From an uncultured Draconibacterium sp. (GTDB lineage Bacteria > Bacteroidota > Bacteroidia > Bacteroidales > Prolixibacteraceae): a stretch of DNA of 64,000 bases. Positions 1 to 64,000 of the stretch are shown here, in pieces. Where the stretch lies: the NCBI RefSeq assembly GCF_963675585.1, contig NZ_OY776414.1, positions 3,885,001 through 3,949,000 of the forward strand. Reading direction: 5' to 3'. Position 1 is the stretch's first letter; each line of letters starts with the position of its first letter. Below the pieces are notes generated by a model that saw only the letters and a list, made by a program, of their open reading frames with translations, ran no database searches and had not been told where the DNA came from. Both the position numbers and the translations under genes were made by a program.

Positions 1-2
1 TG

Positions 3-2123
3 GCAAAAAACCAACAAAATACTTCAGACGAACAAAACATATTGAGTTTGCTTCCTCCGGTAAAAGTGGCAAATATGGCATTCGAAAATGCAGGTCAGTT
101 TAACTTTTCAAAAACAACCGACTGGTTGCCTGAAATTCCCTCCTATTCGTACGGAGCTTCATTTGTGGATTTAGACAACGACGGCGATCTTGATTACATT
201 ACAAACAACTTTAACGATGAAGCATTTATTTTCAGAAACAATACCTGCGAACAAGCCACCTACAATGCGAATTACTTAAAGATTAAATTAATCGGAAAAC
301 CTCAAAATACAATGGCAGTAGGAGCGCTGGTGGAGTTGTGGCAAGATGGGAAATACCAGATTTCTGAACACTTTTTGTCGCGTGGATATGCTTCATCGGT
401 AGAACCTGTAATTCATTTTGGATTGCCTGCAGGTAGTCCGGTCGACTCTGTTGTTATCAGCTGGCCATCCACAACAAATGTTTCGGTACTTAAAAATATT
501 GAACCCAACCAAACCATTGAAGTATTTGAATCAGCATCTGCACCGGCTTATAAAAAAAATGTATCTCATCCTCAGAAAGAAATGCTTTTCAGCAAACAAG
601 ACAGTTTGTTTGCTTACACGCACACTCAAAAAGACTTTATTGATTTTATGTTGGGGCAAAAAATAATACCTCACAAATTCTCTCAAATTGGCCCGATTAT
701 GGCGAAAGGTGATATCAATGGCGATGGTATAGAGGATATAATTATTGGTGCAAGCAATAACTTACCTACTAAAGTTTTTCTTAAAAATAAAAGCGGTTTT
801 GAAGAAACCAATATGGAAGGACTAAGCACATATAAAAATTTTACTGAAGCCGGATTTGCCATATTTGACGTGGACAATGACGGTGATAATGATATTGCGG
901 CCATTGCCGGTGGTTTGGAAACCCGGCGCGAAAGTCAAACACGAGATTATAGTTTTTTGGCTTCGCAACTAAATTTACAAGAAAAGGAAAACGATCTTAA
1001 ACATTTCATTTTTGTGAATGACGACAATCGTTTTATCAAAAAATCGCTTCCAGTCCCTCCGTTTATCGCTTCCGTTGTTGTTCCATTCGATTTTAACAAC
1101 GATGGCTCCACCGATCTTTTTATTGGCTCGCGGGTACAAAAAGACCGTTTCCCTTTTGCTCACAACTCCTGGCTGATATACAATCACAATGGTAACTTTT
1201 CGGTGGATGCCAATTCAGAATTGAATCTTGGAATGGTAACCGATGCCATTGTAACTGATTACAACAACGATGGATGGAACGACTTACTCGTTACGCGAGA
1301 GTTTAATTCAGTTGTCCTTCTTAAAAATCAAAATGGAGAAAAACTAATTCCACAATCCATTCCCGCATTAGACGAAAAACACGGTTTTTGGTACACCGCT
1401 GCAGCCGGTGATTTTGACATGGATGGTGACGACGATTATATTATCGGGAACATTGGCGACAATAACAATTTTATTGCAAGCAACAAATACCCTCTAAATC
1501 TTTATGTTATGGATGTGGACAACAACCGGATTATAGATCCGATACGTACAGCATTCTGTAAAAACATGAAGGGTAAGATGAAAGAATTTCCGGTTAATTA
1601 TTTAGACGAACTAACTGAACAATCGAGCTATTTTAAACGGAGGTTTACAAGTTACAAATCATTTAGCCACACAACTTTCAATAAATTATTTGATAAAAAT
1701 GCATCAAAGGACATATACATGAAACTGTATGCAAATACAAGTTCAAGTTTTGTATTATGGAACCATGAAGGACAGTTCGTATGGGAAAAACTGCCTGTTG
1801 AATTTCAAACCTCGCCAGTTACTAAAATAATTGTTGAAGATTTTAACGACGATGATATTCCGGATGTTGTGCTGGGAGGAAATGATTACACCTGGGATGT
1901 TGGCACCGGAATTTATGATGCCAACAAAGGACTTTTATTGATTAACAAGGGAAAATCAGAAGGTGATTTTAACTCGACATTTAAAGTATTAAAACCAAAT
2001 GAAAGTGGAATCCTTCTGCAAGGGATGCTTGAATCGTTGTTGTATTTTGAGGGAAATCCTTCACTGCTTGTGTGCGGTTTTAACCGCTCAGAAACTCAGG
2101 TTTACAAACTGAACCAGAAATAA
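3..2123 (+). CDS. FG-GAP/VCBS repeat protein with internal ASPIC/UnbV domain (5' end outside window)
   Basis: The frame is open from the window edge, so the N-terminus lies upstream. The visible ~700 residues begin near the end of a first FG-GAP array (FVDLDNDGDLDYI), followed by an ASPIC/UnbV domain at about nt 270-530 (SSVEPVIHFGLPAG, then VDSVVISWPS) and a second set of calcium-loop repeats of the DxDxDGxxD type (GDINGDGIEDIIIG, FDVDNDGDNDIA, FDMDGDDDYIIG). Order and length match the C-terminal two thirds of the ~1100-aa lipoproteins at 20940-24221 and 24190-27510, so about 400 residues are probably missing, including the leader. These proteins are predicted extracytoplasmic beta-propellers; their ligands are unknown. 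It converges on the radical SAM gene with a 21-nt gap, so it belongs to a different transcript from the minus-strand block although it is the same family. Confidence 0.85.
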   Translation, partial: AKNQQNTSDEQNILSLLPPVKVANMAFENAGQFNFSKTTDWLPEIPSYSYGASFVDLDNDGDLDYITNNFNDEAFIFRNNTCEQATYNANYLKIKLIGKPQNTMAVGALVELWQDGKYQISEHFLSRGYASSVEPVIHFGLPAGSPVDSVVISWPSTTNVSVLKNIEPNQTIEVFESASAPAYKKNVSHPQKEMLFSKQDSLFAYTHTQKDFIDFMLGQKIIPHKFSQIGPIMAKGDINGDGIEDIIIGASNNLPTKVFLKNKSGFEETNMEGLSTYKNFTEAGFAIFDVDNDGDNDIAAIAGGLETRRESQTRDYSFLASQLNLQEKENDLKHFIFVNDDNRFIKKSLPVPPFIASVVVPFDFNNDGSTDLFIGSRVQKDRFPFAHNSWLIYNHNGNFSVDANSELNLGMVTDAIVTDYNNDGWNDLLVTREFNSVVLLKNQNGEKLIPQSIPALDEKHGFWYTAAAGDFDMDGDDDYIIGNIGDNNNFIASNKYPLNLYVMDVDNNRIIDPIRTAFCKNMKGKMKEFPVNYLDELTEQSSYFKRRFTSYKSFSHTTFNKLFDKNASKDIYMKLYANTSSSFVLWNHEGQFVWEKLPVEFQTSPVTKIIVEDFNDDDIPDVVLGGNDYTWDVGTGIYDANKGLLLINKGKSEGDFNSTFKVLKPNESGILLQGMLESLLYFEGNPSLLVCGFNRSETQVYKLNQK

Positions 2124-2144
2124 ACCATTTTAAAGAAAGCGCAT

Positions 2145-3089
2145 TTAATTGCAGGTGCAAACGATTCTTTCCTGAAGACTTTGCGTAAGATTTATTTCAT
2201 TTAAGCGGCGTTTCCTTGCATCAAAACAAGTGTTGCAGGTCGAGAAGTTTTCCAAATCCCATAGGTCGGCAAAAACGCGCCCGGCAGTTAAATTAATCCC
2301 GTAGTCCAAAACATCTTCGAGCATTTTTAGGCTTGGAAGTGTTAACTGCCCCTGTTCCTGCAAAAAATCGGTGGATCCGTTTCCTGTACGAAGTGGAATA
2401 ACAATAACACACTCAACACCCGATTCAAAAGCAAAATCAATTGACTTTTTTGCCCACTCCTCGCTTTCTTCGGGCGATAAAAAAGGCAAGGAAAGTAAAA
2501 CAAAGGCACGCGATTGAATTTTATTCCGATGAAGAAAATCAATGCCATTTCGAAAGTCATCCAGTGTCATTCGTTTATTTAGCATTGGCAGAATTTTCGG
2601 GTGCGCTGTCTCCAAACCAACTGCTACCTGTAATTCAGCATCCAGCATTTCATTAAACTCCAAAACTCTTTCATCGATAAATTTGGTATGACTTTCAACA
2701 ATTACGGTTTCAAACGATTTTAAATGTGCCGCTATTTTGGGATAATCTTTTCGCGGAATGGCGCCCCCATCGAAAAAGCTACCACTGTTGTACAATTTTA
2801 TGTGTTTAACCGGCGGCATTCTTTCCAAAGCCCATTCAATTTGTGCAGGAATAGCTCCCGGCGGAACCGGTTCGTCGCTTGTGTTTTTCCACAAATCGCA
2901 CATCAGGCAATGAAACGGGCACTCCTTATTGGTAAGGAAAATGGTGCCCGTATTTTCAATTTTGCCTGTTAATGTTCTTTCCGGTTCAATTTCCCAGCCA
3001 TAGGGCTTGTACCAGTCAACTTTGTTTTTGGATCCCCGCTTGTCGAGTATCCACTTGTCGTTAAAATGCGCTGGTAGTTTACTGTTCAT
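2145..3089 (-). CDS. Radical SAM protein
   Basis: A 314-aa radical SAM enzyme. The cluster motif CX3CX2C is at about residues 57-64 (CPFHCLMC), near the N-terminus as usual. A TIM-barrel-like core with conserved ETAHPKILPMLNKR and VIVIPLRTGNGS segments follows. The C-terminus carries extra cysteines (CNTC, then CTCN as the last residues) that could hold an auxiliary cluster; that is inference. The ATG at 3089 is preferred to an in-frame start at 3170 because it leaves an 11-nt overlap with the upstream asparagine-synthetase-like gene, a translational-coupling arrangement, and the extra 27 residues look unlike a folded start. Substrate unknown. It is the last gene of the minus-strand block. 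Coupling to an amide-forming enzyme suggests a modified peptide or amino acid product. Confidence 0.8.
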   Translation of the reverse strand: MNSKLPAHFNDKWILDKRGSKNKVDWYKPYGWEIEPERTLTGKIENTGTIFLTNKECPFHCLMCDLWKNTSDEPVPPGAIPAQIEWALERMPPVKHIKLYNSGSFFDGGAIPRKDYPKIAAHLKSFETVIVESHTKFIDERVLEFNEMLDAELQVAVGLETAHPKILPMLNKRMTLDDFRNGIDFLHRNKIQSRAFVLLSLPFLSPEESEEWAKKSIDFAFESGVECVIVIPLRTGNGSTDFLQEQGQLTLPSLKMLEDVLDYGINLTAGRVFADLWDLENFSTCNTCFDARKRRLNEINLTQSLQERIVCTCN

Positions 3090-4410
3090 ATTTCGAAAGG
3101 AATACTTTTCGGTAGTCCATTTCTTTATCCGGGAAATGCTTTTTAAAATCGGTTTTGCTGGCTGCACCATGCTGGAAACGTCGTTTTTCGAAAACAGGCA
3201 TATCCATGCCGGTAACTGCTTTTACACCATGTGCAACAATTTGTCCTTTTAAATCATACAGTTTCTGATGATCCCAATCGGTTAAATCAATAAACGGAAT
3301 TCCTTCTGAAATTTCGATAACATTGGGCAGTGTATACGGGCTGAAACCCTCGAAATCCAATACATCGCCAGTTGCATAGGTACGCATATAACCACGGCTT
3401 AATCCACCCGAATACGTAAGCGAATGTTTGATCGAATGCACACCCCAACCTTCGTGATACAACATCAGGTTATTCAACACACTTCGAATGGTCAACTCCG
3501 GATTTTCTTCAATCGGATAATCCTTTAAGTTTTCATCGCCACCGTCGCCGTCCAGTATGTATTTCCACTCCGGATAACGCGAACGAATGCCTCTCATCAG
3601 CGCTAAATTCATGGTTGCCGATTCAATATCCAGTGGTTTGTAGTCTTCAACAATGTTTACTGCTTCCTGCCAGTTTAATGCAGTGTAATCAAGTTCAATC
3701 GGCTCCAAAAACAAATCAAGATCGAGGGCTTCCAAAAACTTACGGGCTTGCATTAAATCGGCACCATCACCATCAATGGAAAGTGTAAATGCTTTTAAAC
3801 GCGAAGGACTTTCGCCCAATTCTTTCAATGCATGATACGTAAGAAGAAAAACAGAACCACTGTCGATCCCGGCAGAAAAAGTAACTCCAATAGGGCCGGT
3901 TTTTGCGCGGTTTTGCAACCATTTTTTTATTTCGTTGTACACGGCTCCAATGTATGCCTCGCCAATTTGTTCAACAGTGCTGTTTTTGTATTTGTTGCGC
4001 TGTGGTGTAAAAAAGCGGTCGTACACCGGACTTGGATCGGGACAACCCAGCAACTCTATTTTGGTGATGTAGTGCGCCGGTGCCATGCGTGTATACGAAG
4101 GATGAAACTGGTCATCCATACCTTCTTCTTTCAGGTAATCAAAAATAGTATCGATACGTTCAGCAATAATCAACTGCGGCCCAATCGGACGTTTGGCTAT
4201 AAAATACCTCAACGGACGCCCGATGGAACGTGCCAGGCGAATCGACTTTCCTTCAACCGAAACGATCGCAAATTGCCCGTCAATATTCCGGATTCCTTCT
4301 AAATCTCCATCTTTTACCAACTGAACTGCCTCTTCATAACTCATGTTATAAATGATATTTTTTTCTTTATCAGTCAGATCAATTACTTTGCTTATGTATT
4401 GAAATTCCAT
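3079..4410 (-). CDS. Asparagine synthetase-like amidotransferase lacking the glutaminase cysteine
   Basis: A 443-aa protein with the AsnB C-terminal ATP-pyrophosphatase domain: the PP-loop variant SAGIDSG is at residues 179-185, with DGDGGDEN further on. The N-terminal ~125 residues resemble a degenerate Ntn-glutaminase half (GQFAIVS, RSIGRPLRYF), but the sequence starts MEFQ, with no Cys at position 2, so it should not hydrolyse glutamine. It is shorter than ordinary AsnB (~550-620 aa). Family members without the cysteine include beta-lactam synthetase and lasso-peptide cyclases, which adenylate a carboxylate and close an amide. The gene overlaps the radical SAM gene by 11 nt and follows the 4431-6089 ASPIC gene by 20 nt. 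An ammonia-dependent asparagine synthetase is possible but less likely in this setting. Confidence 0.8.
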   Translation of the reverse strand: MEFQYISKVIDLTDKEKNIIYNMSYEEAVQLVKDGDLEGIRNIDGQFAIVSVEGKSIRLARSIGRPLRYFIAKRPIGPQLIIAERIDTIFDYLKEEGMDDQFHPSYTRMAPAHYITKIELLGCPDPSPVYDRFFTPQRNKYKNSTVEQIGEAYIGAVYNEIKKWLQNRAKTGPIGVTFSAGIDSGSVFLLTYHALKELGESPSRLKAFTLSIDGDGADLMQARKFLEALDLDLFLEPIELDYTALNWQEAVNIVEDYKPLDIESATMNLALMRGIRSRYPEWKYILDGDGGDENLKDYPIEENPELTIRSVLNNLMLYHEGWGVHSIKHSLTYSGGLSRGYMRTYATGDVLDFEGFSPYTLPNVIEISEGIPFIDLTDWDHQKLYDLKGQIVAHGVKAVTGMDMPVFEKRRFQHGAASKTDFKKHFPDKEMDYRKVFLSKYEQ

Positions 4411-4430
4411 ACTATATTATGTTTTAAATA

Positions 4431-6089
4431 TTACTTTTTTGTAATTCCTTTTCCCTGTTTCAGGATTTGGTATTTATCTGTAACTAAATTTTTAAACACT
4501 TCGGTTTTACCATCCGACCACTTCACTTCCAGCTCATTCACCTTGTTAACATTTCCTAGTCCAATGTGAATTCGAGGATCGCTGTTCGAAAGGTAAGCAT
4601 TGGTCCACTGGTTGATAAATACTCGATCTTTGCCACCAACTGTTAACGAAACCCGGGCAGCAATCGCCGACGCCGGGCCGTTTTCGCCTACCAGTTTTAA
4701 TCCCAGCCAGTGGTTATTATTTGTGCCATTGTTTTTCATTAAAGCCGGTTCTCCTTTTAAATCAACATGAGAAATAAGAATATCCATATTTCCATCATTG
4801 TCGTAATCAAGAACAACCAGTCCCCGGCCCGATCGTTTGGTAGTAAAATACGAACCGTTTTCTTTTCCAACGTCTTTAAATCGGCCGGTTCCATCATTTT
4901 CGAGTAATACCGGATATTGCAAAATCAGTTCTTCTGCGGTACCATTTGCCGAAACAATGTCCAAATCGCCGTCGTTATCAAAATCAACAAAAGCTGTTCC
5001 CCAACTTCCTTTCCCTGAAAAGGAGGCAGCAACACCGCTCACTTCGGTAACATCCTCATAAAATCCATTTCCAAGATTCCGGTATAAAGCACCGTATTTT
5101 AAATCGCCCACCAAAATATCCAGATCGCCGTCGTTATCAATGTCACCAATGGTTCCGTGCATCGAACCGGTTGGCTGGCCATGACTGTTTACTGCCACTC
5201 CCCGCTCAATTCCTATTTCGCGGTAGTTGCCATTTTCATTGCTGAACAAGAAATTTTTCTGATGATCGTTGGCTTGAAGAATGTCCATATCGCCGTCGTT
5301 ATCAAAATCGTAAACCGTAAGTCCCATACATTTTGAATCGGGATAAAACAGTTTGTTTTTGGCACTTACATCCTTAAAACTACCATCGGCTTGCTGCTCG
5401 TATAACATGGATGCCTGCCCTTTGTATTCCGAAGGATGCGGCATCATCCCGGGAGTTTGTGTTGAAATGTATTCAGGATCGAAAGCCAAAAAATTACCAA
5501 CCATGGCATCCAAACGGTTGTCGTTGTTATAATCCCAGAACGAAACTCCAATGCTCCATTTTGTAAACCCGTTCAACTCAGCTGGGCCTTCCAAACCCAA
5601 TTTGCCTGTAATATCGGTAAAAGTGCCGTCGCCGTTGTTGTGGTAGAAAATATTTGGTCCGTAATTCAGCAAAAACAAATCATCAAAACCATCTTTGTCA
5701 ATGTCGATTGCACCGGCGGCCATGCTCCAGTGCCGATCGTCAACACCTGCTTTTACCGCCATTTCGGTAAAAGTGCCGTCGCCATTGTTTTTATACAATT
5801 CGTTGGGTGTGTTACTAAATTCCTTGCCGTCTTCCGTTGAAATACCGTCCAGATAGGTTCCATTCATCAGGTAAATATCCATCAATCCATCGTTGTTAAA
5901 ATCAAAAACAGTAATTCCGGAGCCACTACTTTCAACTATATTTACATAGGTGTGGTCTCCAAAATTGTACACAAAATCAATTCCTGCACTTTTTGTAACA
6001 TCTGTAAAAACTTCGGATTTTTTTTGTGCAAAAATCAATGTTGGGGAGAAAATCAAAAACAGGATAAAAAAGAACTTACTTTTTTTCAT
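4431..6089 (-). CDS. CRTAC1-type secreted protein (FG-GAP repeats, C-terminal ASPIC/UnbV)
   Basis: A 552-aa exported protein. The ATG at 6089 gives a standard signal peptide (MKKSKFFFILFLIF, cleavage after FAQ); the in-frame ATG at 6104 adds five uninformative residues. About seven FG-GAP/VCBS repeats with calcium loops follow (VFDFNNDGLMDIYLMNG, AIDIDKDGFDDLFLLN, VYDFDNDGDMDILQAN, FVDFDNDGDLDIVSAN). The ASPIC/UnbV domain closes the protein (NHWLGLKLVGENG, then DPRIHIGLGNVNKVNELEVKW). This is the short CRTAC1 architecture, seen again at 16754-18445. It overlaps the upstream TPR/ASPIC gene by 14 nt, so the two are probably translated together. Predicted periplasmic or surface beta-propeller with unknown ligand. 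Confidence 0.87.
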   Translation of the reverse strand: MKKSKFFFILFLIFSPTLIFAQKKSEVFTDVTKSAGIDFVYNFGDHTYVNIVESSGSGITVFDFNNDGLMDIYLMNGTYLDGISTEDGKEFSNTPNELYKNNGDGTFTEMAVKAGVDDRHWSMAAGAIDIDKDGFDDLFLLNYGPNIFYHNNGDGTFTDITGKLGLEGPAELNGFTKWSIGVSFWDYNNDNRLDAMVGNFLAFDPEYISTQTPGMMPHPSEYKGQASMLYEQQADGSFKDVSAKNKLFYPDSKCMGLTVYDFDNDGDMDILQANDHQKNFLFSNENGNYREIGIERGVAVNSHGQPTGSMHGTIGDIDNDGDLDILVGDLKYGALYRNLGNGFYEDVTEVSGVAASFSGKGSWGTAFVDFDNDGDLDIVSANGTAEELILQYPVLLENDGTGRFKDVGKENGSYFTTKRSGRGLVVLDYDNDGNMDILISHVDLKGEPALMKNNGTNNNHWLGLKLVGENGPASAIAARVSLTVGGKDRVFINQWTNAYLSNSDPRIHIGLGNVNKVNELEVKWSDGKTEVFKNLVTDKYQILKQGKGITKK

Positions 6090-9000
6090 TGCTGTACACT
6101 TCATCTTTAATAAAATTGCGGTAGTTTTCGGTTGTAACTACTCTGTTGTTGTATTTACTGTGGTATTGTTTTAAGTCTTCATCATCCGGATAAACGTCTT
6201 CCGCCAGTGGCGGATAATTTTTCATTCCGTGATAGGGCAAAGGTTCCACCTGGTTTCCAAAAGCTGTATTTAAATCGCCGTCTTTTACCCAACCTACACT
6301 ATGAATAAAGAAATCGCGGGTCCAGCCTTCGGGCAATTCAGGCAAATCACCTGCATTAAATTCGATGGAAGTTTCATCTCCGGCATTGGAAATTATGTAT
6401 TGATTATCCGACGCAAGCAACAAAGGCAGCACATCGCCGTAACGTGTGTAATTTCCGGTAAGATCAACCCATTTTGTATTTGTGTCCACATCGTAATAGT
6501 CGAACCAGTGCGGCCCGTAACGACCTCCCTTTCGGTACGAACGCGAAAATCCGCGGTAGTGAATATCGGCCGAAACAGGATCGAGGATGGTTGTGGTAAC
6601 CGGAATATCGTTGCTTACATTTGAGAAGAAAATATAATCCCAGTAAATTTCCATATTGGTTAAAATCCGCACCCGGTGATCGGCACTTAAAAATTTATCA
6701 GACAGATCAATAATTACAGTTTTGTCTTTCCCCATAGGGAAGCCCACATTTTTTAGTACAGTTTGCCATTCTCCTTTCGAATTTACAACCTGAATAACAG
6801 GCGAAACAACCTCAATGGCATTTGATTGCGACAAAGCCGCGTTGATACTGGCATCGGTAGGAAATATCCAGCCTTTTAAAAACAGGTGTAACTTATTTGT
6901 ACTTGTATTCTTTTCCGGGCTGAGTGTAAGAGTATGCATTTCGGTTAATCCCTGGTATTTATCTGAGTTAAATCCTGCCAGATAATTGTCATCCTCTTTT
7001 TCGATAAACGAAAGAACATCGTTTCCGTCCTGATCGATTGCACATACAGGTAATTTTTTCTCGGAAACGGTGTACAGTTTGTAACCGGGAAATGGTGGCG
7101 GGCCAAATTGTTCAGGTACAAAAACATCGGTATTTGCAGGATGATCGGCAACAGCCAAACGTACCCGGTCCATATAAATGGTTTCCCACAATTCGGAGGT
7201 GATCCGGATGGAATATTTGCCCTCTTTCTCTTTTAGAAATTTACCCGGTATTTTAATGTAATCATCCGATGCATCGGCAAAAGCATAAGCTGTATTTTCT
7301 CCCATAATTCCGAGAGGCATCCCCAGCGCACTTCTCCATGTAATGTCTTTTACCAGTTGGTATTCATTTCCGTTCCAGGCATATACAAACGGACACGATC
7401 CTTTTAATGTCTGCGCCTCAATGAGCGCCTGATCTACGCCGGGTCGGAATATATTTTGCGGCACACCGTTGGTCCAAGTTATACGAATGATATCGGCATT
7501 TTTTCGGTGTCCCAATCCAAAATGTACACCGGGACTGGTTACTACCTGAGTTTGGTATAAATCGCCGCTTCGCATTTCTACCTTCGCACCAATTCCAAAA
7601 TGATTATTTTTGGCGCTACCGGTGCGTAAACCCACCAGTTTCATGTCCACATAATGATTGATGTTTCCACCGTCGTTACGCAACAGTAGCAGACCTCCGT
7701 TTACACCGGCAAGTAAAATATCAATGTCGCCATCGTCGTTGTAATCAAACAGTTCAATCTGCCGTGCCGATTTTACATTTTCAGGAAGTAGATGCGATAC
7801 GTCAGCGAATTCACCCGGAGCTTCATTGTGGTACAAAAACAAACCCCGAGCGCCTTCAACTGTTGAATTTCCGGCAATTATTATATCCTGGTATCCATCG
7901 TTATCAAAATCAAAAAACCGAACATCGGTGGTTTTTACTTTTGCGAGCGAGCCAAACATTTTTGACACCCCTTTTAAAGCGCCAAACTGTGCATTCCCGT
8001 GGTTTTGAAAGATGGCAATTTCCCCCGGAGTTTCGGAAGTAACAAAGAAATCGAGAAAACCATCGTTATTTATATCGGCCACATCAATGGCAGTGCCGGG
8101 AATGGCTTCAGACAAACCACATTCTTCGGAAACATTTTTGAAAATTCCCTGCCGCTGATTCGAAAACAGAAAAGTCCCGCTTGCTCCGGTAAGCAACAAA
8201 TCAATATCATCGTCGTCATCGAAATCGCCAAAAGCAGCATCTTTAAAAGGCTCATCAGAAGGAATTCCGGTTTTTTCAATCAGATCGGTAAAAGTGCCGT
8301 CCATATTGTTTCGGAAGAGCTGATTGCCGGTTTTGTTCATCTGAAATAAATCCAGGTCGCCGTCGTGGTCGTAATCAAAAAACAAAGCTTTGGCTCCACC
8401 TGTGCGATTGCCAATACCTGAATTTTCGCTTACATTTTTAAACATCCCCTGATCTGCATTTCGGTACAAAATATCACCCTTTTCATTCAGAATGTATAAA
8501 TCCAGAAAACCATCGTTGTCGTAGTCAATAAAAGTTGCAGCCGCCTCATTTCCGGTATGATCCATTCCAACATTTGCGGCCACATCGGTAAAGCGCCCCA
8601 TCTCGTTATTGTATAAATGATGCTTAAACGAGCTGCTTGCCTCATCGTAGCCTGCGGTGTAAATATCAATGTCGCCATCGCCATCGTAGTCGGCAACTTC
8701 CACATGACTTAAAACACCATTTTGGCTTGCATTTGTTTCAGAAACAAGCGGCAGATTTATCCCTGCCGAAGCACTTACTTCTTTAAATACAATTACATCG
8801 AGGTACGATTTTGCTTCCACATCCTGCACAATCAAATCCTTGTTGTACTCGATCAGCGGAAAGCCAATTAAATTACCTCCCGGCCCTTTTAACTCCATTA
8901 TTCCGGCCTGGTAGGGCGAAGTAACTTTTAGGTAATTGTGAAAAATAGTAAACTGTATTTTGGCATTTTGAATGTCTCCTTTTCGTAAATAATCCAACGT

Positions 9001-9648
9001 AGCCGTATAATAATCGCGGGCTTCAATCGGAAATTCGGGAAACTCTTTTGCAATTTTTTCCAACCTTGCCAACGTACTGTCAGCCTGATTCTCCTTTAAA
9101 CCAATTTCGGTTAAACTTAACTGTGGAACTAAATTACCGGGAACTATTGCAGCCAGATTTGTGATACAGGCTTTTCTGTTTGCCTGCGACTCTGCATCAT
9201 TTGCCACTGAATACAATTCGGAAAGCATGTACAATACTTTTGCATGATTGGGCGCGTTTTTCAAGGCATCGTTTAAAACAGCAATGGCTTTTTCGCGATG
9301 GTTATCCATTTCGTAAATCGTAGCCAGAATAAGCTGTATATCTGCATCTTCAGCATCAATCTCCAGCGCGTGCTGAATTTGCTCTTCTGCCTCCGGATAT
9401 TTTCCCATACGCAAATAAGTAATACCAAGGTTGGCATATCCCAGGCGGTCTTCAGGAGCCAGTTTTACATATTTCAGAAACTCAGTTTCGGCCTCTTCCA
9501 GTTTAAACTCTTCCAGATAGGCAATTCCCATTGTTTGAGCCGTCATTAACTCAACAGCATCTTGTTTTTCTTTTTCGGCAGACGATTGACAGCCTGCTAA
9601 AAACACGAAAAACAGACCAAAAAGTAAAAAATAGTTTTGTTTAGTCAT
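6076..9648 (-). CDS. TPR-FG-GAP-ASPIC multidomain lipoprotein
   Basis: An 1190-aa lipoprotein. The ATG at 9648 gives a short leader and lipobox (FLAGC); a start at 9678 would bury it. Residues ~25-260 are TPR repeats (LGYANLGITYLRMGKYPEAEE, AKVLYMLSELYSVAND). Residues ~300-650 hold FG-GAP calcium repeats (VADYDGDGDIDIYTAG, FFDYDHDGDLDLFQMN). The ASPIC/UnbV domain is at ~660-735 (GVHFGLGHRKNADIIRITW). A further ~450 residues match no domain I recognise; they contain aromatic-rich segments such as GRYGPHWFDYYDVD. This is the largest protein of the block and the only ASPIC member with an N-terminal scaffold. It overlaps the downstream ASPIC gene and lies 38 nt after a binding-protein gene. A scaffold role on the membrane is inference. 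Confidence 0.85.
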   Translation of the reverse strand: MTKQNYFLLFGLFFVFLAGCQSSAEKEKQDAVELMTAQTMGIAYLEEFKLEEAETEFLKYVKLAPEDRLGYANLGITYLRMGKYPEAEEQIQHALEIDAEDADIQLILATIYEMDNHREKAIAVLNDALKNAPNHAKVLYMLSELYSVANDAESQANRKACITNLAAIVPGNLVPQLSLTEIGLKENQADSTLARLEKIAKEFPEFPIEARDYYTATLDYLRKGDIQNAKIQFTIFHNYLKVTSPYQAGIMELKGPGGNLIGFPLIEYNKDLIVQDVEAKSYLDVIVFKEVSASAGINLPLVSETNASQNGVLSHVEVADYDGDGDIDIYTAGYDEASSSFKHHLYNNEMGRFTDVAANVGMDHTGNEAAATFIDYDNDGFLDLYILNEKGDILYRNADQGMFKNVSENSGIGNRTGGAKALFFDYDHDGDLDLFQMNKTGNQLFRNNMDGTFTDLIEKTGIPSDEPFKDAAFGDFDDDDDIDLLLTGASGTFLFSNQRQGIFKNVSEECGLSEAIPGTAIDVADINNDGFLDFFVTSETPGEIAIFQNHGNAQFGALKGVSKMFGSLAKVKTTDVRFFDFDNDGYQDIIIAGNSTVEGARGLFLYHNEAPGEFADVSHLLPENVKSARQIELFDYNDDGDIDILLAGVNGGLLLLRNDGGNINHYVDMKLVGLRTGSAKNNHFGIGAKVEMRSGDLYQTQVVTSPGVHFGLGHRKNADIIRITWTNGVPQNIFRPGVDQALIEAQTLKGSCPFVYAWNGNEYQLVKDITWRSALGMPLGIMGENTAYAFADASDDYIKIPGKFLKEKEGKYSIRITSELWETIYMDRVRLAVADHPANTDVFVPEQFGPPPFPGYKLYTVSEKKLPVCAIDQDGNDVLSFIEKEDDNYLAGFNSDKYQGLTEMHTLTLSPEKNTSTNKLHLFLKGWIFPTDASINAALSQSNAIEVVSPVIQVVNSKGEWQTVLKNVGFPMGKDKTVIIDLSDKFLSADHRVRILTNMEIYWDYIFFSNVSNDIPVTTTILDPVSADIHYRGFSRSYRKGGRYGPHWFDYYDVDTNTKWVDLTGNYTRYGDVLPLLLASDNQYIISNAGDETSIEFNAGDLPELPEGWTRDFFIHSVGWVKDGDLNTAFGNQVEPLPYHGMKNYPPLAEDVYPDDEDLKQYHSKYNNRVVTTENYRNFIKDEVYSNEKK

Positions 9649-9686
9649 GATGTCAAATTTACAAGAAAATCGGAACATTTAAGGAT

Positions 9687-10793
9687 TTAATTGCCCGCAG
9701 CATGCGGAATTCCGTTCTTTATTTCTACCAGTTGAACCTCTTTTTTCAGATTGCCTAAATTGTCGAATTCAATCTTTCCGGTAATTCCCTGATAACTAGC
9801 AGATCGAAGCCGGCTCTTAAATAATTCACGATCAAAACCCGATTTATTAATTTCTGCAAGAACAAAATGTGTAGCATCGTAGGCATAAGCAGCCGTTGCT
9901 CCCGGCAGTGTACCGTATTTCTTTTTAAATTTTTCGGAAAACAATTTCCCTTTTTCGCTGGTCCAGTAAACCGCGTCAATACCAATTACATCATCCAGGT
10001 TTTGCAGCTTAAATTCTTCGGTTAACGATTCTCCTGTTATTAGCCACGATCCATAAATTCTTATTTTTTCTACTTTCGCCAACTGTATAATTTTTGAAGC
10101 CCAGGCGGCGTCTCCAAACAATACAATTGCTTCCGTTTGCTGTTCCCGAAATCTACTTTTTAACGCATCGAGATTGGAATCTGAAGAGTAAACAAATTTA
10201 GCCGGCAAGTGAAACCCTTGTTCTTTCACTTCAGCTTCGAAGAATTTGGCGCCCGTTTCGGCATCGTAATCCGCATTGGAAATTACCAGCACGTTTGAAA
10301 AGTTACCGGTTTTATACATGTGTGTACAAAGTGCCTTTGCCTGCTGGATATTATTGGGAACGAGGCTAAAAAACCAGGGCACATAAGCTTGCGACAAAGT
10401 TGGGTCGGCAGCCCACGCAGAGACATAAACCACCTGCGTTTTGGCAATAACCTGTTCAGCCAAATGTGCATTTCTTCCATCGTGGCTCCCGATTATTGCA
10501 TACACCTGCTCGTTAAAAACCAAATCAACCGTTTGTTTTGCACCGGTTCCCCAGGGCCCTTCCATCGAACGGTTTACCAGCTTAAATTTTTTGTTTGATT
10601 GCGATTCTGAATTTGCTTCGTTGATTGCCAATTCGGCTGCCTGCCTCGCTTCCTTATAAGTACTGTCCGAAATTAGCAGTCCGACTTTGATTGTATCGGC
10701 CAAACCGGTAGTTGTTTGTGCACAGCCATATTCCGACTTTAAGAAAAGAAAACCAAGCAACCCAATCAAAACAATTATCTGCCGTCTGCACAT
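9687..10793 (-). CDS. Leu/Ile/Val-type periplasmic binding protein (Peripla_BP_6)
   Basis: A 368-aa exported protein with the type I periplasmic-binding fold of branched-chain amino acid receptors: DTIKVGLLISDSTYKEARQA opens the first lobe, VYAIIGSHDGRNAHLAEQVI is the ligand-contact region, and GITGKIEFDNLGN is the family's C-terminal signature. The ATG at 10793 (MCRRQIIVLIGLLGF) gives a plausible hydrophobic leader ending near GCAQ; an earlier in-frame start at 10817 adds only eight residues. No ABC permease or ATPase gene occurs anywhere in the block, so it is an orphan receptor or scavenging protein here. It is paired with the related 10847-12160 gene, 53 nt away. Confidence 0.85.
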   Translation of the reverse strand: MCRRQIIVLIGLLGFLFLKSEYGCAQTTTGLADTIKVGLLISDSTYKEARQAAELAINEANSESQSNKKFKLVNRSMEGPWGTGAKQTVDLVFNEQVYAIIGSHDGRNAHLAEQVIAKTQVVYVSAWAADPTLSQAYVPWFFSLVPNNIQQAKALCTHMYKTGNFSNVLVISNADYDAETGAKFFEAEVKEQGFHLPAKFVYSSDSNLDALKSRFREQQTEAIVLFGDAAWASKIIQLAKVEKIRIYGSWLITGESLTEEFKLQNLDDVIGIDAVYWTSEKGKLFSEKFKKKYGTLPGATAAYAYDATHFVLAEINKSGFDRELFKSRLRSASYQGITGKIEFDNLGNLKKEVQLVEIKNGIPHAAGN

Positions 10794-10846
10794 TTCTCCA
10801 ACTTTACAAATCCTCAATCAAAAAAAACAGAAATAAAAGCCGCACT

Positions 10847-12160
10847 TTAATATCCGGGCATTGCTTTCGAATGTCCCCTCTCCTTCATTTGTGCTGCCGG
10901 GAAAAATTTAAACTCCCCATTTTCCACTTCGGCCATAAATATTTCCCCGATATCGTTCCACGATGCGTCAAAAACAATTTTTCCGGTTACTCCTTCATAC
11001 CCCTGAAACGTTTTCAGGTCGGACAAAACATCGCGGATAAGCACACGATTTAATCCCACTTCTTCAACAGCTTTCAAAATAAGATTCATTCCATCGTAAG
11101 CATGTGCGGCAAAAACTTCCGGTTCCACCCCAAAACGTTTTGTATAGGCAGCATGGAATTGTTTTAAAGCCGGATTGTCGGCATTTGGATTGTACTGACA
11201 AGTTGTAACAACTCCGTTTGCAACATCTCCGGCCAGCTCCATAAACTGCGAAGAAACCATACGGTCGGAGCCGTAAACAGGTTGTTCCATTCCCATTTCG
11301 CGAAGTTGTTTTAAAATAAGCGCCGATTCGTTGGCACTAGCCCAAATCAAAATGGCATCAGGATTCGACTTTTTAATGTTTTCGAGCTGCATTTTAAAAT
11401 CGGTTTCGCCTTCATTAAATCGTTCTTCCATTCGAATGGGATGCCCCAAACGAACGGCAACACCGGCAAATTCCATCACACCAACTCTACCATAACGACT
11501 GTTGGTACGTATTACTGCCACACGATCGTGCCCTTTTTGATTGTAAATGTAATCGGCCAAAGCGTAACCACTTTGCCGGTCGTCGCTAATTACCCGGATT
11601 ACCCATGGAATATTTGTCTCGGTAAAAGTTGGATCGGGATCGCCGGTACACACCATCATCATTTCGGTTTTAAGAGTAGCACGCAATGCCACATGCGAAA
11701 CAATGTCGTCTATCGAACCAAGCCAAACCCAAACTCCTTCGTCATCCATTTTAATTACTTCGTTGGCAGCAGCACCCCACAAACCAACATCGTTGTGTTC
11801 CATTAATTTGTATGGAATTCCTTTGTACCCTCCGGCAGCGTTGGCTTCTTCAATGGCGAGCAGAGAACCGTTTAGCATCTGTTGCCCCAGCGGTACAAGT
11901 GGTGAATTATCGAGTGGACCCAAAAAACCAATTCGTACTTCGTCAAGATTGGTTGGTTCCGGTTTTTCGCGGCCTGCACCATGAAATTCAATGGGTTCAA
12001 CAAAATGGTATTTATACGCCTTTTGAAAATTATTATAGGGGAAAACACTGTCGGGAGTATTGCCATACATCAATTTGCTCTCCTGGGCTTTTGCAGTGCC
12101 AGTGCAAAGCATCAAGAATGCAAAAACCAAATAAGTTGCCAGGTAATATATACTTCTCAT
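10847..12160 (-). CDS. Leu/Ile/Val-type periplasmic binding protein (Peripla_BP_6), second copy
   Basis: A 437-aa exported receptor. The ATG at 12160 yields a clean signal peptide (MRSIYYLATYLVFAFLML, cleavage after AKA); the longer frame back to 12232 would overlap the upstream propeller gene and hide the leader. Typical family segments are VRIGFLGPLDNSPLVPLGQQ, LLAIEEANAAGGYKGIPY, DRVAVIRTNSRYGRVG and GVTGKIVFDASWNDIG. It is only loosely similar to its neighbour at 9687-10793, so the two may bind different ligands. As with the neighbour, no permease or ATPase is nearby. The 23-nt gap to the upstream propeller gene supports one transcript. Amino acid or carboxylate ligands are typical for the family; which one applies here is unknown. 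Confidence 0.87.
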   Translation of the reverse strand: MRSIYYLATYLVFAFLMLCTGTAKAQESKLMYGNTPDSVFPYNNFQKAYKYHFVEPIEFHGAGREKPEPTNLDEVRIGFLGPLDNSPLVPLGQQMLNGSLLAIEEANAAGGYKGIPYKLMEHNDVGLWGAAANEVIKMDDEGVWVWLGSIDDIVSHVALRATLKTEMMMVCTGDPDPTFTETNIPWVIRVISDDRQSGYALADYIYNQKGHDRVAVIRTNSRYGRVGVMEFAGVAVRLGHPIRMEERFNEGETDFKMQLENIKKSNPDAILIWASANESALILKQLREMGMEQPVYGSDRMVSSQFMELAGDVANGVVTTCQYNPNADNPALKQFHAAYTKRFGVEPEVFAAHAYDGMNLILKAVEEVGLNRVLIRDVLSDLKTFQGYEGVTGKIVFDASWNDIGEIFMAEVENGEFKFFPAAQMKERGHSKAMPGY

Positions 12161-12183
12161 TGTATTGCGTTTTTTCGTTTGCG

Positions 12184-13290
12184 TTATTTGATCAATTCGC
12201 CACGGCTTAAACCGTATGAAGTTGCCACCCAAATTACATCGTCTTTCACATCCACACCCAATATAAAATTGTGCGAGATAGAAGGAGACAAAGCTTTCTC
12301 CTGTTTTTTACCATCCTGAAGCAGGACCGCTCTTCCGTTTGCGTTTTTTTCGTTTTTGTAATAGCTTACCCAGGTATCTCCATCGGTTACTGTTAATCCC
12401 TGATCGGTACAAATAAAAGCGTAGTCTCCGTCAGCTTTTATAAAATTTATAAAATTACTTGCGAGGCCACTGTCGTGATCAAAATAACCTTTCCAGTGCA
12501 CACCATCGTAACGGCTTAAGCCAAAATATGTAGCCACCCATAGATTTCCGTTTGCAAATGAAGTTCCGGTGGTAATGTCGTGAACAACGCCATCATCGGG
12601 GAAAAGATCTATTTCCATATTTCCGTCAGGATCAGTATAATCTCTGAAATGTTTGGTTTTTTTGTTGTATTCGATAATACCACCACCCCAGGCTGCGATA
12701 AAAATTTTTTCGTCGCCGGAACAAACACTGTATGTCCATGGCTCGTGCATTGGAGCATTCTCTTCGGTAAAAATTTCCCACTCTTTTGTGTAAGTATCCA
12801 ATTTCCCGGCACCTCCCCCTGTTGCCATCCATACATCTTTGCCATCGCAAGCTACCGAATACACCAAATCGTTTGGCATTCCACTGTTCATTTGGGTAAA
12901 ACTCTCGAAGCGTCCACCCGACCAACGTGTTAATCCTCCCATTGTACCCAGCCAAACATCTCCGGTTAATTCACTTATGTCAATTGCGATTACACCATTG
13001 TGTGCCAATCCGTCTGATGTTGTGTATGTCGTCCATTTACCATCTTCAAAAACGGCTAACCCTTCATGCGTACCGACCAAAACACGGTCGCCATCAACCC
13101 TTACTGCGTAGGTTTTATTGCCAGGCAGTCCATCAGCTTTAGTGAAATTCTTCCAATTGCCAAACATTGGAAACGATTTGTTCTCTTTGCTGTCGGACTT
13201 TTCAGTGCTGATTGTAAAACCAAAAGAAACGTATGCAAGGAACAGGATAATTCCAATGCTAAAAAATAAGTTAGTTTGTTTCGTTTTCAT
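12184..13290 (-). CDS. Secreted Reg_prop-type beta-propeller protein
   Basis: A 368-aa protein with an N-terminal signal segment (MKTKQTNLFFSIGIILFLAY) and repeated blades like the periplasmic two-component-regulator propeller: DGLPGNKTYAV, VLVGTHEGLAVFEDGKWTTY, VWLGTMGGLTRWSGGRFESF, LWVATYFGLSRYDGVHWKGY and a final VIWVATSYGLSRGEL. About seven blades can be counted, enough for one closed propeller. There is no kinase, transmembrane or Y_Y_Y domain, so it is a free-standing propeller and not a hybrid sensor. Lying between a heme-protein gene and the two binding-protein genes with gaps near 24 nt, it is probably a surface or periplasmic partner of this system. Ligand unknown. Confidence 0.82.
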   Translation of the reverse strand: MKTKQTNLFFSIGIILFLAYVSFGFTISTEKSDSKENKSFPMFGNWKNFTKADGLPGNKTYAVRVDGDRVLVGTHEGLAVFEDGKWTTYTTSDGLAHNGVIAIDISELTGDVWLGTMGGLTRWSGGRFESFTQMNSGMPNDLVYSVACDGKDVWMATGGGAGKLDTYTKEWEIFTEENAPMHEPWTYSVCSGDEKIFIAAWGGGIIEYNKKTKHFRDYTDPDGNMEIDLFPDDGVVHDITTGTSFANGNLWVATYFGLSRYDGVHWKGYFDHDSGLASNFINFIKADGDYAFICTDQGLTVTDGDTWVSYYKNEKNANGRAVLLQDGKKQEKALSPSISHNFILGVDVKDDVIWVATSYGLSRGELIK

Positions 13291-13314
13291 ATATAGTTTA
13301 GTTTTAGTTCGACA

Positions 13315-15339
13315 TTATAACGATGCGTTTAAAGCTTTTTCTTTTTGATGTTCATAGCTTGCACTGCGCAATGATTTTAAGTAATTAATGAGGTCGTTCA
13401 ACTCCATTTTTGTCATGTCGTTTACAACTCCGTGCTCATCTTCTCCTCCATAAAGTGTCCATATTTCTTCAAGCGTTTGTGCTCTGCCGTCGTGCAAATA
13501 GGGCGGCGAAGCAAAAATATTATTCAGGTGTGGTGTATCAAACTGAATACTGTCGTCCGATTCGGCCAACGTGCCAACATCTGCCAACTTAAAATTGGTA
13601 TAAAACGGAGCCGGATGACAGGTAACACATCTGCCGTTTTCGGGTATCATTTTGCCATTGCCATCTACGCTACGCTCAAAAATTTCTTTCCCACGTTTTT
13701 GCGAGGCAGTTAGTTCTCCTGTTTTGTTGTACATTAAGTTTGGTGGATTTTTAATGCCCGTTAAAATAAACGAAGTAAGAGCATCCAAATCGGGATAACA
13801 AAATGCTTCAGTACGAGTTAACACGGTTGAAAAGCGCATTCCGTCTTGTTTATACACAGTTTGATTTTTCCCGTTCCATTTAAAAGGCGCGGTACCATTA
13901 ATTTCGCGAAGCGATTGTGTATTGGTTACGTTACGCCCCATGTCTTTTCCGGCCATATTATACACCAAACCATCTTCGTGGTAATCGGGGTGGCAAGTGT
14001 AACACGAATATTGATGTTGAAATGTGCCACCGGCATTTACAAACAATCTTCTGCCTTTGCGGGCAACCGTAATTTTTTCGGGACCACCCAAATCTATCGT
14101 TGTCAAAGGTTCCAGTTGATCAACATCAATTACCGCAATTCTGTCTTCCAGTTGCTCGGCAACATATAATCGGGAACCATCTTTCGAAATGCTCATGCCT
14201 TTTGGGCAGGCACCTGTTGGAATTCGCTTGACAACATACTTTCGGCTAAATGCCAGATCATTTGCAAAATAATCCAACTGTTCCCGGGTATATTCTTTTA
14301 GGATTGTTCGGATTTCTTCCAAATCGATCACCGAAATTGTATTTACACCCGAGCTCGACACAAAAGCTTTTTTCCCGTCAGGCGTAACAACAACATCATA
14401 AGGATCGGAATAATACGCATTGGGTTCGTCGAGTAAAAGCTGAATAACGCGGCCATTTTCGCCCTGTTCTATAATTCCAATTCCGTGGTTCATCATCCAG
14501 CCTCGTTCTACCTGAACCATTGGAACAAGATTTTTAGGACGAATCAGCGAAAGCAGCGCTAAATCTCCGGAAGGAGTAAAGCTAATGTTCTCCATCAAAT
14601 AGGCAGAACCAACGCCAATTACATTTTTCACACGTTTTTTTTGGGCATCGTATTCAATCACTTCGGTAACAAGCGGTTCTCCGTATGGCACCATATTCCC
14701 TCGTCTGCCCGAAACATAAACCTTACCGCCATCGGGCGAAACAGCAATTCCGGCTGGATCGAATGCAGCAGGCAGGCGTTTAATTTCCTTTTTCTTATTG
14801 AGATCGATCACCGTAAGATCCGAACTAAAGGTATTTACCACAAACAGGAATTTTTCATCTTTACTCAGTGTAATCCCCGATGGTCCGTTTCCGGTTTCAA
14901 GCGTATCGGTAACAGTTCCGTTAGCCAAATCAACCACCGAAACATTATCGGCCCACTGGTTACTTACATAGGCAATGTTTCCATCGTTTGTTAAAACAAT
15001 ACTATGCGGATGATTATCGACCGGAATGTGTTGAAGTACCTGCTTCTTTTCAATATCGGTTACCAGAAGTTCGTTTGCATCCTGAGCCACAACATAAAGT
15101 TGAGTCCCATCATTCGACACAGCTGTGTTATAAGGCGATAGATAATCTTTGTTTACCAGTTTATAGATTATACCATCACTTTTTTTATACAGGTGACAAT
15201 TCAGACAAAGTAGCGGATGATCCTCAGCCGCAGTCATATAATTTACATGAGCACGCGCATGTTTTCGACCGGGAAAATAAACCAGCAATCCCAAAACAAC
15301 CACAAGCCCTGCAAGCACAAATAATTTCTGTCTTTTCAT
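13315..15339 (-). CDS. YVTN beta-propeller fused to MauG/cytochrome c peroxidase-like domain
   Basis: A 674-aa membrane-anchored c-type cytochrome. The ATG at 15339 has a clear GGAGG six bases upstream; the alternative TTG at 15354 lacks this. A hydrophobic anchor at residues ~5-22 is followed by a first heme site (CLNCH, residues 45-49). A YVTN/YncE-type propeller comes next (DGNIAYVSNQWADNVSVVDL, GKKAFVSSSGVNTISVIDL). Then come two more CXXCH sites near residues 445 (CYTCH) and 570 (CVTCH), with the MauG-family tail DTPHLNNIFASPPYLHDGRA. Three hemes in total. MauG-like enzymes carry out peroxide-dependent oxidation outside the cytoplasm. The neighbouring gene also encodes a heme propeller, and a haloperoxidase-type gene lies in the same block. 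Substrate unknown. Confidence 0.87.
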   Translation of the reverse strand: MKRQKLFVLAGLVVVLGLLVYFPGRKHARAHVNYMTAAEDHPLLCLNCHLYKKSDGIIYKLVNKDYLSPYNTAVSNDGTQLYVVAQDANELLVTDIEKKQVLQHIPVDNHPHSIVLTNDGNIAYVSNQWADNVSVVDLANGTVTDTLETGNGPSGITLSKDEKFLFVVNTFSSDLTVIDLNKKKEIKRLPAAFDPAGIAVSPDGGKVYVSGRRGNMVPYGEPLVTEVIEYDAQKKRVKNVIGVGSAYLMENISFTPSGDLALLSLIRPKNLVPMVQVERGWMMNHGIGIIEQGENGRVIQLLLDEPNAYYSDPYDVVVTPDGKKAFVSSSGVNTISVIDLEEIRTILKEYTREQLDYFANDLAFSRKYVVKRIPTGACPKGMSISKDGSRLYVAEQLEDRIAVIDVDQLEPLTTIDLGGPEKITVARKGRRLFVNAGGTFQHQYSCYTCHPDYHEDGLVYNMAGKDMGRNVTNTQSLREINGTAPFKWNGKNQTVYKQDGMRFSTVLTRTEAFCYPDLDALTSFILTGIKNPPNLMYNKTGELTASQKRGKEIFERSVDGNGKMIPENGRCVTCHPAPFYTNFKLADVGTLAESDDSIQFDTPHLNNIFASPPYLHDGRAQTLEEIWTLYGGEDEHGVVNDMTKMELNDLINYLKSLRSASYEHQKEKALNASL

Positions 15340-15354
15340 CGTATTCCTCCTCAA

Positions 15355-16752
15355 TTATTTGTTCAGCGTTTTTTGTACAGGTATCAAAACCGGATCTTTA
15401 CGCACTGAGATCGGCTGCTGATTAAAAGGAGAAATCTCTGTTCCGGTATGGCAACCTACACAAGCCCGGCGCTCGTTTGGTCGAATGTAATACCAGCTCC
15501 CGGGTCCTTTAATCAGCTCTCCCCCAGCCGAAAGCGTTTGAATACGAAAGGGAAGATTGGCATCGACTTTTAAATAAAAAGAGCCATCACTTTCTGCATT
15601 AACCTTTCCAAGTGATCCTTCGGTTCCAATAATCTCAATTTTTTGCGCCTTTTGTTTGTCGTCAATTGCCATCGACTCCAATCCGCTAAAATTAATATCC
15701 TGACACATTAACAATCCTGTTTCTTCCGATGAGTTAACTTCGCTTGGCAAATTCCTGGGGCGTTCGTATGCTTGAATAAAAAGCGCATCAAGCACATCAA
15801 ATTCTTCGTACTGCCATATTTCGGTTAAGACATGCATTTCAACATCGTACGAATAAAGCTGAAATTCCTGGGCAGATTCTGATAGGTAAGATGTTAACAG
15901 TTGTCCGTTTTGCCCAGGACGCACAAACAAAAAGTCACCGGCAAGTTCCGGGCTCAGTACATTTCGGCTATGAAACGGCATATTGTAATCCACCGAAACC
16001 AAATCCGATTTTTTAGTGTTCCCATTTTCCGATACAAATACAATTTTACCATCATTTGTTTCGTGCGCCGAACTGCGAAAAATTTCCATCTCGTTATGCG
16101 CACAAAACAATTCCAGTTTTGTACCGTCGGGACGCATTACCATAAATTTATCGTCACCAACCAAGGGATAAACCTGTTGTGTAATTGACAGCACACGGCC
16201 ATCTTTTAATACCGACAAGGCTGTGTGATTTTGCGGATCGTAACTTACTTGTTGAATTTGTGAACCGTCGAGTTTCCCCTGAAAAACGGCAAAGCTGTTT
16301 TTTACCGTATCGTTTTTCAGGAAACTGCTAAACACAAAACGATCGCCCGGCAAATACACCGGACTGATACAATCTTCTGTAAAATGACTCAATTGTTGTG
16401 CTTGCAAACCGGAAAGTGTCATTTCCCAGATTTGCCACTTATCAGAGACCGATTTCTGAGCAGAAAACAACATCCTTTTTCCATCGTATGAAAGTTCGGG
16501 TGCCGTTGCCGCGAAAAAATCGTTGGTCAATTCGATTGGATTAGCATTGGGTGACTCAGGGTGAATTGCAACAATCTTTGAGCCGGCAACATATCCGTTT
16601 TCACCCAAAACTGTTAATCCTGAAGTATTTGTTGGTTGCACAGCAACCAGCAACATCCCATCAAACGATTGAGTTGAACATGAAAAGCCAAAAAATACCA
16701 ATACCAGCCAACCAAATAAATGCGTTCCACCTGCTTTATACTCCCAATTCAT
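15355..16752 (-). CDS. PD40 beta-propeller lipoprotein with one c-heme site (hydrazine-synthase-alpha-like)
   Basis: A 465-aa protein with a hydrophobic leader and a lipobox-like FGFSC. PD40/TolB-type blades follow (LSYDGKRMLFSAQK, GKIVFVSENGNTKK, GRVLSITQQVYPLVG). The C-terminal part resembles the middle domain of hydrazine synthase alpha-like proteins and carries a single heme motif, CVGCH, at residues 431-435, preceded by RPNERRA. The ATG at 16752 has GGAG four bases upstream and starts next to the stop of the upstream ASPIC gene; a start at 16767 has no such site. This is not evidence for anammox chemistry: related PD40-CXXCH proteins are found in many Bacteroidota and Planctomycetes with no known reaction. 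It is probably a periplasmic redox partner of the adjacent three-heme protein. Confidence 0.75.
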   Translation of the reverse strand: MNWEYKAGGTHLFGWLVLVFFGFSCSTQSFDGMLLVAVQPTNTSGLTVLGENGYVAGSKIVAIHPESPNANPIELTNDFFAATAPELSYDGKRMLFSAQKSVSDKWQIWEMTLSGLQAQQLSHFTEDCISPVYLPGDRFVFSSFLKNDTVKNSFAVFQGKLDGSQIQQVSYDPQNHTALSVLKDGRVLSITQQVYPLVGDDKFMVMRPDGTKLELFCAHNEMEIFRSSAHETNDGKIVFVSENGNTKKSDLVSVDYNMPFHSRNVLSPELAGDFLFVRPGQNGQLLTSYLSESAQEFQLYSYDVEMHVLTEIWQYEEFDVLDALFIQAYERPRNLPSEVNSSEETGLLMCQDINFSGLESMAIDDKQKAQKIEIIGTEGSLGKVNAESDGSFYLKVDANLPFRIQTLSAGGELIKGPGSWYYIRPNERRACVGCHTGTEISPFNQQPISVRKDPVLIPVQKTLNK

Positions 16753-16753
16753 T

Positions 16754-18445
16754 CTACTCCGATTCATTTATGGTTAAAATCTGATTGACTTTTACATCTG
16801 TAAGTACCTGCTCTTTCCCTGAAGGCCATTTTATCGACAACTTGTCAATCGTTTCACTTTTCCCCAGACCAAAATGTATTCTTGGATCGTTTTGTGACAA
16901 ATAACCGGTGGTACTTTTCTTTTGTGCCATTTGGGTTTTACCCTCAGCAAGAAGACTTATTTCGGCACCCACTCCATCGCGGTTGCTTTCGCTACCCACC
17001 AATTTAAGCGTAATCCAATTGTTTTGATTGCCCTTATTGTTTCTGATAAACTTACACTGGTTGCCTATATTCACCACAAAAACATCAATGTCTCCGTCGT
17101 TATCGTAATCTCCTAAACAGGCTCCTCTTCCAACATTCTCTTCTTTAAAATAGTCGCTTAATTCAACCGAAACATCTTCAAATTTTCCGTTTCCTACGTT
17201 TTCAAACAATTGGTCTTCGTGCCCGTATAAGTGTTTTAACTCGCCGTTACTTTTAAAAATATCTGCATCGCCATCGTTGTCGTAATCCAAAAAACTGGAT
17301 GACCATCCAACAAACTGACCGGCTGCCACAGAAATTCCGGAGACATACGAACGGTCGTTAAATACACCATTCCCAAGGTTTTCATAAAGGGAACAATAGT
17401 TATCGTCCGAAAGGAACATGTCAATCATTCCATCGCCATTGTAATCGGCAAAATCCACCGACATACTTACTGTAGCTTCTCCGGCCTGGCTAAACCCGGT
17501 TCCCGACATGGTTCCTTTGTCGGTAAAACCTTTCCCCGCATTATTATGCCATAAATAGTTTACTGTATGATCGTTTGCCACATAAATATCCATGTATCCG
17601 TCGCTGTCGTAATCCACTGCTCCAACTCCCATGGCTCTGCCATCCAAATCGGTAATTCCCATAGCGGCTGTTACATCTTCAAACGATCCATTGCCTTTGT
17701 TATGAAATAAAATATCGGCCTCACTGTCGTAAGCCAGCGGCCCGGGAAATCCGTCGGGAGCATAAAAGTATTTATACTCCGGATCGAACTTAAGGTAATT
17801 CCCAACGTACAGATCCAAAAATCCGTCTTTATCGAAATCAAACCAGGCCGCTCCAACACTAAAAAAATCGCCTCCGCTAATTTTAGCCCGCTTCGTAACA
17901 TCCGAAAATGTTCCGTCTCCATCGTTATGATACAGCGTATTTTCGCCGTAATTACTTAAATAAATATCGGGATAACCATCGTTGTCATAATCTCCCACAG
18001 TAATTCCCAAACTGTACCACGGTCCGCCAACACCTGCGTCTTCTGTTACATCCTGAAAAGTTCCGTTTCCCAGATTCCGATACAAATGGTTGTGTGGTAC
18101 TTCCTTTGGTTTCTCACCCCCACTAAGTCCTTCAATCCATGTTCCGTTGCAGGTATAAATGTCAATAAAACCATCCTGATCAAAATCAAGAAAGGCAGTA
18201 CCAACGCCACTCGACTCCACAATGTTACTTAGTTCTTCGTCGCCAATTGAATGGACAAAGTCTAATCCAATCTGTGCACCTATTTCCTGAAAAAACGCGT
18301 CATTTGCCGGTGGCGAATCGAGTTTAACAGTAGTGTTTTGGGATGACTTTTGTGGTTGACAACCGGCAAGGACTAGAACTACACTCAAAAACAAGAGTTG
18401 TACACAAATATGCCAGTGCCTAAAATATTCAATTACCTGCTTCAT
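16754..18445 (-). CDS. CRTAC1-type lipoprotein (FG-GAP repeats, C-terminal ASPIC/UnbV)
   Basis: A 563-aa lipoprotein. The ATG at 18445 places the lipobox (LAGC) at a normal distance; the frame back to 18478 would put 11 extra residues before it. FG-GAP repeats carry calcium loops (FLDFDQDGFIDIYTCNG, VGDYDNDGYPDIYLSNYG, AVDYDSDGYMDIYVAN, LGDYDNDGDIDVFVVN). The C-terminal ASPIC/UnbV domain contains DPRIHFGLGKSETIDKLSIK. It has the same architecture as 4431-6089 and is clearly its paralogue. The 187-nt gap upstream, to the SRPBCC gene, is one of the two largest inside the block. It contains the inverted repeat AAAGTGA/TCACTTT (18579-18585 and 18613-18619), so an internal promoter or processing site there is possible. 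Confidence 0.87.
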   Translation of the reverse strand: MKQVIEYFRHWHICVQLLFLSVVLVLAGCQPQKSSQNTTVKLDSPPANDAFFQEIGAQIGLDFVHSIGDEELSNIVESSGVGTAFLDFDQDGFIDIYTCNGTWIEGLSGGEKPKEVPHNHLYRNLGNGTFQDVTEDAGVGGPWYSLGITVGDYDNDGYPDIYLSNYGENTLYHNDGDGTFSDVTKRAKISGGDFFSVGAAWFDFDKDGFLDLYVGNYLKFDPEYKYFYAPDGFPGPLAYDSEADILFHNKGNGSFEDVTAAMGITDLDGRAMGVGAVDYDSDGYMDIYVANDHTVNYLWHNNAGKGFTDKGTMSGTGFSQAGEATVSMSVDFADYNGDGMIDMFLSDDNYCSLYENLGNGVFNDRSYVSGISVAAGQFVGWSSSFLDYDNDGDADIFKSNGELKHLYGHEDQLFENVGNGKFEDVSVELSDYFKEENVGRGACLGDYDNDGDIDVFVVNIGNQCKFIRNNKGNQNNWITLKLVGSESNRDGVGAEISLLAEGKTQMAQKKSTTGYLSQNDPRIHFGLGKSETIDKLSIKWPSGKEQVLTDVKVNQILTINESE

Positions 18446-18631
18446 ATTAAAAGTTATATATTCGAATTTAAATGCCAAATATTGACCTTATGTTTGTTTT
18501 AAAAATTAATATTGCAATGCTAACAAACAACTCAACATACGACATCCGCATTTATTCTTCTTCGTATTCAAGCACTTAAAAGTGACAAAAAAATAATAGA
18601 ATACAAAAAATTTCACTTTGTTTTATACCAC

Positions 18632-19549
18632 TCATTTTTCAACAGAAAAATAAATAGCGGCTTTCCAATTCAATTCATTTCCACCTCCATGCGGATCGTT
18701 GTAAAAAACCTCTACAATGTTTCCCGTATTCCTGTTGCCTCGCTTTAACGATTCTTCGTACAGAAGATTCCAGCTTACATCCGAAATGCTATAGTTACCA
18801 TAAAAATCGGCTCTTAATGCATTTTTTATGCCCACATTTCGGAGACCCATTTCTGAGTTTTCAGGAATCAATTCAGGATGAAGAATGGGAAAACAAAAAT
18901 CAAAACTGATACTGTCAGATTCCGGACTCCAATCCTTTACAACAACCATAGGATTTCCGTTTAAACCAAGCGCATTGTCTTTTACAAACCGATTTAGGTT
19001 GATCACATTTTTAATCATCTCTTCAGCTTTATTCCTGATTGGTGTTTTTGCCGAAATGTAAACACACGAAACCGAATCCAATTTGGCCTGTCCAACAAAT
19101 TCGTATTTAAAATCGTTGGTAAACTCCAAAAGTTTATTCCGCATAATCAACACATTCTTTTTTATACTTTTTTCGAAAGGCAGCGTTTGAAAAGGAACCA
19201 AAAGCCGGTTGTACAATTTCCGGTCTGTGTCTGTAACTCCAAGTTCCACACGTGTTGTCGAATCATTTTTCAGATGAAACTCCCAGTTAAATACAAGTGT
19301 TGTGTCTTTCAAAGTCAACACTCGCTCAATACTTTTATCGGGGAATTTTATGGTATTCGAGACTTTTTCCTTTTGCAGTTTCATTCCGTTCCAGTCGTTC
19401 CAGTCGCGAACAAAAGAATACACAACTGCGGGTTGGGCATCAACTGAAAAATAGACTTTGTAGTCCCATCTTTTTATAAATAAATACCAAATTAGCCCGG
19501 CAATAACGGTTAAAGTAATCGAGAAAATAAGTACCGTTTTTTTTCTCAT
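18632..19549 (-). CDS. Membrane-anchored SRPBCC plus GyrI-like domain protein
   Basis: A 305-aa protein. An N-terminal transmembrane segment (residues ~4-24, VLIFSITLTVIAGLIWYLF) precedes an SRPBCC/polyketide-cyclase-like domain (AVVYSFVRDWNDWNG, VFNWEFHLKNDSTTRVELGV) and a C-terminal GyrI-like effector-binding domain (residues ~150-305, ending in ELNWKAAIYFSVEK). Both folds bind small hydrophobic or aromatic ligands in other proteins. The combination behind one anchor occurs in Bacteroidota as uncharacterised proteins. With one N-terminal segment and little cytoplasmic tail, the ligand-binding part is probably periplasmic. It lies 41 nt after the haloperoxidase-type gene, so a role in binding that enzyme's substrate or product is a reasonable guess, not shown. 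Confidence 0.78.
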   Translation of the reverse strand: MRKKTVLIFSITLTVIAGLIWYLFIKRWDYKVYFSVDAQPAVVYSFVRDWNDWNGMKLQKEKVSNTIKFPDKSIERVLTLKDTTLVFNWEFHLKNDSTTRVELGVTDTDRKLYNRLLVPFQTLPFEKSIKKNVLIMRNKLLEFTNDFKYEFVGQAKLDSVSCVYISAKTPIRNKAEEMIKNVINLNRFVKDNALGLNGNPMVVVKDWSPESDSISFDFCFPILHPELIPENSEMGLRNVGIKNALRADFYGNYSISDVSWNLLYEESLKRGNRNTGNIVEVFYNDPHGGGNELNWKAAIYFSVEK

Positions 19550-19590
19550 GGTTTAATTTTAAGTCGATTTTGGTTTTAGCTTTAAGTGGT

Positions 19591-20928
19591 TTAATTGGTT
19601 TTGGTCTGAACTGTTTTACTAACATGTTCTCCCAATTTCATGCCCTGGTCAAGGCCATTTTCGATTGCAGCCCGGTAATGAATGCCTCCGTACATTCGGC
19701 TAATTGCTGCTTCGGCTGAAGCTGCATAGAACGAAGTAAAGCTTCTCACAGGCAGACCATAAGGAAGTTCTGTATCATCGTCGAAGGCAAAATTATCGCC
19801 AAAAAAATGGGTTAATGCAACCGATGCTGCACCTGAAACCACCGAGTGCCCCGAAGTATATTCAGGAAAAGGAGGTGTTTGCAAAATTGGCAACCAGTTT
19901 TCGTCAATGTACTTGTTAATCAGATTTTCGGGACGAATAAGAACACTGCTGTATTTTTCCTCCCAGCAACTAATAAATGCATCAAAAATAGAAACCGAAG
20001 TCGATGTATAAGCGGCAACCGTTTCCATTAAATTGAGCCCGGCCTTTTTACTGGCAATTTTACAAATTCCAATCCAGTGGGCACCAGGTGTAATTTTTTT
20101 AACAGCAAACATCATGTGCCCCCGATGTACCGAAACATACGGATTACAATCCCAAAATCTGGCAATTTGTACCTCATCGGAAGAGTCGCCATTCTTTTGC
20201 TCTTTTAAACCAACTTCGTACACTTCAAGCAGTTCGTTGTAAAACTTACTTCCTTCTTCCAGCGAGAATTCAGGATGAGGAACGGGTTTAAACTGTGCCG
20301 CCGAATCGAGTGTAAGTGTCCGAATGTGTTCCCAGTGAGGTTCAATGCCATTCATATAATCGGGAGGAGTGGGCTGCCACCTCCACTTTTCATTTAAATT
20401 TACGGTAAACTTGGGCATGGTCCGTGTTTCGTTGTAATGGTCAGCATCAATCCAGCTTACAATTTTAGCCGCCACCTGAAGTCCGTAATCGCGCGAAACT
20501 TCAAATTCAGAACTGTTTTGTTGTTCCCAAACCGAATACAAACTATCCCGGTAGCTTTCCATTTTGTCTTCCGAGAAAATAAGTCTTTTACCAACATCCA
20601 TAAATGCCACAAGTGCCGACACTTCCAGATTCAGGTTCTCTACATCTGGTTTCGGTGGAATTTCGGGAAAATCATTCAGCTGTCCGAGCAAGGAATTGTA
20701 GATGCTGTTTTCTTGCTGTAAAATTTCGTAGGCAGAAACTATCGGATAAACATAAACCCGCGAAGCCACCGGTGGCGAAAATATATCGTGAATCATTATT
20801 GAAGTAAGTTGATCTACCGATTTGTGAAAATCGTCGGTATCAACTACCAATGGTTCTTTTTGTTTCGAACACGAAAGAACCACAAAAATCAAGCTCAAAA
20901 GCCACCATTTTTTTTCAAAACTCATCAT
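19591..20928 (-). CDS. Vanadium-dependent haloperoxidase / PAP2-family lipoprotein
   Basis: A 445-aa lipoprotein (lipobox VLSC at about residue 20) with the full vanadate/phosphate-binding signature of the acid phosphatase-haloperoxidase superfamily. K325 and R332 form the KX6RP element (KYSSVLIRP). The motif SGHS with H361 follows (FPEYTSGHS). SRX5H comes from R411 to H417 (SRMYGGIHYR). Spacing between the three elements fits haloperoxidases. Vanadate enzymes use peroxide to oxidise halides; phosphatases of the same fold hydrolyse phosphate esters, and sequence alone does not decide between them. Double ATG at 20926-20928 and 20923-20925; either could serve. It follows a long ASPIC gene by 11 nt. 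Confidence 0.85.
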   Translation of the reverse strand: MMSFEKKWWLLSLIFVVLSCSKQKEPLVVDTDDFHKSVDQLTSIMIHDIFSPPVASRVYVYPIVSAYEILQQENSIYNSLLGQLNDFPEIPPKPDVENLNLEVSALVAFMDVGKRLIFSEDKMESYRDSLYSVWEQQNSSEFEVSRDYGLQVAAKIVSWIDADHYNETRTMPKFTVNLNEKWRWQPTPPDYMNGIEPHWEHIRTLTLDSAAQFKPVPHPEFSLEEGSKFYNELLEVYEVGLKEQKNGDSSDEVQIARFWDCNPYVSVHRGHMMFAVKKITPGAHWIGICKIASKKAGLNLMETVAAYTSTSVSIFDAFISCWEEKYSSVLIRPENLINKYIDENWLPILQTPPFPEYTSGHSVVSGAASVALTHFFGDNFAFDDDTELPYGLPVRSFTSFYAASAEAAISRMYGGIHYRAAIENGLDQGMKLGEHVSKTVQTKTN

Positions 20929-20939
20929 CCCTTTACCCT

Positions 20940-23900
20940 TTATTTCTTCACTTTATTCCATATTAACTTACAGTTGTTGGGAGCAGCAAGTATGTATTTT
21001 TCATTGTCGATTTCAACCAATTTTAATTCTCGAATTTCTTTTTGACTGTAATTTAATCCAACACAAACACCATCTTCAATTGTTCCGTTTCCGGTTAATA
21101 TATTTCCAGAGTTGGCCACAAAACGGCCATGGTACGGAGGTACTCCAAGAAAATTTCCACCGGTAAGAACATCATCTTTTGAGTCGCCATCGAAATCGTA
21201 AACAAAAAATGTATTTATTGGTGCTACCTGCAAGCCTGCACCAAACGGAACAAACTCATAATTTCCCTGGTTGTTTTTCAGGTATCCCGATTCCAGACAA
21301 CTCACTTCAAGTAAGCTTGCTTTGTCCAACACGTCCTGTCCCAAAACCTCATCGATGGTTTTACCTGCAAAGTCGCGGTAATACACAAATTTTTTACGGG
21401 TAAGCTGCTCCAGCTGTTTATCCAATTGGTCTTTTGTATTTACCGGATAGTATTTTTTGCCGGTCGCCATGGCAAGAACCGTTTCGGGTCTTCCGTTTTC
21501 GTCAAAATCGCTGAAGTACATTTTCAAGGGGTATTGTTTTGATGCACGGAACTTTGTATTTGTGCCCCAGTTTCCAAGCAAATAATCTGTATCTCCGTCT
21601 CCATCGACATCCATGGCTTTAACCGCCCTCCACAAACCGTTCAGTGATTCAGAAAATACTGTTTTGGAAACATTTACCAGCGTTCCATTTTGATTCTGAA
21701 GAAATTGCGGACTCATCCATTCCCCAACCAAAATTAAATCGGATTGACCGTCGCTGTTAAAATCGCTCCAAACGGCATCTGTTATCATTCCGGCTTTTAC
21801 CAAAGCTGGCTGATCGCTTAACGAAAATTGCCCCTTCCCATTGTTGATAAGCAAATATGAATTTGGAATATCGCCAAAACGATACGAAACCGCACGCCCT
21901 CCAACAAAAACATCCAGGTCGCCATCGGCATCAAAATCGCTAAAACGAGCCATCGATCCATTTTCAAAATAATCGGGAACTGCCTCTTCGTTCTTTTCAA
22001 AATTGCCATTCCCATCGTTTCTGTATATTCGGTCTTTAAGTGCCGGCATGGTTCCGTAAAACTCACCCCCGGCCGAAACCACAAACAAATCAAGATCCTT
22101 ATCGTTGTCGATATCCACAAAACAAGCCTCCACATCTTCAAACAAAGCATCAGCAGCAAAACCGGCAATTCTTTTTTCTTCAAAACCGGTTTCGTTCTGA
22201 ACAAATAAATGTGCTGTGTCGTGTTTTGCCGCGCCCATAAAAATATCGTCTTTCCCATCGCCGTTCACATCGCCAACAGCAATGGCAGGTCCTTCTGCCG
22301 AAATTTTATAGGGCATCAGGCTTTCGCGGTCGAAATCGATGTAGCTGTTTTCATTGTGTTTGGCCTGTACAATTTTTGAACTGTCGGGTGCCTCAAACCA
22401 TTCCTTTTGTAATTGCATCCGTTTCCAGTTAAAATTATGCCGGGTATTTTCAGGTTTAGCTACTACTGATTGATTGACTTCAACATTTTCCAGTTTCTGA
22501 AAAGTATTATCGGGCCATACAATCAGCACCGAGTCAACAGCCGCATTCTGCCCAAGTCCGAAATGGACAAGAGGCTCTACCGACGATTGGTAGCCACGCG
22601 TACAGTTCAGTTGCCGGGTTTGAAGCTGGCCTTTGTTGTACAAAAAAACTTTAGTCCCAATTCCAAAACGGTTCATTCCCGGATAATCAAACCTGATTTT
22701 CAGGTAATTGTTACCGGCTGTATTCTGGTTTTCGTAAATAAGCGGTTTGGCGTTAAAGTTATTCGTAACCAAATCAAGGTCGCCGTCGTTATCAAGATCG
22801 CAATAAACAACCCCGTTACTTTTTAAGGTATCTTCAGGGATCCAGCTCCTGGTTTTATCGGTAAACGCTAATCCTGTTCCTTCAAAAATATAATTATGAA
22901 TTACTCCGGTTGGCATCGCTTTTAATGCCAGATTATCCATAAGGTGTGTATTTTCGAGCGTGCTCTGAATTTGCTGATTCGAAATAAAATTAATGTAATC
23001 CAGGTCGTTTGGGCGCCGGTGAATTCCGGTACCGATAAACAGATCGATGATTCCATCCTGATTAAAATCGGCCAGCATGGGAGCCCAACTCCAGTCGGTA
23101 GCCGCAACCCCGGTCAGCAAAGCAACTTCCGAAAATGCTTTACCGCCTTTGTTCATTTGCAACATATTTCTGGAATACTGCGGATGATAACCCAGCATTT
23201 CCTTTCTTATTTCCAGATCCATGCTATTATCGCCATCCGAGGCTTTTAATATCTTTTCATCGTCGGGCAACATATCCAGCGTTACCAGGTCGGCAAAACC
23301 ATCGCCGTTAATATCTCCAATGTCGTTCCCCATCGAAAAGCGGCTCGACATGCCAAAATACTCCGTAAGTTTCTCCGAAAAAGTTCCGTCGCCATTGTTG
23401 AGATAATAATAGTCGTTTTCGAAAAAATCGTTGCTTACATAAATATCGTCCCACCCGTCGTTGTTAAAATCGGAAACCCCCAAACCAAGGCCGTAACCAA
23501 TTATTCCCCCAAAAATGCCCGCCTCTTCGCTCACATCGGTAAACACATCACCATCGTTGCGCATAAGTTTATCGCCCGATTCATATTTTCGATTTAAACG
23601 TAGCGTTGCCGGTCCATATGATTTTGAGGTGTGAACAGCCTGGTTTAACAAGTACATGTCCAGATCGCCATCCTTGTCGTAATCAAAAAAAGCAGCGGTT
23701 GAAGAATAGGTATCAAAATCGAGTCCGTATTTTTTCGACTCTTCCTTAAATGTGCCATCGCCCTGATTCATGTACAGCTCGTTGTGTCCTTCGAATCCGG
23801 AAATACCGATTACGGCCATCACATAAATATCGAGCCAGCCGTCGCCGTTCACATCGGCCATTGCAGCCCCGGTATTCCAATCCGACTTGCCTCCAACTCC

Positions 23901-24221
23901 TGCATTTTTAGTGATGTCTTCAAACTGCATATTTCCCTTGTTCAGATACAAGGCATTTTTTTCAAGATTGCCAACAAAAAAGATATCGGGCAGCGAATCG
24001 TTGTTAATATCACCAACTGCAATTCCACCTCCGTTGTAAAAATTCAGATAATCGAGAATACTCGCTTCTTTCGAATCTTCCACACGGTTTATAAAATCAA
24101 TTCCCGACTCTTTGTCGCTTATCAATTTAAACTGTCTTTTTTCTGAATTACAAGCACATGCCAGAATCACCAAAGCACTAATTAATATCTTATTTAAACT
24201 TATAAACCTGAGCTCTTTCAT
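20940..24221 (-). CDS. Long FG-GAP/ASPIC/FG-GAP lipoprotein
   Basis: A 1093-aa lipoprotein (lipobox LACAC). The ATG at 24221 is preferred to a TTG at 24233. The first FG-GAP array fills residues ~60-480 (VGDINNDSLPDIFFVGN, DVNGDGWLDIYVMAV, FFDYDKDGDLDMYLLN). The ASPIC/UnbV domain lies at ~500-585 (GYQSSVEPLVHFGLGQ). A second array completes the protein (VGDVNGDGKDDIFMGAAK, FSDFDADGDLDVFVGG). The N-terminal motif NFYNGGGIAVGDINNDS is shared almost exactly with the next gene, showing recent duplication. Its start overlaps the stop of the 24190-27510 gene by 32 nt. In SusCD operons, such lipoproteins next to SusD are probably exposed on the cell surface; what they bind is unknown. Confidence 0.87.
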   Translation of the reverse strand: MKELRFISLNKILISALVILACACNSEKRQFKLISDKESGIDFINRVEDSKEASILDYLNFYNGGGIAVGDINNDSLPDIFFVGNLEKNALYLNKGNMQFEDITKNAGVGGKSDWNTGAAMADVNGDGWLDIYVMAVIGISGFEGHNELYMNQGDGTFKEESKKYGLDFDTYSSTAAFFDYDKDGDLDMYLLNQAVHTSKSYGPATLRLNRKYESGDKLMRNDGDVFTDVSEEAGIFGGIIGYGLGLGVSDFNNDGWDDIYVSNDFFENDYYYLNNGDGTFSEKLTEYFGMSSRFSMGNDIGDINGDGFADLVTLDMLPDDEKILKASDGDNSMDLEIRKEMLGYHPQYSRNMLQMNKGGKAFSEVALLTGVAATDWSWAPMLADFNQDGIIDLFIGTGIHRRPNDLDYINFISNQQIQSTLENTHLMDNLALKAMPTGVIHNYIFEGTGLAFTDKTRSWIPEDTLKSNGVVYCDLDNDGDLDLVTNNFNAKPLIYENQNTAGNNYLKIRFDYPGMNRFGIGTKVFLYNKGQLQTRQLNCTRGYQSSVEPLVHFGLGQNAAVDSVLIVWPDNTFQKLENVEVNQSVVAKPENTRHNFNWKRMQLQKEWFEAPDSSKIVQAKHNENSYIDFDRESLMPYKISAEGPAIAVGDVNGDGKDDIFMGAAKHDTAHLFVQNETGFEEKRIAGFAADALFEDVEACFVDIDNDKDLDLFVVSAGGEFYGTMPALKDRIYRNDGNGNFEKNEEAVPDYFENGSMARFSDFDADGDLDVFVGGRAVSYRFGDIPNSYLLINNGKGQFSLSDQPALVKAGMITDAVWSDFNSDGQSDLILVGEWMSPQFLQNQNGTLVNVSKTVFSESLNGLWRAVKAMDVDGDGDTDYLLGNWGTNTKFRASKQYPLKMYFSDFDENGRPETVLAMATGKKYYPVNTKDQLDKQLEQLTRKKFVYYRDFAGKTIDEVLGQDVLDKASLLEVSCLESGYLKNNQGNYEFVPFGAGLQVAPINTFFVYDFDGDSKDDVLTGGNFLGVPPYHGRFVANSGNILTGNGTIEDGVCVGLNYSQKEIRELKLVEIDNEKYILAAPNNCKLIWNKVKK

Positions 24222-27200
24222 CGTTGATTCCAATCAATAAATGTTTTTGATTCTGAATGTTTATCTCTTGTACACTTCGAACTACACCGGTTCCTTTTAC
24301 CCCGGTATTCGCCGTTTCCTGAAATCCATCTTTGCTCCCAGTAAGCAAATGAAAAAATCCGGCGTCGAGCCTGCCAAACTGAGGTTTATAATCGAAGTCG
24401 TTACCGCCGAGTAACAAATCCGGAAAACCATCCTGATTTAGGTCGTCAATTAAAATTTCATTCACGCTCGATAACTGAACTTTTGCAGGCAATTGCACAA
24501 TTTCGAAATCCAAATCTTCAGTTTGGTATGCAACCACACTTTCAAAAATGCGTGTTTCTTTAATCAAGGAGTTTTTCAGAAGTTCTTCAGGTAAAATCTC
24601 TTCAATTGATTTTGTGGCATATTCCACATACTTCAGATTCTTCTTTTTCAGCGAAACAATTTGGTTGGTAAGTTCCTTTTTTAAAGCAACCGGTTTATCT
24701 TTTCCTTCCACTTTGCGCGTTAGAATCTGTTCTATGGCTCCGTTATTATCGAAATCGTTGATGTACATTTTTACAGGAGAAGCATTGTCTGCTTTTAAAT
24801 ACATGTTATCGCCCCTGTTCCCTAAAACCAAATCCACGTCACCGTCCTTGTCCAAATCGGCTGCACGAACGGTATTCCACCATCCAAATAACGAATCCAT
24901 GCTGGTTTCCATTTCCGTTAATCTACGGCCGTTCGATGTGTATATTTTTGGAGCCATCCACTGTCCTACAACAATCAATTCTTTGTTGTCATCGTGGTCC
25001 ATATCGCACCAAATGGCATCGTTAACCATTCCAACATCCATTAGTTTAAATGCTTTACTTTCGGTTATGTCGGTAAAATTTCCTTTCCCGTCATTCTCAA
25101 GCAAATATTGTTTCGGATTGATACCATAAATTTTTGAGACACCTAAATTCCCCACAAACAAATCCAGGTCGCCGTCATTGTCAAAATCGTTGGCTGCCGC
25201 TACCGAAGTATTGTAACGCATGTCGGGCAAGCTGTTCGTTGACCTCTTAAAGTTTCCTTTGCTATCGTTTAAATACAGCCTGTCGGATAAAAGCGCACTG
25301 GTTTCCGGCTTGTCGTTTCCACCCGAGCCCACAAACAAATCCAGATCGTTATCCCCATCAGCGTCAAAAAACAATGCTGTTACATCTTCATGTCCTTTAT
25401 CATTCGCAAAACTGCTATTGGTCTGAAGTACAAAATTCCCTTTGGTTTTTTGAATCCACAACTGGGCTTCCTGATCAGATGCACCGCCAATAAACAGGTC
25501 GTCAAGCTTATCGCTGTTTACATCTCCAATTTGTATGGCAGGCCCTTCTTTCGACGACATTTGCGGAATTAGACCTTCGTAATCAAAATCAACATAGAAA
25601 TTTTCCTGGTGCTTTTGGAATGGCACTTCAACTGTTTCGAAATAAGTTGCAGCCGCCCTTTTTGCCGGAGCCATTGATGAAAATTCGCCGGCATTTTCAA
25701 TATTCAGATCCAAAGTGGTATTGGCTTTAACATCTGTAAGAGTCTGCTTTTTACCATTGGGCCAGTACACTACTACCGAATCGACTTGTGTTAGTTTATT
25801 TAATCCAAAATTTAAACGATAATCCACCGAAGATTGAAATCCGCGGGTAGGAAACTGTTCCTGTTTGAGTATTTGATCGTCGTGATATACATAAACCGCT
25901 GCCCCAACTGCAAAGCTGTTTTTACCGTTTCCTTTTAGGTTAACCGATAAATAATTGTTTAACTGCCTGTCGGATGTAGTGTTTTTAAATAAAAAACAGG
26001 TTTGATTTACATTGCTGACGACAAGATCTAAATCGCCATCGTTATCCAAATCGCCGTAAGCCGACCCGTTTGAAAAGCTTGGGATATCGAATCCCCACTC
26101 TTTATACGCATTTGTAAAAGTAAGATCGCCATTGTTTTTTAATGCATAGTTTGGAATTGGATTGCTCGGCATTTGATTAATGATGTTCTCCACTTCTTCC
26201 TTCTCCCCGGTCAAAGTCATCTCCTGAACAATTTCGTTGGCGAAAAAATCCATAAAATCCATGTCGGTTAAATCGTGGTAAATTCCGTTCGACACATAAA
26301 TATCGCGGTAACCATCGTTGTCAAGATCGAGCAATAAAGCCCCCCAACTCCAGTCGGTTTGAGCAACGCCACTGTAAAATGCTATCTCAGAAAAGGTTTG
26401 ATCGCCATTGTTTAAATGCAATGCATTTTGCATGTACTGGTTATAAAAATCAAGGTCTTTTTTGAGGTAGAAAATATCGTGACCTTCAAACTCACTTGTG
26501 TTTTTAAGCCGGGCATCTCCTTCCGGAAGCATGTCGGTTACAAAAATTTCGCTGTACCCATCGTTATTAATATCGGCCAAATCGGCTCCCATCGATGACA
26601 TACTCAAATGTTCGATCCAGTCTTTTAAACTTTCGGTAAATGTACCGTCGCCATTATTTATGTATAAGTAGTCGCGCTCATAAAAATCGTTCGACACATA
26701 AATATCGGGAAGCATATCACGGTTTACATCGCCGATCGTAACTCCCATTCCAAAACCAATTAAACTTCCGAACACACCTGCTTCTTCGCTAACATCTACA
26801 AATTTTCCATTATCATTTCGCATCATTTTATCGCCACCTCCGCGAAACATATCCGGAAGTGTCCACTCTTCACTTCGTAAATTGCGCCGGTTCGAGTATC
26901 CAAGACTACTAACCGGAATAAAACTGTTGTTTAAAATGTAAACATCCAGATCACCGTCGTTGTCGTAATCGAAAAATGCTGCGTGCGTTGTAAATCCATT
27001 ATCAGCCAAGCCATATTCTTCAGCTTTTTCGGTAAAAGTTAAATCTCCGTTGTTTATAAAAAGCTCGTTTTTTTGATCGTCGCCTTCTATATTACCGGCA
27101 TTACACACATAAATATCGAGCCATCCATCGGCATTAATATCCACCATTGCAACTCCTGTTGCCCATGCGCGTTCTCCTTCAACTCCGGCCGGGCCGGCAA

Positions 27201-27510
27201 TTTCTTTAAACGTAAAATCTCCCAGATTTAAATAGAGTTTGTTTTTTTCTCTGTTCGAGGTCATGTAAATATCGGCTAAACCATCGTTATTCAGGTCAGC
27301 AATTCCTACTCCACCGCCGTTGTAAAAGTTACGGTAGGTAAAAATATTGTAGTCTTTTTCGTTTACTATTTTGTTAATAAAATCGACACCACTCTCGGAG
27401 GCAGGAACAATTTTAAACAGTGCGTTTTCGGGGATATTTGGATATGGATTTTTGTTACAGGCAAAAAACAATGGTAGCAAAAGTAAAACAAACCAAACCG
27501 TTCTCTTCAT
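24190..27510 (-). CDS. Long FG-GAP/ASPIC/FG-GAP lipoprotein
   Basis: A 1106-aa lipoprotein starting MKRTVWFVLLLLPLFFAC, a textbook lipoprotein leader. Its architecture matches the downstream paralogue: FG-GAP repeats (IADLNNDGLADIYMTSN, FFDYDNDGDLDVYILNN, LLDLDNDGYRDIYVSNG), a central ASPIC/UnbV domain (residues ~515-600, GFQSSVDYRLNFGLNKL), and a second repeat set (IGDVNSDKLDDLFIGGA, ANDFDNDGDLDLFVGN). It is the first gene after susD, separated by a 229-nt gap holding a perfect hairpin (27654-27681). Calcium-loop spacing suggests Ca-stabilised propellers. The position directly behind susCD makes it a candidate for a surface ligand-binding or capping protein, by analogy with other lipoproteins in sus operons. 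Confidence 0.87.
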   Translation of the reverse strand: MKRTVWFVLLLLPLFFACNKNPYPNIPENALFKIVPASESGVDFINKIVNEKDYNIFTYRNFYNGGGVGIADLNNDGLADIYMTSNREKNKLYLNLGDFTFKEIAGPAGVEGERAWATGVAMVDINADGWLDIYVCNAGNIEGDDQKNELFINNGDLTFTEKAEEYGLADNGFTTHAAFFDYDNDGDLDVYILNNSFIPVSSLGYSNRRNLRSEEWTLPDMFRGGGDKMMRNDNGKFVDVSEEAGVFGSLIGFGMGVTIGDVNRDMLPDIYVSNDFYERDYLYINNGDGTFTESLKDWIEHLSMSSMGADLADINNDGYSEIFVTDMLPEGDARLKNTSEFEGHDIFYLKKDLDFYNQYMQNALHLNNGDQTFSEIAFYSGVAQTDWSWGALLLDLDNDGYRDIYVSNGIYHDLTDMDFMDFFANEIVQEMTLTGEKEEVENIINQMPSNPIPNYALKNNGDLTFTNAYKEWGFDIPSFSNGSAYGDLDNDGDLDLVVSNVNQTCFLFKNTTSDRQLNNYLSVNLKGNGKNSFAVGAAVYVYHDDQILKQEQFPTRGFQSSVDYRLNFGLNKLTQVDSVVVYWPNGKKQTLTDVKANTTLDLNIENAGEFSSMAPAKRAAATYFETVEVPFQKHQENFYVDFDYEGLIPQMSSKEGPAIQIGDVNSDKLDDLFIGGASDQEAQLWIQKTKGNFVLQTNSSFANDKGHEDVTALFFDADGDNDLDLFVGSGGNDKPETSALLSDRLYLNDSKGNFKRSTNSLPDMRYNTSVAAANDFDNDGDLDLFVGNLGVSKIYGINPKQYLLENDGKGNFTDITESKAFKLMDVGMVNDAIWCDMDHDDNKELIVVGQWMAPKIYTSNGRRLTEMETSMDSLFGWWNTVRAADLDKDGDVDLVLGNRGDNMYLKADNASPVKMYINDFDNNGAIEQILTRKVEGKDKPVALKKELTNQIVSLKKKNLKYVEYATKSIEEILPEELLKNSLIKETRIFESVVAYQTEDLDFEIVQLPAKVQLSSVNEILIDDLNQDGFPDLLLGGNDFDYKPQFGRLDAGFFHLLTGSKDGFQETANTGVKGTGVVRSVQEINIQNQKHLLIGINDERAQVYKFK

Positions 27511-27653
27511 ATCAGTTACTTTTGAATTTAGTTAGCAGCAGAGTAATACCTACCGTCGGTAAAACTTACGAATACACGCAAGAGTTCACCTCAACTCAGG
27601 TAAATATATTCTTTGTGAGCTAATATAATGAAAGATTCCAATCATTTAAAATG

Positions 27654-27681
27654 AAGCCAGCGTACCTCTGCACGCTGGCTT
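27654..27681 (-). terminator. Perfect hairpin between susD and the following ASPIC gene
   Basis: Ten-base arms (AAGCCAGCGT and ACGCTGGCTT) flank an 8-base loop. Reading the minus strand, the hairpin lies 58 nt after the susD stop and 144 nt before the next gene. The bases after it are CATTTTAAATG with no long U run, so a weak terminator or an mRNA-stabilising 3' structure is likelier than a full stop. Confidence 0.55.
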
Positions 27682-27739
27682 ATCAATTCTTAAACTAAAC
27701 AACATTTAAAATGCGAATCCTTTCCTTTCGTATAAACAA

Positions 27740-29251
27740 TTAGTATCCAGGATTCTGCACTAAATTTGGATTCGATGCAATTTGTGATGACGAAAATGGG
27801 AACAATAAATATTTTGAGTCAGAAGCAGGTTTTTCTGCCCAGGCCTCCAAATATTTTCCGTAACGAATTAAATCGTTTCTTCTCCAGTTTTCATCGTATA
27901 GTTCACGTCCTCTTTCTTCAAGCAGAATGTCTAAACTAAGTGAACTTAGTTCAGATGCATTTCGGATTGAACGTAACTGATTTACGATAGTAAGAGCACT
28001 GGCGCTGTCACCATTCCGAAGCAAAGCTTCAGCTTTCATTAACAACACATCAGCATAACGTAAAAGTACAAGGTCATTTTCAGGTGAATCTACGTTACCG
28101 TAGTCAGGTGTATATTTCATAATACGAATACCACTTGTTTCCAATGTGGCTCCTCCGGAAATAATCGGACTTTCTTTTGTAAAAAACAAAGGATGACCGG
28201 CACGATCTTCAAGTGCAGTACCGTTTTCATCGTATTGCTGACCGTACAATAAACCGGCCTCAATACCTGAAGCAGCTTTTACTGCTGCCACTTCGCCATG
28301 ACGACGAATATCACCTTCTTCAAAAGAATCGTAAAAATCAGCCAAAGTGGTAAATCCATTCCATCCACTGGGTTTCTGGTTGTAGTGCAAAGTAGAGTAA
28401 TAACGTCCCTGAACACCACCGGATTGAATACCACGTGTATTCCGTGACGAAAAGATGATTTCTTTTGAGCCCTCATTATCGGCACTGAAGTTCATATAAA
28501 AGTCGCTTTCCAAAGCATAATCGCCGGTATTGATAATGGCATCGCAATTGGCAATTACACTGGTCATATTTTCAGAACTGATGGTAAAACTTTGGCGATC
28601 GCTGGAAAATACATCTTTATTGATGTAAGCTTTTGCCAATAGTGCGTGTGCCGCACTTTGTGTAGCTACCCAATGGTCCGACGTTTCCGGAAGATTACTC
28701 ATGATCGACTCTAATTCACTGATGATAAAATCCACAGCTTCACCGCCCGACATTACATACGGGTCTTCAGATAACGCTGATCCGGGATCACGCATAGGAA
28801 CCTGTCCCCAACCGTCGGCAATCCAGAACACATAAAGAGCGCGAATGAAACGAGCTTCAGCTTGCTGCTGCGAATTTGCGTCGTACTGCAATAAATCGAT
28901 TGCTGAAAACAATCCAGAAGTATAAGCCTGGTAACGATTACCAATTCCTGAATGCTCAGGATCCCATTTGTGCTGGTGCAATGCACGCCAGGCACCATTA
29001 TCATCCCAGTCACCACCGCGGGTAGGTGCCATTAAAATATCTGTAGTATGTTCAAATACTTTATCTGCTCCCGAACCATCAATACCACTTAAGGTTTTAT
29101 ACAGTTCGGCCAATAAATCAGAAACATTCGCTGCTGTTACCTGATCCTTTGTTAAACGATCTTCGAGGGTTTCATCCAAATCAGTACAACCTGTGATGCC
29201 CAATCCTGTAATCGCAATAAATACTGCTAAAAATTTCAATATATTTTTCAT
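27740..29251 (-). CDS. susD-like: SusD/RagB family outer-membrane lipoprotein
   Basis: A 503-aa surface lipoprotein (leader MKNILKFLAVFIAITGLG, lipobox ITGC) with the SusD-family layout. The N-terminal TPR-like part includes FIRALYVFWIADGWGQVPM, and the C-terminal RagB/SusD domain includes RYADVLLMKAEALLRNGDSA and ERGRELYDENWRRNDLIRYG. SusD proteins form the lid over the SusC transporter and bind the incoming ligand. It follows susC by 21 nt in the usual order. The family mostly handles glycans, but some pairs take up peptides or other polymers; with no carbohydrate-active enzyme in this block, the ligand class is open. Confidence 0.95.
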   Translation of the reverse strand: MKNILKFLAVFIAITGLGITGCTDLDETLEDRLTKDQVTAANVSDLLAELYKTLSGIDGSGADKVFEHTTDILMAPTRGGDWDDNGAWRALHQHKWDPEHSGIGNRYQAYTSGLFSAIDLLQYDANSQQQAEARFIRALYVFWIADGWGQVPMRDPGSALSEDPYVMSGGEAVDFIISELESIMSNLPETSDHWVATQSAAHALLAKAYINKDVFSSDRQSFTISSENMTSVIANCDAIINTGDYALESDFYMNFSADNEGSKEIIFSSRNTRGIQSGGVQGRYYSTLHYNQKPSGWNGFTTLADFYDSFEEGDIRRHGEVAAVKAASGIEAGLLYGQQYDENGTALEDRAGHPLFFTKESPIISGGATLETSGIRIMKYTPDYGNVDSPENDLVLLRYADVLLMKAEALLRNGDSASALTIVNQLRSIRNASELSSLSLDILLEERGRELYDENWRRNDLIRYGKYLEAWAEKPASDSKYLLFPFSSSQIASNPNLVQNPGY

Positions 29252-29272
29252 GATTGTCTAATTCTTATTTTA

Positions 29273-32188
29273 TTAAAATGAAACATTCAGACCAAAAGTG
29301 AAAGTTCTTGAATTTGGATAAGGAACATAGTCAATACCAAATGAAGGAACACCGTCAACTGCCTTGTTTACATTCACTTCAGGATCAAATCCGGTGTAGT
29401 TTGTAATCAGGAACAAGTTTTGACCGGTTACTGAAAAACGAGCACTTTCGAATACCCAAGGAGCATCTTTAAAAGTATACCCAACTGTAAGGTTATTTAA
29501 ACGAAGGAAATCTCCGTCTTCCAAATAGCGTGTTGATGCAGAAATTGCATTGTCTGAACTTTCACCATCGAGTACATAGATTGGAGATGTGTTCCGTCCT
29601 TTTGTTGGGTTACTTGCAACAAGTATAGAAGTTGCAGTGTTGTTGTAAACCTGGTGTCCAAATGCGCCGTTAAAGTTGGCAACCATGTCCCAGTTTTTAT
29701 AACGCAAACTGGCTGACACACCCAGAATCTGATTTGGATTCGGATCTCCAACATACTGTTTTCCGTCGGCATACTTACTTATTCCGTTTTCGTCAAGACC
29801 TTCGAAAACAAGCAGGTAGAATACATTTAAAGGTTGTCCTTCAACAAAACGCTGACTGGTTACACCCGACATTCCCTGTCCGTGCAAACCTCCGGTTTCA
29901 ACAATACGACTAAAGTTTTGAAGTTCGTTTTTAAGGAAACTGATGTTTGCACTTAAATCGAATGAAAAATCTCTTGTCTCAACAATTCGTCCGCTTAATG
30001 ATATCTCCACACCACTGTTTAATACTTCCGCATCGAGGTTGGTCCAAACTTTACCCGACGATGGTGATGGATAAGCAGCTTCAGCATAGAATAATAAGTC
30101 TTGCGTACGTTTGCTAAAGTATTCAACCGAACCAGACAATTTTGAGTCGAACAGGGTAAAATCAACACCAATATTATAAGTGGTTGATGTTTCCCATTTC
30201 AAATCAGGATTATCAAATTGAGAACGGGTTAAACCGTCGCGGGTAATGCTATACTGAGCCTGTGAGGCACCTGCCGGAAATTCCTGGTTACCGGTTTGTC
30301 CCCATCCCAAACGAACTTTTAAATCGTCGAAAACTTCAGGTACAAACGACTCTTCAGAGATGCGGTATGCAAGAGCTGCAGAAGGGAAGTAACCAAATTT
30401 ATTGTTGGTACCGAATTTACTTGAACCATCGGCACGCATTGTTGCAGTTACCAGGAACTTATCGTACAAACTAAAGTTTACCCTTCCAAAATACGATTGT
30501 AATTCGCTTGTAGGATCGTAGTAAGAGTAAATATCTCTGGTATCCTGAGAAATAGCCTGTAGCTGATTCAGATAATCTACTTCATCGTAGGTAAAATTCT
30601 CTCCGTAAATACCTTTTCCCCAACGGTTGCTTACCTGGTAAGAATAACCTGCCATGGCATCAAACCTAAAGTTTTCGTTGAAAAGCTTGTTGTAATTTAA
30701 GGTATGTTCCATCAATTTACTTTCGGTATACAAGTCGGTTACACTAGCAGTACCTTTTTCGTAAATTCCGGAATAAAATAAATCTTTCGAGATAGAAGTA
30801 CCACGTGTAGATCTAGACATATCCCAACCTAAATTCAGTTTGTAAGTTAAGTCAGAAGTAATTTTTAATGATGCTGACATGTTTGATAAAACACGTAAAG
30901 TACTTGCGTTATCGTTAATCAAATCTAACATGGCCAGCGGGTTAGAAAGGTCTAAACTTGGCTGGTTGTAAGTTCCGTCAGGATTAATTAATACATCAGT
31001 TGGATTCCATGCCAATGCATTACTCATTAAACTTCCGGTATAACCTGCATCGTTCGAAATAGGTGCATACTCATCGTTTACCTGCGACGTAATCATATTC
31101 ACATCTACAACCAAACGTTTTTCAAAAAAGTCCTGCGATGCAGTTAAATTGGCAGTATATTTTTTCAAACCAGTATTTTCAATCACACCTTGCTGGTCTT
31201 GAGTACTTAATGACAAACGATATTTCATATCCTGGTTACCACCGGTAAATGCGACGTTATGATTTTGTGAAAATGCAGTTCTGAATATTTCGTCCATCGC
31301 ATTAACATCTCCACCATTGTTCATTGCCGGAGAAATTGCAGCAAATTCGCTTGCCGAATAAACAGGAATTAAGTTAGCAGCACGTGCAGCACTAAATGAT
31401 GCATTGTATTCAACGTGGTTTTTACCGGAGGTTCCTTTTTTTGTTGTAATAATAATTACACCATTTGCACCACGCGAACCATAAATTGCTGTTGCCGAAG
31501 CGTCTTTCAAAATATCCATTGAAGCAATATCGCTCGGATTGATAAAGTTTAGCGGGTTACGTGCATCGGTGGTTCCGATACCAACATTCGCGCTTGCAGT
31601 TGTGTTACCTCCCGAAAGTGGTACTCCATCAACCACAATTAAAGGATCGTTACCTGAACGTACCGACGAGTTACCCCTGATACGAATGGAAGAACTAGCT
31701 CCGGGGTCACCACTTGAGTTGGTAATCATTACACCCGATACTTTTCCTTGTATCAAATCACTTGGAGAGCTGCTAACTCCCCGGTTGAAGTCTTCTGTTT
31801 TTACCGAACTAACTGCTCCGGTGGCATCTTTCTTTTTAACAGATCCATAACCAACCACAACAACCTCGTCCAACGACTCTGTACTTACTGCCAGCTCAAC
31901 ATTAACTGTACCTGCTGCAGTAATCATTTTTTCTACATTGGTATATCCAATGTACGAAAACAATAAACTCGATCCCGGAGTTACACCTAAAGTATACTCT
32001 CCGTCAAAGTTAGTGACTGTTCCTGTAGTTGTTCCTACTACAATAATTGAAACACCAGGCAATGGTTCCTGTGTATCACTGTCAACAACTTTACCTGTCA
32101 CCGATACTTCCTGGGCAAAAGCAGTGGTGATCATAAAGAATGCGGAAAAAATAAATAACACCGCAATTTTCAGATGATTATTCTTCAT
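29273..32188 (-). CDS. susC-like: SusC/RagA TonB-dependent outer-membrane transporter
   Basis: A 971-aa TonB-dependent transporter with a signal peptide ending AFAQ. The N-terminal carboxypeptidase-D-like domain is at residues ~27-110 (VTGKVVDSDTQEPLPGVSII, GEYTLGV). LDEVVVVGYGSVKKKDATGA precedes the plug (IRGNSSVRSGNDPLIVVDGV, SATAIYGSRGANGVIIITTK). The beta-barrel ends in RTFTFGLNVSF, with the terminal Phe expected for an outer-membrane barrel. It is the first gene of the minus-strand block, facing the divergent hybrid sensor across 324 nt, so it is the likely direct target of that regulator. I see no perfect TAnnTTTG box upstream; TATCATTTG on the minus strand near 32282-32290 is the closest. 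Confidence 0.96.
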   Translation of the reverse strand: MKNNHLKIAVLFIFSAFFMITTAFAQEVSVTGKVVDSDTQEPLPGVSIIVVGTTTGTVTNFDGEYTLGVTPGSSLLFSYIGYTNVEKMITAAGTVNVELAVSTESLDEVVVVGYGSVKKKDATGAVSSVKTEDFNRGVSSSPSDLIQGKVSGVMITNSSGDPGASSSIRIRGNSSVRSGNDPLIVVDGVPLSGGNTTASANVGIGTTDARNPLNFINPSDIASMDILKDASATAIYGSRGANGVIIITTKKGTSGKNHVEYNASFSAARAANLIPVYSASEFAAISPAMNNGGDVNAMDEIFRTAFSQNHNVAFTGGNQDMKYRLSLSTQDQQGVIENTGLKKYTANLTASQDFFEKRLVVDVNMITSQVNDEYAPISNDAGYTGSLMSNALAWNPTDVLINPDGTYNQPSLDLSNPLAMLDLINDNASTLRVLSNMSASLKITSDLTYKLNLGWDMSRSTRGTSISKDLFYSGIYEKGTASVTDLYTESKLMEHTLNYNKLFNENFRFDAMAGYSYQVSNRWGKGIYGENFTYDEVDYLNQLQAISQDTRDIYSYYDPTSELQSYFGRVNFSLYDKFLVTATMRADGSSKFGTNNKFGYFPSAALAYRISEESFVPEVFDDLKVRLGWGQTGNQEFPAGASQAQYSITRDGLTRSQFDNPDLKWETSTTYNIGVDFTLFDSKLSGSVEYFSKRTQDLLFYAEAAYPSPSSGKVWTNLDAEVLNSGVEISLSGRIVETRDFSFDLSANISFLKNELQNFSRIVETGGLHGQGMSGVTSQRFVEGQPLNVFYLLVFEGLDENGISKYADGKQYVGDPNPNQILGVSASLRYKNWDMVANFNGAFGHQVYNNTATSILVASNPTKGRNTSPIYVLDGESSDNAISASTRYLEDGDFLRLNNLTVGYTFKDAPWVFESARFSVTGQNLFLITNYTGFDPEVNVNKAVDGVPSFGIDYVPYPNSRTFTFGLNVSF

Positions 32189-32512
32189 AGTTTAAATAAT
32201 TAGTAAATAGATTATTAATTAGCGTGATCTTGTTGTTATTTAATCATAAGTAAAATTAAAGCCTGCATAATTTGGGCTCAATCACAAATGATACGAAAGC
32301 GTAAAGCAATGTTACCTTATGTTGAGAATTTGTGGCTTTATTCATCTATGTATCATAACATGCAACGATGTTACATACAAATTTTTTAGGTGTAAAAAAC
32401 ACACTTTCAAGATTATAACACCACAATAAGTGGTTGGAAACATATTCGTTTAAAGAATTTAAAATTCACATTTTTTGTACTACATTTGAGTAAAATCTTA
32501 AACTAACTAACA
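32189..32512. promoter_or_regulatory. Divergent intergenic control region between susC and the hybrid sensor gene
   Basis: A 324-nt gene-free stretch that must hold both divergent promoters. On the plus strand, TACATTTG at 32481-32488 matches the Bacteroidota -7 box TAnnTTTG, 24 nt before the TTG start of the sensor, though no good -33 element is visible. An imperfect palindrome sits at 32349-32379, and its ATGTTAC core recurs at 32309-32315. No small gene is evident. Confidence 0.6.
32349..32379. promoter_or_regulatory. Imperfect palindrome, candidate operator of the hybrid regulator
   Basis: The left arm TGTATCATAACAT and right arm ATGTTACATACA pair around GCAACG with one extra base. The core ATGTTAC also occurs singly at 32309-32315, 59 nt away in the same orientation. 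It lies between the divergent susC and sensor genes, where the AraC-type output domain would be expected to bind. That it is bound is inference. Confidence 0.4.
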
Positions 32513-35314
32513 TTGAAAAGGCATTTTCTCCTGATACTCATGTTCGGACTAATTCTTTTGGGTTTTTATTCAAATGCTGCTTCACAATATAAAATAGGAT
32601 TTTCTCAATGTACCACTTCCGATCTTTGGCGGCAAACACAGTTAAGACTGATGGAAATTGAGGTGTCGTTTTATCCGAATATGGAGTTGGTGGTAAAAGA
32701 TGCCAAAGACGATACACAAACACAAATTAAACAAATAGAAGAATTAGTAAAAGAAGGTATCGATCTTTTGATTGTTTCCCCAAACGAATCAGAACCCCTT
32801 TCGCCGATAGTTGAAAAAGTATTTCAATCAGGAATACCCGTAATTGTAATCGACCGGAATGTGGATACCGACCAATACTCTGCCTTTATTGGAGGCGATA
32901 ATTTTGTTATTGGTATTGAAGCTGCCAATTATGTGGTTAAATTATTGCACGGAAAAGGGAAGGTACTGGAAATAAAAGGCCTTGAAGGATCGTCTCCGGC
33001 ACAGGATCGCCACGATGGATTTGTGAGCGTATTGAATACCTACCCTGAAATAGAAATTGTTCAATCGGTTTCGGGCGACTGGAAAAAGGAAAGCGCCAAA
33101 CGAATTGTGAGCGAAGCCATTTCGAACAATGTGGACTTTGATGTAGTTTTTGCACACAACGACGTGATGGCGAAAGAAGTATACAACATTACTCAAATGC
33201 ACCGAAACACACGCGATGTTTTTATATTGGGTGTTGATGGATTACCCGGTACAGAAGGTGGAATTCAGATGGTTATCGACAATATTATCGATGCTACTTT
33301 TATGTACCAAACCGGTGGAGGATTGGCCATTCAAACTGCCTACGACTTGTTAAATAAAAACAGAGTTTCCAAAGAAAATATAATCCCATCGATAACCATC
33401 AACAAAGACAATGCACCTACAATAAAAGCGCAAAGCGACCAAATTGAGATTCTGCACAACAAAATTGAACGACAAAAATTATTGTTAACCATTGAAACAA
33501 ACCGCAATAAAATACAACGATTAATACTCTTTCTTTTACTTATCGGAATTCTACTCATTGCGGTAGTTGTTATTTTGATAAACATCAACCTTAAGAGTAA
33601 AAAGAAAGCAAATAAACTCTTGATCGAAAAAAACAATGAAATTGAAAATCAGAACGAACTTCTAAAAAAACAACACGACCAACTTGTACAAATCGACAAG
33701 GAACTACAGGAAGCAACACAAACAAAACTTACCTTTTTTACAAACATATCGCACGAATTTAAAACGCCGTTAACACTTATTAAAGGGCCACTTGAAAATT
33801 TAATGGAAGACAAAGTGCCGGCAGACGATGTACCTAAAATGTACAGAATAATGTATCGAAACACGGAGCGTCTGCTGCAAATGATTCATCAGTTAATGGA
33901 TTTCAGAAAACTTGAAAACAAAAAGATGAAGATTAAAACTTCCGAAAATGTTTTAAAAGATTTTATTTCCGACGTTTTTGATTCTTTTAAATTTATAACT
34001 GAAGATAAAAAAATAAAACTAACACTCGAAAACCAGATCAATTCAACAAAGGTTTGGTTTGATTGCGACAAAATAGAAAAGGTACTGTTTAATGTACTGT
34101 CGAATTCAATAAAATTTACGCCAGAAAATGGTCAGATTGCCATAAAAGTTAGTAAACAAAAAGTACACAATCCAGGCCTCTTTTCAGAAGAAGTTTGTAT
34201 TAAAATTTCGGACAATGGAAGTGGAATACCGGCCAACATTTTACCGAATATTTTTGACCGATTTTACCACAGCAAAGAATCGAGAGTGATTAAAGGAACC
34301 GGCATTGGCTTAAATTTTTCGAAACAGCTGATTGAATTGCACAGGGGCCGCATAGAAATTAAAAGTACCGAAGGAAACGGCACCAAAGTTTATGTTTTTC
34401 TTCCCATTGGCAACCTGCATTTGCTGGATGAAGAAATGGTTTCGGAGAAAAGCTGCGACCGCCTGCGCACTCCTTCTGCCGATATTCTCCACTCTGAACA
34501 GTTTGAAGCAAAAAACGGGCATATTGAAATTAAAGGAAACAACAATTCATTACCAACCATTTTAATTGTTGAAGACATGCCTGATGTGCTGGACTTTGTA
34601 AAAACAAGTTTGGGCCACGATTACACCATTGTAACCGCTTCGAATGGAAAAGAAGGGATTCAGAAAGTGTTACACGACGAGCCCGACCTTATAATCAGTG
34701 ATGTAATGATGCCAATTATGGATGGTTTTGAAATGACTCGCAGATTAAAATCGGGGACAGAAACCAGTCACATTCCAATCATACTTTTATCGGCAAAAAC
34801 TTCTGCTGCCGACAAAATTGAAGGCTACGAGGGTGGAGCAGACAATTATGTTGAAAAACCATTTAACAGTTCGGTTTTAAAGTCGCGGGTTGATAATTTA
34901 CTGAAATCGCGCAAACAGTTAAGAGAGCATTATTTGAATACGCTGGAATTTAACGGTAACTCAGGCGACCTGAACCAGCTTGACAAAAAATTCCTTGATA
35001 AACTTCGAAAGATAATTCTCGACAATATTGGCAAACAAGAATTAAGCATTGATGAACTGGCCGGCAAATTAGGCATTTCGAGAGTTCACCTTTACCGTAA
35101 AGTTAAAAAGTTAACCGATATGTCGGTTAGCGAATTTGTAATCTCGGTGAAGCTAAAAAGTTCATTGGAACTTCTTCGTACAAGCGGCAAAACCATCACC
35201 GAAATTGCTTACGAATCCGGATTTTCATCGCAATCGTATTACACACGTTGTTTTAAAGACCAGTTTAAAATTTCGCCAAGCGATTATATAAAACAAACAC
35301 GCGAAAAAATTTAG
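32513..35314 (+). CDS. Hybrid two-component system regulator (sugar-binding-type sensor, kinase, receiver, AraC)
   Basis: A 933-aa one-protein phosphorelay. Starting from TTG, a leader (MKRHFLLILMFGLILLGFYS) is followed by a Peripla_BP_4 sensor (residues ~27-310; YKIGFSQCTTSDLWRQTQ, VDRNVDTDQYSAFIGGDNF). A transmembrane helix (~336-358) leads to HisKA with H414 (ISHEFKTPLTLIKG) and HATPase (DNGSGIPANILPNIFDRFYH, GTGIGLNFSKQLIELHRG). A receiver (phospho-acceptor D730 in IISDVMMP) and a C-terminal AraC helix-turn-helix (~830-930) complete it. Relatives with this sensor fold bind monosaccharides such as fructose or related small ligands and switch on the adjacent SusCD operon. It is divergent from susC, so it probably activates the 2145-32188 block. 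The signal peptide in frame supports the unusual TTG start. Confidence 0.95.
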   Translation: MKRHFLLILMFGLILLGFYSNAASQYKIGFSQCTTSDLWRQTQLRLMEIEVSFYPNMELVVKDAKDDTQTQIKQIEELVKEGIDLLIVSPNESEPLSPIVEKVFQSGIPVIVIDRNVDTDQYSAFIGGDNFVIGIEAANYVVKLLHGKGKVLEIKGLEGSSPAQDRHDGFVSVLNTYPEIEIVQSVSGDWKKESAKRIVSEAISNNVDFDVVFAHNDVMAKEVYNITQMHRNTRDVFILGVDGLPGTEGGIQMVIDNIIDATFMYQTGGGLAIQTAYDLLNKNRVSKENIIPSITINKDNAPTIKAQSDQIEILHNKIERQKLLLTIETNRNKIQRLILFLLLIGILLIAVVVILININLKSKKKANKLLIEKNNEIENQNELLKKQHDQLVQIDKELQEATQTKLTFFTNISHEFKTPLTLIKGPLENLMEDKVPADDVPKMYRIMYRNTERLLQMIHQLMDFRKLENKKMKIKTSENVLKDFISDVFDSFKFITEDKKIKLTLENQINSTKVWFDCDKIEKVLFNVLSNSIKFTPENGQIAIKVSKQKVHNPGLFSEEVCIKISDNGSGIPANILPNIFDRFYHSKESRVIKGTGIGLNFSKQLIELHRGRIEIKSTEGNGTKVYVFLPIGNLHLLDEEMVSEKSCDRLRTPSADILHSEQFEAKNGHIEIKGNNNSLPTILIVEDMPDVLDFVKTSLGHDYTIVTASNGKEGIQKVLHDEPDLIISDVMMPIMDGFEMTRRLKSGTETSHIPIILLSAKTSAADKIEGYEGGADNYVEKPFNSSVLKSRVDNLLKSRKQLREHYLNTLEFNGNSGDLNQLDKKFLDKLRKIILDNIGKQELSIDELAGKLGISRVHLYRKVKKLTDMSVSEFVISVKLKSSLELLRTSGKTITEIAYESGFSSQSYYTRCFKDQFKISPSDYIKQTREKI

Positions 35315-35355
35315 TCATTCAAAACAAAGTAAGTCGAAGAACAATATTCGCAGGA

Positions 35356-35913
35356 TTATTTTCCCGCAAATTCAATCTTCCACAGTCCTCTTAACTCATT
35401 TAAACGATAACCGGTCGCCAAATCGTTTGGGTACAATTTCTGAATCTTTTGAAAAGTTTCGGGATCGATATCCGAGTCAGGATTCCCATGGCACTTTAAA
35501 CAGGCTGGCATTCCCGTGCGAATGGGTTTATAAAATACAACATTATTATCCGCCTTAATAAGTGTGTCAGCCAGAGTTCCATTTTTAAAAATCTCCCACA
35601 GTTTAATCTCCTGTTCAGTACGCATTTTATTGTTCGGATTTCTGTTTTTATCCGAAACCCGCGATATCTTACAATCGTATTCCTGATTTAAACTATCTAA
35701 AATAGAAGTGGCCTGTAAATTACAGAACTCAACAGCATGTTCCGTTCCTCCCTGTTGAATAGCTTGTGCAACATTACTTAAAAGAGTGGCCTGTACTGTC
35801 GCAGAAATATCGTTCCCGGTGTTCTGATACTTCTGATAAGTAGCCCGATCCAGTTTCGATGAACAGGAATAAATCCCGAAAAGAAAAATTAAGAAGAGAT
35901 AGTTATACTTCAT
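35356..35913 (-). CDS. DUF3365 (Tll0287-like) c-type heme lipoprotein
   Basis: A 185-aa lipoprotein (MKYNYLFLIFLFGIYSC, lipobox IYSC). It has the DUF3365 layout: an N-terminal helical part (AVEFCNLQATSILDSLNQ), then RVSDKNRNPNNK, the segment YKPIRTGMPACLKCHGNP with a single heme site CLKCH at residues 138-142, and a closing GLWKIEF. The ATG at 35913 gives the correct lipoprotein leader; an earlier start at 35973 would push it inward. In other bacteria this domain is often the sensor part of histidine kinases, responding to redox state or gas ligands. Here it is a separate protein 77 nt downstream of a kinase gene, so it may be that kinase's extracytoplasmic sensor. It converges with the hybrid regulator. 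Confidence 0.85.
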   Translation of the reverse strand: MKYNYLFLIFLFGIYSCSSKLDRATYQKYQNTGNDISATVQATLLSNVAQAIQQGGTEHAVEFCNLQATSILDSLNQEYDCKISRVSDKNRNPNNKMRTEQEIKLWEIFKNGTLADTLIKADNNVVFYKPIRTGMPACLKCHGNPDSDIDPETFQKIQKLYPNDLATGYRLNELRGLWKIEFAGK

Positions 35914-35990
35914 TGTAAATTTGGTATTTATAAGTTTACAGGTAAAAATTTCATTCACACTCTTAAACAGCAAATTAGCCTGTTTGTTTT

Positions 35991-37451
35991 TTAACTTTCA
36001 TTTTGCGCCAAAGGCAAAGTAAAACAGAAAACCGATCCTGTATTCGATTGATGAAAGTTGTTAGGTTCGGCAGCTTCTACCCAAATTTCGCCACCCAAGG
36101 CATGTATATACGATTTAGAAATTGCAAGCCCTAAGCCTGAACCTTGTTTGGCATGCTTATCAAGGATATCAGCTTGTTCGAACCGGTTAAAGATGGCTTC
36201 CCTTCGGTTTATTGGAATTCCAATTCCTGAATCGGAAACAGAAAATTCAATAAAATCATTCTTCCTTTCGCATTTCACTTTCACAAAACCTGAATCGGTA
36301 TACTTAATTGCATTTTTAATCAGATTTGTAAGAATTGAATTGATCTTTGACTTGTCTGTCAAAAGAGAATTTTCCTCGTCATTCAGATTTATTTTATACG
36401 AAAATTCTAATCCTTTCGAATCGGTTTCGGGTCTAAAAAACTCGTATAAAGTGTGTATCTCTTCCGAAATATTCACCGTACCAAAATGCAAATCAAGCTG
36501 TCCCGATTCGATTTTCGAAATTTCAATAATATCATTTACCGTATTCAACATTCGGGCACCACTTTTTTCAATAATTGAAATAAACCGTTGCTGCTCGCTT
36601 CCTGTTAGTTTTGGATCTTTGAGTAAATCCGAAAATCCCAGAATTCCGTTCATTGGTGTTCTGATTTCGTGGCTCATATTTGCCAAAAAAGCCGATTTTA
36701 ACCTGTCGCTGTGTTCCGCCTTTTCTTTTGCAAGCAATAAATCCTTTGTTCTGGTTTGGATCGTTTTTTCCAAATCGGCATTAATCTGTTCGATTTCAAC
36801 CTGTTTCTCAGAGAGTTCCTTTTGACGTAAAAAATTCTGCCGCTCAAGCATTTCAACACTATGCAAGCCGATCATGCAAACAACATTTGTTGAAATAAAA
36901 AGTGCATTTGCCACCATAATTATATTAATGCCTGCTCCGCCTGAATCGGGCATCAGAAAATAAGCAAGATTGTAGATAAGCAGTAAAGTAATACCTCCAA
37001 TGCTTGCTTTAAAAAACCTAAGTTTTATAAAAAAGTAACCACCCGTATAAATAACAAAAATACCCCCGTAATAATATATATTCTGAGGATCGCGATGCAA
37101 CATAAATATCAATGCACTCCCCGTTAATATGATCGCAAGCAGCATTACCATTTCCCAGTACTCTTTAAAACGGTTTAGAAAACTGATTCCGAACAGGATA
37201 AGAAGAAAAGGAACAACCAGATAAAAACGTACAAATAAAAATTCTTCAAAAAAATAGGGCGATGCAGAATGATCGAGAAGACCAAAACCGGCAAATAAAA
37301 TCATGGAAGTGAGCAATGCCAGCCGAATTGTTTTTATTGACTTGACAAAATAGTTTTTCCTGAACTGCTGTTCAGTTTGTTCATCCTGAAAATTTAAAGT
37401 CAATTTTCGTACAAACTCCCAATTCTTCAACTCTTTGTGTGTTCTATTCAT
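35991..37451 (-). CDS. Membrane sensor histidine kinase
   Basis: A 486-aa kinase. Residues 43-195 contain about six transmembrane helices ([52 protein letters not shown]). A coiled linker (residues ~200-250) precedes the HisKA domain with phospho-acceptor H261 ([16 protein letters not shown]). The HATPase domain has intact N, G1 and G2 boxes ([49 protein letters not shown]). No receiver domain follows and no response-regulator gene is adjacent, so its partner is elsewhere. The neighbouring heme lipoprotein gene downstream on the same strand may supply the periplasmic input; that pairing is inference. It starts divergently from the methionine operon. Confidence 0.92.
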
Positions 37452-37716
37452 GCTAAATCAAATTGCATCAGGAAATAGCGTGTTTAGTATTTAAATGGCA
37501 GGGCGATAAAAGCCTGTTTGCAGGTTCTAATAAAAACCTATACGAAATAAAAATTATTTAGTTATGTACAACATGTTTGCTTGAACACAGCTTGCCTGTT
37601 AACACGGAATCTGCAAAGAATACAGATTCAATTATTTTATTGATTGCCCTTTCTTAACTATTGTGATATTATTGCGATTAGACCGCCAATAGTGAAGCAC
37701 TTTTATGAAATTCGAT

Positions 37717-37724
37717 TATCTTTG
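37717..37724 (+). promoter_or_regulatory. Bacteroidota -7 promoter box of the methionine operon
   Basis: TATCTTTG matches TAnnTTTG exactly and is followed by CGCC. It lies 32 nt before the riboswitch P1 helix, which fits transcription starting just upstream of the aptamer. A -33 box is not clear. In the 570-nt gene-free stretch 37452-38021, this box, the riboswitch and a downstream hairpin are all that I recognise. Confidence 0.6.
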
Positions 37725-37755
37725 CGCCATCAAATATTCTTTCTGTAAAAAGGGT

Positions 37756-37873
37756 TTTTGATTATACAGAAGAGTGGAGAGAACGGGCTCTGTGAAACTC
37801 TGGCAACCTTCTTCTGCCTGCTGCGGAATGAAAAGGTGCCAATACCCTTCCGGAAACGGAATTATAATTAAAA
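37756..37873 (+). ncRNA. SAM-I-type (S-box) riboswitch
   Basis: The RNA has the S-box core. P1 pairs 37756-37766 with 37863-37873 over 11 bp with one G-U. The conserved segment AAGAGTGGAGA is followed by GTGAAACTCTGGCAACC, including the invariant GGCAACC. Then AAGGTGCCAATACCC leads into a P4 hairpin TTCCG-GAAA-CGGAA. The aptamer binds S-adenosylmethionine and lowers expression of methionine genes. It sits upstream of three homocysteine-synthesis genes and metH/metF, exactly the expected targets. The distance to the first start codon (about 205 nt) leaves room for an expression platform; a hairpin followed by TTTT lies at 37950-37967. Confidence 0.9.
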
Positions 37874-37949
37874 CGCTATCAATGAAAAAACTGCACTACA
37901 AATTATTTTTCACCAGCTATTTGCACGGAGCAAATATGTGTATGCGATG

Positions 37950-37967
37950 GCGGTTCTAACCGCTTTT
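37950..37967 (+). terminator. Candidate riboswitch expression-platform terminator
   Basis: GCGGT-TCTA-ACCGC forms a 5-bp stem with a 4-base loop followed directly by TTTT, 76 nt after the SAM aptamer and before the first gene. It is short, so whether it ends transcription is uncertain, but its location is that of an S-box terminator. Confidence 0.45.
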
Positions 37968-38078
37968 AAAAAGAGATTTACACTTACTATTTTGTTGAAA
38001 TTATAATAATGAGGAGAGAATTTGAAGAAAGCTTATACTGGCTTCGAACTTCTAATATCAATCTTCGGGCTTAAAAAT

Positions 38079-39242
38079 ATGTCGAGAATAAAAACATACG
38101 AAGAAATTAATCAGAAACTAAAATCGGGCGAGGCCGTTGTTCTCACTGCCGAAGAAGTTTCTAAAATGGCGAAAGAAATGTCGCCCGAGGAAATTGTAGA
38201 AAAAGTTGATGTGGTAACCACTGCTACCTTTGGCGCCATGTGTTCATCGGGTGCCATCATCAATTTTGGTCATGCCAATCCGCCTATCCGAATGGAAAAA
38301 ATTCGGCTGAACGGCGTACCCTGCTACGAAGGGCTGGCAGCTGTTGATTCATACATTGGTGCAACTGCCTGCGATCCCGACAACCCGGATTATGGAGGAG
38401 CACATGTAATTCAGGATTTACTGGAAGGCAAAGACGTGTTACTTGAAGCCTGGGCAAAAGGCACCGACTGTTATCCGCGAAAACACATAAAAACAAAAAT
38501 CAACATCAACACGATTAACGAGTTCACTCTTTTTAATCCACGAAATGCTTACCAAAACTACAATGTGGCTGTTAACACCACAAAAACAATAAAACACACT
38601 TACATGGGTACTTTGTTGCCTAATTTAAGAAATGCCACCTACTCCACCGCAGGTGAATTAAGTCCGCTGTTAAACGACCCGGAGTTTAAAACCATTGGGT
38701 TGGGAACCCGTATTTTTCTGGGAGGAACACAAGGTTTTGTGGTTTGGCCGGGCACACAATTCCACACCACAAAACCGAAAAACGAGTTGGGAGTTCCGGT
38801 AACAAACGCTGCTACCATTGCCGTTATGGGGAATTTAAAAGAAATGTCGCCCGATTATATACAAGCTGCTTCGTACGAAAAATATGGAGTAAGCATGTTT
38901 GTTGGAATTGGAATACCCATTCCGGTTTTGGATGCCGACATTGCAAAACGGGTTTCGATAAACAACAGCCAGATTGAAACTTCGGTGTTGGATTACGGTA
39001 CCCTTGGAACGCCAAAATTGGGGCAGGTTACTTACGAAGAACTGCAAAGTGGTTCTATTAAAGTAAAAGGAAAGAAAATTCGTACTGCTCCGGTAGCTAG
39101 TCTTTCGAAAGCCAGAAAAATTGCCGATGAATTAAAATCGTGGTTATTAAAAGGCGAATTTGAAATCAGTAAACCGGTTCAAATGTTTCCAAAAAATACC
39201 TCATTAAACGGATTAAAAGAAACGGAGGTCGACAATGATTAA
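38079..39242 (+). CDS. Homocysteine biosynthesis protein (COG1900/DUF39, HcyBio)
   Basis: A 387-aa protein of the DUF39/HcyBio family, recognised by MSRIKTYEEINQKLKSGEAV, VTTATFGAMCSSGAIINFGH, the cysteine in IGATACDPDNPDYGGAHVI and GLGTRIFLGGTQGFVVWPGT. Genetic work in Methanosarcina and sulfate reducers links this family, a NIL-domain ferredoxin and COG2122 to homocysteine formation from aspartate semialdehyde and sulfide, without the classical acyl-homoserine route. All three genes are consecutive here behind a SAM riboswitch. I start at the ATG at 38079, where family similarity begins. A TTG at 38022 with GAGGAG upstream would add 19 residues unlike the family. It overlaps the next gene by 8 nt. 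Confidence 0.9.
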   Translation: MSRIKTYEEINQKLKSGEAVVLTAEEVSKMAKEMSPEEIVEKVDVVTTATFGAMCSSGAIINFGHANPPIRMEKIRLNGVPCYEGLAAVDSYIGATACDPDNPDYGGAHVIQDLLEGKDVLLEAWAKGTDCYPRKHIKTKININTINEFTLFNPRNAYQNYNVAVNTTKTIKHTYMGTLLPNLRNATYSTAGELSPLLNDPEFKTIGLGTRIFLGGTQGFVVWPGTQFHTTKPKNELGVPVTNAATIAVMGNLKEMSPDYIQAASYEKYGVSMFVGIGIPIPVLDADIAKRVSINNSQIETSVLDYGTLGTPKLGQVTYEELQSGSIKVKGKKIRTAPVASLSKARKIADELKSWLLKGEFEISKPVQMFPKNTSLNGLKETEVDND

Positions 39243-39645
39243 AAAAAGATACATTCTGAATTTTCCGCCCCAGAGTGGCGACAAAGCTTTTACGTATCAT
39301 TTGGTAAAAGAATACGACATACGCATTAATATTCTTAAAGCCGAAGTTTTTCCGGGCAAACGCGGCAGTCTGCTGCTTGAATTGCAGGGAAAAAAAGAGA
39401 ACATCGAAAAAGGGGTTGAATACATAAAAAGCCATAAAATTACCTGCGAATCGTTGGACAAACGAATCAGCTGGAAAGAAGAAAAATGCATCGACTGCGG
39501 AAATTGTACTGCAGTATGTTTTGCAGGCGCTTTAAACATGAACAAAAAAAGCTGGAAACTGGAATTCGACAAAAGCAAATGTGTGGTTTGTGAGCTTTGT
39601 ATTCCGGCTTGCCCGCTGAATTTATTCGAGATCGACTTTAGATAA
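39235..39645 (+). CDS. NIL-domain ferredoxin of the homocysteine pathway
   Basis: A 136-aa protein. Residues ~1-80 form a NIL domain (RYILNFPPQSGDKAFTYHL, KRGSLLLELQG), the small ligand-binding fold also found behind methionine ABC transporter ATPases. Residues 85-126 hold two complete [4Fe-4S] motifs: Cys85, 88, 91, 95 and Cys116, 119, 122, 126. In the anaerobe-type pathway the partner ferredoxin is thought to deliver electrons for reductive sulfur incorporation together with the COG1900 protein. The start overlaps the preceding gene by 8 nt, and GGAGG sits eight bases before the ATG, so coupled translation is likely. The order HcyBio-ferredoxin is the one seen in methanogens. Confidence 0.92.
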   Translation: MIKKRYILNFPPQSGDKAFTYHLVKEYDIRINILKAEVFPGKRGSLLLELQGKKENIEKGVEYIKSHKITCESLDKRISWKEEKCIDCGNCTAVCFAGALNMNKKSWKLEFDKSKCVVCELCIPACPLNLFEIDFR

Positions 39646-39659
39646 CTTTTCGCATTAAT

Positions 39660-39721
39660 CGTCATTCCGAACTTGTTTCGGAATCTTGTGAAAAAGATGC
39701 TGAATCAAGTTCAACATGACG
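39660..39721. repeat. Intergenic palindromic repeat (REP-like)
   Basis: The 62-nt element begins CGTCAT and ends ATGACG. Inside are two smaller inverted repeats, TTCCGAA/TTTCGGAA and TGAA/TTCA around TCAAG. Sequence of this style (CGTCATTCCGAA...AACATGACG) is a recurrent intergenic repeat in Bacteroidota from my knowledge; copy number in this genome cannot be judged from one copy. It sits between the ferredoxin and COG2122 genes inside the methionine operon. Confidence 0.7.
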
Positions 39722-39734
39722 TAATTAGAAAAAC

Positions 39735-40487
39735 ATGAAACTTTTTGAAGAAAGAACATATCGTACACAATTTAACTCCGAGCGGTTTTTGGGTTTTGAA
39801 GTAAAACACCTCGAAACTGATTTGTGGATTGGTGTTGATCCGGCGTCATTCGACGAAAAAATGCGTTCGGTGGCTCAAAGTAAAATTGAATGCCTCAGAA
39901 CTACGTTTGACAAGTACATTGAAAAAGAACCTTTTTTCAAAAAAAGCCTGAAGCCCTTTCAACCTTCGGAGGCGGCACCAAAAGAAGCTGTTGAAATGGC
40001 TGAAGCTGCTGAAAAAGCAGGCATTGGTCCTATGTCGGCTGTAGCAGGTTTGTTTGCCCGCGAAGTGGGTCAGGAAATTCTTCAAAACTTTTCAGTTGAG
40101 GAGTTGGTTATAGAGAACGGCGGCGACATTTACCTGTGTTTAAAAGACGAGTTGGTATTATCTGTTTTTGCAGGTGAATCCATTTTATCAGAACGAATCG
40201 GGCTGGTGATCCCGGCAAAAAAAGAAGCTTTTGGCATTTGCACATCTGCCGGAACGGTTGGTCCGTCAATTAGTTATGGAGTAGCTGATGCAGTTGTAGT
40301 TGTTTGCGACGATATACTTTTAGCCGACGCTTTTGCGACAGCGCTTGGCAACAAGGTAAAATCGCCCGATCATGTTGAAAAGGTAATCAGACAAGCAGAA
40401 AAATATCCTGAAATCCAATCGTTGCTTATTATTTGCGAAGATAAAGTTGGGATTAAAGGAGAAAATGAGATGAGAATTTTGAAATAG
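39735..40487 (+). CDS. UPF0280/COG2122 protein (homocysteine pathway)
   Basis: A 250-aa protein of the UPF0280 family, related in fold to ApbE. Typical segments are GIGPMSAVAGLFAREVGQEI, VIENGGDIYLCLKDELVLSV, GICTSAGTVGPSISYGVADA and VVCDDILLADAFATALGNKV. In Methanosarcina the COG2122 protein is required, with COG1900 and the NIL ferredoxin, for growth on sulfide when the classical route is absent; its chemical step is not settled. It follows the ferredoxin gene by 89 nt containing a palindromic repeat and precedes metH by 82 nt. No signal peptide, so cytoplasmic. Confidence 0.9.
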   Translation: MKLFEERTYRTQFNSERFLGFEVKHLETDLWIGVDPASFDEKMRSVAQSKIECLRTTFDKYIEKEPFFKKSLKPFQPSEAAPKEAVEMAEAAEKAGIGPMSAVAGLFAREVGQEILQNFSVEELVIENGGDIYLCLKDELVLSVFAGESILSERIGLVIPAKKEAFGICTSAGTVGPSISYGVADAVVVVCDDILLADAFATALGNKVKSPDHVEKVIRQAEKYPEIQSLLIICEDKVGIKGENEMRILK

Positions 40488-40569
40488 AAAGAGTTACCGC
40501 AGAATTACGAAAGTGCAGTAGAAAATCAAAACATCGGTGCGTTTTTGCGGTAAAACATGAAGATTAGAC

Positions 40570-43500
40570 ATGAAAAAAGACATAAAAAAAGAATTACAAA
40601 CCCGTGTATTGGTAATGGACGGGGCAATGGGTTCATTAATTCAGGAATACAAATTAACACAGGCCGATTATCATGGCGAGCGTTTAAAAGACCATTCGCA
40701 CGACCAAAAAGGGAACAATGATATTCTGTCCATCACACATCCTGAAATAATTAAAGAAATTCACACCAAATATTTGGATGCTGGAGCCGACATACTTTTA
40801 ACAAATACATTTAATGCCACACGTATTTCACAAGCCGATTACGGCACCGAGGACCTGGTATACGAAATGAATAAAAAATCGGCTGAAATTGCCCGGGGTG
40901 TTGCCGATGAATTTACATCTAAAAATCCGGACAAACCACGTTTTGTTGCAGGTTCGCTGGGACCAACAAACAAAACACTTTCGCTGTCGCCCGATGTAAA
41001 CGACCCGGGCTACCGTGCCGTAAGTTTCGACGAAGTGAAGGAAGCTTACCGCGAACAGGTGGAAGGACTTTTAGACGGCGGTGTTGACTTGCTGATTATT
41101 GAAACCATTTTTGATACGCTAAATGGTAAAGCTGCCATTTTTGCAATTGAAGATGCACTTGAAGCCCGCGGATTAAATCTACCGTTAATGGTGTCGGGAA
41201 CGATTACCGATGCCAGTGGCCGAACACTTTCCGGACAAACACTTGAAGCCTTTTTAAATTCGGTTTCGCATGTCGAGTTGTTAAGTATTGGGCTGAACTG
41301 CTCGCTGGGAGCAACTGATTTACGTCCTTACGTAAAAGAGCTTTCTAAAAAAGCACCTTTTCACATTAGTGCACATCCAAATGCCGGGTTGCCTAACCAG
41401 TTTGGCGAGTACGACGAAACGCCTGAAATTATGGCCGTACACATTAAAGATTACCTCGACAATAACTTTGTAAATATTATTGGAGGTTGTTGCGGAACAA
41501 CTCCGGCACACATCCACGCTTTTGCCGAGATTGCTGCACAAGCTAAACCACATGCAATAAATAAAGGCGATTCGAATACCCGTTTTAGCGGCTTGGAGCC
41601 GGTAACTCTTACCGAAGAGACCAACTTTGTAAACATTGGAGAACGTTGTAACGTAGCCGGATCGAGAAAATTTGCCCGCTTAATTCGCGAAGAAAAATAC
41701 GAAGAAGCACTGTCTATTGCGCGCGCACAGGTGGAAGACGGCGCACAGGTTATCGATGTAAACGTAGACGATGCCATGCTTGACGCAGAAAAGGAAATGG
41801 TAACAATTCTGAACCTGATTATGGCTGAGCCCGACATTGCAAAACTTCCCATTATGATCGATTCTTCGAAATGGAAGGTTATTGAAAAGGGACTAAAATG
41901 TTTACAGGGTAAAGCCATTGTAAATTCAATCAGTTTAAAGGAAGGCGAAGACGTTTTTATTCAACAGGCAAAAACCATTAAACGTTATGGTGCTGCTGTA
42001 ATTGTTATGGCTTTCGACGAAGTTGGACAAGCTGACAATCTGGAACGTAGAATTGAAATCTGTAGCCGTGCATATAAAATTCTTACTGAAAAAGTACACT
42101 TTTTACCTCAGGATATCATATTCGACACCAATGTTTTAACCATTGGAACCGGCCTGGAAGAACACAATAATTATGCGCTTGATTTTATTGAGTCAGTACG
42201 TTGGATTAAAACCAATTTACCACACGCAAAAACCAGCGGGGGTATCAGTAACGTTTCCTTTTCGTTCAGGGGAAACAATGTGGTTCGCGAAGCCATTCAC
42301 TCCGTATTCCTGCTGCATGCCATAAAAGCCGGTTTGGACATGGGAATTGTAAATCCCGGAATGTTGCAGATTTACGATGAGATTCCAAAGGACTTACTTG
42401 AAAAAGTGGAGGATCTGGTTCTTAACCGCCGTTCGGATGCAACTGAAAGGTTACTGCAATTTGCAGAAAACATAAAATCGGACGGGATAAAGGAAGAAAA
42501 AAAGGACAAATGGCGGGAGCTTGAGCTGGAAGAGAGAATTGCTCATTCGCTGGTAAAAGGATTCCCCGAATTTGTAGAAGAAGACATGGCCGAAGCACTC
42601 AAGAAGTATTCGCCAACACTAAATATTATTGAAGGCCCGCTGATGGACGGAATGAACATTGTAGGAAATCTTTTTGGATCCGGAAAAATGTTTCTGCCCC
42701 AGGTAATTAAATCGGCGCGGGTAATGAAAAAAGCTGTGGCAATTTTATTGCCTTATATTGAAGCAGAAAAAGCAAAATTAAAAGTGTCGTCGGCACAGAA
42801 AAAAGTGCTTATGGCAACCGTTAAAGGCGACGTGCACGATATCGGCAAAAATATTGTGGGTGTGGTTTTGGCTTGTAACAATTACGAAATTATCGACCTG
42901 GGAGTGATGGTGCCCACAGAAAAAATTCTGGACGAGGCCATTAAAAACAATGTGGATGTAATTGGGTTGAGCGGTTTAATTACTCCATCGCTTGAGATTA
43001 TGGTTGATATTGCAAAAGAAATGGAACGCCGAAATCTGGATATCCCGGTATTAATAGGTGGTGCAACTACTTCCAAAATTCACACCGCCGTTAAAATCGA
43101 ACCGGAATATTCAAATGCTGTAATTCATGTAAAAGATGCTTCGCTTGCTGTAAACGTGGTATCGAACCTGATTGCCAAAAACGAAAAATACATGGAATCG
43201 GTAAAAGCCGATTATGCTCAAATTCGGGATTTTCAGGGCAAACGGAAAGCAAAAGAATACCTGACTCTGGAAGAGGCACGTAAAAACAAATACAAAATAG
43301 ACTGGAACAATACACCCATTTACAAACCAAATTTTGTTGGTGTTAAACACCTGATTGATTTCCCTTTGGAAGAGTTGCGAAATTACATCGACTGGACTTT
43401 CTTCTTTATCACCTGGGGCTTAAAAGGAACGTATCCGGCTATTTTTGCCGACCAAAAACAAGGCGAAGCAGCCCAAAAACTATACAAAGAAGCCAACGAG

Positions 43501-44232
43501 TTTCTGGATGAAATAATCGAAAATAAAATGCTGCAAGCAAATGCTTCACTGGGCATTTGGCCGGCAAATTCCGATGGCGACGACGTGGTTCTGTACGAAG
43601 ACGAATCGCGTAATAAAGAGCTGGGTCGATTCTACCACATCCGTCAGCAGGAAAAGAAAAAAGAAGGCGTGGCCAACTTCGGTTTAGCTGATTTTGTTGC
43701 TCCAAAAGAATCGGGTAAAATTGATTATTGCGGAGGTTTTGCAACTACTGCGGGTATTGGCATTGAAAAATGGACAAAAAAATACCGCGAGGAAAATAAC
43801 GATTACAAAGCCATTATGGTTGAAGCTTTGGCCGATCGTTTGAGTGAAGCATTTGCAGAGTTATTACACCTTGAAGTTCGTAAAAATTACTGGGGTTATG
43901 TTCCCGAAGAAAACCTTTCGCTGGATGATATTCTGAAAATTAAATACCAGGGAATTCGCCCTGCACTGGGTTACCCTGCTTGTCCGGAACACTCGGAAAA
44001 AGAAAGTTTATTTGAACTTTTAGATGCCAATAAAATTGGTATTACACTTACAGAACATTATGCCATGTATCCGAATGCTTCTGTTTCGGGACAATTTTTT
44101 GTACATCCTGAATCGCGCTACTTTAGCCTCGAAAAAATTGGGAAAGATCAGGTGGAAGATTATGCAAAACGAAAAGGAGCCAGTGTTGAATTTGTGGAGA
44201 AGTTTTTACCAACCAACTTAAATTACAAGTAA
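40570..44232 (+). CDS. metH: Cobalamin-dependent methionine synthase
   Basis: A full-length 1220-aa MetH, close to the ~1227 aa of E. coli. Residues 1-~330 are the homocysteine-binding barrel with zinc ligands C244, C307 and C308 ([15 protein letters not shown]). The pterin-binding domain follows ([17 protein letters not shown]). The cobalamin domain has lower ligand H756 in GDVHDIGKN with [13 protein letters not shown]. The activation domain carries [13 protein letters not shown] near the C-terminus. It transfers methyl from methyltetrahydrofolate to homocysteine. Placed after the three homocysteine genes and before metF under a SAM riboswitch, it completes methionine synthesis. The presence of the activation domain implies flavodoxin-type reactivation. 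All key residues appear intact. Confidence 0.98.
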
Positions 44233-44262
44233 CACATCAGGAAGTTTAAAGCATTAAACCGG

Positions 44263-44287
44263 AATGACAGTTAAAAAAACTGTCATT
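44263..44287 (+). terminator. Hairpin after metH
   Basis: AATGACAGTT and AACTGTCATT pair perfectly around five A residues, 31 nt after the metH stop. Only TTCTC follows, so termination may be partial. A second hairpin, AATCGG/CCGATT (44308-44329) followed by TTATT, lies just before metF. Confidence 0.55.
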
Positions 44288-44333
44288 TCTCATGTAATTT
44301 TAACCCTAATCGGATGATTAGGTCCGATTTTAT

Positions 44334-44341
44334 TAAATTTG
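44334..44341 (+). promoter_or_regulatory. Candidate metF -7 promoter box
   Basis: TAAATTTG matches TAnnTTTG and lies 22 nt before the metF start codon. With the hairpins upstream, it suggests metF can also be transcribed independently of the riboswitch. The -33 element is not convincing. Confidence 0.4.
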
Positions 44342-44363
44342 TATTTGAATAAAAGAACAGACA

Positions 44364-45317
44364 ATGAAGGTTATTGACACGATAAACGAGGCAAAAAGTA
44401 CGGTGTTTTCATTCGAACTTTTACCGCCTTTAAAAGGAAACGATGTTTCACGGCTCTACAAAACAATTGAAAGTTTAACCGAGTTTGATCCAAAGTATAT
44501 AAATATTACAACTCACCGCGACGAACTTGAATTTAAAGAGCAGCGCGACGGTTCAATAATAAAACAGACCGTTCGTAAACGCCCGGGAACAGTTGCAATT
44601 GCAGCTTCCATTCAACACAGATACGGCATTCCGGTAGTACCTCACATTTTATGCGGCGGATTTACCAAAAGTGAAACAGAGCATGTTTTAATCGACCTCA
44701 ATTTTTTAGGGATTAATAATGTTTTGGCGCTTCGTGGCGACGGATTAAAAAACCAGCACGTTTTTACACCAACAGAAAACGGTCACAGTAATGCCAACGA
44801 GCTGGTTCGTCAGATTAAAAATCTGGGCAAAGGAATTTATCTCGATGAAGACTTGAAAAACAATACTCCACTTGATTTTTGTATTGGAGTTGCCGGTTAT
44901 CCCGAGAAACATTTTGAAGCGCCAAATATGGAACAAGACATGGCATATTTGAAGCAAAAAGTGGATGAAGGCGCCGATTACATTGTAACGCAAATGTTTT
45001 TCGACAACCGGATTTATTACAACTTTGTGGATAAATGTCGTGCGGCAGGTATTACAATTCCAATTATACCGGGAATTAAACCTATCAACTTAAAAAACCA
45101 GCTGACGGTTCTTCCAAAGATTTTTAGCATTGATTTGCCACAGGAATTGGCAAGTGAGCTTTCAAAGTGTAAGAGCAATGACGATGCACGTCGTGTTGGA
45201 ACAGAGTGGGCTATTTATCAATCGAAAGATCTGGTGGCTAACAATGCACCTTCACTTCATATTTATACCTACGGAATTTCTGATAACGTTGGCGAAATTG
45301 TTAAAGCAGCTTTCTAA
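44364..45317 (+). CDS. metF: 5,10-Methylenetetrahydrofolate reductase
   Basis: A 317-aa MetF, slightly longer than the E. coli enzyme (~296 aa). Family segments: VFSFELLPPLKGNDVSRLYK with the catalytic-type glutamate, FDPKYINITTH, VPHILCGGFTKSETEHVLID, NVLALRGDG (FAD region), GADYIVTQMFFDNRIYYNFV and IPIIPGIKPI. It reduces methylene-THF to methyl-THF, the methyl donor for MetH encoded directly upstream. The 131-nt gap contains hairpins and a candidate promoter, so it may be expressed both with and apart from metH. A strong bidirectional terminator follows. Confidence 0.97.
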   Translation: MKVIDTINEAKSTVFSFELLPPLKGNDVSRLYKTIESLTEFDPKYINITTHRDELEFKEQRDGSIIKQTVRKRPGTVAIAASIQHRYGIPVVPHILCGGFTKSETEHVLIDLNFLGINNVLALRGDGLKNQHVFTPTENGHSNANELVRQIKNLGKGIYLDEDLKNNTPLDFCIGVAGYPEKHFEAPNMEQDMAYLKQKVDEGADYIVTQMFFDNRIYYNFVDKCRAAGITIPIIPGIKPINLKNQLTVLPKIFSIDLPQELASELSKCKSNDDARRVGTEWAIYQSKDLVANNAPSLHIYTYGISDNVGEIVKAAF

Positions 45318-45347
45318 ACAAATAGAGTAAGTATCTCGAGCAAAAAA

Positions 45348-45380
45348 GAAGCCCTGAAAATTTTAAATTTTCAGGGCTTC
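45348..45380. terminator. Bidirectional rho-independent terminator
   Basis: GAAGCCCTGAAAATTT pairs over 16 bases with AAATTTTCAGGGCTTC. A-rich sequence precedes it and TTTACG follows, so it can end metF transcription rightwards and the DUF4837 gene leftwards. Confidence 0.9.
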
Positions 45381-45422
45381 TTTACGTTTAACTTTGAGCT
45401 ACAAACTTTCGGGTTGAATCTT

Positions 45423-46472
45423 TTATCCTTCTACCTGAACATCTAAATCGGCTTGTTTATTCAACTTATTGTTATCGGCCTGGTTGTTTAACTTTAAAGA
45501 ATAGATCATCCCCTCAACCTGTCGTAAATAATTACGCTTGTCTTTGCTTGGTGCATACACATAAGCATACGCAGTAATTACTCTTTGGTTGGCCGCATCG
45601 AGTTCCGACAAAGCAATGTAGGGGCCTCCCATAAAGTCATGTTCTACCTTCCACAAACCACGCATTTCCGACGCATAATTTCCGTTGTGTTTAAATACAT
45701 TCTGAGTTTGCTCAAAAAGTTTTTCGGTTGTCATATAACTTCCATCCAATGGCCCCGGAACATACGATTTTAATAAACTGTCGCGAATGGGCAACTGGTA
45801 GTTTACAGTAAATGCACTGTCGGAAACATAAGGATAAGTGTAAACTATAATACCTTGCGATATCTCAGGGGTTTCGTACTTAAACCATATAAAATCCTTT
45901 TTCTGCTCGGCTATAACAAATCCGGGAGACACTTTCATGGTTACGCCAAAGTCTTTGTTTAAAACATTAAACACGCCTTTCTCATAGATTTTTTTGTAAT
46001 TCATTGTAACCCGCTCCTTTTCTGCCAACAAAAAGTACGAAAGGATTTTTTCCTGATTGGCTGCAAAAATTTCCTGAAACTGTGCCGAATTTTTGGCTTT
46101 AATTCTTATTGTTGCCTGCGGATAAGCCCACACATCGTCGGTAAATGCGATTCCTGATTCTGCAACATCAGCCGAAATATCTGTAACAATAATGTTTCGG
46201 GTACTTTTAAAAATATCTTTAAATGCAGCATGCGGAATATCAATTACATCAAACAGGGGCTCGTCTTGCGGAAGTCCTACATGCGGCTGTGCCAGAGTTT
46301 CGCGAATTAAACTTCCGGGTGCACCCTCCCACGATTTTTTTGAGATCACCACAACCAGTTCGCCTGCTTTACCGGTAATATTTTTATGCATGTGCGTTGA
46401 GTCGCTGCCACACGAAAACAAAAGTATGGCAGCAAGTACCACACTAAACAGTTGGAAAAATTTGACTTTCAT
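45423..46472 (-). CDS. DUF4837 family lipoprotein
   Basis: A 349-aa lipoprotein (leader MKVKFFQLFSVVLAAILLF, lipobox LFSC). DUF4837 features: GKAGELVVVISKKSWEGAPG, LPQDEPLFDVIDIPHAAFKD, FKSTRNIIVTDI, and AEKERVTMNYKKIYEKGVFN. Found almost only in Bacteroidota, usually one copy per genome, with no known function. The last ~20 residues are rich in K, N and Q and look disordered. It lies behind its own upstream region; the tatA terminator (46555-46580) isolates it from the rseP block. Convergent with metF. Confidence 0.88.
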   Translation of the reverse strand: MKVKFFQLFSVVLAAILLFSCGSDSTHMHKNITGKAGELVVVISKKSWEGAPGSLIRETLAQPHVGLPQDEPLFDVIDIPHAAFKDIFKSTRNIIVTDISADVAESGIAFTDDVWAYPQATIRIKAKNSAQFQEIFAANQEKILSYFLLAEKERVTMNYKKIYEKGVFNVLNKDFGVTMKVSPGFVIAEQKKDFIWFKYETPEISQGIIVYTYPYVSDSAFTVNYQLPIRDSLLKSYVPGPLDGSYMTTEKLFEQTQNVFKHNGNYASEMRGLWKVEHDFMGGPYIALSELDAANQRVITAYAYVYAPSKDKRNYLRQVEGMIYSLKLNNQADNNKLNKQADLDVQVEG

Positions 46473-46554
46473 ATTAATCAGCTTTATGGATTTTTGATGT
46501 TATTAACAAAAACCTTACCAGTATTTTACAAAAAAACACAATTGAATTCATAAA

Positions 46555-46580
46555 AAATCCCGCTCATTTTCGAACGGGAT
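46555..46580 (-). terminator. Terminator of the M23-dxr-rseP-tatA block
   Basis: Read on the minus strand, AATCCCG and CGGGATT pair around a 12-base loop and are followed by TTTTTTATG. It lies 25 nt beyond the tatA stop. Confidence 0.85.
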
Positions 46581-46604
46581 TACTAATATCTTAATTGATA
46601 TTAA

Positions 46605-46805
46605 CTACTTTTCAATTTTGTCGGAGTCAGACTTGGCTGAATCGCCTTCTTCCTCTTTTGTAGCGGCTTTAAACTCCTTCATCCCTTTTCCCAGACCTTT
46701 CATTAATTCCGGAATTTTCTTTCCACCAAAAAGAAGTAAAACAATAATTAAAATTATTATTATTTCCTGTGGTCCTATAAATCCTGCTATTACAAATAAA
46801 TTCAT
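46605..46805 (-). CDS. tatA: Twin-arginine translocase subunit TatA/TatE
   Basis: A 66-aa protein with the TatA layout: a short N-terminal transmembrane helix ([12 protein letters not shown]), the hinge [20 protein letters not shown] forming the amphipathic helix, and an acidic, charged C-terminal tail. TatA forms the channel of the Tat pathway exporting folded proteins. TatC is not in this window. It is the last gene of a block with rseP, dxr and an M23 peptidase, 45 nt after rseP. TatE or TatB cannot be strictly excluded, but the FGxKKxPEL hinge and length fit TatA. Confidence 0.92.
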
Positions 46806-46850
46806 GACAATAAGTTAATTGGTTCAACAACAAAAATAGAATTTTTTTTA

Positions 46851-48188
46851 TTAAAATGTTCCGTTTATCATTTTTATAATATCGTTTGCATTGGCATAAA
46901 GTACCAAGCCTAAAAGTAACACCATTCCGGCGATTTGAGCATACTCCAGAAATTTCTCTCCCGGCTTTCTGCCCGTAATAATTTCGCCCAGTAAAAACAT
47001 CACATGTCCGCCATCCAGTGCAGGAATAGGCAACAAGTTCATTATGGCAAGGATAATTGAAATAAATGCGGTCATGTTCCAGAAATGCCCCCAATCCCAG
47101 GTTGGTGCAAAAATATTACCGATTGTAGCAAATCCACCCAAGGATTCATATCCTTTCGTCTCTTTATTAAATATCAGTTTAAACTGTTTCAGGTAATTGA
47201 TGGTGGTTTGCACTCCTCGGTCGATTCCTGCCGGAATAGATTCAAAAAATCCATATTTGATGGTTTTGTACTCAAACACATCGGGACTATTAAATGCAGG
47301 ATTAAAACCCAGTTTACCTTCCTCGTTTACTTTAATTGTTTTGTTAATGGCCTGTCCGTTGCGGGTAAGTTCCATTACTATTTCAGCTCCTGCTTTCGAC
47401 GACAAGTAGTTTGTAAACTCATCGTAAAAAGCAAACGATTTGCCGTCAACAGCACCCAAAATATCTCCCACCTGAAGTCCTGCCAGAGCTGCCGGATAAT
47501 CTTTGGCCAATTTGCCAATATTTATGTCGTATGGAATTCGTTCGTCCCAAATGCTTTTGCTTTTTAACAGCAGCGCCAAATCTTCACCTGTAATTTCAAC
47601 ATCTATTTTTTGCCCATCGCGCTCTACTTGTACTGTTTTGGCACCATCGAGTACAATAGTTGGAACAATACGGTTAAACTGTTCGATGTAAACATTATCG
47701 ACCGTTAAAATTTTGTCGCCTGTTTTAAAGCCCAGCTGTTCTCCCTGTTCGTTTACAACAATACCATATTTTACATTTTCGGTTGGCAGATATTGCTCGC
47801 CCCACGCATACAAAACGCCAATGTAAATTACCATTGCAAAAATAAAGTTCATTAAAACTCCACCTACCATAATTAAAAGGCGTTGCCAGGCTGGTTTTGC
47901 GCGAAATTCGTAAGGTTGCGGAGGCAGTTTCATGGCTTCCTTGTCCATCGACTCATCAATCATCCCCGAAATTTTTACATAGCCACCCAATGGCAACCAG
48001 CCAATTCCGTATTCGGTATCGCCTTTTTTTGTTTTAAAAAGCGAAAACCAGGGATCAAAAAAGAGGTAAAATTTTTCAACGCGGGTATTAAACAATCGGG
48101 CAAACATAAAGTGCCCTGCTTCGTGTAACACAACCAAAATAGAAAGGCTCAAAAGTAGCTGTGCTGTTTTTATTAATATCGATTCCAT
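46851..48188 (-). CDS. rseP: Site-2 membrane zinc protease RseP
   Basis: A 445-aa intramembrane metalloprotease. The zinc motif HEAGH is at residues 22-26 in the first transmembrane helix. The second active-site motif NLLPIPALDGGHV is near the C-terminus. Between them lie PDZ-like segments (YPAALAGLQVGDILGAVDG, GFKTGDKILTVDN). In other bacteria it cleaves anti-sigma factors and signal-peptide remnants within the membrane; an ECF sigma gene with a membrane partner lies ~9 kb away, though no link is shown. It lies 12 nt after dxr, a pairing typical of Bacteroidota and other bacteria. Confidence 0.96.
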   Translation of the reverse strand: MESILIKTAQLLLSLSILVVLHEAGHFMFARLFNTRVEKFYLFFDPWFSLFKTKKGDTEYGIGWLPLGGYVKISGMIDESMDKEAMKLPPQPYEFRAKPAWQRLLIMVGGVLMNFIFAMVIYIGVLYAWGEQYLPTENVKYGIVVNEQGEQLGFKTGDKILTVDNVYIEQFNRIVPTIVLDGAKTVQVERDGQKIDVEITGEDLALLLKSKSIWDERIPYDINIGKLAKDYPAALAGLQVGDILGAVDGKSFAFYDEFTNYLSSKAGAEIVMELTRNGQAINKTIKVNEEGKLGFNPAFNSPDVFEYKTIKYGFFESIPAGIDRGVQTTINYLKQFKLIFNKETKGYESLGGFATIGNIFAPTWDWGHFWNMTAFISIILAIMNLLPIPALDGGHVMFLLGEIITGRKPGEKFLEYAQIAGMVLLLGLVLYANANDIIKMINGTF

Positions 48189-48200
48189 TCAATTACTTTC

Positions 48201-49361
48201 CTAAATTCTGTTTTCTGCTAACAATTTTGTTAGCGTTCTTGTTTCGTCGTTTGTTGCAATTAAGTCGTTTAAACCCGGTTTTTCGATGTATGCAACCTTA
48301 CTCATCGCTTTTTCAATTATTTCAGGCATTTGCAAAAAGCCAATTTTTCGATTTAAAAATGCCTCAACCACAACTTCGTTTGCAGCATTTAACACACAAG
48401 GTACATTGCCACCTTTTTCCATTGCCTCAAAAGAGAGTGCAAGGTTACGAAAAATTTTTGTATTTGGCTGCTCAAAATCAAGTGAGGGATAATCTAAAAA
48501 GTTGAAACGGGGGAAGTTATTCTTTATCCGGTTCGGAAATCCCATGGCATACTGAATGGGTAATTTCATATCGGGTAAACCCATTTGAGCTTTCATTGAT
48601 CCGTCTTCAAACTGAACAATGGAATGAATGATGGACTGAGGATGTACGATAACATCGATTTTAGACGATGGCAATCCAAACAACCAATGCGCCTCAATCA
48701 TCTCGAAACCCTTGTTCATAAGCGTTGCCGAGTCGATGGTAATTTTTGCACCCATGTCCCAGTTCGGATGAGCCAAAGCATCATCAACTGTTACATTTTT
48801 CAACTCCTCGTATGTTTTTCCGCGAAAAGGTCCACCCGAACAAGTTAGGTAAATCTTTTCGATAGGATTCATAAATTCACCCACCAAACATTGAAAAATA
48901 GCAGAATGCTCCGAATCTACGGGTAAAAGTTCCACCTTTTTTTCCAGCGCAGCCTTGGTAATTAATTCGCCGGCAACCACCAATGTTTCTTTATTGGCAA
49001 GGGCAATGTTTTTTCCGGCTTTTACGGCATTGTAAGTCGGCACCAATCCGGAATACCCCACCATGGCTGTCAATACCAAATCAATTGTGTCCATCTCCAC
49101 TACCTGACTCAATGCTTCAGCTCCGGCATACACTTTAATGTCTTCATTTTTTAATGCATCCGAAACAAAAGCGTATTTTTCTTTGTTGGCGATAACCACC
49201 ACATTGGGCTGAAATTGTTTTGCCTGCTGCACCAGCAACTCCACATTGTTGTTGGCCGTTAAAACTTCAACTTCGAAATCGTCGGGATTTTGTGCAATTA
49301 CCTCAAGCGACTGCGTACCAATTGACCCGGTTGATCCGAGAATTGCTATTCTTTTCTTCAT
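48201..49361 (-). CDS. dxr: 1-Deoxy-D-xylulose 5-phosphate reductoisomerase
   Basis: A 386-aa enzyme of the non-mevalonate isoprenoid pathway, converting DXP to MEP with NADPH. The N-terminal nucleotide motif is ILGSTGSIGTQSLEVI, and the active-site region includes LLPVDSEHSAIFQCL, CSGGPFRG, HPNWDMGAKITIDSATLMNK and FEMIEAHWLFGL. Length and all recognisable motifs are normal. It lies between an M23 peptidase gene (1-nt gap) and rseP (12-nt gap), so it is surely cotranscribed. No signal peptide; cytoplasmic. Confidence 0.98.
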   Translation of the reverse strand: MKKRIAILGSTGSIGTQSLEVIAQNPDDFEVEVLTANNNVELLVQQAKQFQPNVVVIANKEKYAFVSDALKNEDIKVYAGAEALSQVVEMDTIDLVLTAMVGYSGLVPTYNAVKAGKNIALANKETLVVAGELITKAALEKKVELLPVDSEHSAIFQCLVGEFMNPIEKIYLTCSGGPFRGKTYEELKNVTVDDALAHPNWDMGAKITIDSATLMNKGFEMIEAHWLFGLPSSKIDVIVHPQSIIHSIVQFEDGSMKAQMGLPDMKLPIQYAMGFPNRIKNNFPRFNFLDYPSLDFEQPNTKIFRNLALSFEAMEKGGNVPCVLNAANEVVVEAFLNRKIGFLQMPEIIEKAMSKVAYIEKPGLNDLIATNDETRTLTKLLAENRI

Positions 49362-49362
49362 T

Positions 49363-50214
49363 TTAAAAATCGATGTATTGTTCAGGATTAAGAGCCGCCC
49401 CTTTGTGCCAAAGTTCGAAATGCAAATGTGGCCCCGTAGTTATTTCACCGGTATTTCCAATAATTGCAATGGCCTCACCGGCATTTACTTTATCGCCTGT
49501 ACTTTTTAGTAGTTCTGAATTGTGTTTATACACCGAAATTAAATCGGCTTCGTGTTGAATGTATATAACATATCCGGTTTCCAGTGTCCATCCCGAAAAA
49601 ATGACAGTTCCTCCTAAGACGGCGGATATACGAGCATTGGGTTCGCTTACAAGGTCGATTCCGAAATGATCGGGCGAGGAATTAAAATGTTCGGTAACCA
49701 CTCCGTTTACCGGTACAAAAAAATGAACCTGGCTAATCCCTATGGTTCGTTCAACATTGTTTTGTATCGATAAACTTAACTGCTCTGCCAATAATTCATC
49801 CTGAAATACCGAGTCGTGATTGTATTCCTTAAACTCCACCTCTTCCTGCGAAAATTCGGTCTGACTTGATAAATCATCTTCAGGTACTTCTCCGGCCATA
49901 ATCGCCTGAATCCCTTTGAAAAACTGGTCGCGTTTGGCAAGTTCCTGTTCCAACGAGTCAACTTTTAGCGCATTGTGCACCAACATTTGCCGGTACTCGG
50001 CCTTTGGATAGCCCGGAATATACTCACGTAATCCCGTTGTGGCAATCAGTAAAATAACCAAAACAACTATAACTGCCGACAACAAACTGGTAACTGTAAA
50101 CACTTTTAACCTTGAGAGTTTCATACTCCAAACCGATTGAAAAGTAGTGTCGTTGTAGACAATTAAGCGGTACTGATTTTTTAATTTATCGTATAATTTT
50201 TTCTTCTCTTCCAC
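49363..50214 (-). CDS. M23 family metallopeptidase, membrane-anchored
   Basis: A 283-aa type II membrane protein with a transmembrane helix at residues ~37-58 (VFTVTSLLSAVIVVLVILLI). A probable coiled segment follows at ~75-100. The LytM-type peptidase domain has intact zinc ligands: H183 and D187 (HFGIDL) and H263/H265 (GPHLHFELW). Catalytically competent M23 enzymes cut cross-links in peptidoglycan; related ones activate amidases. It is the first gene of the block with dxr, rseP and tatA. The upstream 405-nt region is shared with the divergent S46 peptidase gene. Confidence 0.92.
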   Translation of the reverse strand: MEEKKKLYDKLKNQYRLIVYNDTTFQSVWSMKLSRLKVFTVTSLLSAVIVVLVILLIATTGLREYIPGYPKAEYRQMLVHNALKVDSLEQELAKRDQFFKGIQAIMAGEVPEDDLSSQTEFSQEEVEFKEYNHDSVFQDELLAEQLSLSIQNNVERTIGISQVHFFVPVNGVVTEHFNSSPDHFGIDLVSEPNARISAVLGGTVIFSGWTLETGYVIYIQHEADLISVYKHNSELLKSTGDKVNAGEAIAIIGNTGEITTGPHLHFELWHKGAALNPEQYIDF

Positions 50215-50556
50215 CCCAAATTCATTTTGAGATGCAAATTTAACAACAATTGATGAATACCACTGATGTTTAGGGATTTTTAACCAACTTGTAAAAACGA
50301 GTGAACAAAATTCAGCTTTCGGAAATTACTTTTAAGTGTGAATATACATTCAACAATGCTTTTAAAATTCCGGATTCAGATCTTTTTTATTGAAAAAATT
50401 GATTTTGTGTAATTCAGACCGATTTTTAAATACATATGCTGAAACCAAACCGATTGAATAATCACAGGCGATTAAAGTTTCCGACTTTTATTCCGGTATG
50501 CATTGTGCAACTATTACTTGAAAAACTACCGCTTTACAAAAGCGATAAATATCACA

Positions 50557-50585
50557 TTGTTAAGACAATTGAAAAACTATATTTG
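50557..50585 (+). promoter_or_regulatory. Promoter of the S46 peptidase gene
   Basis: TTG at 50557-50559 and TATATTTG at 50578-50585 are separated by 18 nt, close to the Bacteroidota consensus (TTTG, N19-21, TAnnTTTG). It lies 34 nt before the start codon. ATTG-TTAAG-ACAAT forms an inverted repeat over the upstream element. The rest of the 405-nt intergenic stretch (50215-50619) shows only a small hairpin at 50530-50544. Confidence 0.6.
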
Positions 50586-50619
50586 CAAATTCATTAAGAA
50601 AACACGTAAATAATATATA

Positions 50620-52773
50620 ATGAGAAAAATTACTTTAATGCTGCTGCTTTCTGTATTTATCTACAGTTCAGCTGTTGCCGACGAAGGAATGTGGCTGCCT
50701 TCATTAATTCATAAACTGAATATCAACACCATGCAAAAAATGGGCTGCGAATTAAATGCTGAGGACATTTACAGCATTAACCAATCGAGCCTGAAAGATG
50801 CAATTGTTGCGCTGGATCATGGTTCGTGTACCGCAGAGGTTATTTCGAAAGATGGTTTGTTATTGACCAACCACCACTGTGGTTTTGGCGAAATTCAGAG
50901 TCATTCGAGTGTTGAACACGACTATCTGCAAGATGGTTTTTGGGCCATGTCGAAAGAGGAAGAACTTCCTAACCCGGGTAAAACGGTAACTTTTTTGGTT
51001 CGTGTTGAGGATGTAACCGAGAAAGTTTTAGCCGACTTGAACGACGAAATGGATGAAAGCGAAAGAGCACGTAAAATTAACAACGCGGTACAAGAGCTTG
51101 AAAAAGAAGCAAAGGGCGACAGCCACTACGAAGTATATATTCGTGACTTTTTTAACGCCAACCAATATTTTCTGTTTGTAACCGAAACATTTAACGATGT
51201 TCGTTTGGTAGGTGCTCCACCACAAGCTTTGGGTAAATTTGGTGGCGATACCGACAACTGGATGTGGCCACGTCACACCAACGATTTTTCAATGTTTCGT
51301 GTTTATTCAGGCCCTGATGGTAAACCAGCCGAATACTCGGAAGATAATATTCCATACCAGCCAAAACATTTCTTGCCAATTTCACTAAAAGGTGTTGAAA
51401 AAGGTGATTTTGCAATGGTTTTTGGATACCCCGGAAGTACAAACCGATACAAAACATCGTTCGGAATTGAATATACAATGAATGTAACCAATGCATCGCG
51501 CATTGAAGTTCGTGAGAAAAAACTTGACATTATTGCTGAGTACATGGCAACCAGTCAAAAGGCTAAAATTCAGTATGCATCAAAACATGCACGAAGCGCC
51601 AACTATTACAAAAATGCAATTGGACAAAACGAAGCACTTGAAAAACTGGGAATTGTTGCTCAGAAAAAAGAACTGGAAAATGAATTTACTGCCTGGGTAA
51701 ATGCCGATGCAGGAAGGAAAGCAAAATATGGTGAAGCTCTTGATTTAATAGAAAAAAATTATCAGGATGTGGAAGCCAGCAAAGCGCGCCAGTACATGGT
51801 TGAAGCCCTTTTAATGGGACCTGAAATTTTCTTGTTTGCCAACAGCGCCCAACCACTGGCCGATTTGCTTGAGAATCCGGAAGAAAATCAGGAAAAAATT
51901 TCGAAAGTTGCCGAAGCTTTAAAAGCACGCGCCGAAGGATATTTTAAAGACTACAGTGCCGAAACCGACGAAAAAATCGCAGCTGCTTTGATGAAAATTT
52001 ATGCCGACAAAAACAATTCGAAATACTATCCGTCATTTTATGCCGACATTCAGGGAAAATACAAAGGCGACTATTCAAAGTATTCTGAAAAAATGTTCCA
52101 GAAATCGGTATTCGACAACAAAGAAGAATTGATTGCATTTCTTAATAATCCAAGTTTAAAAGTACTTCAGAAAGATATGGGATACCAGGCTGCAACGGCC
52201 ATTTTCGATACATTCCGTGACATTTCGAAGGAACAAGCTGCAGGTGGCCAGGAACTGGGAAAAGGACGTCGTCTTTTTGTAGCCGGATTAATGGAAATGA
52301 ATCCGGAGAAAAAATACTATCCCGATGCCAATTCAACCATGCGCCTGACCTATGGAACTGTAAAAGATTACGATCCGAGAGACGGAGTAACCTACAAATA
52401 CTACACGACTACTAACGGTTACTTGGAAAAAGAAATTCCGGGCGATTACGAATTTGACGTACCTGCCCGTATGAAAGAATTGTTGCTTGATGAAAATTAC
52501 GGAAAATATGCCGATGCCGATGGTAAATTGCACACTTGTTTCCTTACCGACAACGACATTACCGGAGGAAACTCGGGAAGCCCTGTTATTAATGGTAAAG
52601 GAGAGTTAATCGGAATTGCTTTTGACGGAAACTGGGAAGCAATGAGTGGCGACCTTGATTTTGAAGACAATCTGCAGCGCTGTATCAACGTTGACATTCG
52701 TTTTGTGCTTTGGGTGGTTGATGTTTATGCCGGTGCTCAAAACCTGATCGACGAAATGGAAATTATTCGCTAA
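50620..52773 (+). CDS. S46 family serine dipeptidyl-peptidase (DPP7-like)
   Basis: A 717-aa exported peptidase with signal MRKITLMLLLSVFIYSSAVA and mature start DEGMW, typical of the family. The catalytic His region is LLTNHHCGFGEIQSHSS (H85), and the Ser motif is TGGNSGSPV with S652. S46 enzymes remove dipeptides from peptide N-termini in the periplasm. Eighteen residues after the serine is Gly (FDGNWE); in the studied Porphyromonas enzymes this position is Gly in DPP7 (hydrophobic P1) and Arg or Ser in DPP11 (acidic P1), so DPP7 type is favoured. That assignment rests on family knowledge and one residue. It has its own promoter and terminator. Confidence 0.95.
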   Translation: MRKITLMLLLSVFIYSSAVADEGMWLPSLIHKLNINTMQKMGCELNAEDIYSINQSSLKDAIVALDHGSCTAEVISKDGLLLTNHHCGFGEIQSHSSVEHDYLQDGFWAMSKEEELPNPGKTVTFLVRVEDVTEKVLADLNDEMDESERARKINNAVQELEKEAKGDSHYEVYIRDFFNANQYFLFVTETFNDVRLVGAPPQALGKFGGDTDNWMWPRHTNDFSMFRVYSGPDGKPAEYSEDNIPYQPKHFLPISLKGVEKGDFAMVFGYPGSTNRYKTSFGIEYTMNVTNASRIEVREKKLDIIAEYMATSQKAKIQYASKHARSANYYKNAIGQNEALEKLGIVAQKKELENEFTAWVNADAGRKAKYGEALDLIEKNYQDVEASKARQYMVEALLMGPEIFLFANSAQPLADLLENPEENQEKISKVAEALKARAEGYFKDYSAETDEKIAAALMKIYADKNNSKYYPSFYADIQGKYKGDYSKYSEKMFQKSVFDNKEELIAFLNNPSLKVLQKDMGYQAATAIFDTFRDISKEQAAGGQELGKGRRLFVAGLMEMNPEKKYYPDANSTMRLTYGTVKDYDPRDGVTYKYYTTTNGYLEKEIPGDYEFDVPARMKELLLDENYGKYADADGKLHTCFLTDNDITGGNSGSPVINGKGELIGIAFDGNWEAMSGDLDFEDNLQRCINVDIRFVLWVVDVYAGAQNLIDEMEIIR

Positions 52774-52794
52774 GCGAATTCAAGATATTTTACG

Positions 52795-52826
52795 AAAACC
52801 TCGTCAAAGTTTGGCGGGGTTTTTCG
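52795..52826 (+). terminator. Terminator after the S46 peptidase gene
   Basis: AAAACCTCGTCAAA pairs with TTTGGCGGGGTTTT using G-U pairs, followed by TCG. It lies 21 nt beyond the stop codon. Confidence 0.8.
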
Positions 52827-52829
52827 TTT

Positions 52830-53340
52830 GTATCTGTGATGATTCATATGACGTGCGTCAGCCTGAATTAAATTCAGGGTCTTTTGAAATCACACCAAAG
52901 CTATTAGAACTACTGCCTGCCGACGGCCTTCATCTTTGCCTTAAAGCAAAGACGAAACAGAAAGTTCAAGGCTGCTTTTGGGCTTCACACTTCGCTTTCA
53001 TAAAACCTAAATTCGGACGGGTGATCTCCTCGCTCACTCGGAGCTTCCCGCTCTCATTAAGGTTTCACTTCAACTCCGGGCGAAGCCCAAAAGAGGCCGT
53101 TCGGCTAATGTAACGTTACGCAAAAAGCTACATCGAAGCCTGGCCTCGGCCGGTGAGCCGGAAAACAAGTGGTGACAGCGTTAAAAATTACTGGCGTATG
53201 AGGAAGTATGACGAGTTTCAGATATTTTAGCAGTTACCGTGTAGCTTTTTCGAGCGAAGCGGACGCAGCCTTGGCTCGAAAATGCCTTTCCCGTGTTTAC
53301 TTATTCTCTCATGACAAAAAGTAAAATCTGCCCGACAGGG
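52830..53340. repeat. GC-richer, heavily folded noncoding element
   Basis: No credible gene lies in the 759-nt stretch 52774-53532. After the terminator it contains many inverted repeats: CCTGAATT/AATTCAGG (52862-52878), TCTTTGC/GCAAAGA (52933-52952), CTTTTGGGCTTC/GAAGCCCAAAAG (52975-52986 and 53082-53093), AAAAAGCTACA/TGTAGCTTTTT (53122-53132 and 53240-53250), and TTCGAGC/GCTCGAA (53249-53280). Composition is richer in G+C than the neighbours. It resembles long repeated intergenic elements I have seen in Bacteroidota, but that is memory, not a search. Frames of 60-100 codons across it look like shadows. Confidence 0.55.
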
Positions 53341-53532
53341 CAAAAACATGTTTCTTTTAGCTTGGCTTGTAAATTTCTTCGAAATATCATCTTATTTGTT
53401 TATCATCCGAAAAATTCATTAATCCCCCTTTTTGTAAATAACATTGAAGTTTTTAAAATACCTAAAGGAAAACATTGTTTGCTTATTTAGAATAATACTC
53501 CCTATTTTGTAATCAAAATACAAAACAACAAA

Positions 53533-53994
53533 ATGGCTCGTCCAAAAATTACAATATACACTGATGGTGCAGCAAGAGGCAATCCCGGCCCCGGAGGCTA
53601 CGGCATTGTAATGCTTTCGGGCGAACACCGCAAAGAACTGTCGGAAGGCTATAAACTTACAACAAACAACCGAATGGAATTGCTGGCGGTAATTGTGGCG
53701 CTGGAAACCTTAAAAATTGAAGGCTGCGATGTAACTATTTACACCGATTCGAAATACGTTGCCGATTCGGTTACCAAAGGCTGGGTTTTCAACTGGGTTA
53801 AAACCCGTTTTAAAGGCAAAAAAAATTCCGACCTATGGATGCGTTTTCTTGCCATTTATAAAAAACACGTGGTAAAGTTTGTCTGGGTAAAGGGACACGC
53901 CAACAACCCGCTAAACGAACGTTGTGACGAACTGGCTGTTGAAGCGTCGATGCAAGCGCAATTATTGGATGATATTGGTTATAAACCTGAATAA
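53533..53994 (+). CDS. rnhA: Ribonuclease HI
   Basis: A 153-aa RNase HI, near the E. coli length (155 aa). All active-site residues are present: D11 (YTDGAARGNPGPGGYG), E49 (NNRMELLAV), D72 (YTDSKYV) and D132 (CDELA), with the handle-region H122 (VKGHANNPLNERCD). It degrades RNA in RNA-DNA hybrids. The phosphatidylserine decarboxylase gene follows after 2 nt, so the two are cotranscribed. Upstream lies the folded noncoding element. Confidence 0.98.
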   Translation: MARPKITIYTDGAARGNPGPGGYGIVMLSGEHRKELSEGYKLTTNNRMELLAVIVALETLKIEGCDVTIYTDSKYVADSVTKGWVFNWVKTRFKGKKNSDLWMRFLAIYKKHVVKFVWVKGHANNPLNERCDELAVEASMQAQLLDDIGYKPE

Positions 53995-53996
53995 AT

Positions 53997-54968
53997 TTGA
54001 AAAGATACCTAAGTTTCACATTCCTACTTTTAGTACTTTTAGCGTGTCAAACAAAAGTTGAATCAGATCCTAAAATGGAGACAATAAAGTACATTGAACG
54101 AGCGAGCGGTGAATTACGAACCGAGAATGTTCCCAGCGAAGGAATGTTAAAATGGTTGTACTCTACCGGAAGCGGGAAAGTAGCTTTAAACCTGCTCTTT
54201 AAACGCAAAATAGTTTCTGATTTGGGCGGCTGGTATATGAATACTAAACTTTCGGCAAAACGAATTCCGGAGTTTGTAAACGAGCACAAAATCAACTTAA
54301 ACGAATGCCAAATTAGCGATGTTGCCAAATTCGAAACTTTTAACTCCTTTTTTTATCGAAAGTTACAGAAAAACGCCCGCCCAATCGAGGAAAACATTGT
54401 ATCGCCAGCCGATGGTAAAATTCTGGCTTTTCAAACGATAGACGATGTTTCTGCTTTTTTTGTGAAAGGATCGGAGTTCACGCTTACGTCCTTTTTGCGT
54501 AAGCACGAATTGGCTAAAAAATACGAAGACGGAGCAATGGCAATCATCCGTCTGGCACCTGCCGATTACCATCGTTTTCATTTTCCGGCTTCGGGCAAAG
54601 TTTCCGCATCAAAAGCAATCAACGGACACTATTTTTCAGTTTCGCCACTGGCTTTGCAAGGAAGTTTAAAAATATTCTGTGAAAACTACCGCGAATACTG
54701 CATACTAAGCAACCAGGATTACGGCGACATTCTAATTTCTGATGTTGGAGCAACCATGGTTGGCAGCATTATTCAAACGTATACGGCCAACTCTGAAATA
54801 GAAAAAGGAGACGAAAAAGGTTATTTTGCTTTTGGCGGATCAACCTTGGTTTTACTTTTCGAAAAAGGGAAAGTGAACTTTGACGAGGATTTGCTATCGA
54901 ATACAAAAAAAGGTTTTGAAACAACAATCAGAATGGGCGAACAAATTGCTTTCGCAAAATTTAAGTGA
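53997..54968 (+). CDS. psd: Phosphatidylserine decarboxylase family protein with lipoprotein-like leader
   Basis: A 323-aa proenzyme. The core from residue 27 (METIKYIERASGEL) matches the clostridial-type PSD family: FFYRKLQKNARPIEENIVSP, DGKILAF, IRLAPADYHRFHFPASGKV, and the self-cleavage motif GGST with S282 as the future pyruvoyl residue. It makes phosphatidylethanolamine. Starting from TTG two bases after rnhA, the frame adds MKRYLSFTFLLLVLLACQTK, a leader with lipobox LLAC. The alternative ATG at 54075 gives the usual family N-terminus without it. The well-formed leader makes the TTG start credible. No pssA gene is nearby. A hairpin overlaps the stop codon. Confidence 0.85.
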   Translation: MKRYLSFTFLLLVLLACQTKVESDPKMETIKYIERASGELRTENVPSEGMLKWLYSTGSGKVALNLLFKRKIVSDLGGWYMNTKLSAKRIPEFVNEHKINLNECQISDVAKFETFNSFFYRKLQKNARPIEENIVSPADGKILAFQTIDDVSAFFVKGSEFTLTSFLRKHELAKKYEDGAMAIIRLAPADYHRFHFPASGKVSASKAINGHYFSVSPLALQGSLKIFCENYREYCILSNQDYGDILISDVGATMVGSIIQTYTANSEIEKGDEKGYFAFGGSTLVLLFEKGKVNFDEDLLSNTKKGFETTIRMGEQIAFAKFK

Positions 54969-54997
54969 TAGCCTGACTTGAAGTCAGACTATCACTT
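54963..54997. terminator. Convergent hairpin terminator
   Basis: AAGTGATAG/CTATCACTT and inner CTGACT/AGTCAG form a stem with one mismatch and a 3-base loop. It overlaps the psd stop codon and faces the end of the 55004-56041 gene, so it may serve both directions. Confidence 0.75.
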
Positions 54998-55003
54998 AAT
55001 AAG

Positions 55004-56041
55004 TTAAAACGCTACCGACAAGCGAATTCCGGGATAAACATTTTTAAAGAAGTCGTTAAAATACAACTCAGGCTTTACAATAAACGTGTCGTTAATTTTC
55101 TTGTTTACAGCAATTTTAAACGTATTCTCTTTAAAAAAATCGTTGTTTCGTTTTACCAGATAACCCACCGAAAATCCGTACCACTTATCACTTACAGGTG
55201 TGTTCGAGAAATTATGTTCCCACGTTAGTGCAACAAAATGGTTGAGTTCGAAAAACTTATTTTCGTTCGATTCCGAAAAGTCGTACATCATACTGTAGTC
55301 AACGGCATACAAATTTTTAAACATTCCTTTTTTACTGAAAGAAACACCCAATCTGAAATTAATGTCCGAAACAAAAGTATTTTTTATCCATCCCGATCCT
55401 ATTCCTCCTGAAAGCAATAACATGTCAAGATTTTTGCTGATATTATTCTGGTAGTGGGCTTTTACTTCATCGCCACGCAGATCGAGCCAGGCTACAATAC
55501 CTTTCTTGTATTTTTCGCCAAACTCCTTTTTCATAAAATCTTCGCTTTGCTGCGCTTTCTTTTCAAATTCTTCAGAAAGAAAAAAGGACAAATTATCAAG
55601 ATCATCAATAAATAGTTTCATATCCATGGCCCGGTACGAAAAGAAAATACAGTAACGCCCAAAGTCTTTATCAAACGTAGTTCCATCGTCGAATACAACC
55701 AGGCTTTTCGTGTTTCGTTTGGTACGCGACAGCTCAATTTCTTTAAAATTCCACACCAACAAATCATCATCCTGATCGCGAAACGAAATTGTTATCCGTT
55801 CATCATCAGCCGGAGGAACAACAGTCATTTCATCGAGCACCTTTTGAATTTGCTGAACCCTTTCCTGCATGGCCAATTTATGTGGCGGCTTAGTGATGGC
55901 ATTGGTGCTGGCCACCTCGATCAGCATTTTATCGAATTTATACCTAATGGTATCTCCTTTGTGAAACTCGCTTACTGCCAATACTGAAAAGGAAAGAAGA
56001 ACCATCAGCACGGAAAGAAGAATTGTTTTAATTGTTTTCAT
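55004..56041 (-). CDS. Hypothetical exported protein, probable outer-membrane beta-barrel
   Basis: A 345-aa protein with signal peptide MKTIKTILLSVLMVLLSFSV. The middle (residues ~60-200) is charged and helical, without a domain I know. The last ~140 residues show alternating, aromatic-rich strands (GSGWIKNTFVSDINFRLGVS, FVALTWEHNFS, KWYGFSVGYLV) and end in PGIRLSVAF with terminal Phe, typical of outer-membrane barrels. It follows the membrane coiled-coil gene by 3 nt and is third in a unit headed by an ECF sigma gene. Function unknown; an envelope output or input of that sigma system is possible. Confidence 0.75.
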   Translation of the reverse strand: MKTIKTILLSVLMVLLSFSVLAVSEFHKGDTIRYKFDKMLIEVASTNAITKPPHKLAMQERVQQIQKVLDEMTVVPPADDERITISFRDQDDDLLVWNFKEIELSRTKRNTKSLVVFDDGTTFDKDFGRYCIFFSYRAMDMKLFIDDLDNLSFFLSEEFEKKAQQSEDFMKKEFGEKYKKGIVAWLDLRGDEVKAHYQNNISKNLDMLLLSGGIGSGWIKNTFVSDINFRLGVSFSKKGMFKNLYAVDYSMMYDFSESNENKFFELNHFVALTWEHNFSNTPVSDKWYGFSVGYLVKRNNDFFKENTFKIAVNKKINDTFIVKPELYFNDFFKNVYPGIRLSVAF

Positions 56042-56044
56042 GCT

Positions 56045-56743
56045 TTACTTTTTAAAAATTGTGCTGTTTAAATTATTTCTGTTTTCTATAAATTGTTTCT
56101 GAAAGATTTTCATTTCCATTTCGGGAGATTTTACGCTTGGAGATGCAATTTTGCCCACATCAACACGCTCGCTTTTTAATTGAAAAGGTACTGCCGCTTT
56201 GTTCGCCGATTCGTTTTGTGTACTTTTTTCAAGTTCAACAAGCTCATTTTTTGCAGCCAGAAGTTCGTTTTGCAAGTGCGTAATTTCCTGATTATAGGTT
56301 TTGGTTTTATTCGCCAGAATCATTTGAGTTGAGTCGGAAAGTTTTTGGTACCTCTCCCTCCAGTTTTCATCGGAACTACTCTTACTTCTTTCAACCATTT
56401 TTTCGCGGTATACAATTTTTTCGCGTTCCACTATCTGTATTTCTGTTTTTTGTGCCGTCTTCACCGCCCATAAAGAATCAATGGTACTTACCAGCTTTTC
56501 ATTTTCGAACGCAAGCTTATCAATTTGCATTTGTTGTTTCGAGCGGTATTGCAATGCTGCAAAGGTTCCCGAAAAAAGAACAACTCCCAACAATACTGCA
56601 GCAACCCGCCAAAATCCGGCGACTCCTTTACGCGGGCGCATTTCACTATCAAGGCGCTGCCACAAGTCTTCTTTTTCAGAAAACTCTGAACTTTCATCTT
56701 GTGCAATAAAAGCCTTTTTTATTCTATGTTCCAGATTGTCCAT
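56045..56743 (-). CDS. Membrane coiled-coil protein, candidate anti-sigma factor
   Basis: A 232-aa protein beginning MDNLEHRIKKAFIAQDESSE. The N-terminal ~40 residues are cytoplasmic and charged, followed by one transmembrane helix (residues ~43-63, FWRVAAVLLGVVLFSGTFAAL) and a long predicted coiled coil outside (NEKLVSTIDSLWAVK, ITHLQNELLAAKNELVELE). The start overlaps the sigma gene by 20 nt, so the pair is translationally coupled. That, with a short cytoplasmic head and one helix, is the usual layout of an anti-sigma factor, though I recognise no zinc-binding anti-sigma motif. Start chosen at ATG 56743; a longer frame to 56863 lies inside the sigma gene. Confidence 0.75.
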   Translation of the reverse strand: MDNLEHRIKKAFIAQDESSEFSEKEDLWQRLDSEMRPRKGVAGFWRVAAVLLGVVLFSGTFAALQYRSKQQMQIDKLAFENEKLVSTIDSLWAVKTAQKTEIQIVEREKIVYREKMVERSKSSSDENWRERYQKLSDSTQMILANKTKTYNQEITHLQNELLAAKNELVELEKSTQNESANKAAVPFQLKSERVDVGKIASPSVKSPEMEMKIFQKQFIENRNNLNSTIFKK

Positions 56744-57281
56744 AATCCTGTGCGAGTTTCTTTTGTAAAAATTTACGTGCTTTAAAAAATTGCGACCGCG
56801 ATGTACTTTCCGAAATTCCCAAAACCACGGCAATCTCTTTGTGTGCATAACCGTCAACAGCATTCATTAAAAACACGGTTCGGTATCCATCCGGCAGTTC
56901 ATTTACCAGGTCAATCAGCGCTCCGTCGTCCATTTCTTCAAACCAGGCTGCATCGTGCCGTTCTTCGTTCAGCGTTTCCACTTTGTACAGCGTACTCAGT
57001 TCCTTTCGCCTGTCCATTAGCGCCTGGTTAATTACAATACGTGTTAACCACCCTACCAATGCCGGCTCGTTGATGTATTCAAACTCGGGCAACTTGGTGT
57101 AAATCTTCATAAAAGCCTGAAAAAGCGCGTCCTCTGCCAAATCATCATTAACAGCATAACGCCGGGCAACGGCAAACAAGCGATCTACATACTTATCGAA
57201 CAGCAGCTTTTGAGCTCGCCGGTCGCCCTTTTTTACTTTATGAATTAATTTTTCGAGTTGCACTTTTTTGTTTGCTTTCAA
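56724..57281 (-). CDS. ECF-type RNA polymerase sigma factor
   Basis: A ~185-aa ECF sigma-70 factor. Region 2 is GDRRAQKLLFDKYVDRLFAV to DALFQAFMKIYTKLPEFEY; region 4 is LPDGYRTVFLMNAVDGYAHK plus EIAVVLGISESTSRSQFFKA, a helix-turn-helix. The open frame extends to 57437, but that part reads through a divergent repeat array and is not protein-like. I place the start at TTG 57281 (KANKKVQLEKL); GTG at 57263 is the main alternative. Downstream genes for a membrane partner and an outer-membrane protein form one unit with it. The 41-bp tandem array at 57355-57558 lies just upstream, in the position of its promoter region. Confidence 0.88.
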   Translation of the reverse strand: MKANKKVQLEKLIHKVKKGDRRAQKLLFDKYVDRLFAVARRYAVNDDLAEDALFQAFMKIYTKLPEFEYINEPALVGWLTRIVINQALMDRRKELSTLYKVETLNEERHDAAWFEEMDDGALIDLVNELPDGYRTVFLMNAVDGYAHKEIAVVLGISESTSRSQFFKARKFLQKKLAQDYGQSGT

Positions 57282-57354
57282 CTTTAAAATGCAAGGTAAA
57301 TGAAAAACGTTGCCTGACCACTGAAAAAAATGTTGTTTCCAGCTTTTTTTGACG

Positions 57355-57558
57355 AAGCTTATGGTAAGACTGATCAAATTCCGGAGTGGGCAACAAAGCT
57401 TATGGTAAGCTTGCTTCACTTTTGGAAAAAGCAACAAAGCTTATGGTAAGCTTAGCTCACTTTTTGAGAAAACATCAAAGCTTATGGTAAGCTTGCCTCA
57501 CATTTTAAACAGGTATCGAAAATCAGGGTAAGCCTGCTTCAATCCTAAGTTTGGCAAT
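57355..57558. repeat. 41-bp tandem repeat array (about five units)
   Basis: AAGCTTATGGTAAG occurs at 57355, 57396, 57437 and 57478, exactly 41 nt apart. A degenerate fifth copy (GGTAAG at 57527) keeps the register. In copies 2-4 the core is the palindrome AAGCTTA-TGG-TAAGCTT, followed by a GCTTCAC or GCCTCAC-like segment. The intervening bases are also related, so whole units are repeated, which excludes a CRISPR. The array fills the gap between the rnhB stop and the ECF sigma gene. Confidence 0.9.
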
Positions 57559-58170
57559 TTAAAATTCGAGTGAAAGTTGTTCGTCCAACAAGCGAAATGT
57601 CATACGATGGTATTTTGTCGGGCCAAACTTTTTTATACCTGCCCGGTGTTTTTTTGTTGGGTAACCTTTGTTTTTATTCCAGTCGTAATCCGGAAATTCT
57701 TCATGAATTTTAGCCATATAATCATCGCGGTATGTTTTGGCTAAAACCGAAGCTGCTGCAATGGAATAAAATCGCCCGTCGCCTTTTATCATGCAGGTAT
57801 ACGGGATTGTACATTTGGTTCGGAAGCGGTTTCCGTCAATCAATAAATGCTCCGGAGTTGTTTCGAGTTGCTCCACGGCACGATTCATTGCTAAAAAGGA
57901 GGCATTCAGAATGTTCACCTCGTCAATCTCGTTATTATCAACAGCAACAACAGCCCAGGCAATCGCTTCTTTTTCAATAAGTGGACGTAATTTATAGCGT
58001 CGTTTTTCAGTCAACTTTTTAGAGTCATTCAGCAAATCATTTTCAAAATCGGGAGGCAAAATAACCGCAGCAGCATAAACAGGCCCGGCCAGGCAACCAC
58101 GACCGGCTTCATCACATCCTGCCTCGATTGTATTCTTGTTGTAAAAAGGAAGAAGTTTCTGTTTATTCAT
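57559..58170 (-). CDS. rnhB: Ribonuclease HII
   Basis: A 203-aa RNase HII. The signature [20 protein letters not shown] has the catalytic D20 and E21. LLIDGNRF has D112, and [21 protein letters not shown] completes the active site. It removes single ribonucleotides and RNA from hybrids. Both RNase H types are thus encoded within 5 kb, on opposite strands. Upstream is a 13-bp tandem repeat array; downstream, the 41-bp array begins right at its stop codon. Standard length and motifs. Confidence 0.97.
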
Positions 58171-58224
58171 GTAATAAAGGCCAAATTTGAAAATTGTATA
58201 ATTGCTAAATTGTCAAATTATATA

Positions 58225-58308
58225 ACTGTTTACTGCGACTGTTCACTGTGACTGCGACTGTTCACTGCAACTGTTCACTGCGACTGATCACTGCGACTAA
58301 TCACTGAT
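58225..58308. repeat. 13-bp tandem repeat array
   Basis: Six 13-nt copies of ACTGTTCACTGCG, with small changes and one extra ACTGCG half unit, run up to and into the stop codon of the glycosyltransferase gene. Unit starts are 58225, 58238, 58257, 58270, 58283 and 58296. Low copy divergence suggests slippage and possible length variation between strains. Confidence 0.85.
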
Positions 58309-59432
58309 TACTGAAGACTTTTCTCAACACTCATCCAAAGTAAACGTGCGGTTTCATCCCAACTAAATTTCTCCTTTTGCACGAAACCTTTTTCGATCAA
58401 CGATTCTCTGAGCTCCTTGTTATCATGAAGTTTTATCATCGCGTTTGTTATCTGATCGATTTTTAAAGGATCGGCATAAAGTACCGCGTTTCCACCCACT
58501 TCAGGAATAGAAGTTGTATTCGAACATATTACAGGAACCCCAGCGCTCATCGCTTCAACAATTGGAATTCCAAATCCTTCGAAAAAAGGAACAAACGTTA
58601 AGGCCATTGCACCACCAAAAATATCGTGCAGCTCGTTTGTGCTAACACGGCCGGTAAACACCACATCTTTTTTATTGCGCATGTTCTCGTAGGTATCGAA
58701 AATTGGCCCGGTTTTATGCATTTCGCCACCAACTATTACCAGTTTTGTAGTATTGCCATTTACACTTTTAAAGGCATCAAATGCCTTAAGTAAACCACAT
58801 ACATTTTTTCGCGGATGTAAGGCACCCACAAACAAAAAGTATTCTGAACCATTTGTATACTTGTCACGAACCATTACTTTTTCTTCTTCAGTAATGGGCG
58901 CAAAAATCTGATTAATGCCATCGTAAACCACATCAATCTTGTCGTAATCAACTTTAAACGAACGCGTAATATCTTCTTTTGAATAAAACGACACTGTGGC
59001 CAATCGTTTGGCTATTCTGGCAAATTTTGGGAAATAATAATTGTAATATTTTGCTTTCAGCCAGGGTAAATCATCGGGGCGGTGAACAAAGTTTATGTCG
59101 TGAATTACACCTAGTTGAGGTACCTTTGTTCGCTGCGACAAATAACCATCGGGCGATAAAAACAAATCGACTTTGTATTTTTTTAGGATTCTTGGGATTT
59201 GAAAATCGAACCATAAATACCACAAAACAGGATGGCGGGTTGGCGGACCAATCACAACAGGAGTTACGTTGTCGGAAAACACATAGTCCTGATTATAAGG
59301 TCGGTCGAAAATAAATATAAATTCATGTTCCGGATGATTTAATGTCATCCGTTTTAATGTTTCAAACGAAAACCAACCTATTCCTTCCAGCTTTCCTTTT
59401 AAGAGTAATCGGGTATTTACTGCAATTACCAT
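58308..59432 (-). CDS. GT4-family glycosyltransferase
   Basis: A 374-aa cytoplasmic glycosyltransferase of the GT-B fold (group 1). N-terminal: MVIAVNTRLLLKGKLEGIGW. C-terminal donor-binding domain: FLFVGALHPRKNVCGLLKAF, KDVVFTGRVSTNELHDIFGG and the EX7E-type motif FFEGFGIPIVEAMSAGVPVI. Donor and acceptor are unknown. An open frame extends to 59606, but family similarity begins at the ATG at 59432. A divergent flippase gene begins 250 nt away, so cell-surface polysaccharide or O-antigen assembly is a sensible context. The stop codon lies in a tandem repeat array. Confidence 0.92.
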   Translation of the reverse strand: MVIAVNTRLLLKGKLEGIGWFSFETLKRMTLNHPEHEFIFIFDRPYNQDYVFSDNVTPVVIGPPTRHPVLWYLWFDFQIPRILKKYKVDLFLSPDGYLSQRTKVPQLGVIHDINFVHRPDDLPWLKAKYYNYYFPKFARIAKRLATVSFYSKEDITRSFKVDYDKIDVVYDGINQIFAPITEEEKVMVRDKYTNGSEYFLFVGALHPRKNVCGLLKAFDAFKSVNGNTTKLVIVGGEMHKTGPIFDTYENMRNKKDVVFTGRVSTNELHDIFGGAMALTFVPFFEGFGIPIVEAMSAGVPVICSNTTSIPEVGGNAVLYADPLKIDQITNAMIKLHDNKELRESLIEKGFVQKEKFSWDETARLLWMSVEKSLQ

Positions 59433-59682
59433 ATTTAAAACTTCAAATTTGGGTAAATGTACAAAGAAACTGTTGATTTTTATCGGTTCAGTCTGTTCAA
59501 TATTTCTTACATTTAAGCGTTCAAAAAGTAAAGTAAACAGACCATTCTGAAATATTTTAAAGTCGTTGTATTTACCCGGCAGAATTACTCGAAAACTCAT
59601 CGACAATTGTGGCTGAATCGAGTTCTGATTAACTTATTTAAAACATTGAGCTGTTTGTATTAACCTTATCAAAAAGAGCGTT

Positions 59683-61125
59683 TTGAAACGTAAATTTATA
59701 ACCAATCTTATCTTACTCCTTTTCCTGAATCTTTTAATAAAACCATTTTGGCTGTTTGGTATCGACCGAACGGTACAAAACACGGTTGGCGACGAAAATT
59801 TTGGAATGTATTTCGCTCTTTTTAATTTTTCGATGCTTTTGAATATTCTTCTGGATGTAGGAATAACCAATTACAACAACCGAAACATTGCCCAGCATAA
59901 TTTTTTACTGCCCAAACACCTATCCAATATTGTGGGTTTAAAGTTTATGCTGGCCATTGTATATGCTGCCTTTAGCCTGGCAGTGGCAGCTATTATTGGG
60001 TACAGAAACATACAAATGCATTTACTTTTATTTCTGATCCTGAACCAGTTCCTCATCTCGTTTACGCTCTATCTCCGATCGAATATTAGTGCACTTCATT
60101 TGTTCCGAACCGACAGTTTTATTTCGGTGCTCGACCGTAGTTTTATGATTGCCATTTGCAGCGTGTTGCTTTTTATACCGGCCTTTAAACAGAACTTTAC
60201 TATCGAATGGTTTGTCTATGCCCAAACCGTTGCATATGGATTAACTTCGCTTATAACTTTTACAATTGTTTTGCAGAAATCAGGCAAAATAAAAGTCCGT
60301 TTCGATCTCACATTTTTCCGGGTATTTCTCCGAAAATCATATCCTTATGCTTTACTAATTTTACTGATGTCGTTTTATAACCGAATTGATTCGGTTATGA
60401 TAGAACGCCTTTTGCCCGACCCTTTTGGAAAGGAGCAAGCCGGAATTTATGCGCAGGCTTTTCGCTTGCTGGATGCCGTTTCGATGTTTGGAGTTTTATT
60501 TGCCGGACTACTGCTTCCCATTTTTGCCAAAATGATAAAGCACAAGGAAAAAGTGGGGCCTATGGTTAAACTATCGTTTACACTTTTAATCGTTCCGGCC
60601 ATTATAATCGCAATTTCAAGTATCTATTACAACAAAGAAATAATGGGTGTTTTGTACGCGTCAAACACCGAAAATTCATCGGGTATTCTGGGTATTTTAA
60701 TGACCGGATTTATCGGGATAGCCACTACTTATATTTTTGGAACTCTGCTTACTGCCAACGGAAGCATGAAACATTTGAACATTATGGCCTTTTTTGCCAT
60801 GGTAATAAATATAGTATTGAACCTTGTACTGATTCCCCGATTCTATGCTTTTGGCTCTGCCTGGGCCAGCCTGGTAACACAAATAATTACCGGTGCAACC
60901 CAACTTATTCTGGCCGTTCTCATCTTTAAACTCAAAATTGAACTTAAATACCTGATACAACTTTTATTGTTTGTTGGAGTAGTTGCTGTTTTAGGTACGC
61001 TTTCCAAACAAATCGATCAGTGGTTTTATGGTTATCTGGCAATGATTCTGGGTTCAGTGGTATTTGCTGTACTTCTGAAATTATTCAATTTAAAAGACCT
61101 TTATAAAATTATTCGTTACGAATAA
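59683..61125 (+). CDS. Polysaccharide flippase (Wzx/MATE-like)
   Basis: A 480-aa integral membrane protein with about 14 hydrophobic helices. It resembles polysaccharide biosynthesis flippases: an N-terminal IKPFWLFGIDRTVQNTVG, the middle segment YPYALLILLMSFYNRIDSVM, and AFFAMVINIVLNLVLIPRFY with the FGSAWASLVTQ that follows. Flippases of this kind move lipid-linked glycans across the inner membrane. The start is TTG at 59683, giving MKRKFITNLILLLFLNLL, a natural first helix; no ATG gives a full first helix. It is followed after 1 nt by a DUF3267 gene. The divergent glycosyltransferase supports a role in surface glycan assembly. Confidence 0.88.
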   Translation: MKRKFITNLILLLFLNLLIKPFWLFGIDRTVQNTVGDENFGMYFALFNFSMLLNILLDVGITNYNNRNIAQHNFLLPKHLSNIVGLKFMLAIVYAAFSLAVAAIIGYRNIQMHLLLFLILNQFLISFTLYLRSNISALHLFRTDSFISVLDRSFMIAICSVLLFIPAFKQNFTIEWFVYAQTVAYGLTSLITFTIVLQKSGKIKVRFDLTFFRVFLRKSYPYALLILLMSFYNRIDSVMIERLLPDPFGKEQAGIYAQAFRLLDAVSMFGVLFAGLLLPIFAKMIKHKEKVGPMVKLSFTLLIVPAIIIAISSIYYNKEIMGVLYASNTENSSGILGILMTGFIGIATTYIFGTLLTANGSMKHLNIMAFFAMVINIVLNLVLIPRFYAFGSAWASLVTQIITGATQLILAVLIFKLKIELKYLIQLLLFVGVVAVLGTLSKQIDQWFYGYLAMILGSVVFAVLLKLFNLKDLYKIIRYE

Positions 61126-61126
61126 T

Positions 61127-61771
61127 ATGACTAATCCAGGCATCAACGAATTACAAAACGACGAGCAATTTGAGTTGGTTGCCGAACTCGATCACAAAGA
61201 GATAAAAGAGTTTGTACTCGATCAGCTTTCAACGGGAGGCAAACTCGTAAAGTTCTACATGGTTTACCAATTGCTGATGGGTTTAATTGGTTTATTTGTT
61301 TTTGTTTGGGCCACTGTTCAAGCCTTTAAAAACAATGCTGTACCTTTAATTTACGTTTTGGCAGCCTTACTTTTCTCATTTAGTTTTCTGATTGTTATTC
61401 ATGAATTGCTGCATGGAATTGCATTAAAACAAATGGGTGCACCCAAAGTAAATTATGGAGCATATTTAAAAAAATTTATTTTTTATGCTGAAGCCGATCA
61501 ACATGTAATGAATAAAAAAGAGTTTACAATTATTGCCTTAACTCCCCTGGTTGTAGTTAAGATTGTTACTCTTCTTGGATTGATTCTTTTTTACAAACAC
61601 CCGGTTGTATTCCTTTTTATGACGATAATGTGCACCCACAGTTTGTTTTGTGCCGGCGACATTGGATTGTTAGCTCTGTTTTATAAAAACGAAAAAGCAG
61701 AACTATTTACATACGATGTAAAAAGCGAAAAGAAAAGTTATTTTTTTAAACGAAAAGAGTGCCGGAATTAG
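61127..61771 (+). CDS. DUF3267 putative membrane zincin
   Basis: A 214-aa membrane protein with four or so hydrophobic segments. The zinc-protease motif HELLH is at residues 92-96, at the end of a helix (FSFLIVIHELLHGIALKQMG). MNKKEFTIIALTPLVVVKI and MTIMCTHSLFCAGDIGLLALFY follow, a layout typical of DUF3267. Related to site-2-protease-like putative metallopeptidases; no substrate known. It overlaps nothing and starts 1 nt after the flippase stop, so both are on one transcript, which is unusual context for a protease and worth noting. Confidence 0.85.
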   Translation: MTNPGINELQNDEQFELVAELDHKEIKEFVLDQLSTGGKLVKFYMVYQLLMGLIGLFVFVWATVQAFKNNAVPLIYVLAALLFSFSFLIVIHELLHGIALKQMGAPKVNYGAYLKKFIFYAEADQHVMNKKEFTIIALTPLVVVKIVTLLGLILFYKHPVVFLFMTIMCTHSLFCAGDIGLLALFYKNEKAELFTYDVKSEKKSYFFKRKECRN

Positions 61772-61782
61772 GGCAAAAAAAA

Positions 61783-61804
61783 AGGCAGCTTCTACAAGCT
61801 GCCT
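61783..61804 (-). terminator. Terminator of the pyrH-frr operon
   Basis: AGGCAGCTT-CTAC-AAGCTGCCT is a perfect hairpin. On the minus strand it is followed by a run of nine T residues, 53 nt after the frr stop. Confidence 0.92.
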
Positions 61805-61857
61805 CAAAGCCATGAAAACAATTAAACAATGTTCAGAAAACAGAAAACTAGAAACAA

Positions 61858-62421
61858 TTAAATAGTCATAATATCTTTTTCTTTAGCTTCCACTAAAGAG
61901 TCTACTTTCTTACCAAAATCATCCGTCAATTTTTGTACACTTGCCTCAGCATCCTTTTCAAGATCTTCCGAAAGTCCCTCTTTTTCTAATTTCTTCAGAC
62001 TAACGTTTGCATCTTTTCGTGCTCCTCTTATACTTACCTTGGCATGCTCTCCTTCCTGATGAACTTGTTTTACCAAGCCCCTTCTTCTCTCTTCGGTTAA
62101 AACCGGAATATTGATGCGGATTGTTTCGCCATTATTATCCGGATTTAAACCCAGATTGGCATTCATAATCGCTTTTTCAATAGCAGGAATTAAGTTTTTC
62201 TCCCAGGGTTGTACGGCCAGTGTCCGTGCATCAGGTGTACTTACGTTCGATACCTGAGCTAACGGAGTCATACTTCCATAATATTCTACCAGAACGCCAT
62301 CCAACATACTTGGAGATGCTTTTCCTGCCCTAATGTGTACCAACTCCTTTTCCAAGTGCTCAACAGCAGCACTCATTTTCTCATTACAAATGTCTAAAAC
62401 AAATTCAACTTCTTCTTGCAT
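61858..62421 (-). CDS. frr: Ribosome recycling factor
   Basis: A 187-aa RRF (E. coli 185 aa). Family segments: LEKELVHIRAGKASPSMLDG, VEYYGSMTPLAQVSNVSTPD, RTLAVQPWEKNLIPAIEKAI and IRINIPVLTEERRRGLVKQV. It splits the post-termination ribosome with EF-G. The ATG at 62421 gives the normal family length; a start at 62442 would add seven residues. It follows pyrH by 106 nt, the conserved pyrH-frr pairing of bacteria. Confidence 0.98.
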   Translation of the reverse strand: MQEEVEFVLDICNEKMSAAVEHLEKELVHIRAGKASPSMLDGVLVEYYGSMTPLAQVSNVSTPDARTLAVQPWEKNLIPAIEKAIMNANLGLNPDNNGETIRINIPVLTEERRRGLVKQVHQEGEHAKVSIRGARKDANVSLKKLEKEGLSEDLEKDAEASVQKLTDDFGKKVDSLVEAKEKDIMTI

Positions 62422-62527
62422 TAGGATAAGCCTGTTTTCCAATTTTGGACTGTTAGCAAATATAGAAAAAATATATTTACGCGAAAATTTTTTATATAAT
62501 TTATTACAAATTCAAATAGTGAAAGGA

Positions 62528-63238
62528 TTAACTGTGAACCAAAGTTCCTATTTCATCACCTTGCATAACTTTCTGTAAATTACCCTTTTCATCCATATTA
62601 AACACATAAATAGGTAAATTGTTTTCTTTACACAAGGTTGTAGCAGTTAAATCCATAATTCGCAAATTCCGGTTGTAAATTTCGTCGAAACTAATTTTAT
62701 CAAATTTAGTTGCACCCGGATCCTTTTCCGGATCGGCTGTATAAATACCGTCAACTCGTGTTCCTTTCAGCATAAGCTCGGCTTCAATTTCGATTCCACG
62801 AAGAGCGCTTGCAGTGTCGGTAGTAAAATATGGATTCCCGGTTCCGCCTGAAATAATTACTACTTCACCATTTGAAAGAGCTTCAACTGCTTTTTCTTTG
62901 CTATAGTATTCTCCAACAGGTTCCATGCGAATGGCTGTAAGTACTTTCGATTTTACTCCTGCATTTACCAGGGCTGAATTAAGCGCAAGACTGTTTATTA
63001 CAGTCGCCAGCATTCCCATCTGATCACCCTTTACGCGGTCAAATCCTTTGGCAGCTCCACTTAAACCACGAAAAATATTTCCGCCGCCAATTACAATTCC
63101 AACCTGAACGCCTGATTTTACAATTTCTGCAATTTCTTCTGCATAATCACTCAGACGATTCTGATCAATTCCGTATTGCTGATCTCCCATTAACGATTCG
63201 CCACTCAGTTTTAAAAGAATACGTTTGTATTTAGCCAT
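62528..63238 (-). CDS. pyrH: UMP kinase
   Basis: A 236-aa bacterial UMP kinase of the amino acid kinase fold, making UDP from UMP. Motifs: KRILLKLSGESLMGDQQYGI (phosphate-binding loop region), VGIVIGGGNIFRGLSGAAKG, RVKGDQMGMLATVINSLALN, VIISGGTGNPYFTTDTASAL and LMLKGTRVDGIYTADPEKDP. Normal length and intact motifs. It leads the operon with frr. The 333-nt upstream gap (63239-63571) contains the terminator at 63430-63459 and no gene that I can see; the pyrH promoter must lie there (TATCTTTA on the minus strand near 63299-63306 is a near match to a -7 box). Confidence 0.98.
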   Translation of the reverse strand: MAKYKRILLKLSGESLMGDQQYGIDQNRLSDYAEEIAEIVKSGVQVGIVIGGGNIFRGLSGAAKGFDRVKGDQMGMLATVINSLALNSALVNAGVKSKVLTAIRMEPVGEYYSKEKAVEALSNGEVVIISGGTGNPYFTTDTASALRGIEIEAELMLKGTRVDGIYTADPEKDPGATKFDKISFDEIYNRNLRIMDLTATTLCKENNLPIYVFNMDEKGNLQKVMQGDEIGTLVHS

Positions 63239-63429
63239 GTTTGTTTTGTTTGTATTTGTTATCCATGTCTTTTGCAGACTAACACTACCAAAGGAAGGCG
63301 TAAAGATAATTCAAATCCCTGATTCAGAAAATATATTCTGTTTTTTTAGGCAAGTAAGCCGTTTTAGCTATTTCCATACAATCGACAAAATTGGCAGTGA
63401 TGAGAGCGGCCCGGCTGGCTGAATGCAAA

Positions 63430-63459
63430 AAAAGCCAGGCGTTAAAAAACGCTGGCTTT
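63430..63459 (-). terminator. Terminator after the acyl-CoA synthetase gene
   Basis: GCCAGGCGTT and AACGCTGGC pair with one bulged G; on the minus strand TTTTTTTGC follows. It lies 113 nt past the stop of the 63572-64000 gene. Confidence 0.8.
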
Positions 63460-63571
63460 ATTACTCTCAATTGTGCAATTCAATTACCCTTCGCACATAT
63501 ATAACAGTTATTTCTTTATGCCGGAATTAAAACAGTGCTTGTTGTTATATATCTCACACCTTATTCAGTGA

Positions 63572-64000
63572 TCAAATAATCTCAATTCCTCTTTCTTCGC
63601 ACAATTTAACCGACAACTGACTGAGTTTGTATTTTTGAATTTTACCGCTTGCGGTCATTGGAAATTCATCGACGAAAAAGATATATTTTGGAATTTTGAA
63701 CCTCGCAATATTTCCTCTGCAGAAATCAACGATTTCTTCTTCGCTTAGATTTTGTCCACTTTTTAGTTTTATAAATGCTCCAACAGCTTCGCCATACTTT
63801 TTACTCGGAACAGCTGCAACTTCAACGGCTTCAATTTGCGGCAGGCGATAAAGATAATTTTCAATTTCGCGCGGATAAATGTTCTCACCACCCCGAATAA
63901 TCATATCCTTTATTCGTCCGGTTATCCGATAAAAACCATCTACGGTTTTAACAGCCAAATCACCCGAATGCAACCAGCCATCTTCGTCTATTGCTTTGGC
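63572..64000 (-). CDS. AMP-dependent acyl-CoA synthetase, C-terminal part (5' end outside window)
   Basis: The visible 142 residues are the C-terminal domain of an acyl-adenylate/CoA ligase. They begin in the A8-type region ([12 protein letters not shown]) with [20 protein letters not shown] and end with [15 protein letters not shown], which holds the catalytic lysine of the A10 motif. The frame is open to the window edge, so ~400 N-terminal residues are missing. Such enzymes activate fatty acids or other carboxylates for CoA thioester formation; the RGGENIYP motif is typical of medium- to long-chain or FadD-like ligases, but the substrate cannot be told from this end. Confidence 0.92.

Follow-up and report, generated by a model that had tools for sequence, protein, structure and literature searches.

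A conserved hydrazine-synthase-like heme module with an AsnB-like/radical SAM gene pair points to an undescribed extracellular oxidation pathway in Bacteroidota

Introduction

According to Hagglund et al. 2025 (PMC12758564), the heme ligand alpha-Tyr591 of hydrazine synthase (HZS) is replaced by a gap in the homologues of clades I-III, and Trp is the catalytic residue of MauG and the diheme peroxidases. In the clade III homologues of that paper, an FG-GAP/CRTAC1 gene stands upstream of alpha, which itself precedes a fused beta-gamma gene; beta-gamma carries one additional heme motif, the alphaII heme is absent, and two genes for ABC substrate-binding proteins lie downstream. The locus described here shares these features. 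The text of that paper covered here holds no proposal for the function of clade III, and its main text has zero mentions of asparagine, phosphoheptulonate, RidA, tetratricopeptide, TonB, SusD or radical SAM. In the open-licence literature we found no report of AsnB, radical SAM (rSAM), RidA or DAHP synthase (DAHPS) genes associated with HZS homologues. The described counterpart of the vanadium-dependent haloperoxidase (VHPO) of the locus is the vanadium iodoperoxidase of Zobellia galactanivorans (4cit/4usz; PMC5064120), and no report of a SusCD-ASPIC-VHPO arrangement was found in the open-licence literature.

Here we analysed a window of 64,000 nt, meaning the whole stretch of DNA under study, from a 6.03-Mb Draconibacterium genome. 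The name Bacteroidota follows the GTDB definition, which includes Balneolaceae.

Results

The block consists of two separately conserved modules

The ORF check bore out the gene order, strands, coordinates and tight spacing with overlaps given by an earlier, sequence-only reading of this DNA (Table 1). The stretch bounded by susC and the radical SAM gene, both included, holds 16 genes on the minus strand; with mechanically assigned starts, five of their 15 junctions are overlaps, eight measure 0-41 bp and two are wider gaps of 153 bp (18479-18631) and 229 bp (27511-27739). The Pfam inventory of the block comprised SusC (TonB plug and barrel), SusD, PAP2, HZS_alpha, Reg_prop, Asn_synthase, Radical_SAM, CCP_MauG with a Lactonase propeller, two Peripla_BP_6 proteins and the five UnbV_ASPIC/FG-GAP proteins that had been noticed before, and it also confirmed the convergent sixth, whose gene is cut at the window edge (full frame about 1,115 aa). 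Six of the seven ASPIC domains of the source genome fall inside the window, a clustering that is not due to chance. As had also been claimed, no glycoside hydrolase, lyase, sulfatase or protease model exceeded its Pfam cut-off among the main ORFs of the block (2145-35314), the sole such model matched being a weak Vgb_lyase propeller (20 bits, cut-off 50). The carbohydrate-active enzymes that accompany SusCD in a polysaccharide utilisation locus are lacking: none passed a Pfam cut-off in this region. A search with the Bacteroidota promoter pattern returned two matches, which is below the chance expectation.

The block had been taken for one locus of ~30 kb opening with susC/susD. Instead, it is made up of two neighbouring modules, A and B, each conserved separately. 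Module B is an operon-like conserved set of about ten genes and may be co-transcribed.

Table 1. Features of the block and its convergent neighbour, in window coordinates
Feature	Position	Strand	Remarks
Sixth ASPIC protein	42..2123	+	convergent on block; N-terminus beyond window edge
Module B	2145-18478	-	radical SAM through ASPIC3
Radical SAM enzyme, distant RaSEA (archaeosine) type	2145..3170	-	PF04055; CxxxCxxC
AsnB-like / beta-lactam-synthetase-like amide synthetase	3079..4410	-	PF00733
ASPIC5, ASPIC/FG-GAP propeller protein	4431..6104	-	PF07593, PF13517
TPR/ASPIC lipoprotein	6076..9678	-	TPR, FG-GAP, ASPIC and C-terminal domain
LivJ-type binding protein b (PBPb)	9687..10817	-	PF13458
LivJ-type binding protein a (PBPa)	10847..12232	-	PF13458
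Reg_prop propeller	12184..13290	-	PF07494; signal-peptide-like start
Hydrazine-synthase beta-gamma fusion homologue	13315..15354	-	three CxxCH (50, 451, 576)
Hydrazine-synthase alpha homologue	15355..16767	-	lipobox; one CxxCH (436)
ASPIC3, ASPIC/FG-GAP lipoprotein opening the core	16754..18478	-	PF07593, 82.8 bits
Module A	18632-32188, plus sensor	- (sensor +)	SusC-SusD-ASPIC-ASPIC-vanadium haloperoxidase arrangement
Protein without known family	18632..19549	-	hydrophobic N-terminus; no Pfam/NCBIfam match
VHPO lipoprotein	19591..20928	-	616 bits to 4cit, residues 10-437
ASPIC2, ASPIC/FG-GAP lipoprotein	20940..24233	-	Pfam
ASPIC1, ASPIC/FG-GAP lipoprotein	24190..27510	-	Pfam
SusD	27740..29251	-	PF07980, PF14322
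SusC	29273..32188	-	TIGR04056, 715.8 bits
Hybrid two-component sensor	32513..35314	+	divergent from susC; Peripla_BP_4, HisKA, HATPase, REC, AraC

The heme proteins of module B are a hydrazine-synthase-like pair

Homologues of alpha, beta and gamma are co-located in two adjacent genes of the window. The alpha homologue matched PF18582 (54.5 bits) and NF052339 (68.1 bits), and 5c2v_A was its only PDB match at E ≤ 0.01. The beta-gamma protein matched NF052342 (E 5.7e-67) and chains B and C of 5c2v, and its N-terminal hydrophobic segment is read as a membrane anchor. Two c-heme propellers, one of them MauG-like, had been suspected here; the heme proteins are indeed present, but they represent one hydrazine-synthase-like alpha/beta-gamma pair, which may form one complex. 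Its gene layout and motifs are those of clade III of Hagglund et al. 2025 (PMC12758564).

The three CxxCH motifs were kept in 39/39 beta-gamma homologues. The position of gamma-His144 was occupied by Trp in all 39 (Trp493 in the window, aligned by counting), and Asp504 stands in the window at the gamma-Cys165 position or a neighbouring residue, where the alignment is gapped; at or near this position we observed Asp in 33 of the 39 proteins (the window and 32 others) and Cys in six. The alphaII heme domain is missing, as alpha has a single CxxCH and ends 30 residues past CVGCH (436-440 of 470). Our own alignment of alpha to 5c2v_A stops just short of alpha-Tyr591, and four Balneolaceae alpha proteins are devoid of the heme motif. 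Because Trp stands in place of gamma-His144, hydrazine synthesis by this heme pair is unlikely. Two C-terminal c-heme motifs (CxxCH 451 and 576) and Trp493 are present, as in MauG and the diheme peroxidases. PF03150 (CCP_MauG) matched beta-gamma with 31.6 bits, over the cut-off of 25.6, and the beta-gamma C-terminus scored far below the cut-offs of the MauG/MbnH models (27.6 bits to TIGR03791, curated cut-off 443.85; 31 bits to TIGR04039).

The gene order of module B is conserved in relatives

We compared 42 loci found with two short peptide patterns, which are not a census; the denominators are loci with enough contig, and the labels ASPIC1/2/3/5/6 in relatives are best-match labels only. As far as the contigs reach, the order ASPIC3-alpha-betagamma-Reg_prop-PBPa was fixed: alpha lay upstream of beta-gamma in 39/39 loci and ASPIC3 upstream in 32/32, and the Reg_prop gene and PBPa were kept in 38/38 and 31/31, respectively. 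PBPb (23/25) and the TPR/ASPIC gene (19/24; missing downstream in L058, L065 and L077) usually come next, and ASPIC5 was found downstream in 15/20. The earlier reading was right to see more than a chance assortment of genes: the ASPIC3-to-PBPa stretch recurs and usually continues to the AsnB/rSAM genes.

The best PDB matches of PBPa were named branched-chain amino-acid binding proteins, and no permease or exporter was detected in the module-B operon of the window. The C-terminal domain of the TPR/ASPIC protein, residues 755-1200, is a conserved 446-residue region without an assigned family; it gave no fold match at E ≤ 0.001, the best being an APC10/Doc1-like jelly roll (E 5.2e-3).

An AsnB-like/radical SAM pair accompanies the heme pair

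The AsnB-like gene was present in 35 of 41 clade III genomes (once as a 78-residue fragment) compared with 24 of 395 in a sample of the phylum (P = 1e-29; the two sets share at least two genomes). Two of the 41, G425 and G429, seem to duplicate genomes G119 and G368 of the sample, with identical match coordinates, and G431 appears equal to G608, so the counts are not independent. This association upholds the earlier suggestion that heme proteins outside the cytoplasm are accompanied by an amide/radical SAM pair inside it. The two genes formed a tight tandem in 35/40 loci; the AsnB-like gene lay directly behind ASPIC5 in 11 of 20 module-B genomes and elsewhere in nine. The pair also occurred without a recognisable clade III heme pair, often with a flavin enzyme, in 20 of the 24 AsnB-positive sample genomes, where clade III was judged from PF18582 matches and neighbourhoods, by which a heme-less alpha could escape.

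The AsnB-like homologues (58-88% identity) are among the best conserved proteins of module B. The nearest fold was beta-lactam synthetase 1mc1 (E 1.4e-13, TM 0.61 by query length), with asparagine synthetases scoring nearly equally. None of 39 sequences has the N-terminal glutaminase Cys at position 2 (mechanical starts; the window protein begins MEFQY), C123 is the only invariant Cys, and the SxGIDSG and GDGGDEN-type stretches are invariant or nearly so. The radical SAM enzyme matched TIGR01210 with 91.8 bits (residues 66-333; curated cut-off 212). Judged by eye, neither protein carries a signal peptide, and the AsnB-like protein is presumably cytoplasmic.

Additional genes in some relatives

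DAHPS was encoded in 20/28 and a RidA-like protein in 21/34 module-B loci with enough contig. Both are missing from the operon of the window, and RidA was found elsewhere in none of the 14 genomes searched, the source genome included (a search without a positive control); thus, an aromatic origin of the ligand cannot be general. The RidA active site usually holds Arg, which seems to be replaced by Ser in 17 RidA-like ORFs chosen by their PASTGI motif. A chorismatase role for this gene was considered; at 23 bits to FkbO/Hyg5 and 18.6 bits to its Pfam domain, it was kept only as a hint. In other genomes, the flavin enzyme next to AsnB-rSAM resembles Trp_halogenase (44.8 bits in Pfam, one protein scanned). 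It was set aside as a pathway member, since it occurred in 3 of 42 genomes (41 with module B and that of the window), all three Balneolaceae, and none of 18 such enzymes contained WxWxIP, which we take to be the motif expected of them.

Module A recurs independently of module B

The proposed vanadium-haloperoxidase-type lipoprotein was verified by its PAP2 match and its score to 4cit, whereas the SRPBCC/GyrI-like assignment of the neighbouring anchored protein found no counterpart in Pfam or NCBIfam. Among 20 VHPO neighbourhoods chosen by hand from the closer matches, 16 contained an ASPIC protein, compared with 0/18 control regions located 100 kb away in 18 of these 20 genomes (not module-B genomes), and in nine a homologue of the 18632-19549 protein adjoined the VHPO. 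SusCD-ASPIC-VHPO is a common surface locus that recurs widely in Bacteroidota. By its position, the hybrid sensor is taken as the regulator of module A. An enediyne/iodination link between ASPIC (UnbV) and iodoperoxidase was considered and dropped; the open-licence literature gave nothing usable.

In the sequence-only reading, a sensed ligand was captured, oxidised outside the cell and linked to a cytoplasmic modification step. Its association of heme proteins with AsnB-rSAM survives, but the VHPO belongs to module A, and although neighbourhood comparison showed that each module recurs, the haloperoxidase was not enriched with module B: it was detected in 7 of the 41 module-B genomes, a lower bound as many of these are incomplete MAGs, versus 77 of 395 in the phylum sample (Fisher P = 0.84). 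A single pathway, in which the hybrid regulator senses an outside ligand, SusCD captures it, the haloperoxidase and heme proteins oxidise it and AsnB/rSAM modify it after import, is consequently not supported; it is one of several readings, and we consider it doubtful. The contiguity of the modules in the window argues for it, as do Draconibacterium L039, with ASPIC1-ASPIC2-unknown gene directly before the core, L050, with an ASPIC2-VHPO pair there, and the flanking sequence retrieved around the core or around its AsnB gene, which contained ASPIC1/2/6-type genes in 13/20 genomes (together with SusC in 7/20). However, module A recurs without B (PF18582 matched in 0/20 VHPO genomes), and the L039 genome gave no haloperoxidase match.

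Discussion

Module B points to an undescribed extracellular oxidation pathway. As the best explanation we tentatively propose, at somewhat less than an even chance, that a small molecule which the cell itself makes or modifies is oxidised outside the cytoplasm by the heme complex, through MauG/peroxidase-type chemistry. The gamma part would be a MauG/cytochrome-c-peroxidase-type diheme oxidase, because it carries the Trp of those enzymes and not the His of hydrazine synthase. The ASPIC and Reg_prop propellers could build an assembly around the heme pair, to which the two LivJ-type binding proteins would pass a small amino-acid- or acid-like ligand. This ligand may be made or remodelled in the cytoplasm through ATP-driven amide formation by the beta-lactam-synthetase-like ligase, followed by a radical step of the RaSEA-like enzyme, and in many relatives it might derive from a shikimate-pathway precursor via DAHPS and the RidA-like gene. 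Counting against this proposal are the AsnB-rSAM pairs without a clade III heme pair, the AsnB-like genes placed elsewhere than behind ASPIC5, the alpha proteins devoid of the heme motif, the loci lacking TPR/ASPIC downstream, and the absence of DAHPS, RidA and any permease or exporter from the operon of the window. In a more specific version, ligase and rSAM make a small amide, shikimate-derived in many relatives, which the orphan LivJ-type proteins deliver and which serves as a redox cofactor or metallophore secreted by the cell; the HZS-like complex would be the extracytoplasmic oxidase of this undescribed biosynthetic pathway. We judge this version improbable.

MauG and MbnH modify residues of partner proteins. 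By analogy, beta-gamma, with or without rSAM/AsnB, could mature residues of the neighbouring ASPIC/TPR proteins, with no small-molecule substrate. The weak matches of its C-terminus to the MauG/MbnH models, the constant adjacency of ASPIC3 and the family-less region of the TPR/ASPIC protein are consistent with this. However, the rSAM and AsnB-like proteins show no signal peptide by eye, whereas lipoboxes or signal-peptide-like starts are found on the ASPIC proteins, and the LivJ-type binding proteins fit poorly. Protein maturation seems unlikely. That the complex makes an N-N bond or converts NO or hydroxylamine like hydrazine synthase is very improbable: the homology of both heme proteins, the Cys at or near gamma-Cys165 in six proteins and a nitrogen theme that UrtA/LivJ-like binding proteins and an amide synthetase would suit are opposed by the invariant Trp, the prevailing Asp, the missing alphaII heme and the alpha-Tyr591 gap that Hagglund et al. 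2025 (PMC12758564) report for clades I-III.

How hydrazine synthase arose is an open question, and module B gives its non-anammox relatives partner genes. The conserved set places heme homologues whose role had been unknown in a pathway that can be tested, and its carriers include one (L053) recorded as the culture-collection strain Lutimonas halocynthiae CECT 8444. In addition, ASPIC/UnbV proteins gain a genome-based handle, here beside both heme and vanadium oxidases.

Compared with anammox hydrazine synthase (5c2v/5c2w), homology extends over alpha, beta and gamma in both genes and the alphaI and both gamma CxxCH motifs are kept, but the window has another gene order, no alphaII domain, an extra N-terminal heme motif and Trp for His144. 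The VHPO shares the TSGHS and SRMYGGIHYR stretches identically and KYxSxLIRP nearly so with 4cit/4usz; the KYxSxLIRP, TSGHS and SRMYGGIH stretches belong to the conserved vanadate site. It differs in its setting next to SusCD and a pair of ASPIC proteins, which recurs in other genomes. With beta-lactam and carbapenam synthetases the AsnB-like protein shares the fold, the SxGIDSG and GDGGDEN-type stretches and the absence of the N-terminal cysteine, but it is 443 aa long with a shortened N-terminal domain and has a radical SAM partner. The partner of RaSEA is ArcS; the radical SAM enzyme of the window resembles RaSEA in its below-cut-off TIGR01210 match, but is paired with the AsnB-like protein instead.

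Gene block and heme pair

The ORF list and Pfam searches reproduced the genes, order, strands and coordinates of the sequence-only reading, giving 16 minus-strand genes from susC to the radical SAM (rSAM) gene. Thirteen of the 15 junctions in this block either overlap or span no more than 41 bp, and the remaining two measure 153 and 229 bp. The only label left unsupported was "SRPBCC/GyrI-like" for the 18632-19549 protein, which has no Pfam or NCBIfam match. Six of the seven ASPIC domains of the whole genome lie within the window, and thus their clustering is not due to chance. We divide the block into module A (susC, SusD, ASPIC1, ASPIC2, the haloperoxidase VHPO and the 18632-19549 gene, with the divergent hybrid sensor) and module B (ASPIC3, alpha, beta-gamma, Reg_prop, the LivJ-type binding proteins PBPa and PBPb, TPR/ASPIC, ASPIC5, AsnB-like and rSAM), whose part around the heme pair is termed the core.

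Features in and around the gene block
Feature	Position	Strand or orientation	Remark
rSAM gene	2145	minus	end of block
Module B	2145-18478	minus	
C-terminal region of TPR/ASPIC protein	6079-7416	minus	conserved, 446 residues; no Pfam family, fold matches only weak
Module A genes	18632-32188	minus	susC starts block at 32188
Hybrid sensor	32513-35314	divergent from block	
Tll0287-like protein	35356-35973	minus	CLKCH motif; next to hybrid sensor
Histidine-kinase-like ORF	35991-37451		judged from translation; directly beside Tll0287-like protein
SAM riboswitch	37759-37870	plus	71.8 bits; 5' of HcyBio homocysteine gene and methionine-synthase-type gene
Sixth ASPIC gene		convergent with block	

A sialic-acid-type PUL in L213, the 19-kb stretch that precedes the window, stops roughly 530 bp short of the sixth ASPIC gene; it holds SusCD, sialidase-like, GH20-like, NanA-like lyase, kelch, epimerase-like, transporter and esterase-like genes, the enzyme names being taken from the translations as read, with no family search behind them.

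The earlier description of a "MauG-like propeller" missed that this 679-aa protein and the adjacent 470-aa protein are related to hydrazine synthase. The former matched the NCBIfam model for the beta-gamma fusion (NF052342) with E 5.7e-67 and 226 bits, well short of the curated cut-off of 1250, and its best PDB match was 5c2v chain B (7e-44), with chain C at 3.7e-15. The latter matched the alpha model NF052339 at 68 bits (E 3.7e-19; cut-off 800) as well as PF18582 (54.5 bits, above the cut-off of 26.6), and 5c2v chain A was its only PDB match at E <= 0.01 (3e-12). Taken together, these matches indicate that the two proteins are homologues of the alpha and beta-gamma parts of hydrazine synthase.

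Conservation of module B

A scan of a genome collection that used three aligned beta-gamma proteins and two short peptide patterns yielded 43 loci. All except a distant Gemmatimonadetes match (29% identity) were Bacteroidota in the GTDB sense and resembled clade III, a group of hydrazine synthase homologues (Hagglund et al. 2025, PMC12758564); these 42 loci came from 41 genomes. Among loci with enough contig, alpha (39/39) and ASPIC3 (32/32) lie 5' of beta-gamma, and Reg_prop (38/38), PBPa (31/31), PBPb (23/25), TPR/ASPIC (19/24) and ASPIC5 (15/20) lie 3' of it, ASPIC names in relatives being best-match labels. Both PBPb misses and two of the five TPR/ASPIC misses arise because these genes are placed upstream instead in the Balneolaceae loci L068, L069, L073 and L079. 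Module B is real and conserved. A RidA-family protein (21/34) and DAHP synthase (20/28) are common in relatives and absent from the window; a search for RidA elsewhere, run without a positive control, gave 0/14 (the window's genome and 13 others lacking operon RidA). In addition, a same-strand response regulator and histidine kinase precede the core at seven loci, and in L045, the sole one checked, the regulator is OmpR-type and the kinase carries HAMP.

The AsnB-like orthologue was found in 35 of the 41 module-B genomes, one copy being a 78-residue fragment and the rest showing 58-88% identity; in a sample of 395 genomes drawn evenly across the phylum, 24 carried it. Within that sample it occurred in all four genomes where a clade III core could be recognised (G000, G119, G336 and G368) versus 20 of the 391 others (Fisher p 1e-5). 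In the 20 module-B genomes with the AsnB region retrieved, the gene directly follows ASPIC5 in 11; elsewhere it lies ahead of ASPIC3 (L140, L141), adjoins SusCD (L142, L146, L148), follows TPR/ASPIC (L145) or occupies other places (L147, L149, L150). It forms a tight tandem with the rSAM gene at 35 of 40 loci; in L150, L151, L157 and L168 the two genes are separated by an ORF of about 500 aa on the other strand, and in L144 the AsnB-like match stops at residue 393 with no rSAM match after it.

The predicted AsnB-like structure (39 sequences, pLDDT 83.7) resembles beta-lactam synthetase most, asparagine synthetase and carbapenam synthetase being close behind, and no glutaminase cysteine was seen in the alignment of the 39 sequences. 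This suggests that the enzyme probably couples an acid with an amine and does not use glutamine. Residues 66-333 of the rSAM enzyme matched TIGR01210 (RaSEA) with 91.8 bits, below the cut-off of 212.

A flavin enzyme adjoins the pair at two Balneolaceae module-B loci and, in the phylum sample, at 16 of the 20 loci L151-L170. At L151-L170 it is Trp_halogenase-like with a GESSTP motif, mostly in genomes without a recognisable heme pair. The three genes could possibly represent a separate, undescribed cassette.

Module A and its link to module B

The haloperoxidase matched 4cit at 616 bits, and relatives occur in 77 of the 395 phylum-sample genomes. In 20 haloperoxidase neighbourhoods, which we chose among the closer matches, ASPIC was present in 16, the 18632-19549 homologue in nine, SusC in seven and SusD in six, versus 0, 0, 2 and 0 in 18 control regions 100 kb off. 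Module A is thus a recurrent Bacteroidota arrangement, and our literature search found no published description of it.

The proposal that both modules act as a single system was not supported through the haloperoxidase, which was found in at least 7 of the 41 module-B genomes (many of them MAGs) and was not enriched over the 77/395 of the phylum sample (p 0.84). Moreover, PF18582 matched in none of the 20 genomes of the haloperoxidase neighbourhood set. The closest arrangement is that of Draconibacterium L039, with ASPIC1, ASPIC2 and an unknown gene directly 5' of the core; its genome gave no haloperoxidase match. L050 has ASPIC2-VHPO ahead of the core, with identities of 38-41%, and L076 carries a VHPO fragment. 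In the regions retrieved for the core and for the AsnB gene, 13 of 20 module-B genomes carry ASPIC1/2/6-type genes, 11 SusC and seven both, compared with ASPIC1/2/6 at 3 of 20 phylum-sample AsnB loci, an imperfectly controlled comparison in which module-B genomes contributed two regions each of up to ~22 kb and the sample loci one. Module B thus shows a link to SusCD-ASPIC genes that recurs but is loose.

Possible mechanism

The data directly establish the gene content and order, the heme motifs, the residue changes and the predicted AsnB-like fold. Lipobox patterns and signal-like starts, judged by eye, together with family knowledge suggest export and lipid anchoring. The heme complex would be expected from its family to perform MauG/peroxidase-type chemistry, and the putative ligand class of the binding proteins likewise comes from family knowledge, the top PDB matches of PBPa carrying the name of branched-chain amino-acid binding proteins. 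As a guess, the AsnB-like and rSAM enzymes might make or modify a ligand that the heme complex oxidises. This scheme draws on the chemistry of MauG, MbnH, ArcS/RaSEA and beta-lactam synthetase.

Relation to hydrazine synthase and clade III

As judged from its residues, the window pair is very probably not a hydrazine synthase, since key positions differ and the alphaII domain is missing. By counting on the printed PDB alignment, Trp493 of beta-gamma aligns with gamma-His144, and Trp occupies this position in all 39 aligned homologues, the window included. All 39 beta-gamma proteins contain three CxxCH motifs; at gamma-Cys165 or directly beside it, 33 of them have Asp and six have Cys. The window alpha protein stops 30 residues past CVGCH, and therefore the alphaII domain is absent. 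Of the 37 alpha proteins aligned, 33 keep the CxxCH; it is missing from the four Balneolaceae (L068, L069, L073 and L079), which have Cys at gamma-Cys165 or close to it, as do the Cyclobacteriaceae L066 and L077, the latter retaining the alpha heme motif.

According to the main text of Hagglund et al. 2025 (PMC12758564), clades I-III do not conserve the key residues, and the Trp at the gamma-His144 place is likened to cytochrome c peroxidase and MauG. Judged by the same text, the broader gene set, in which amide synthetase, radical SAM and shikimate-type genes are included, appears to be new. The heme pair with FG-GAP and binding-protein genes is already published there as clade III, described with an FG-GAP gene 5' of alpha, one extra heme motif and two substrate-binding genes 3', and the window core has the same layout.
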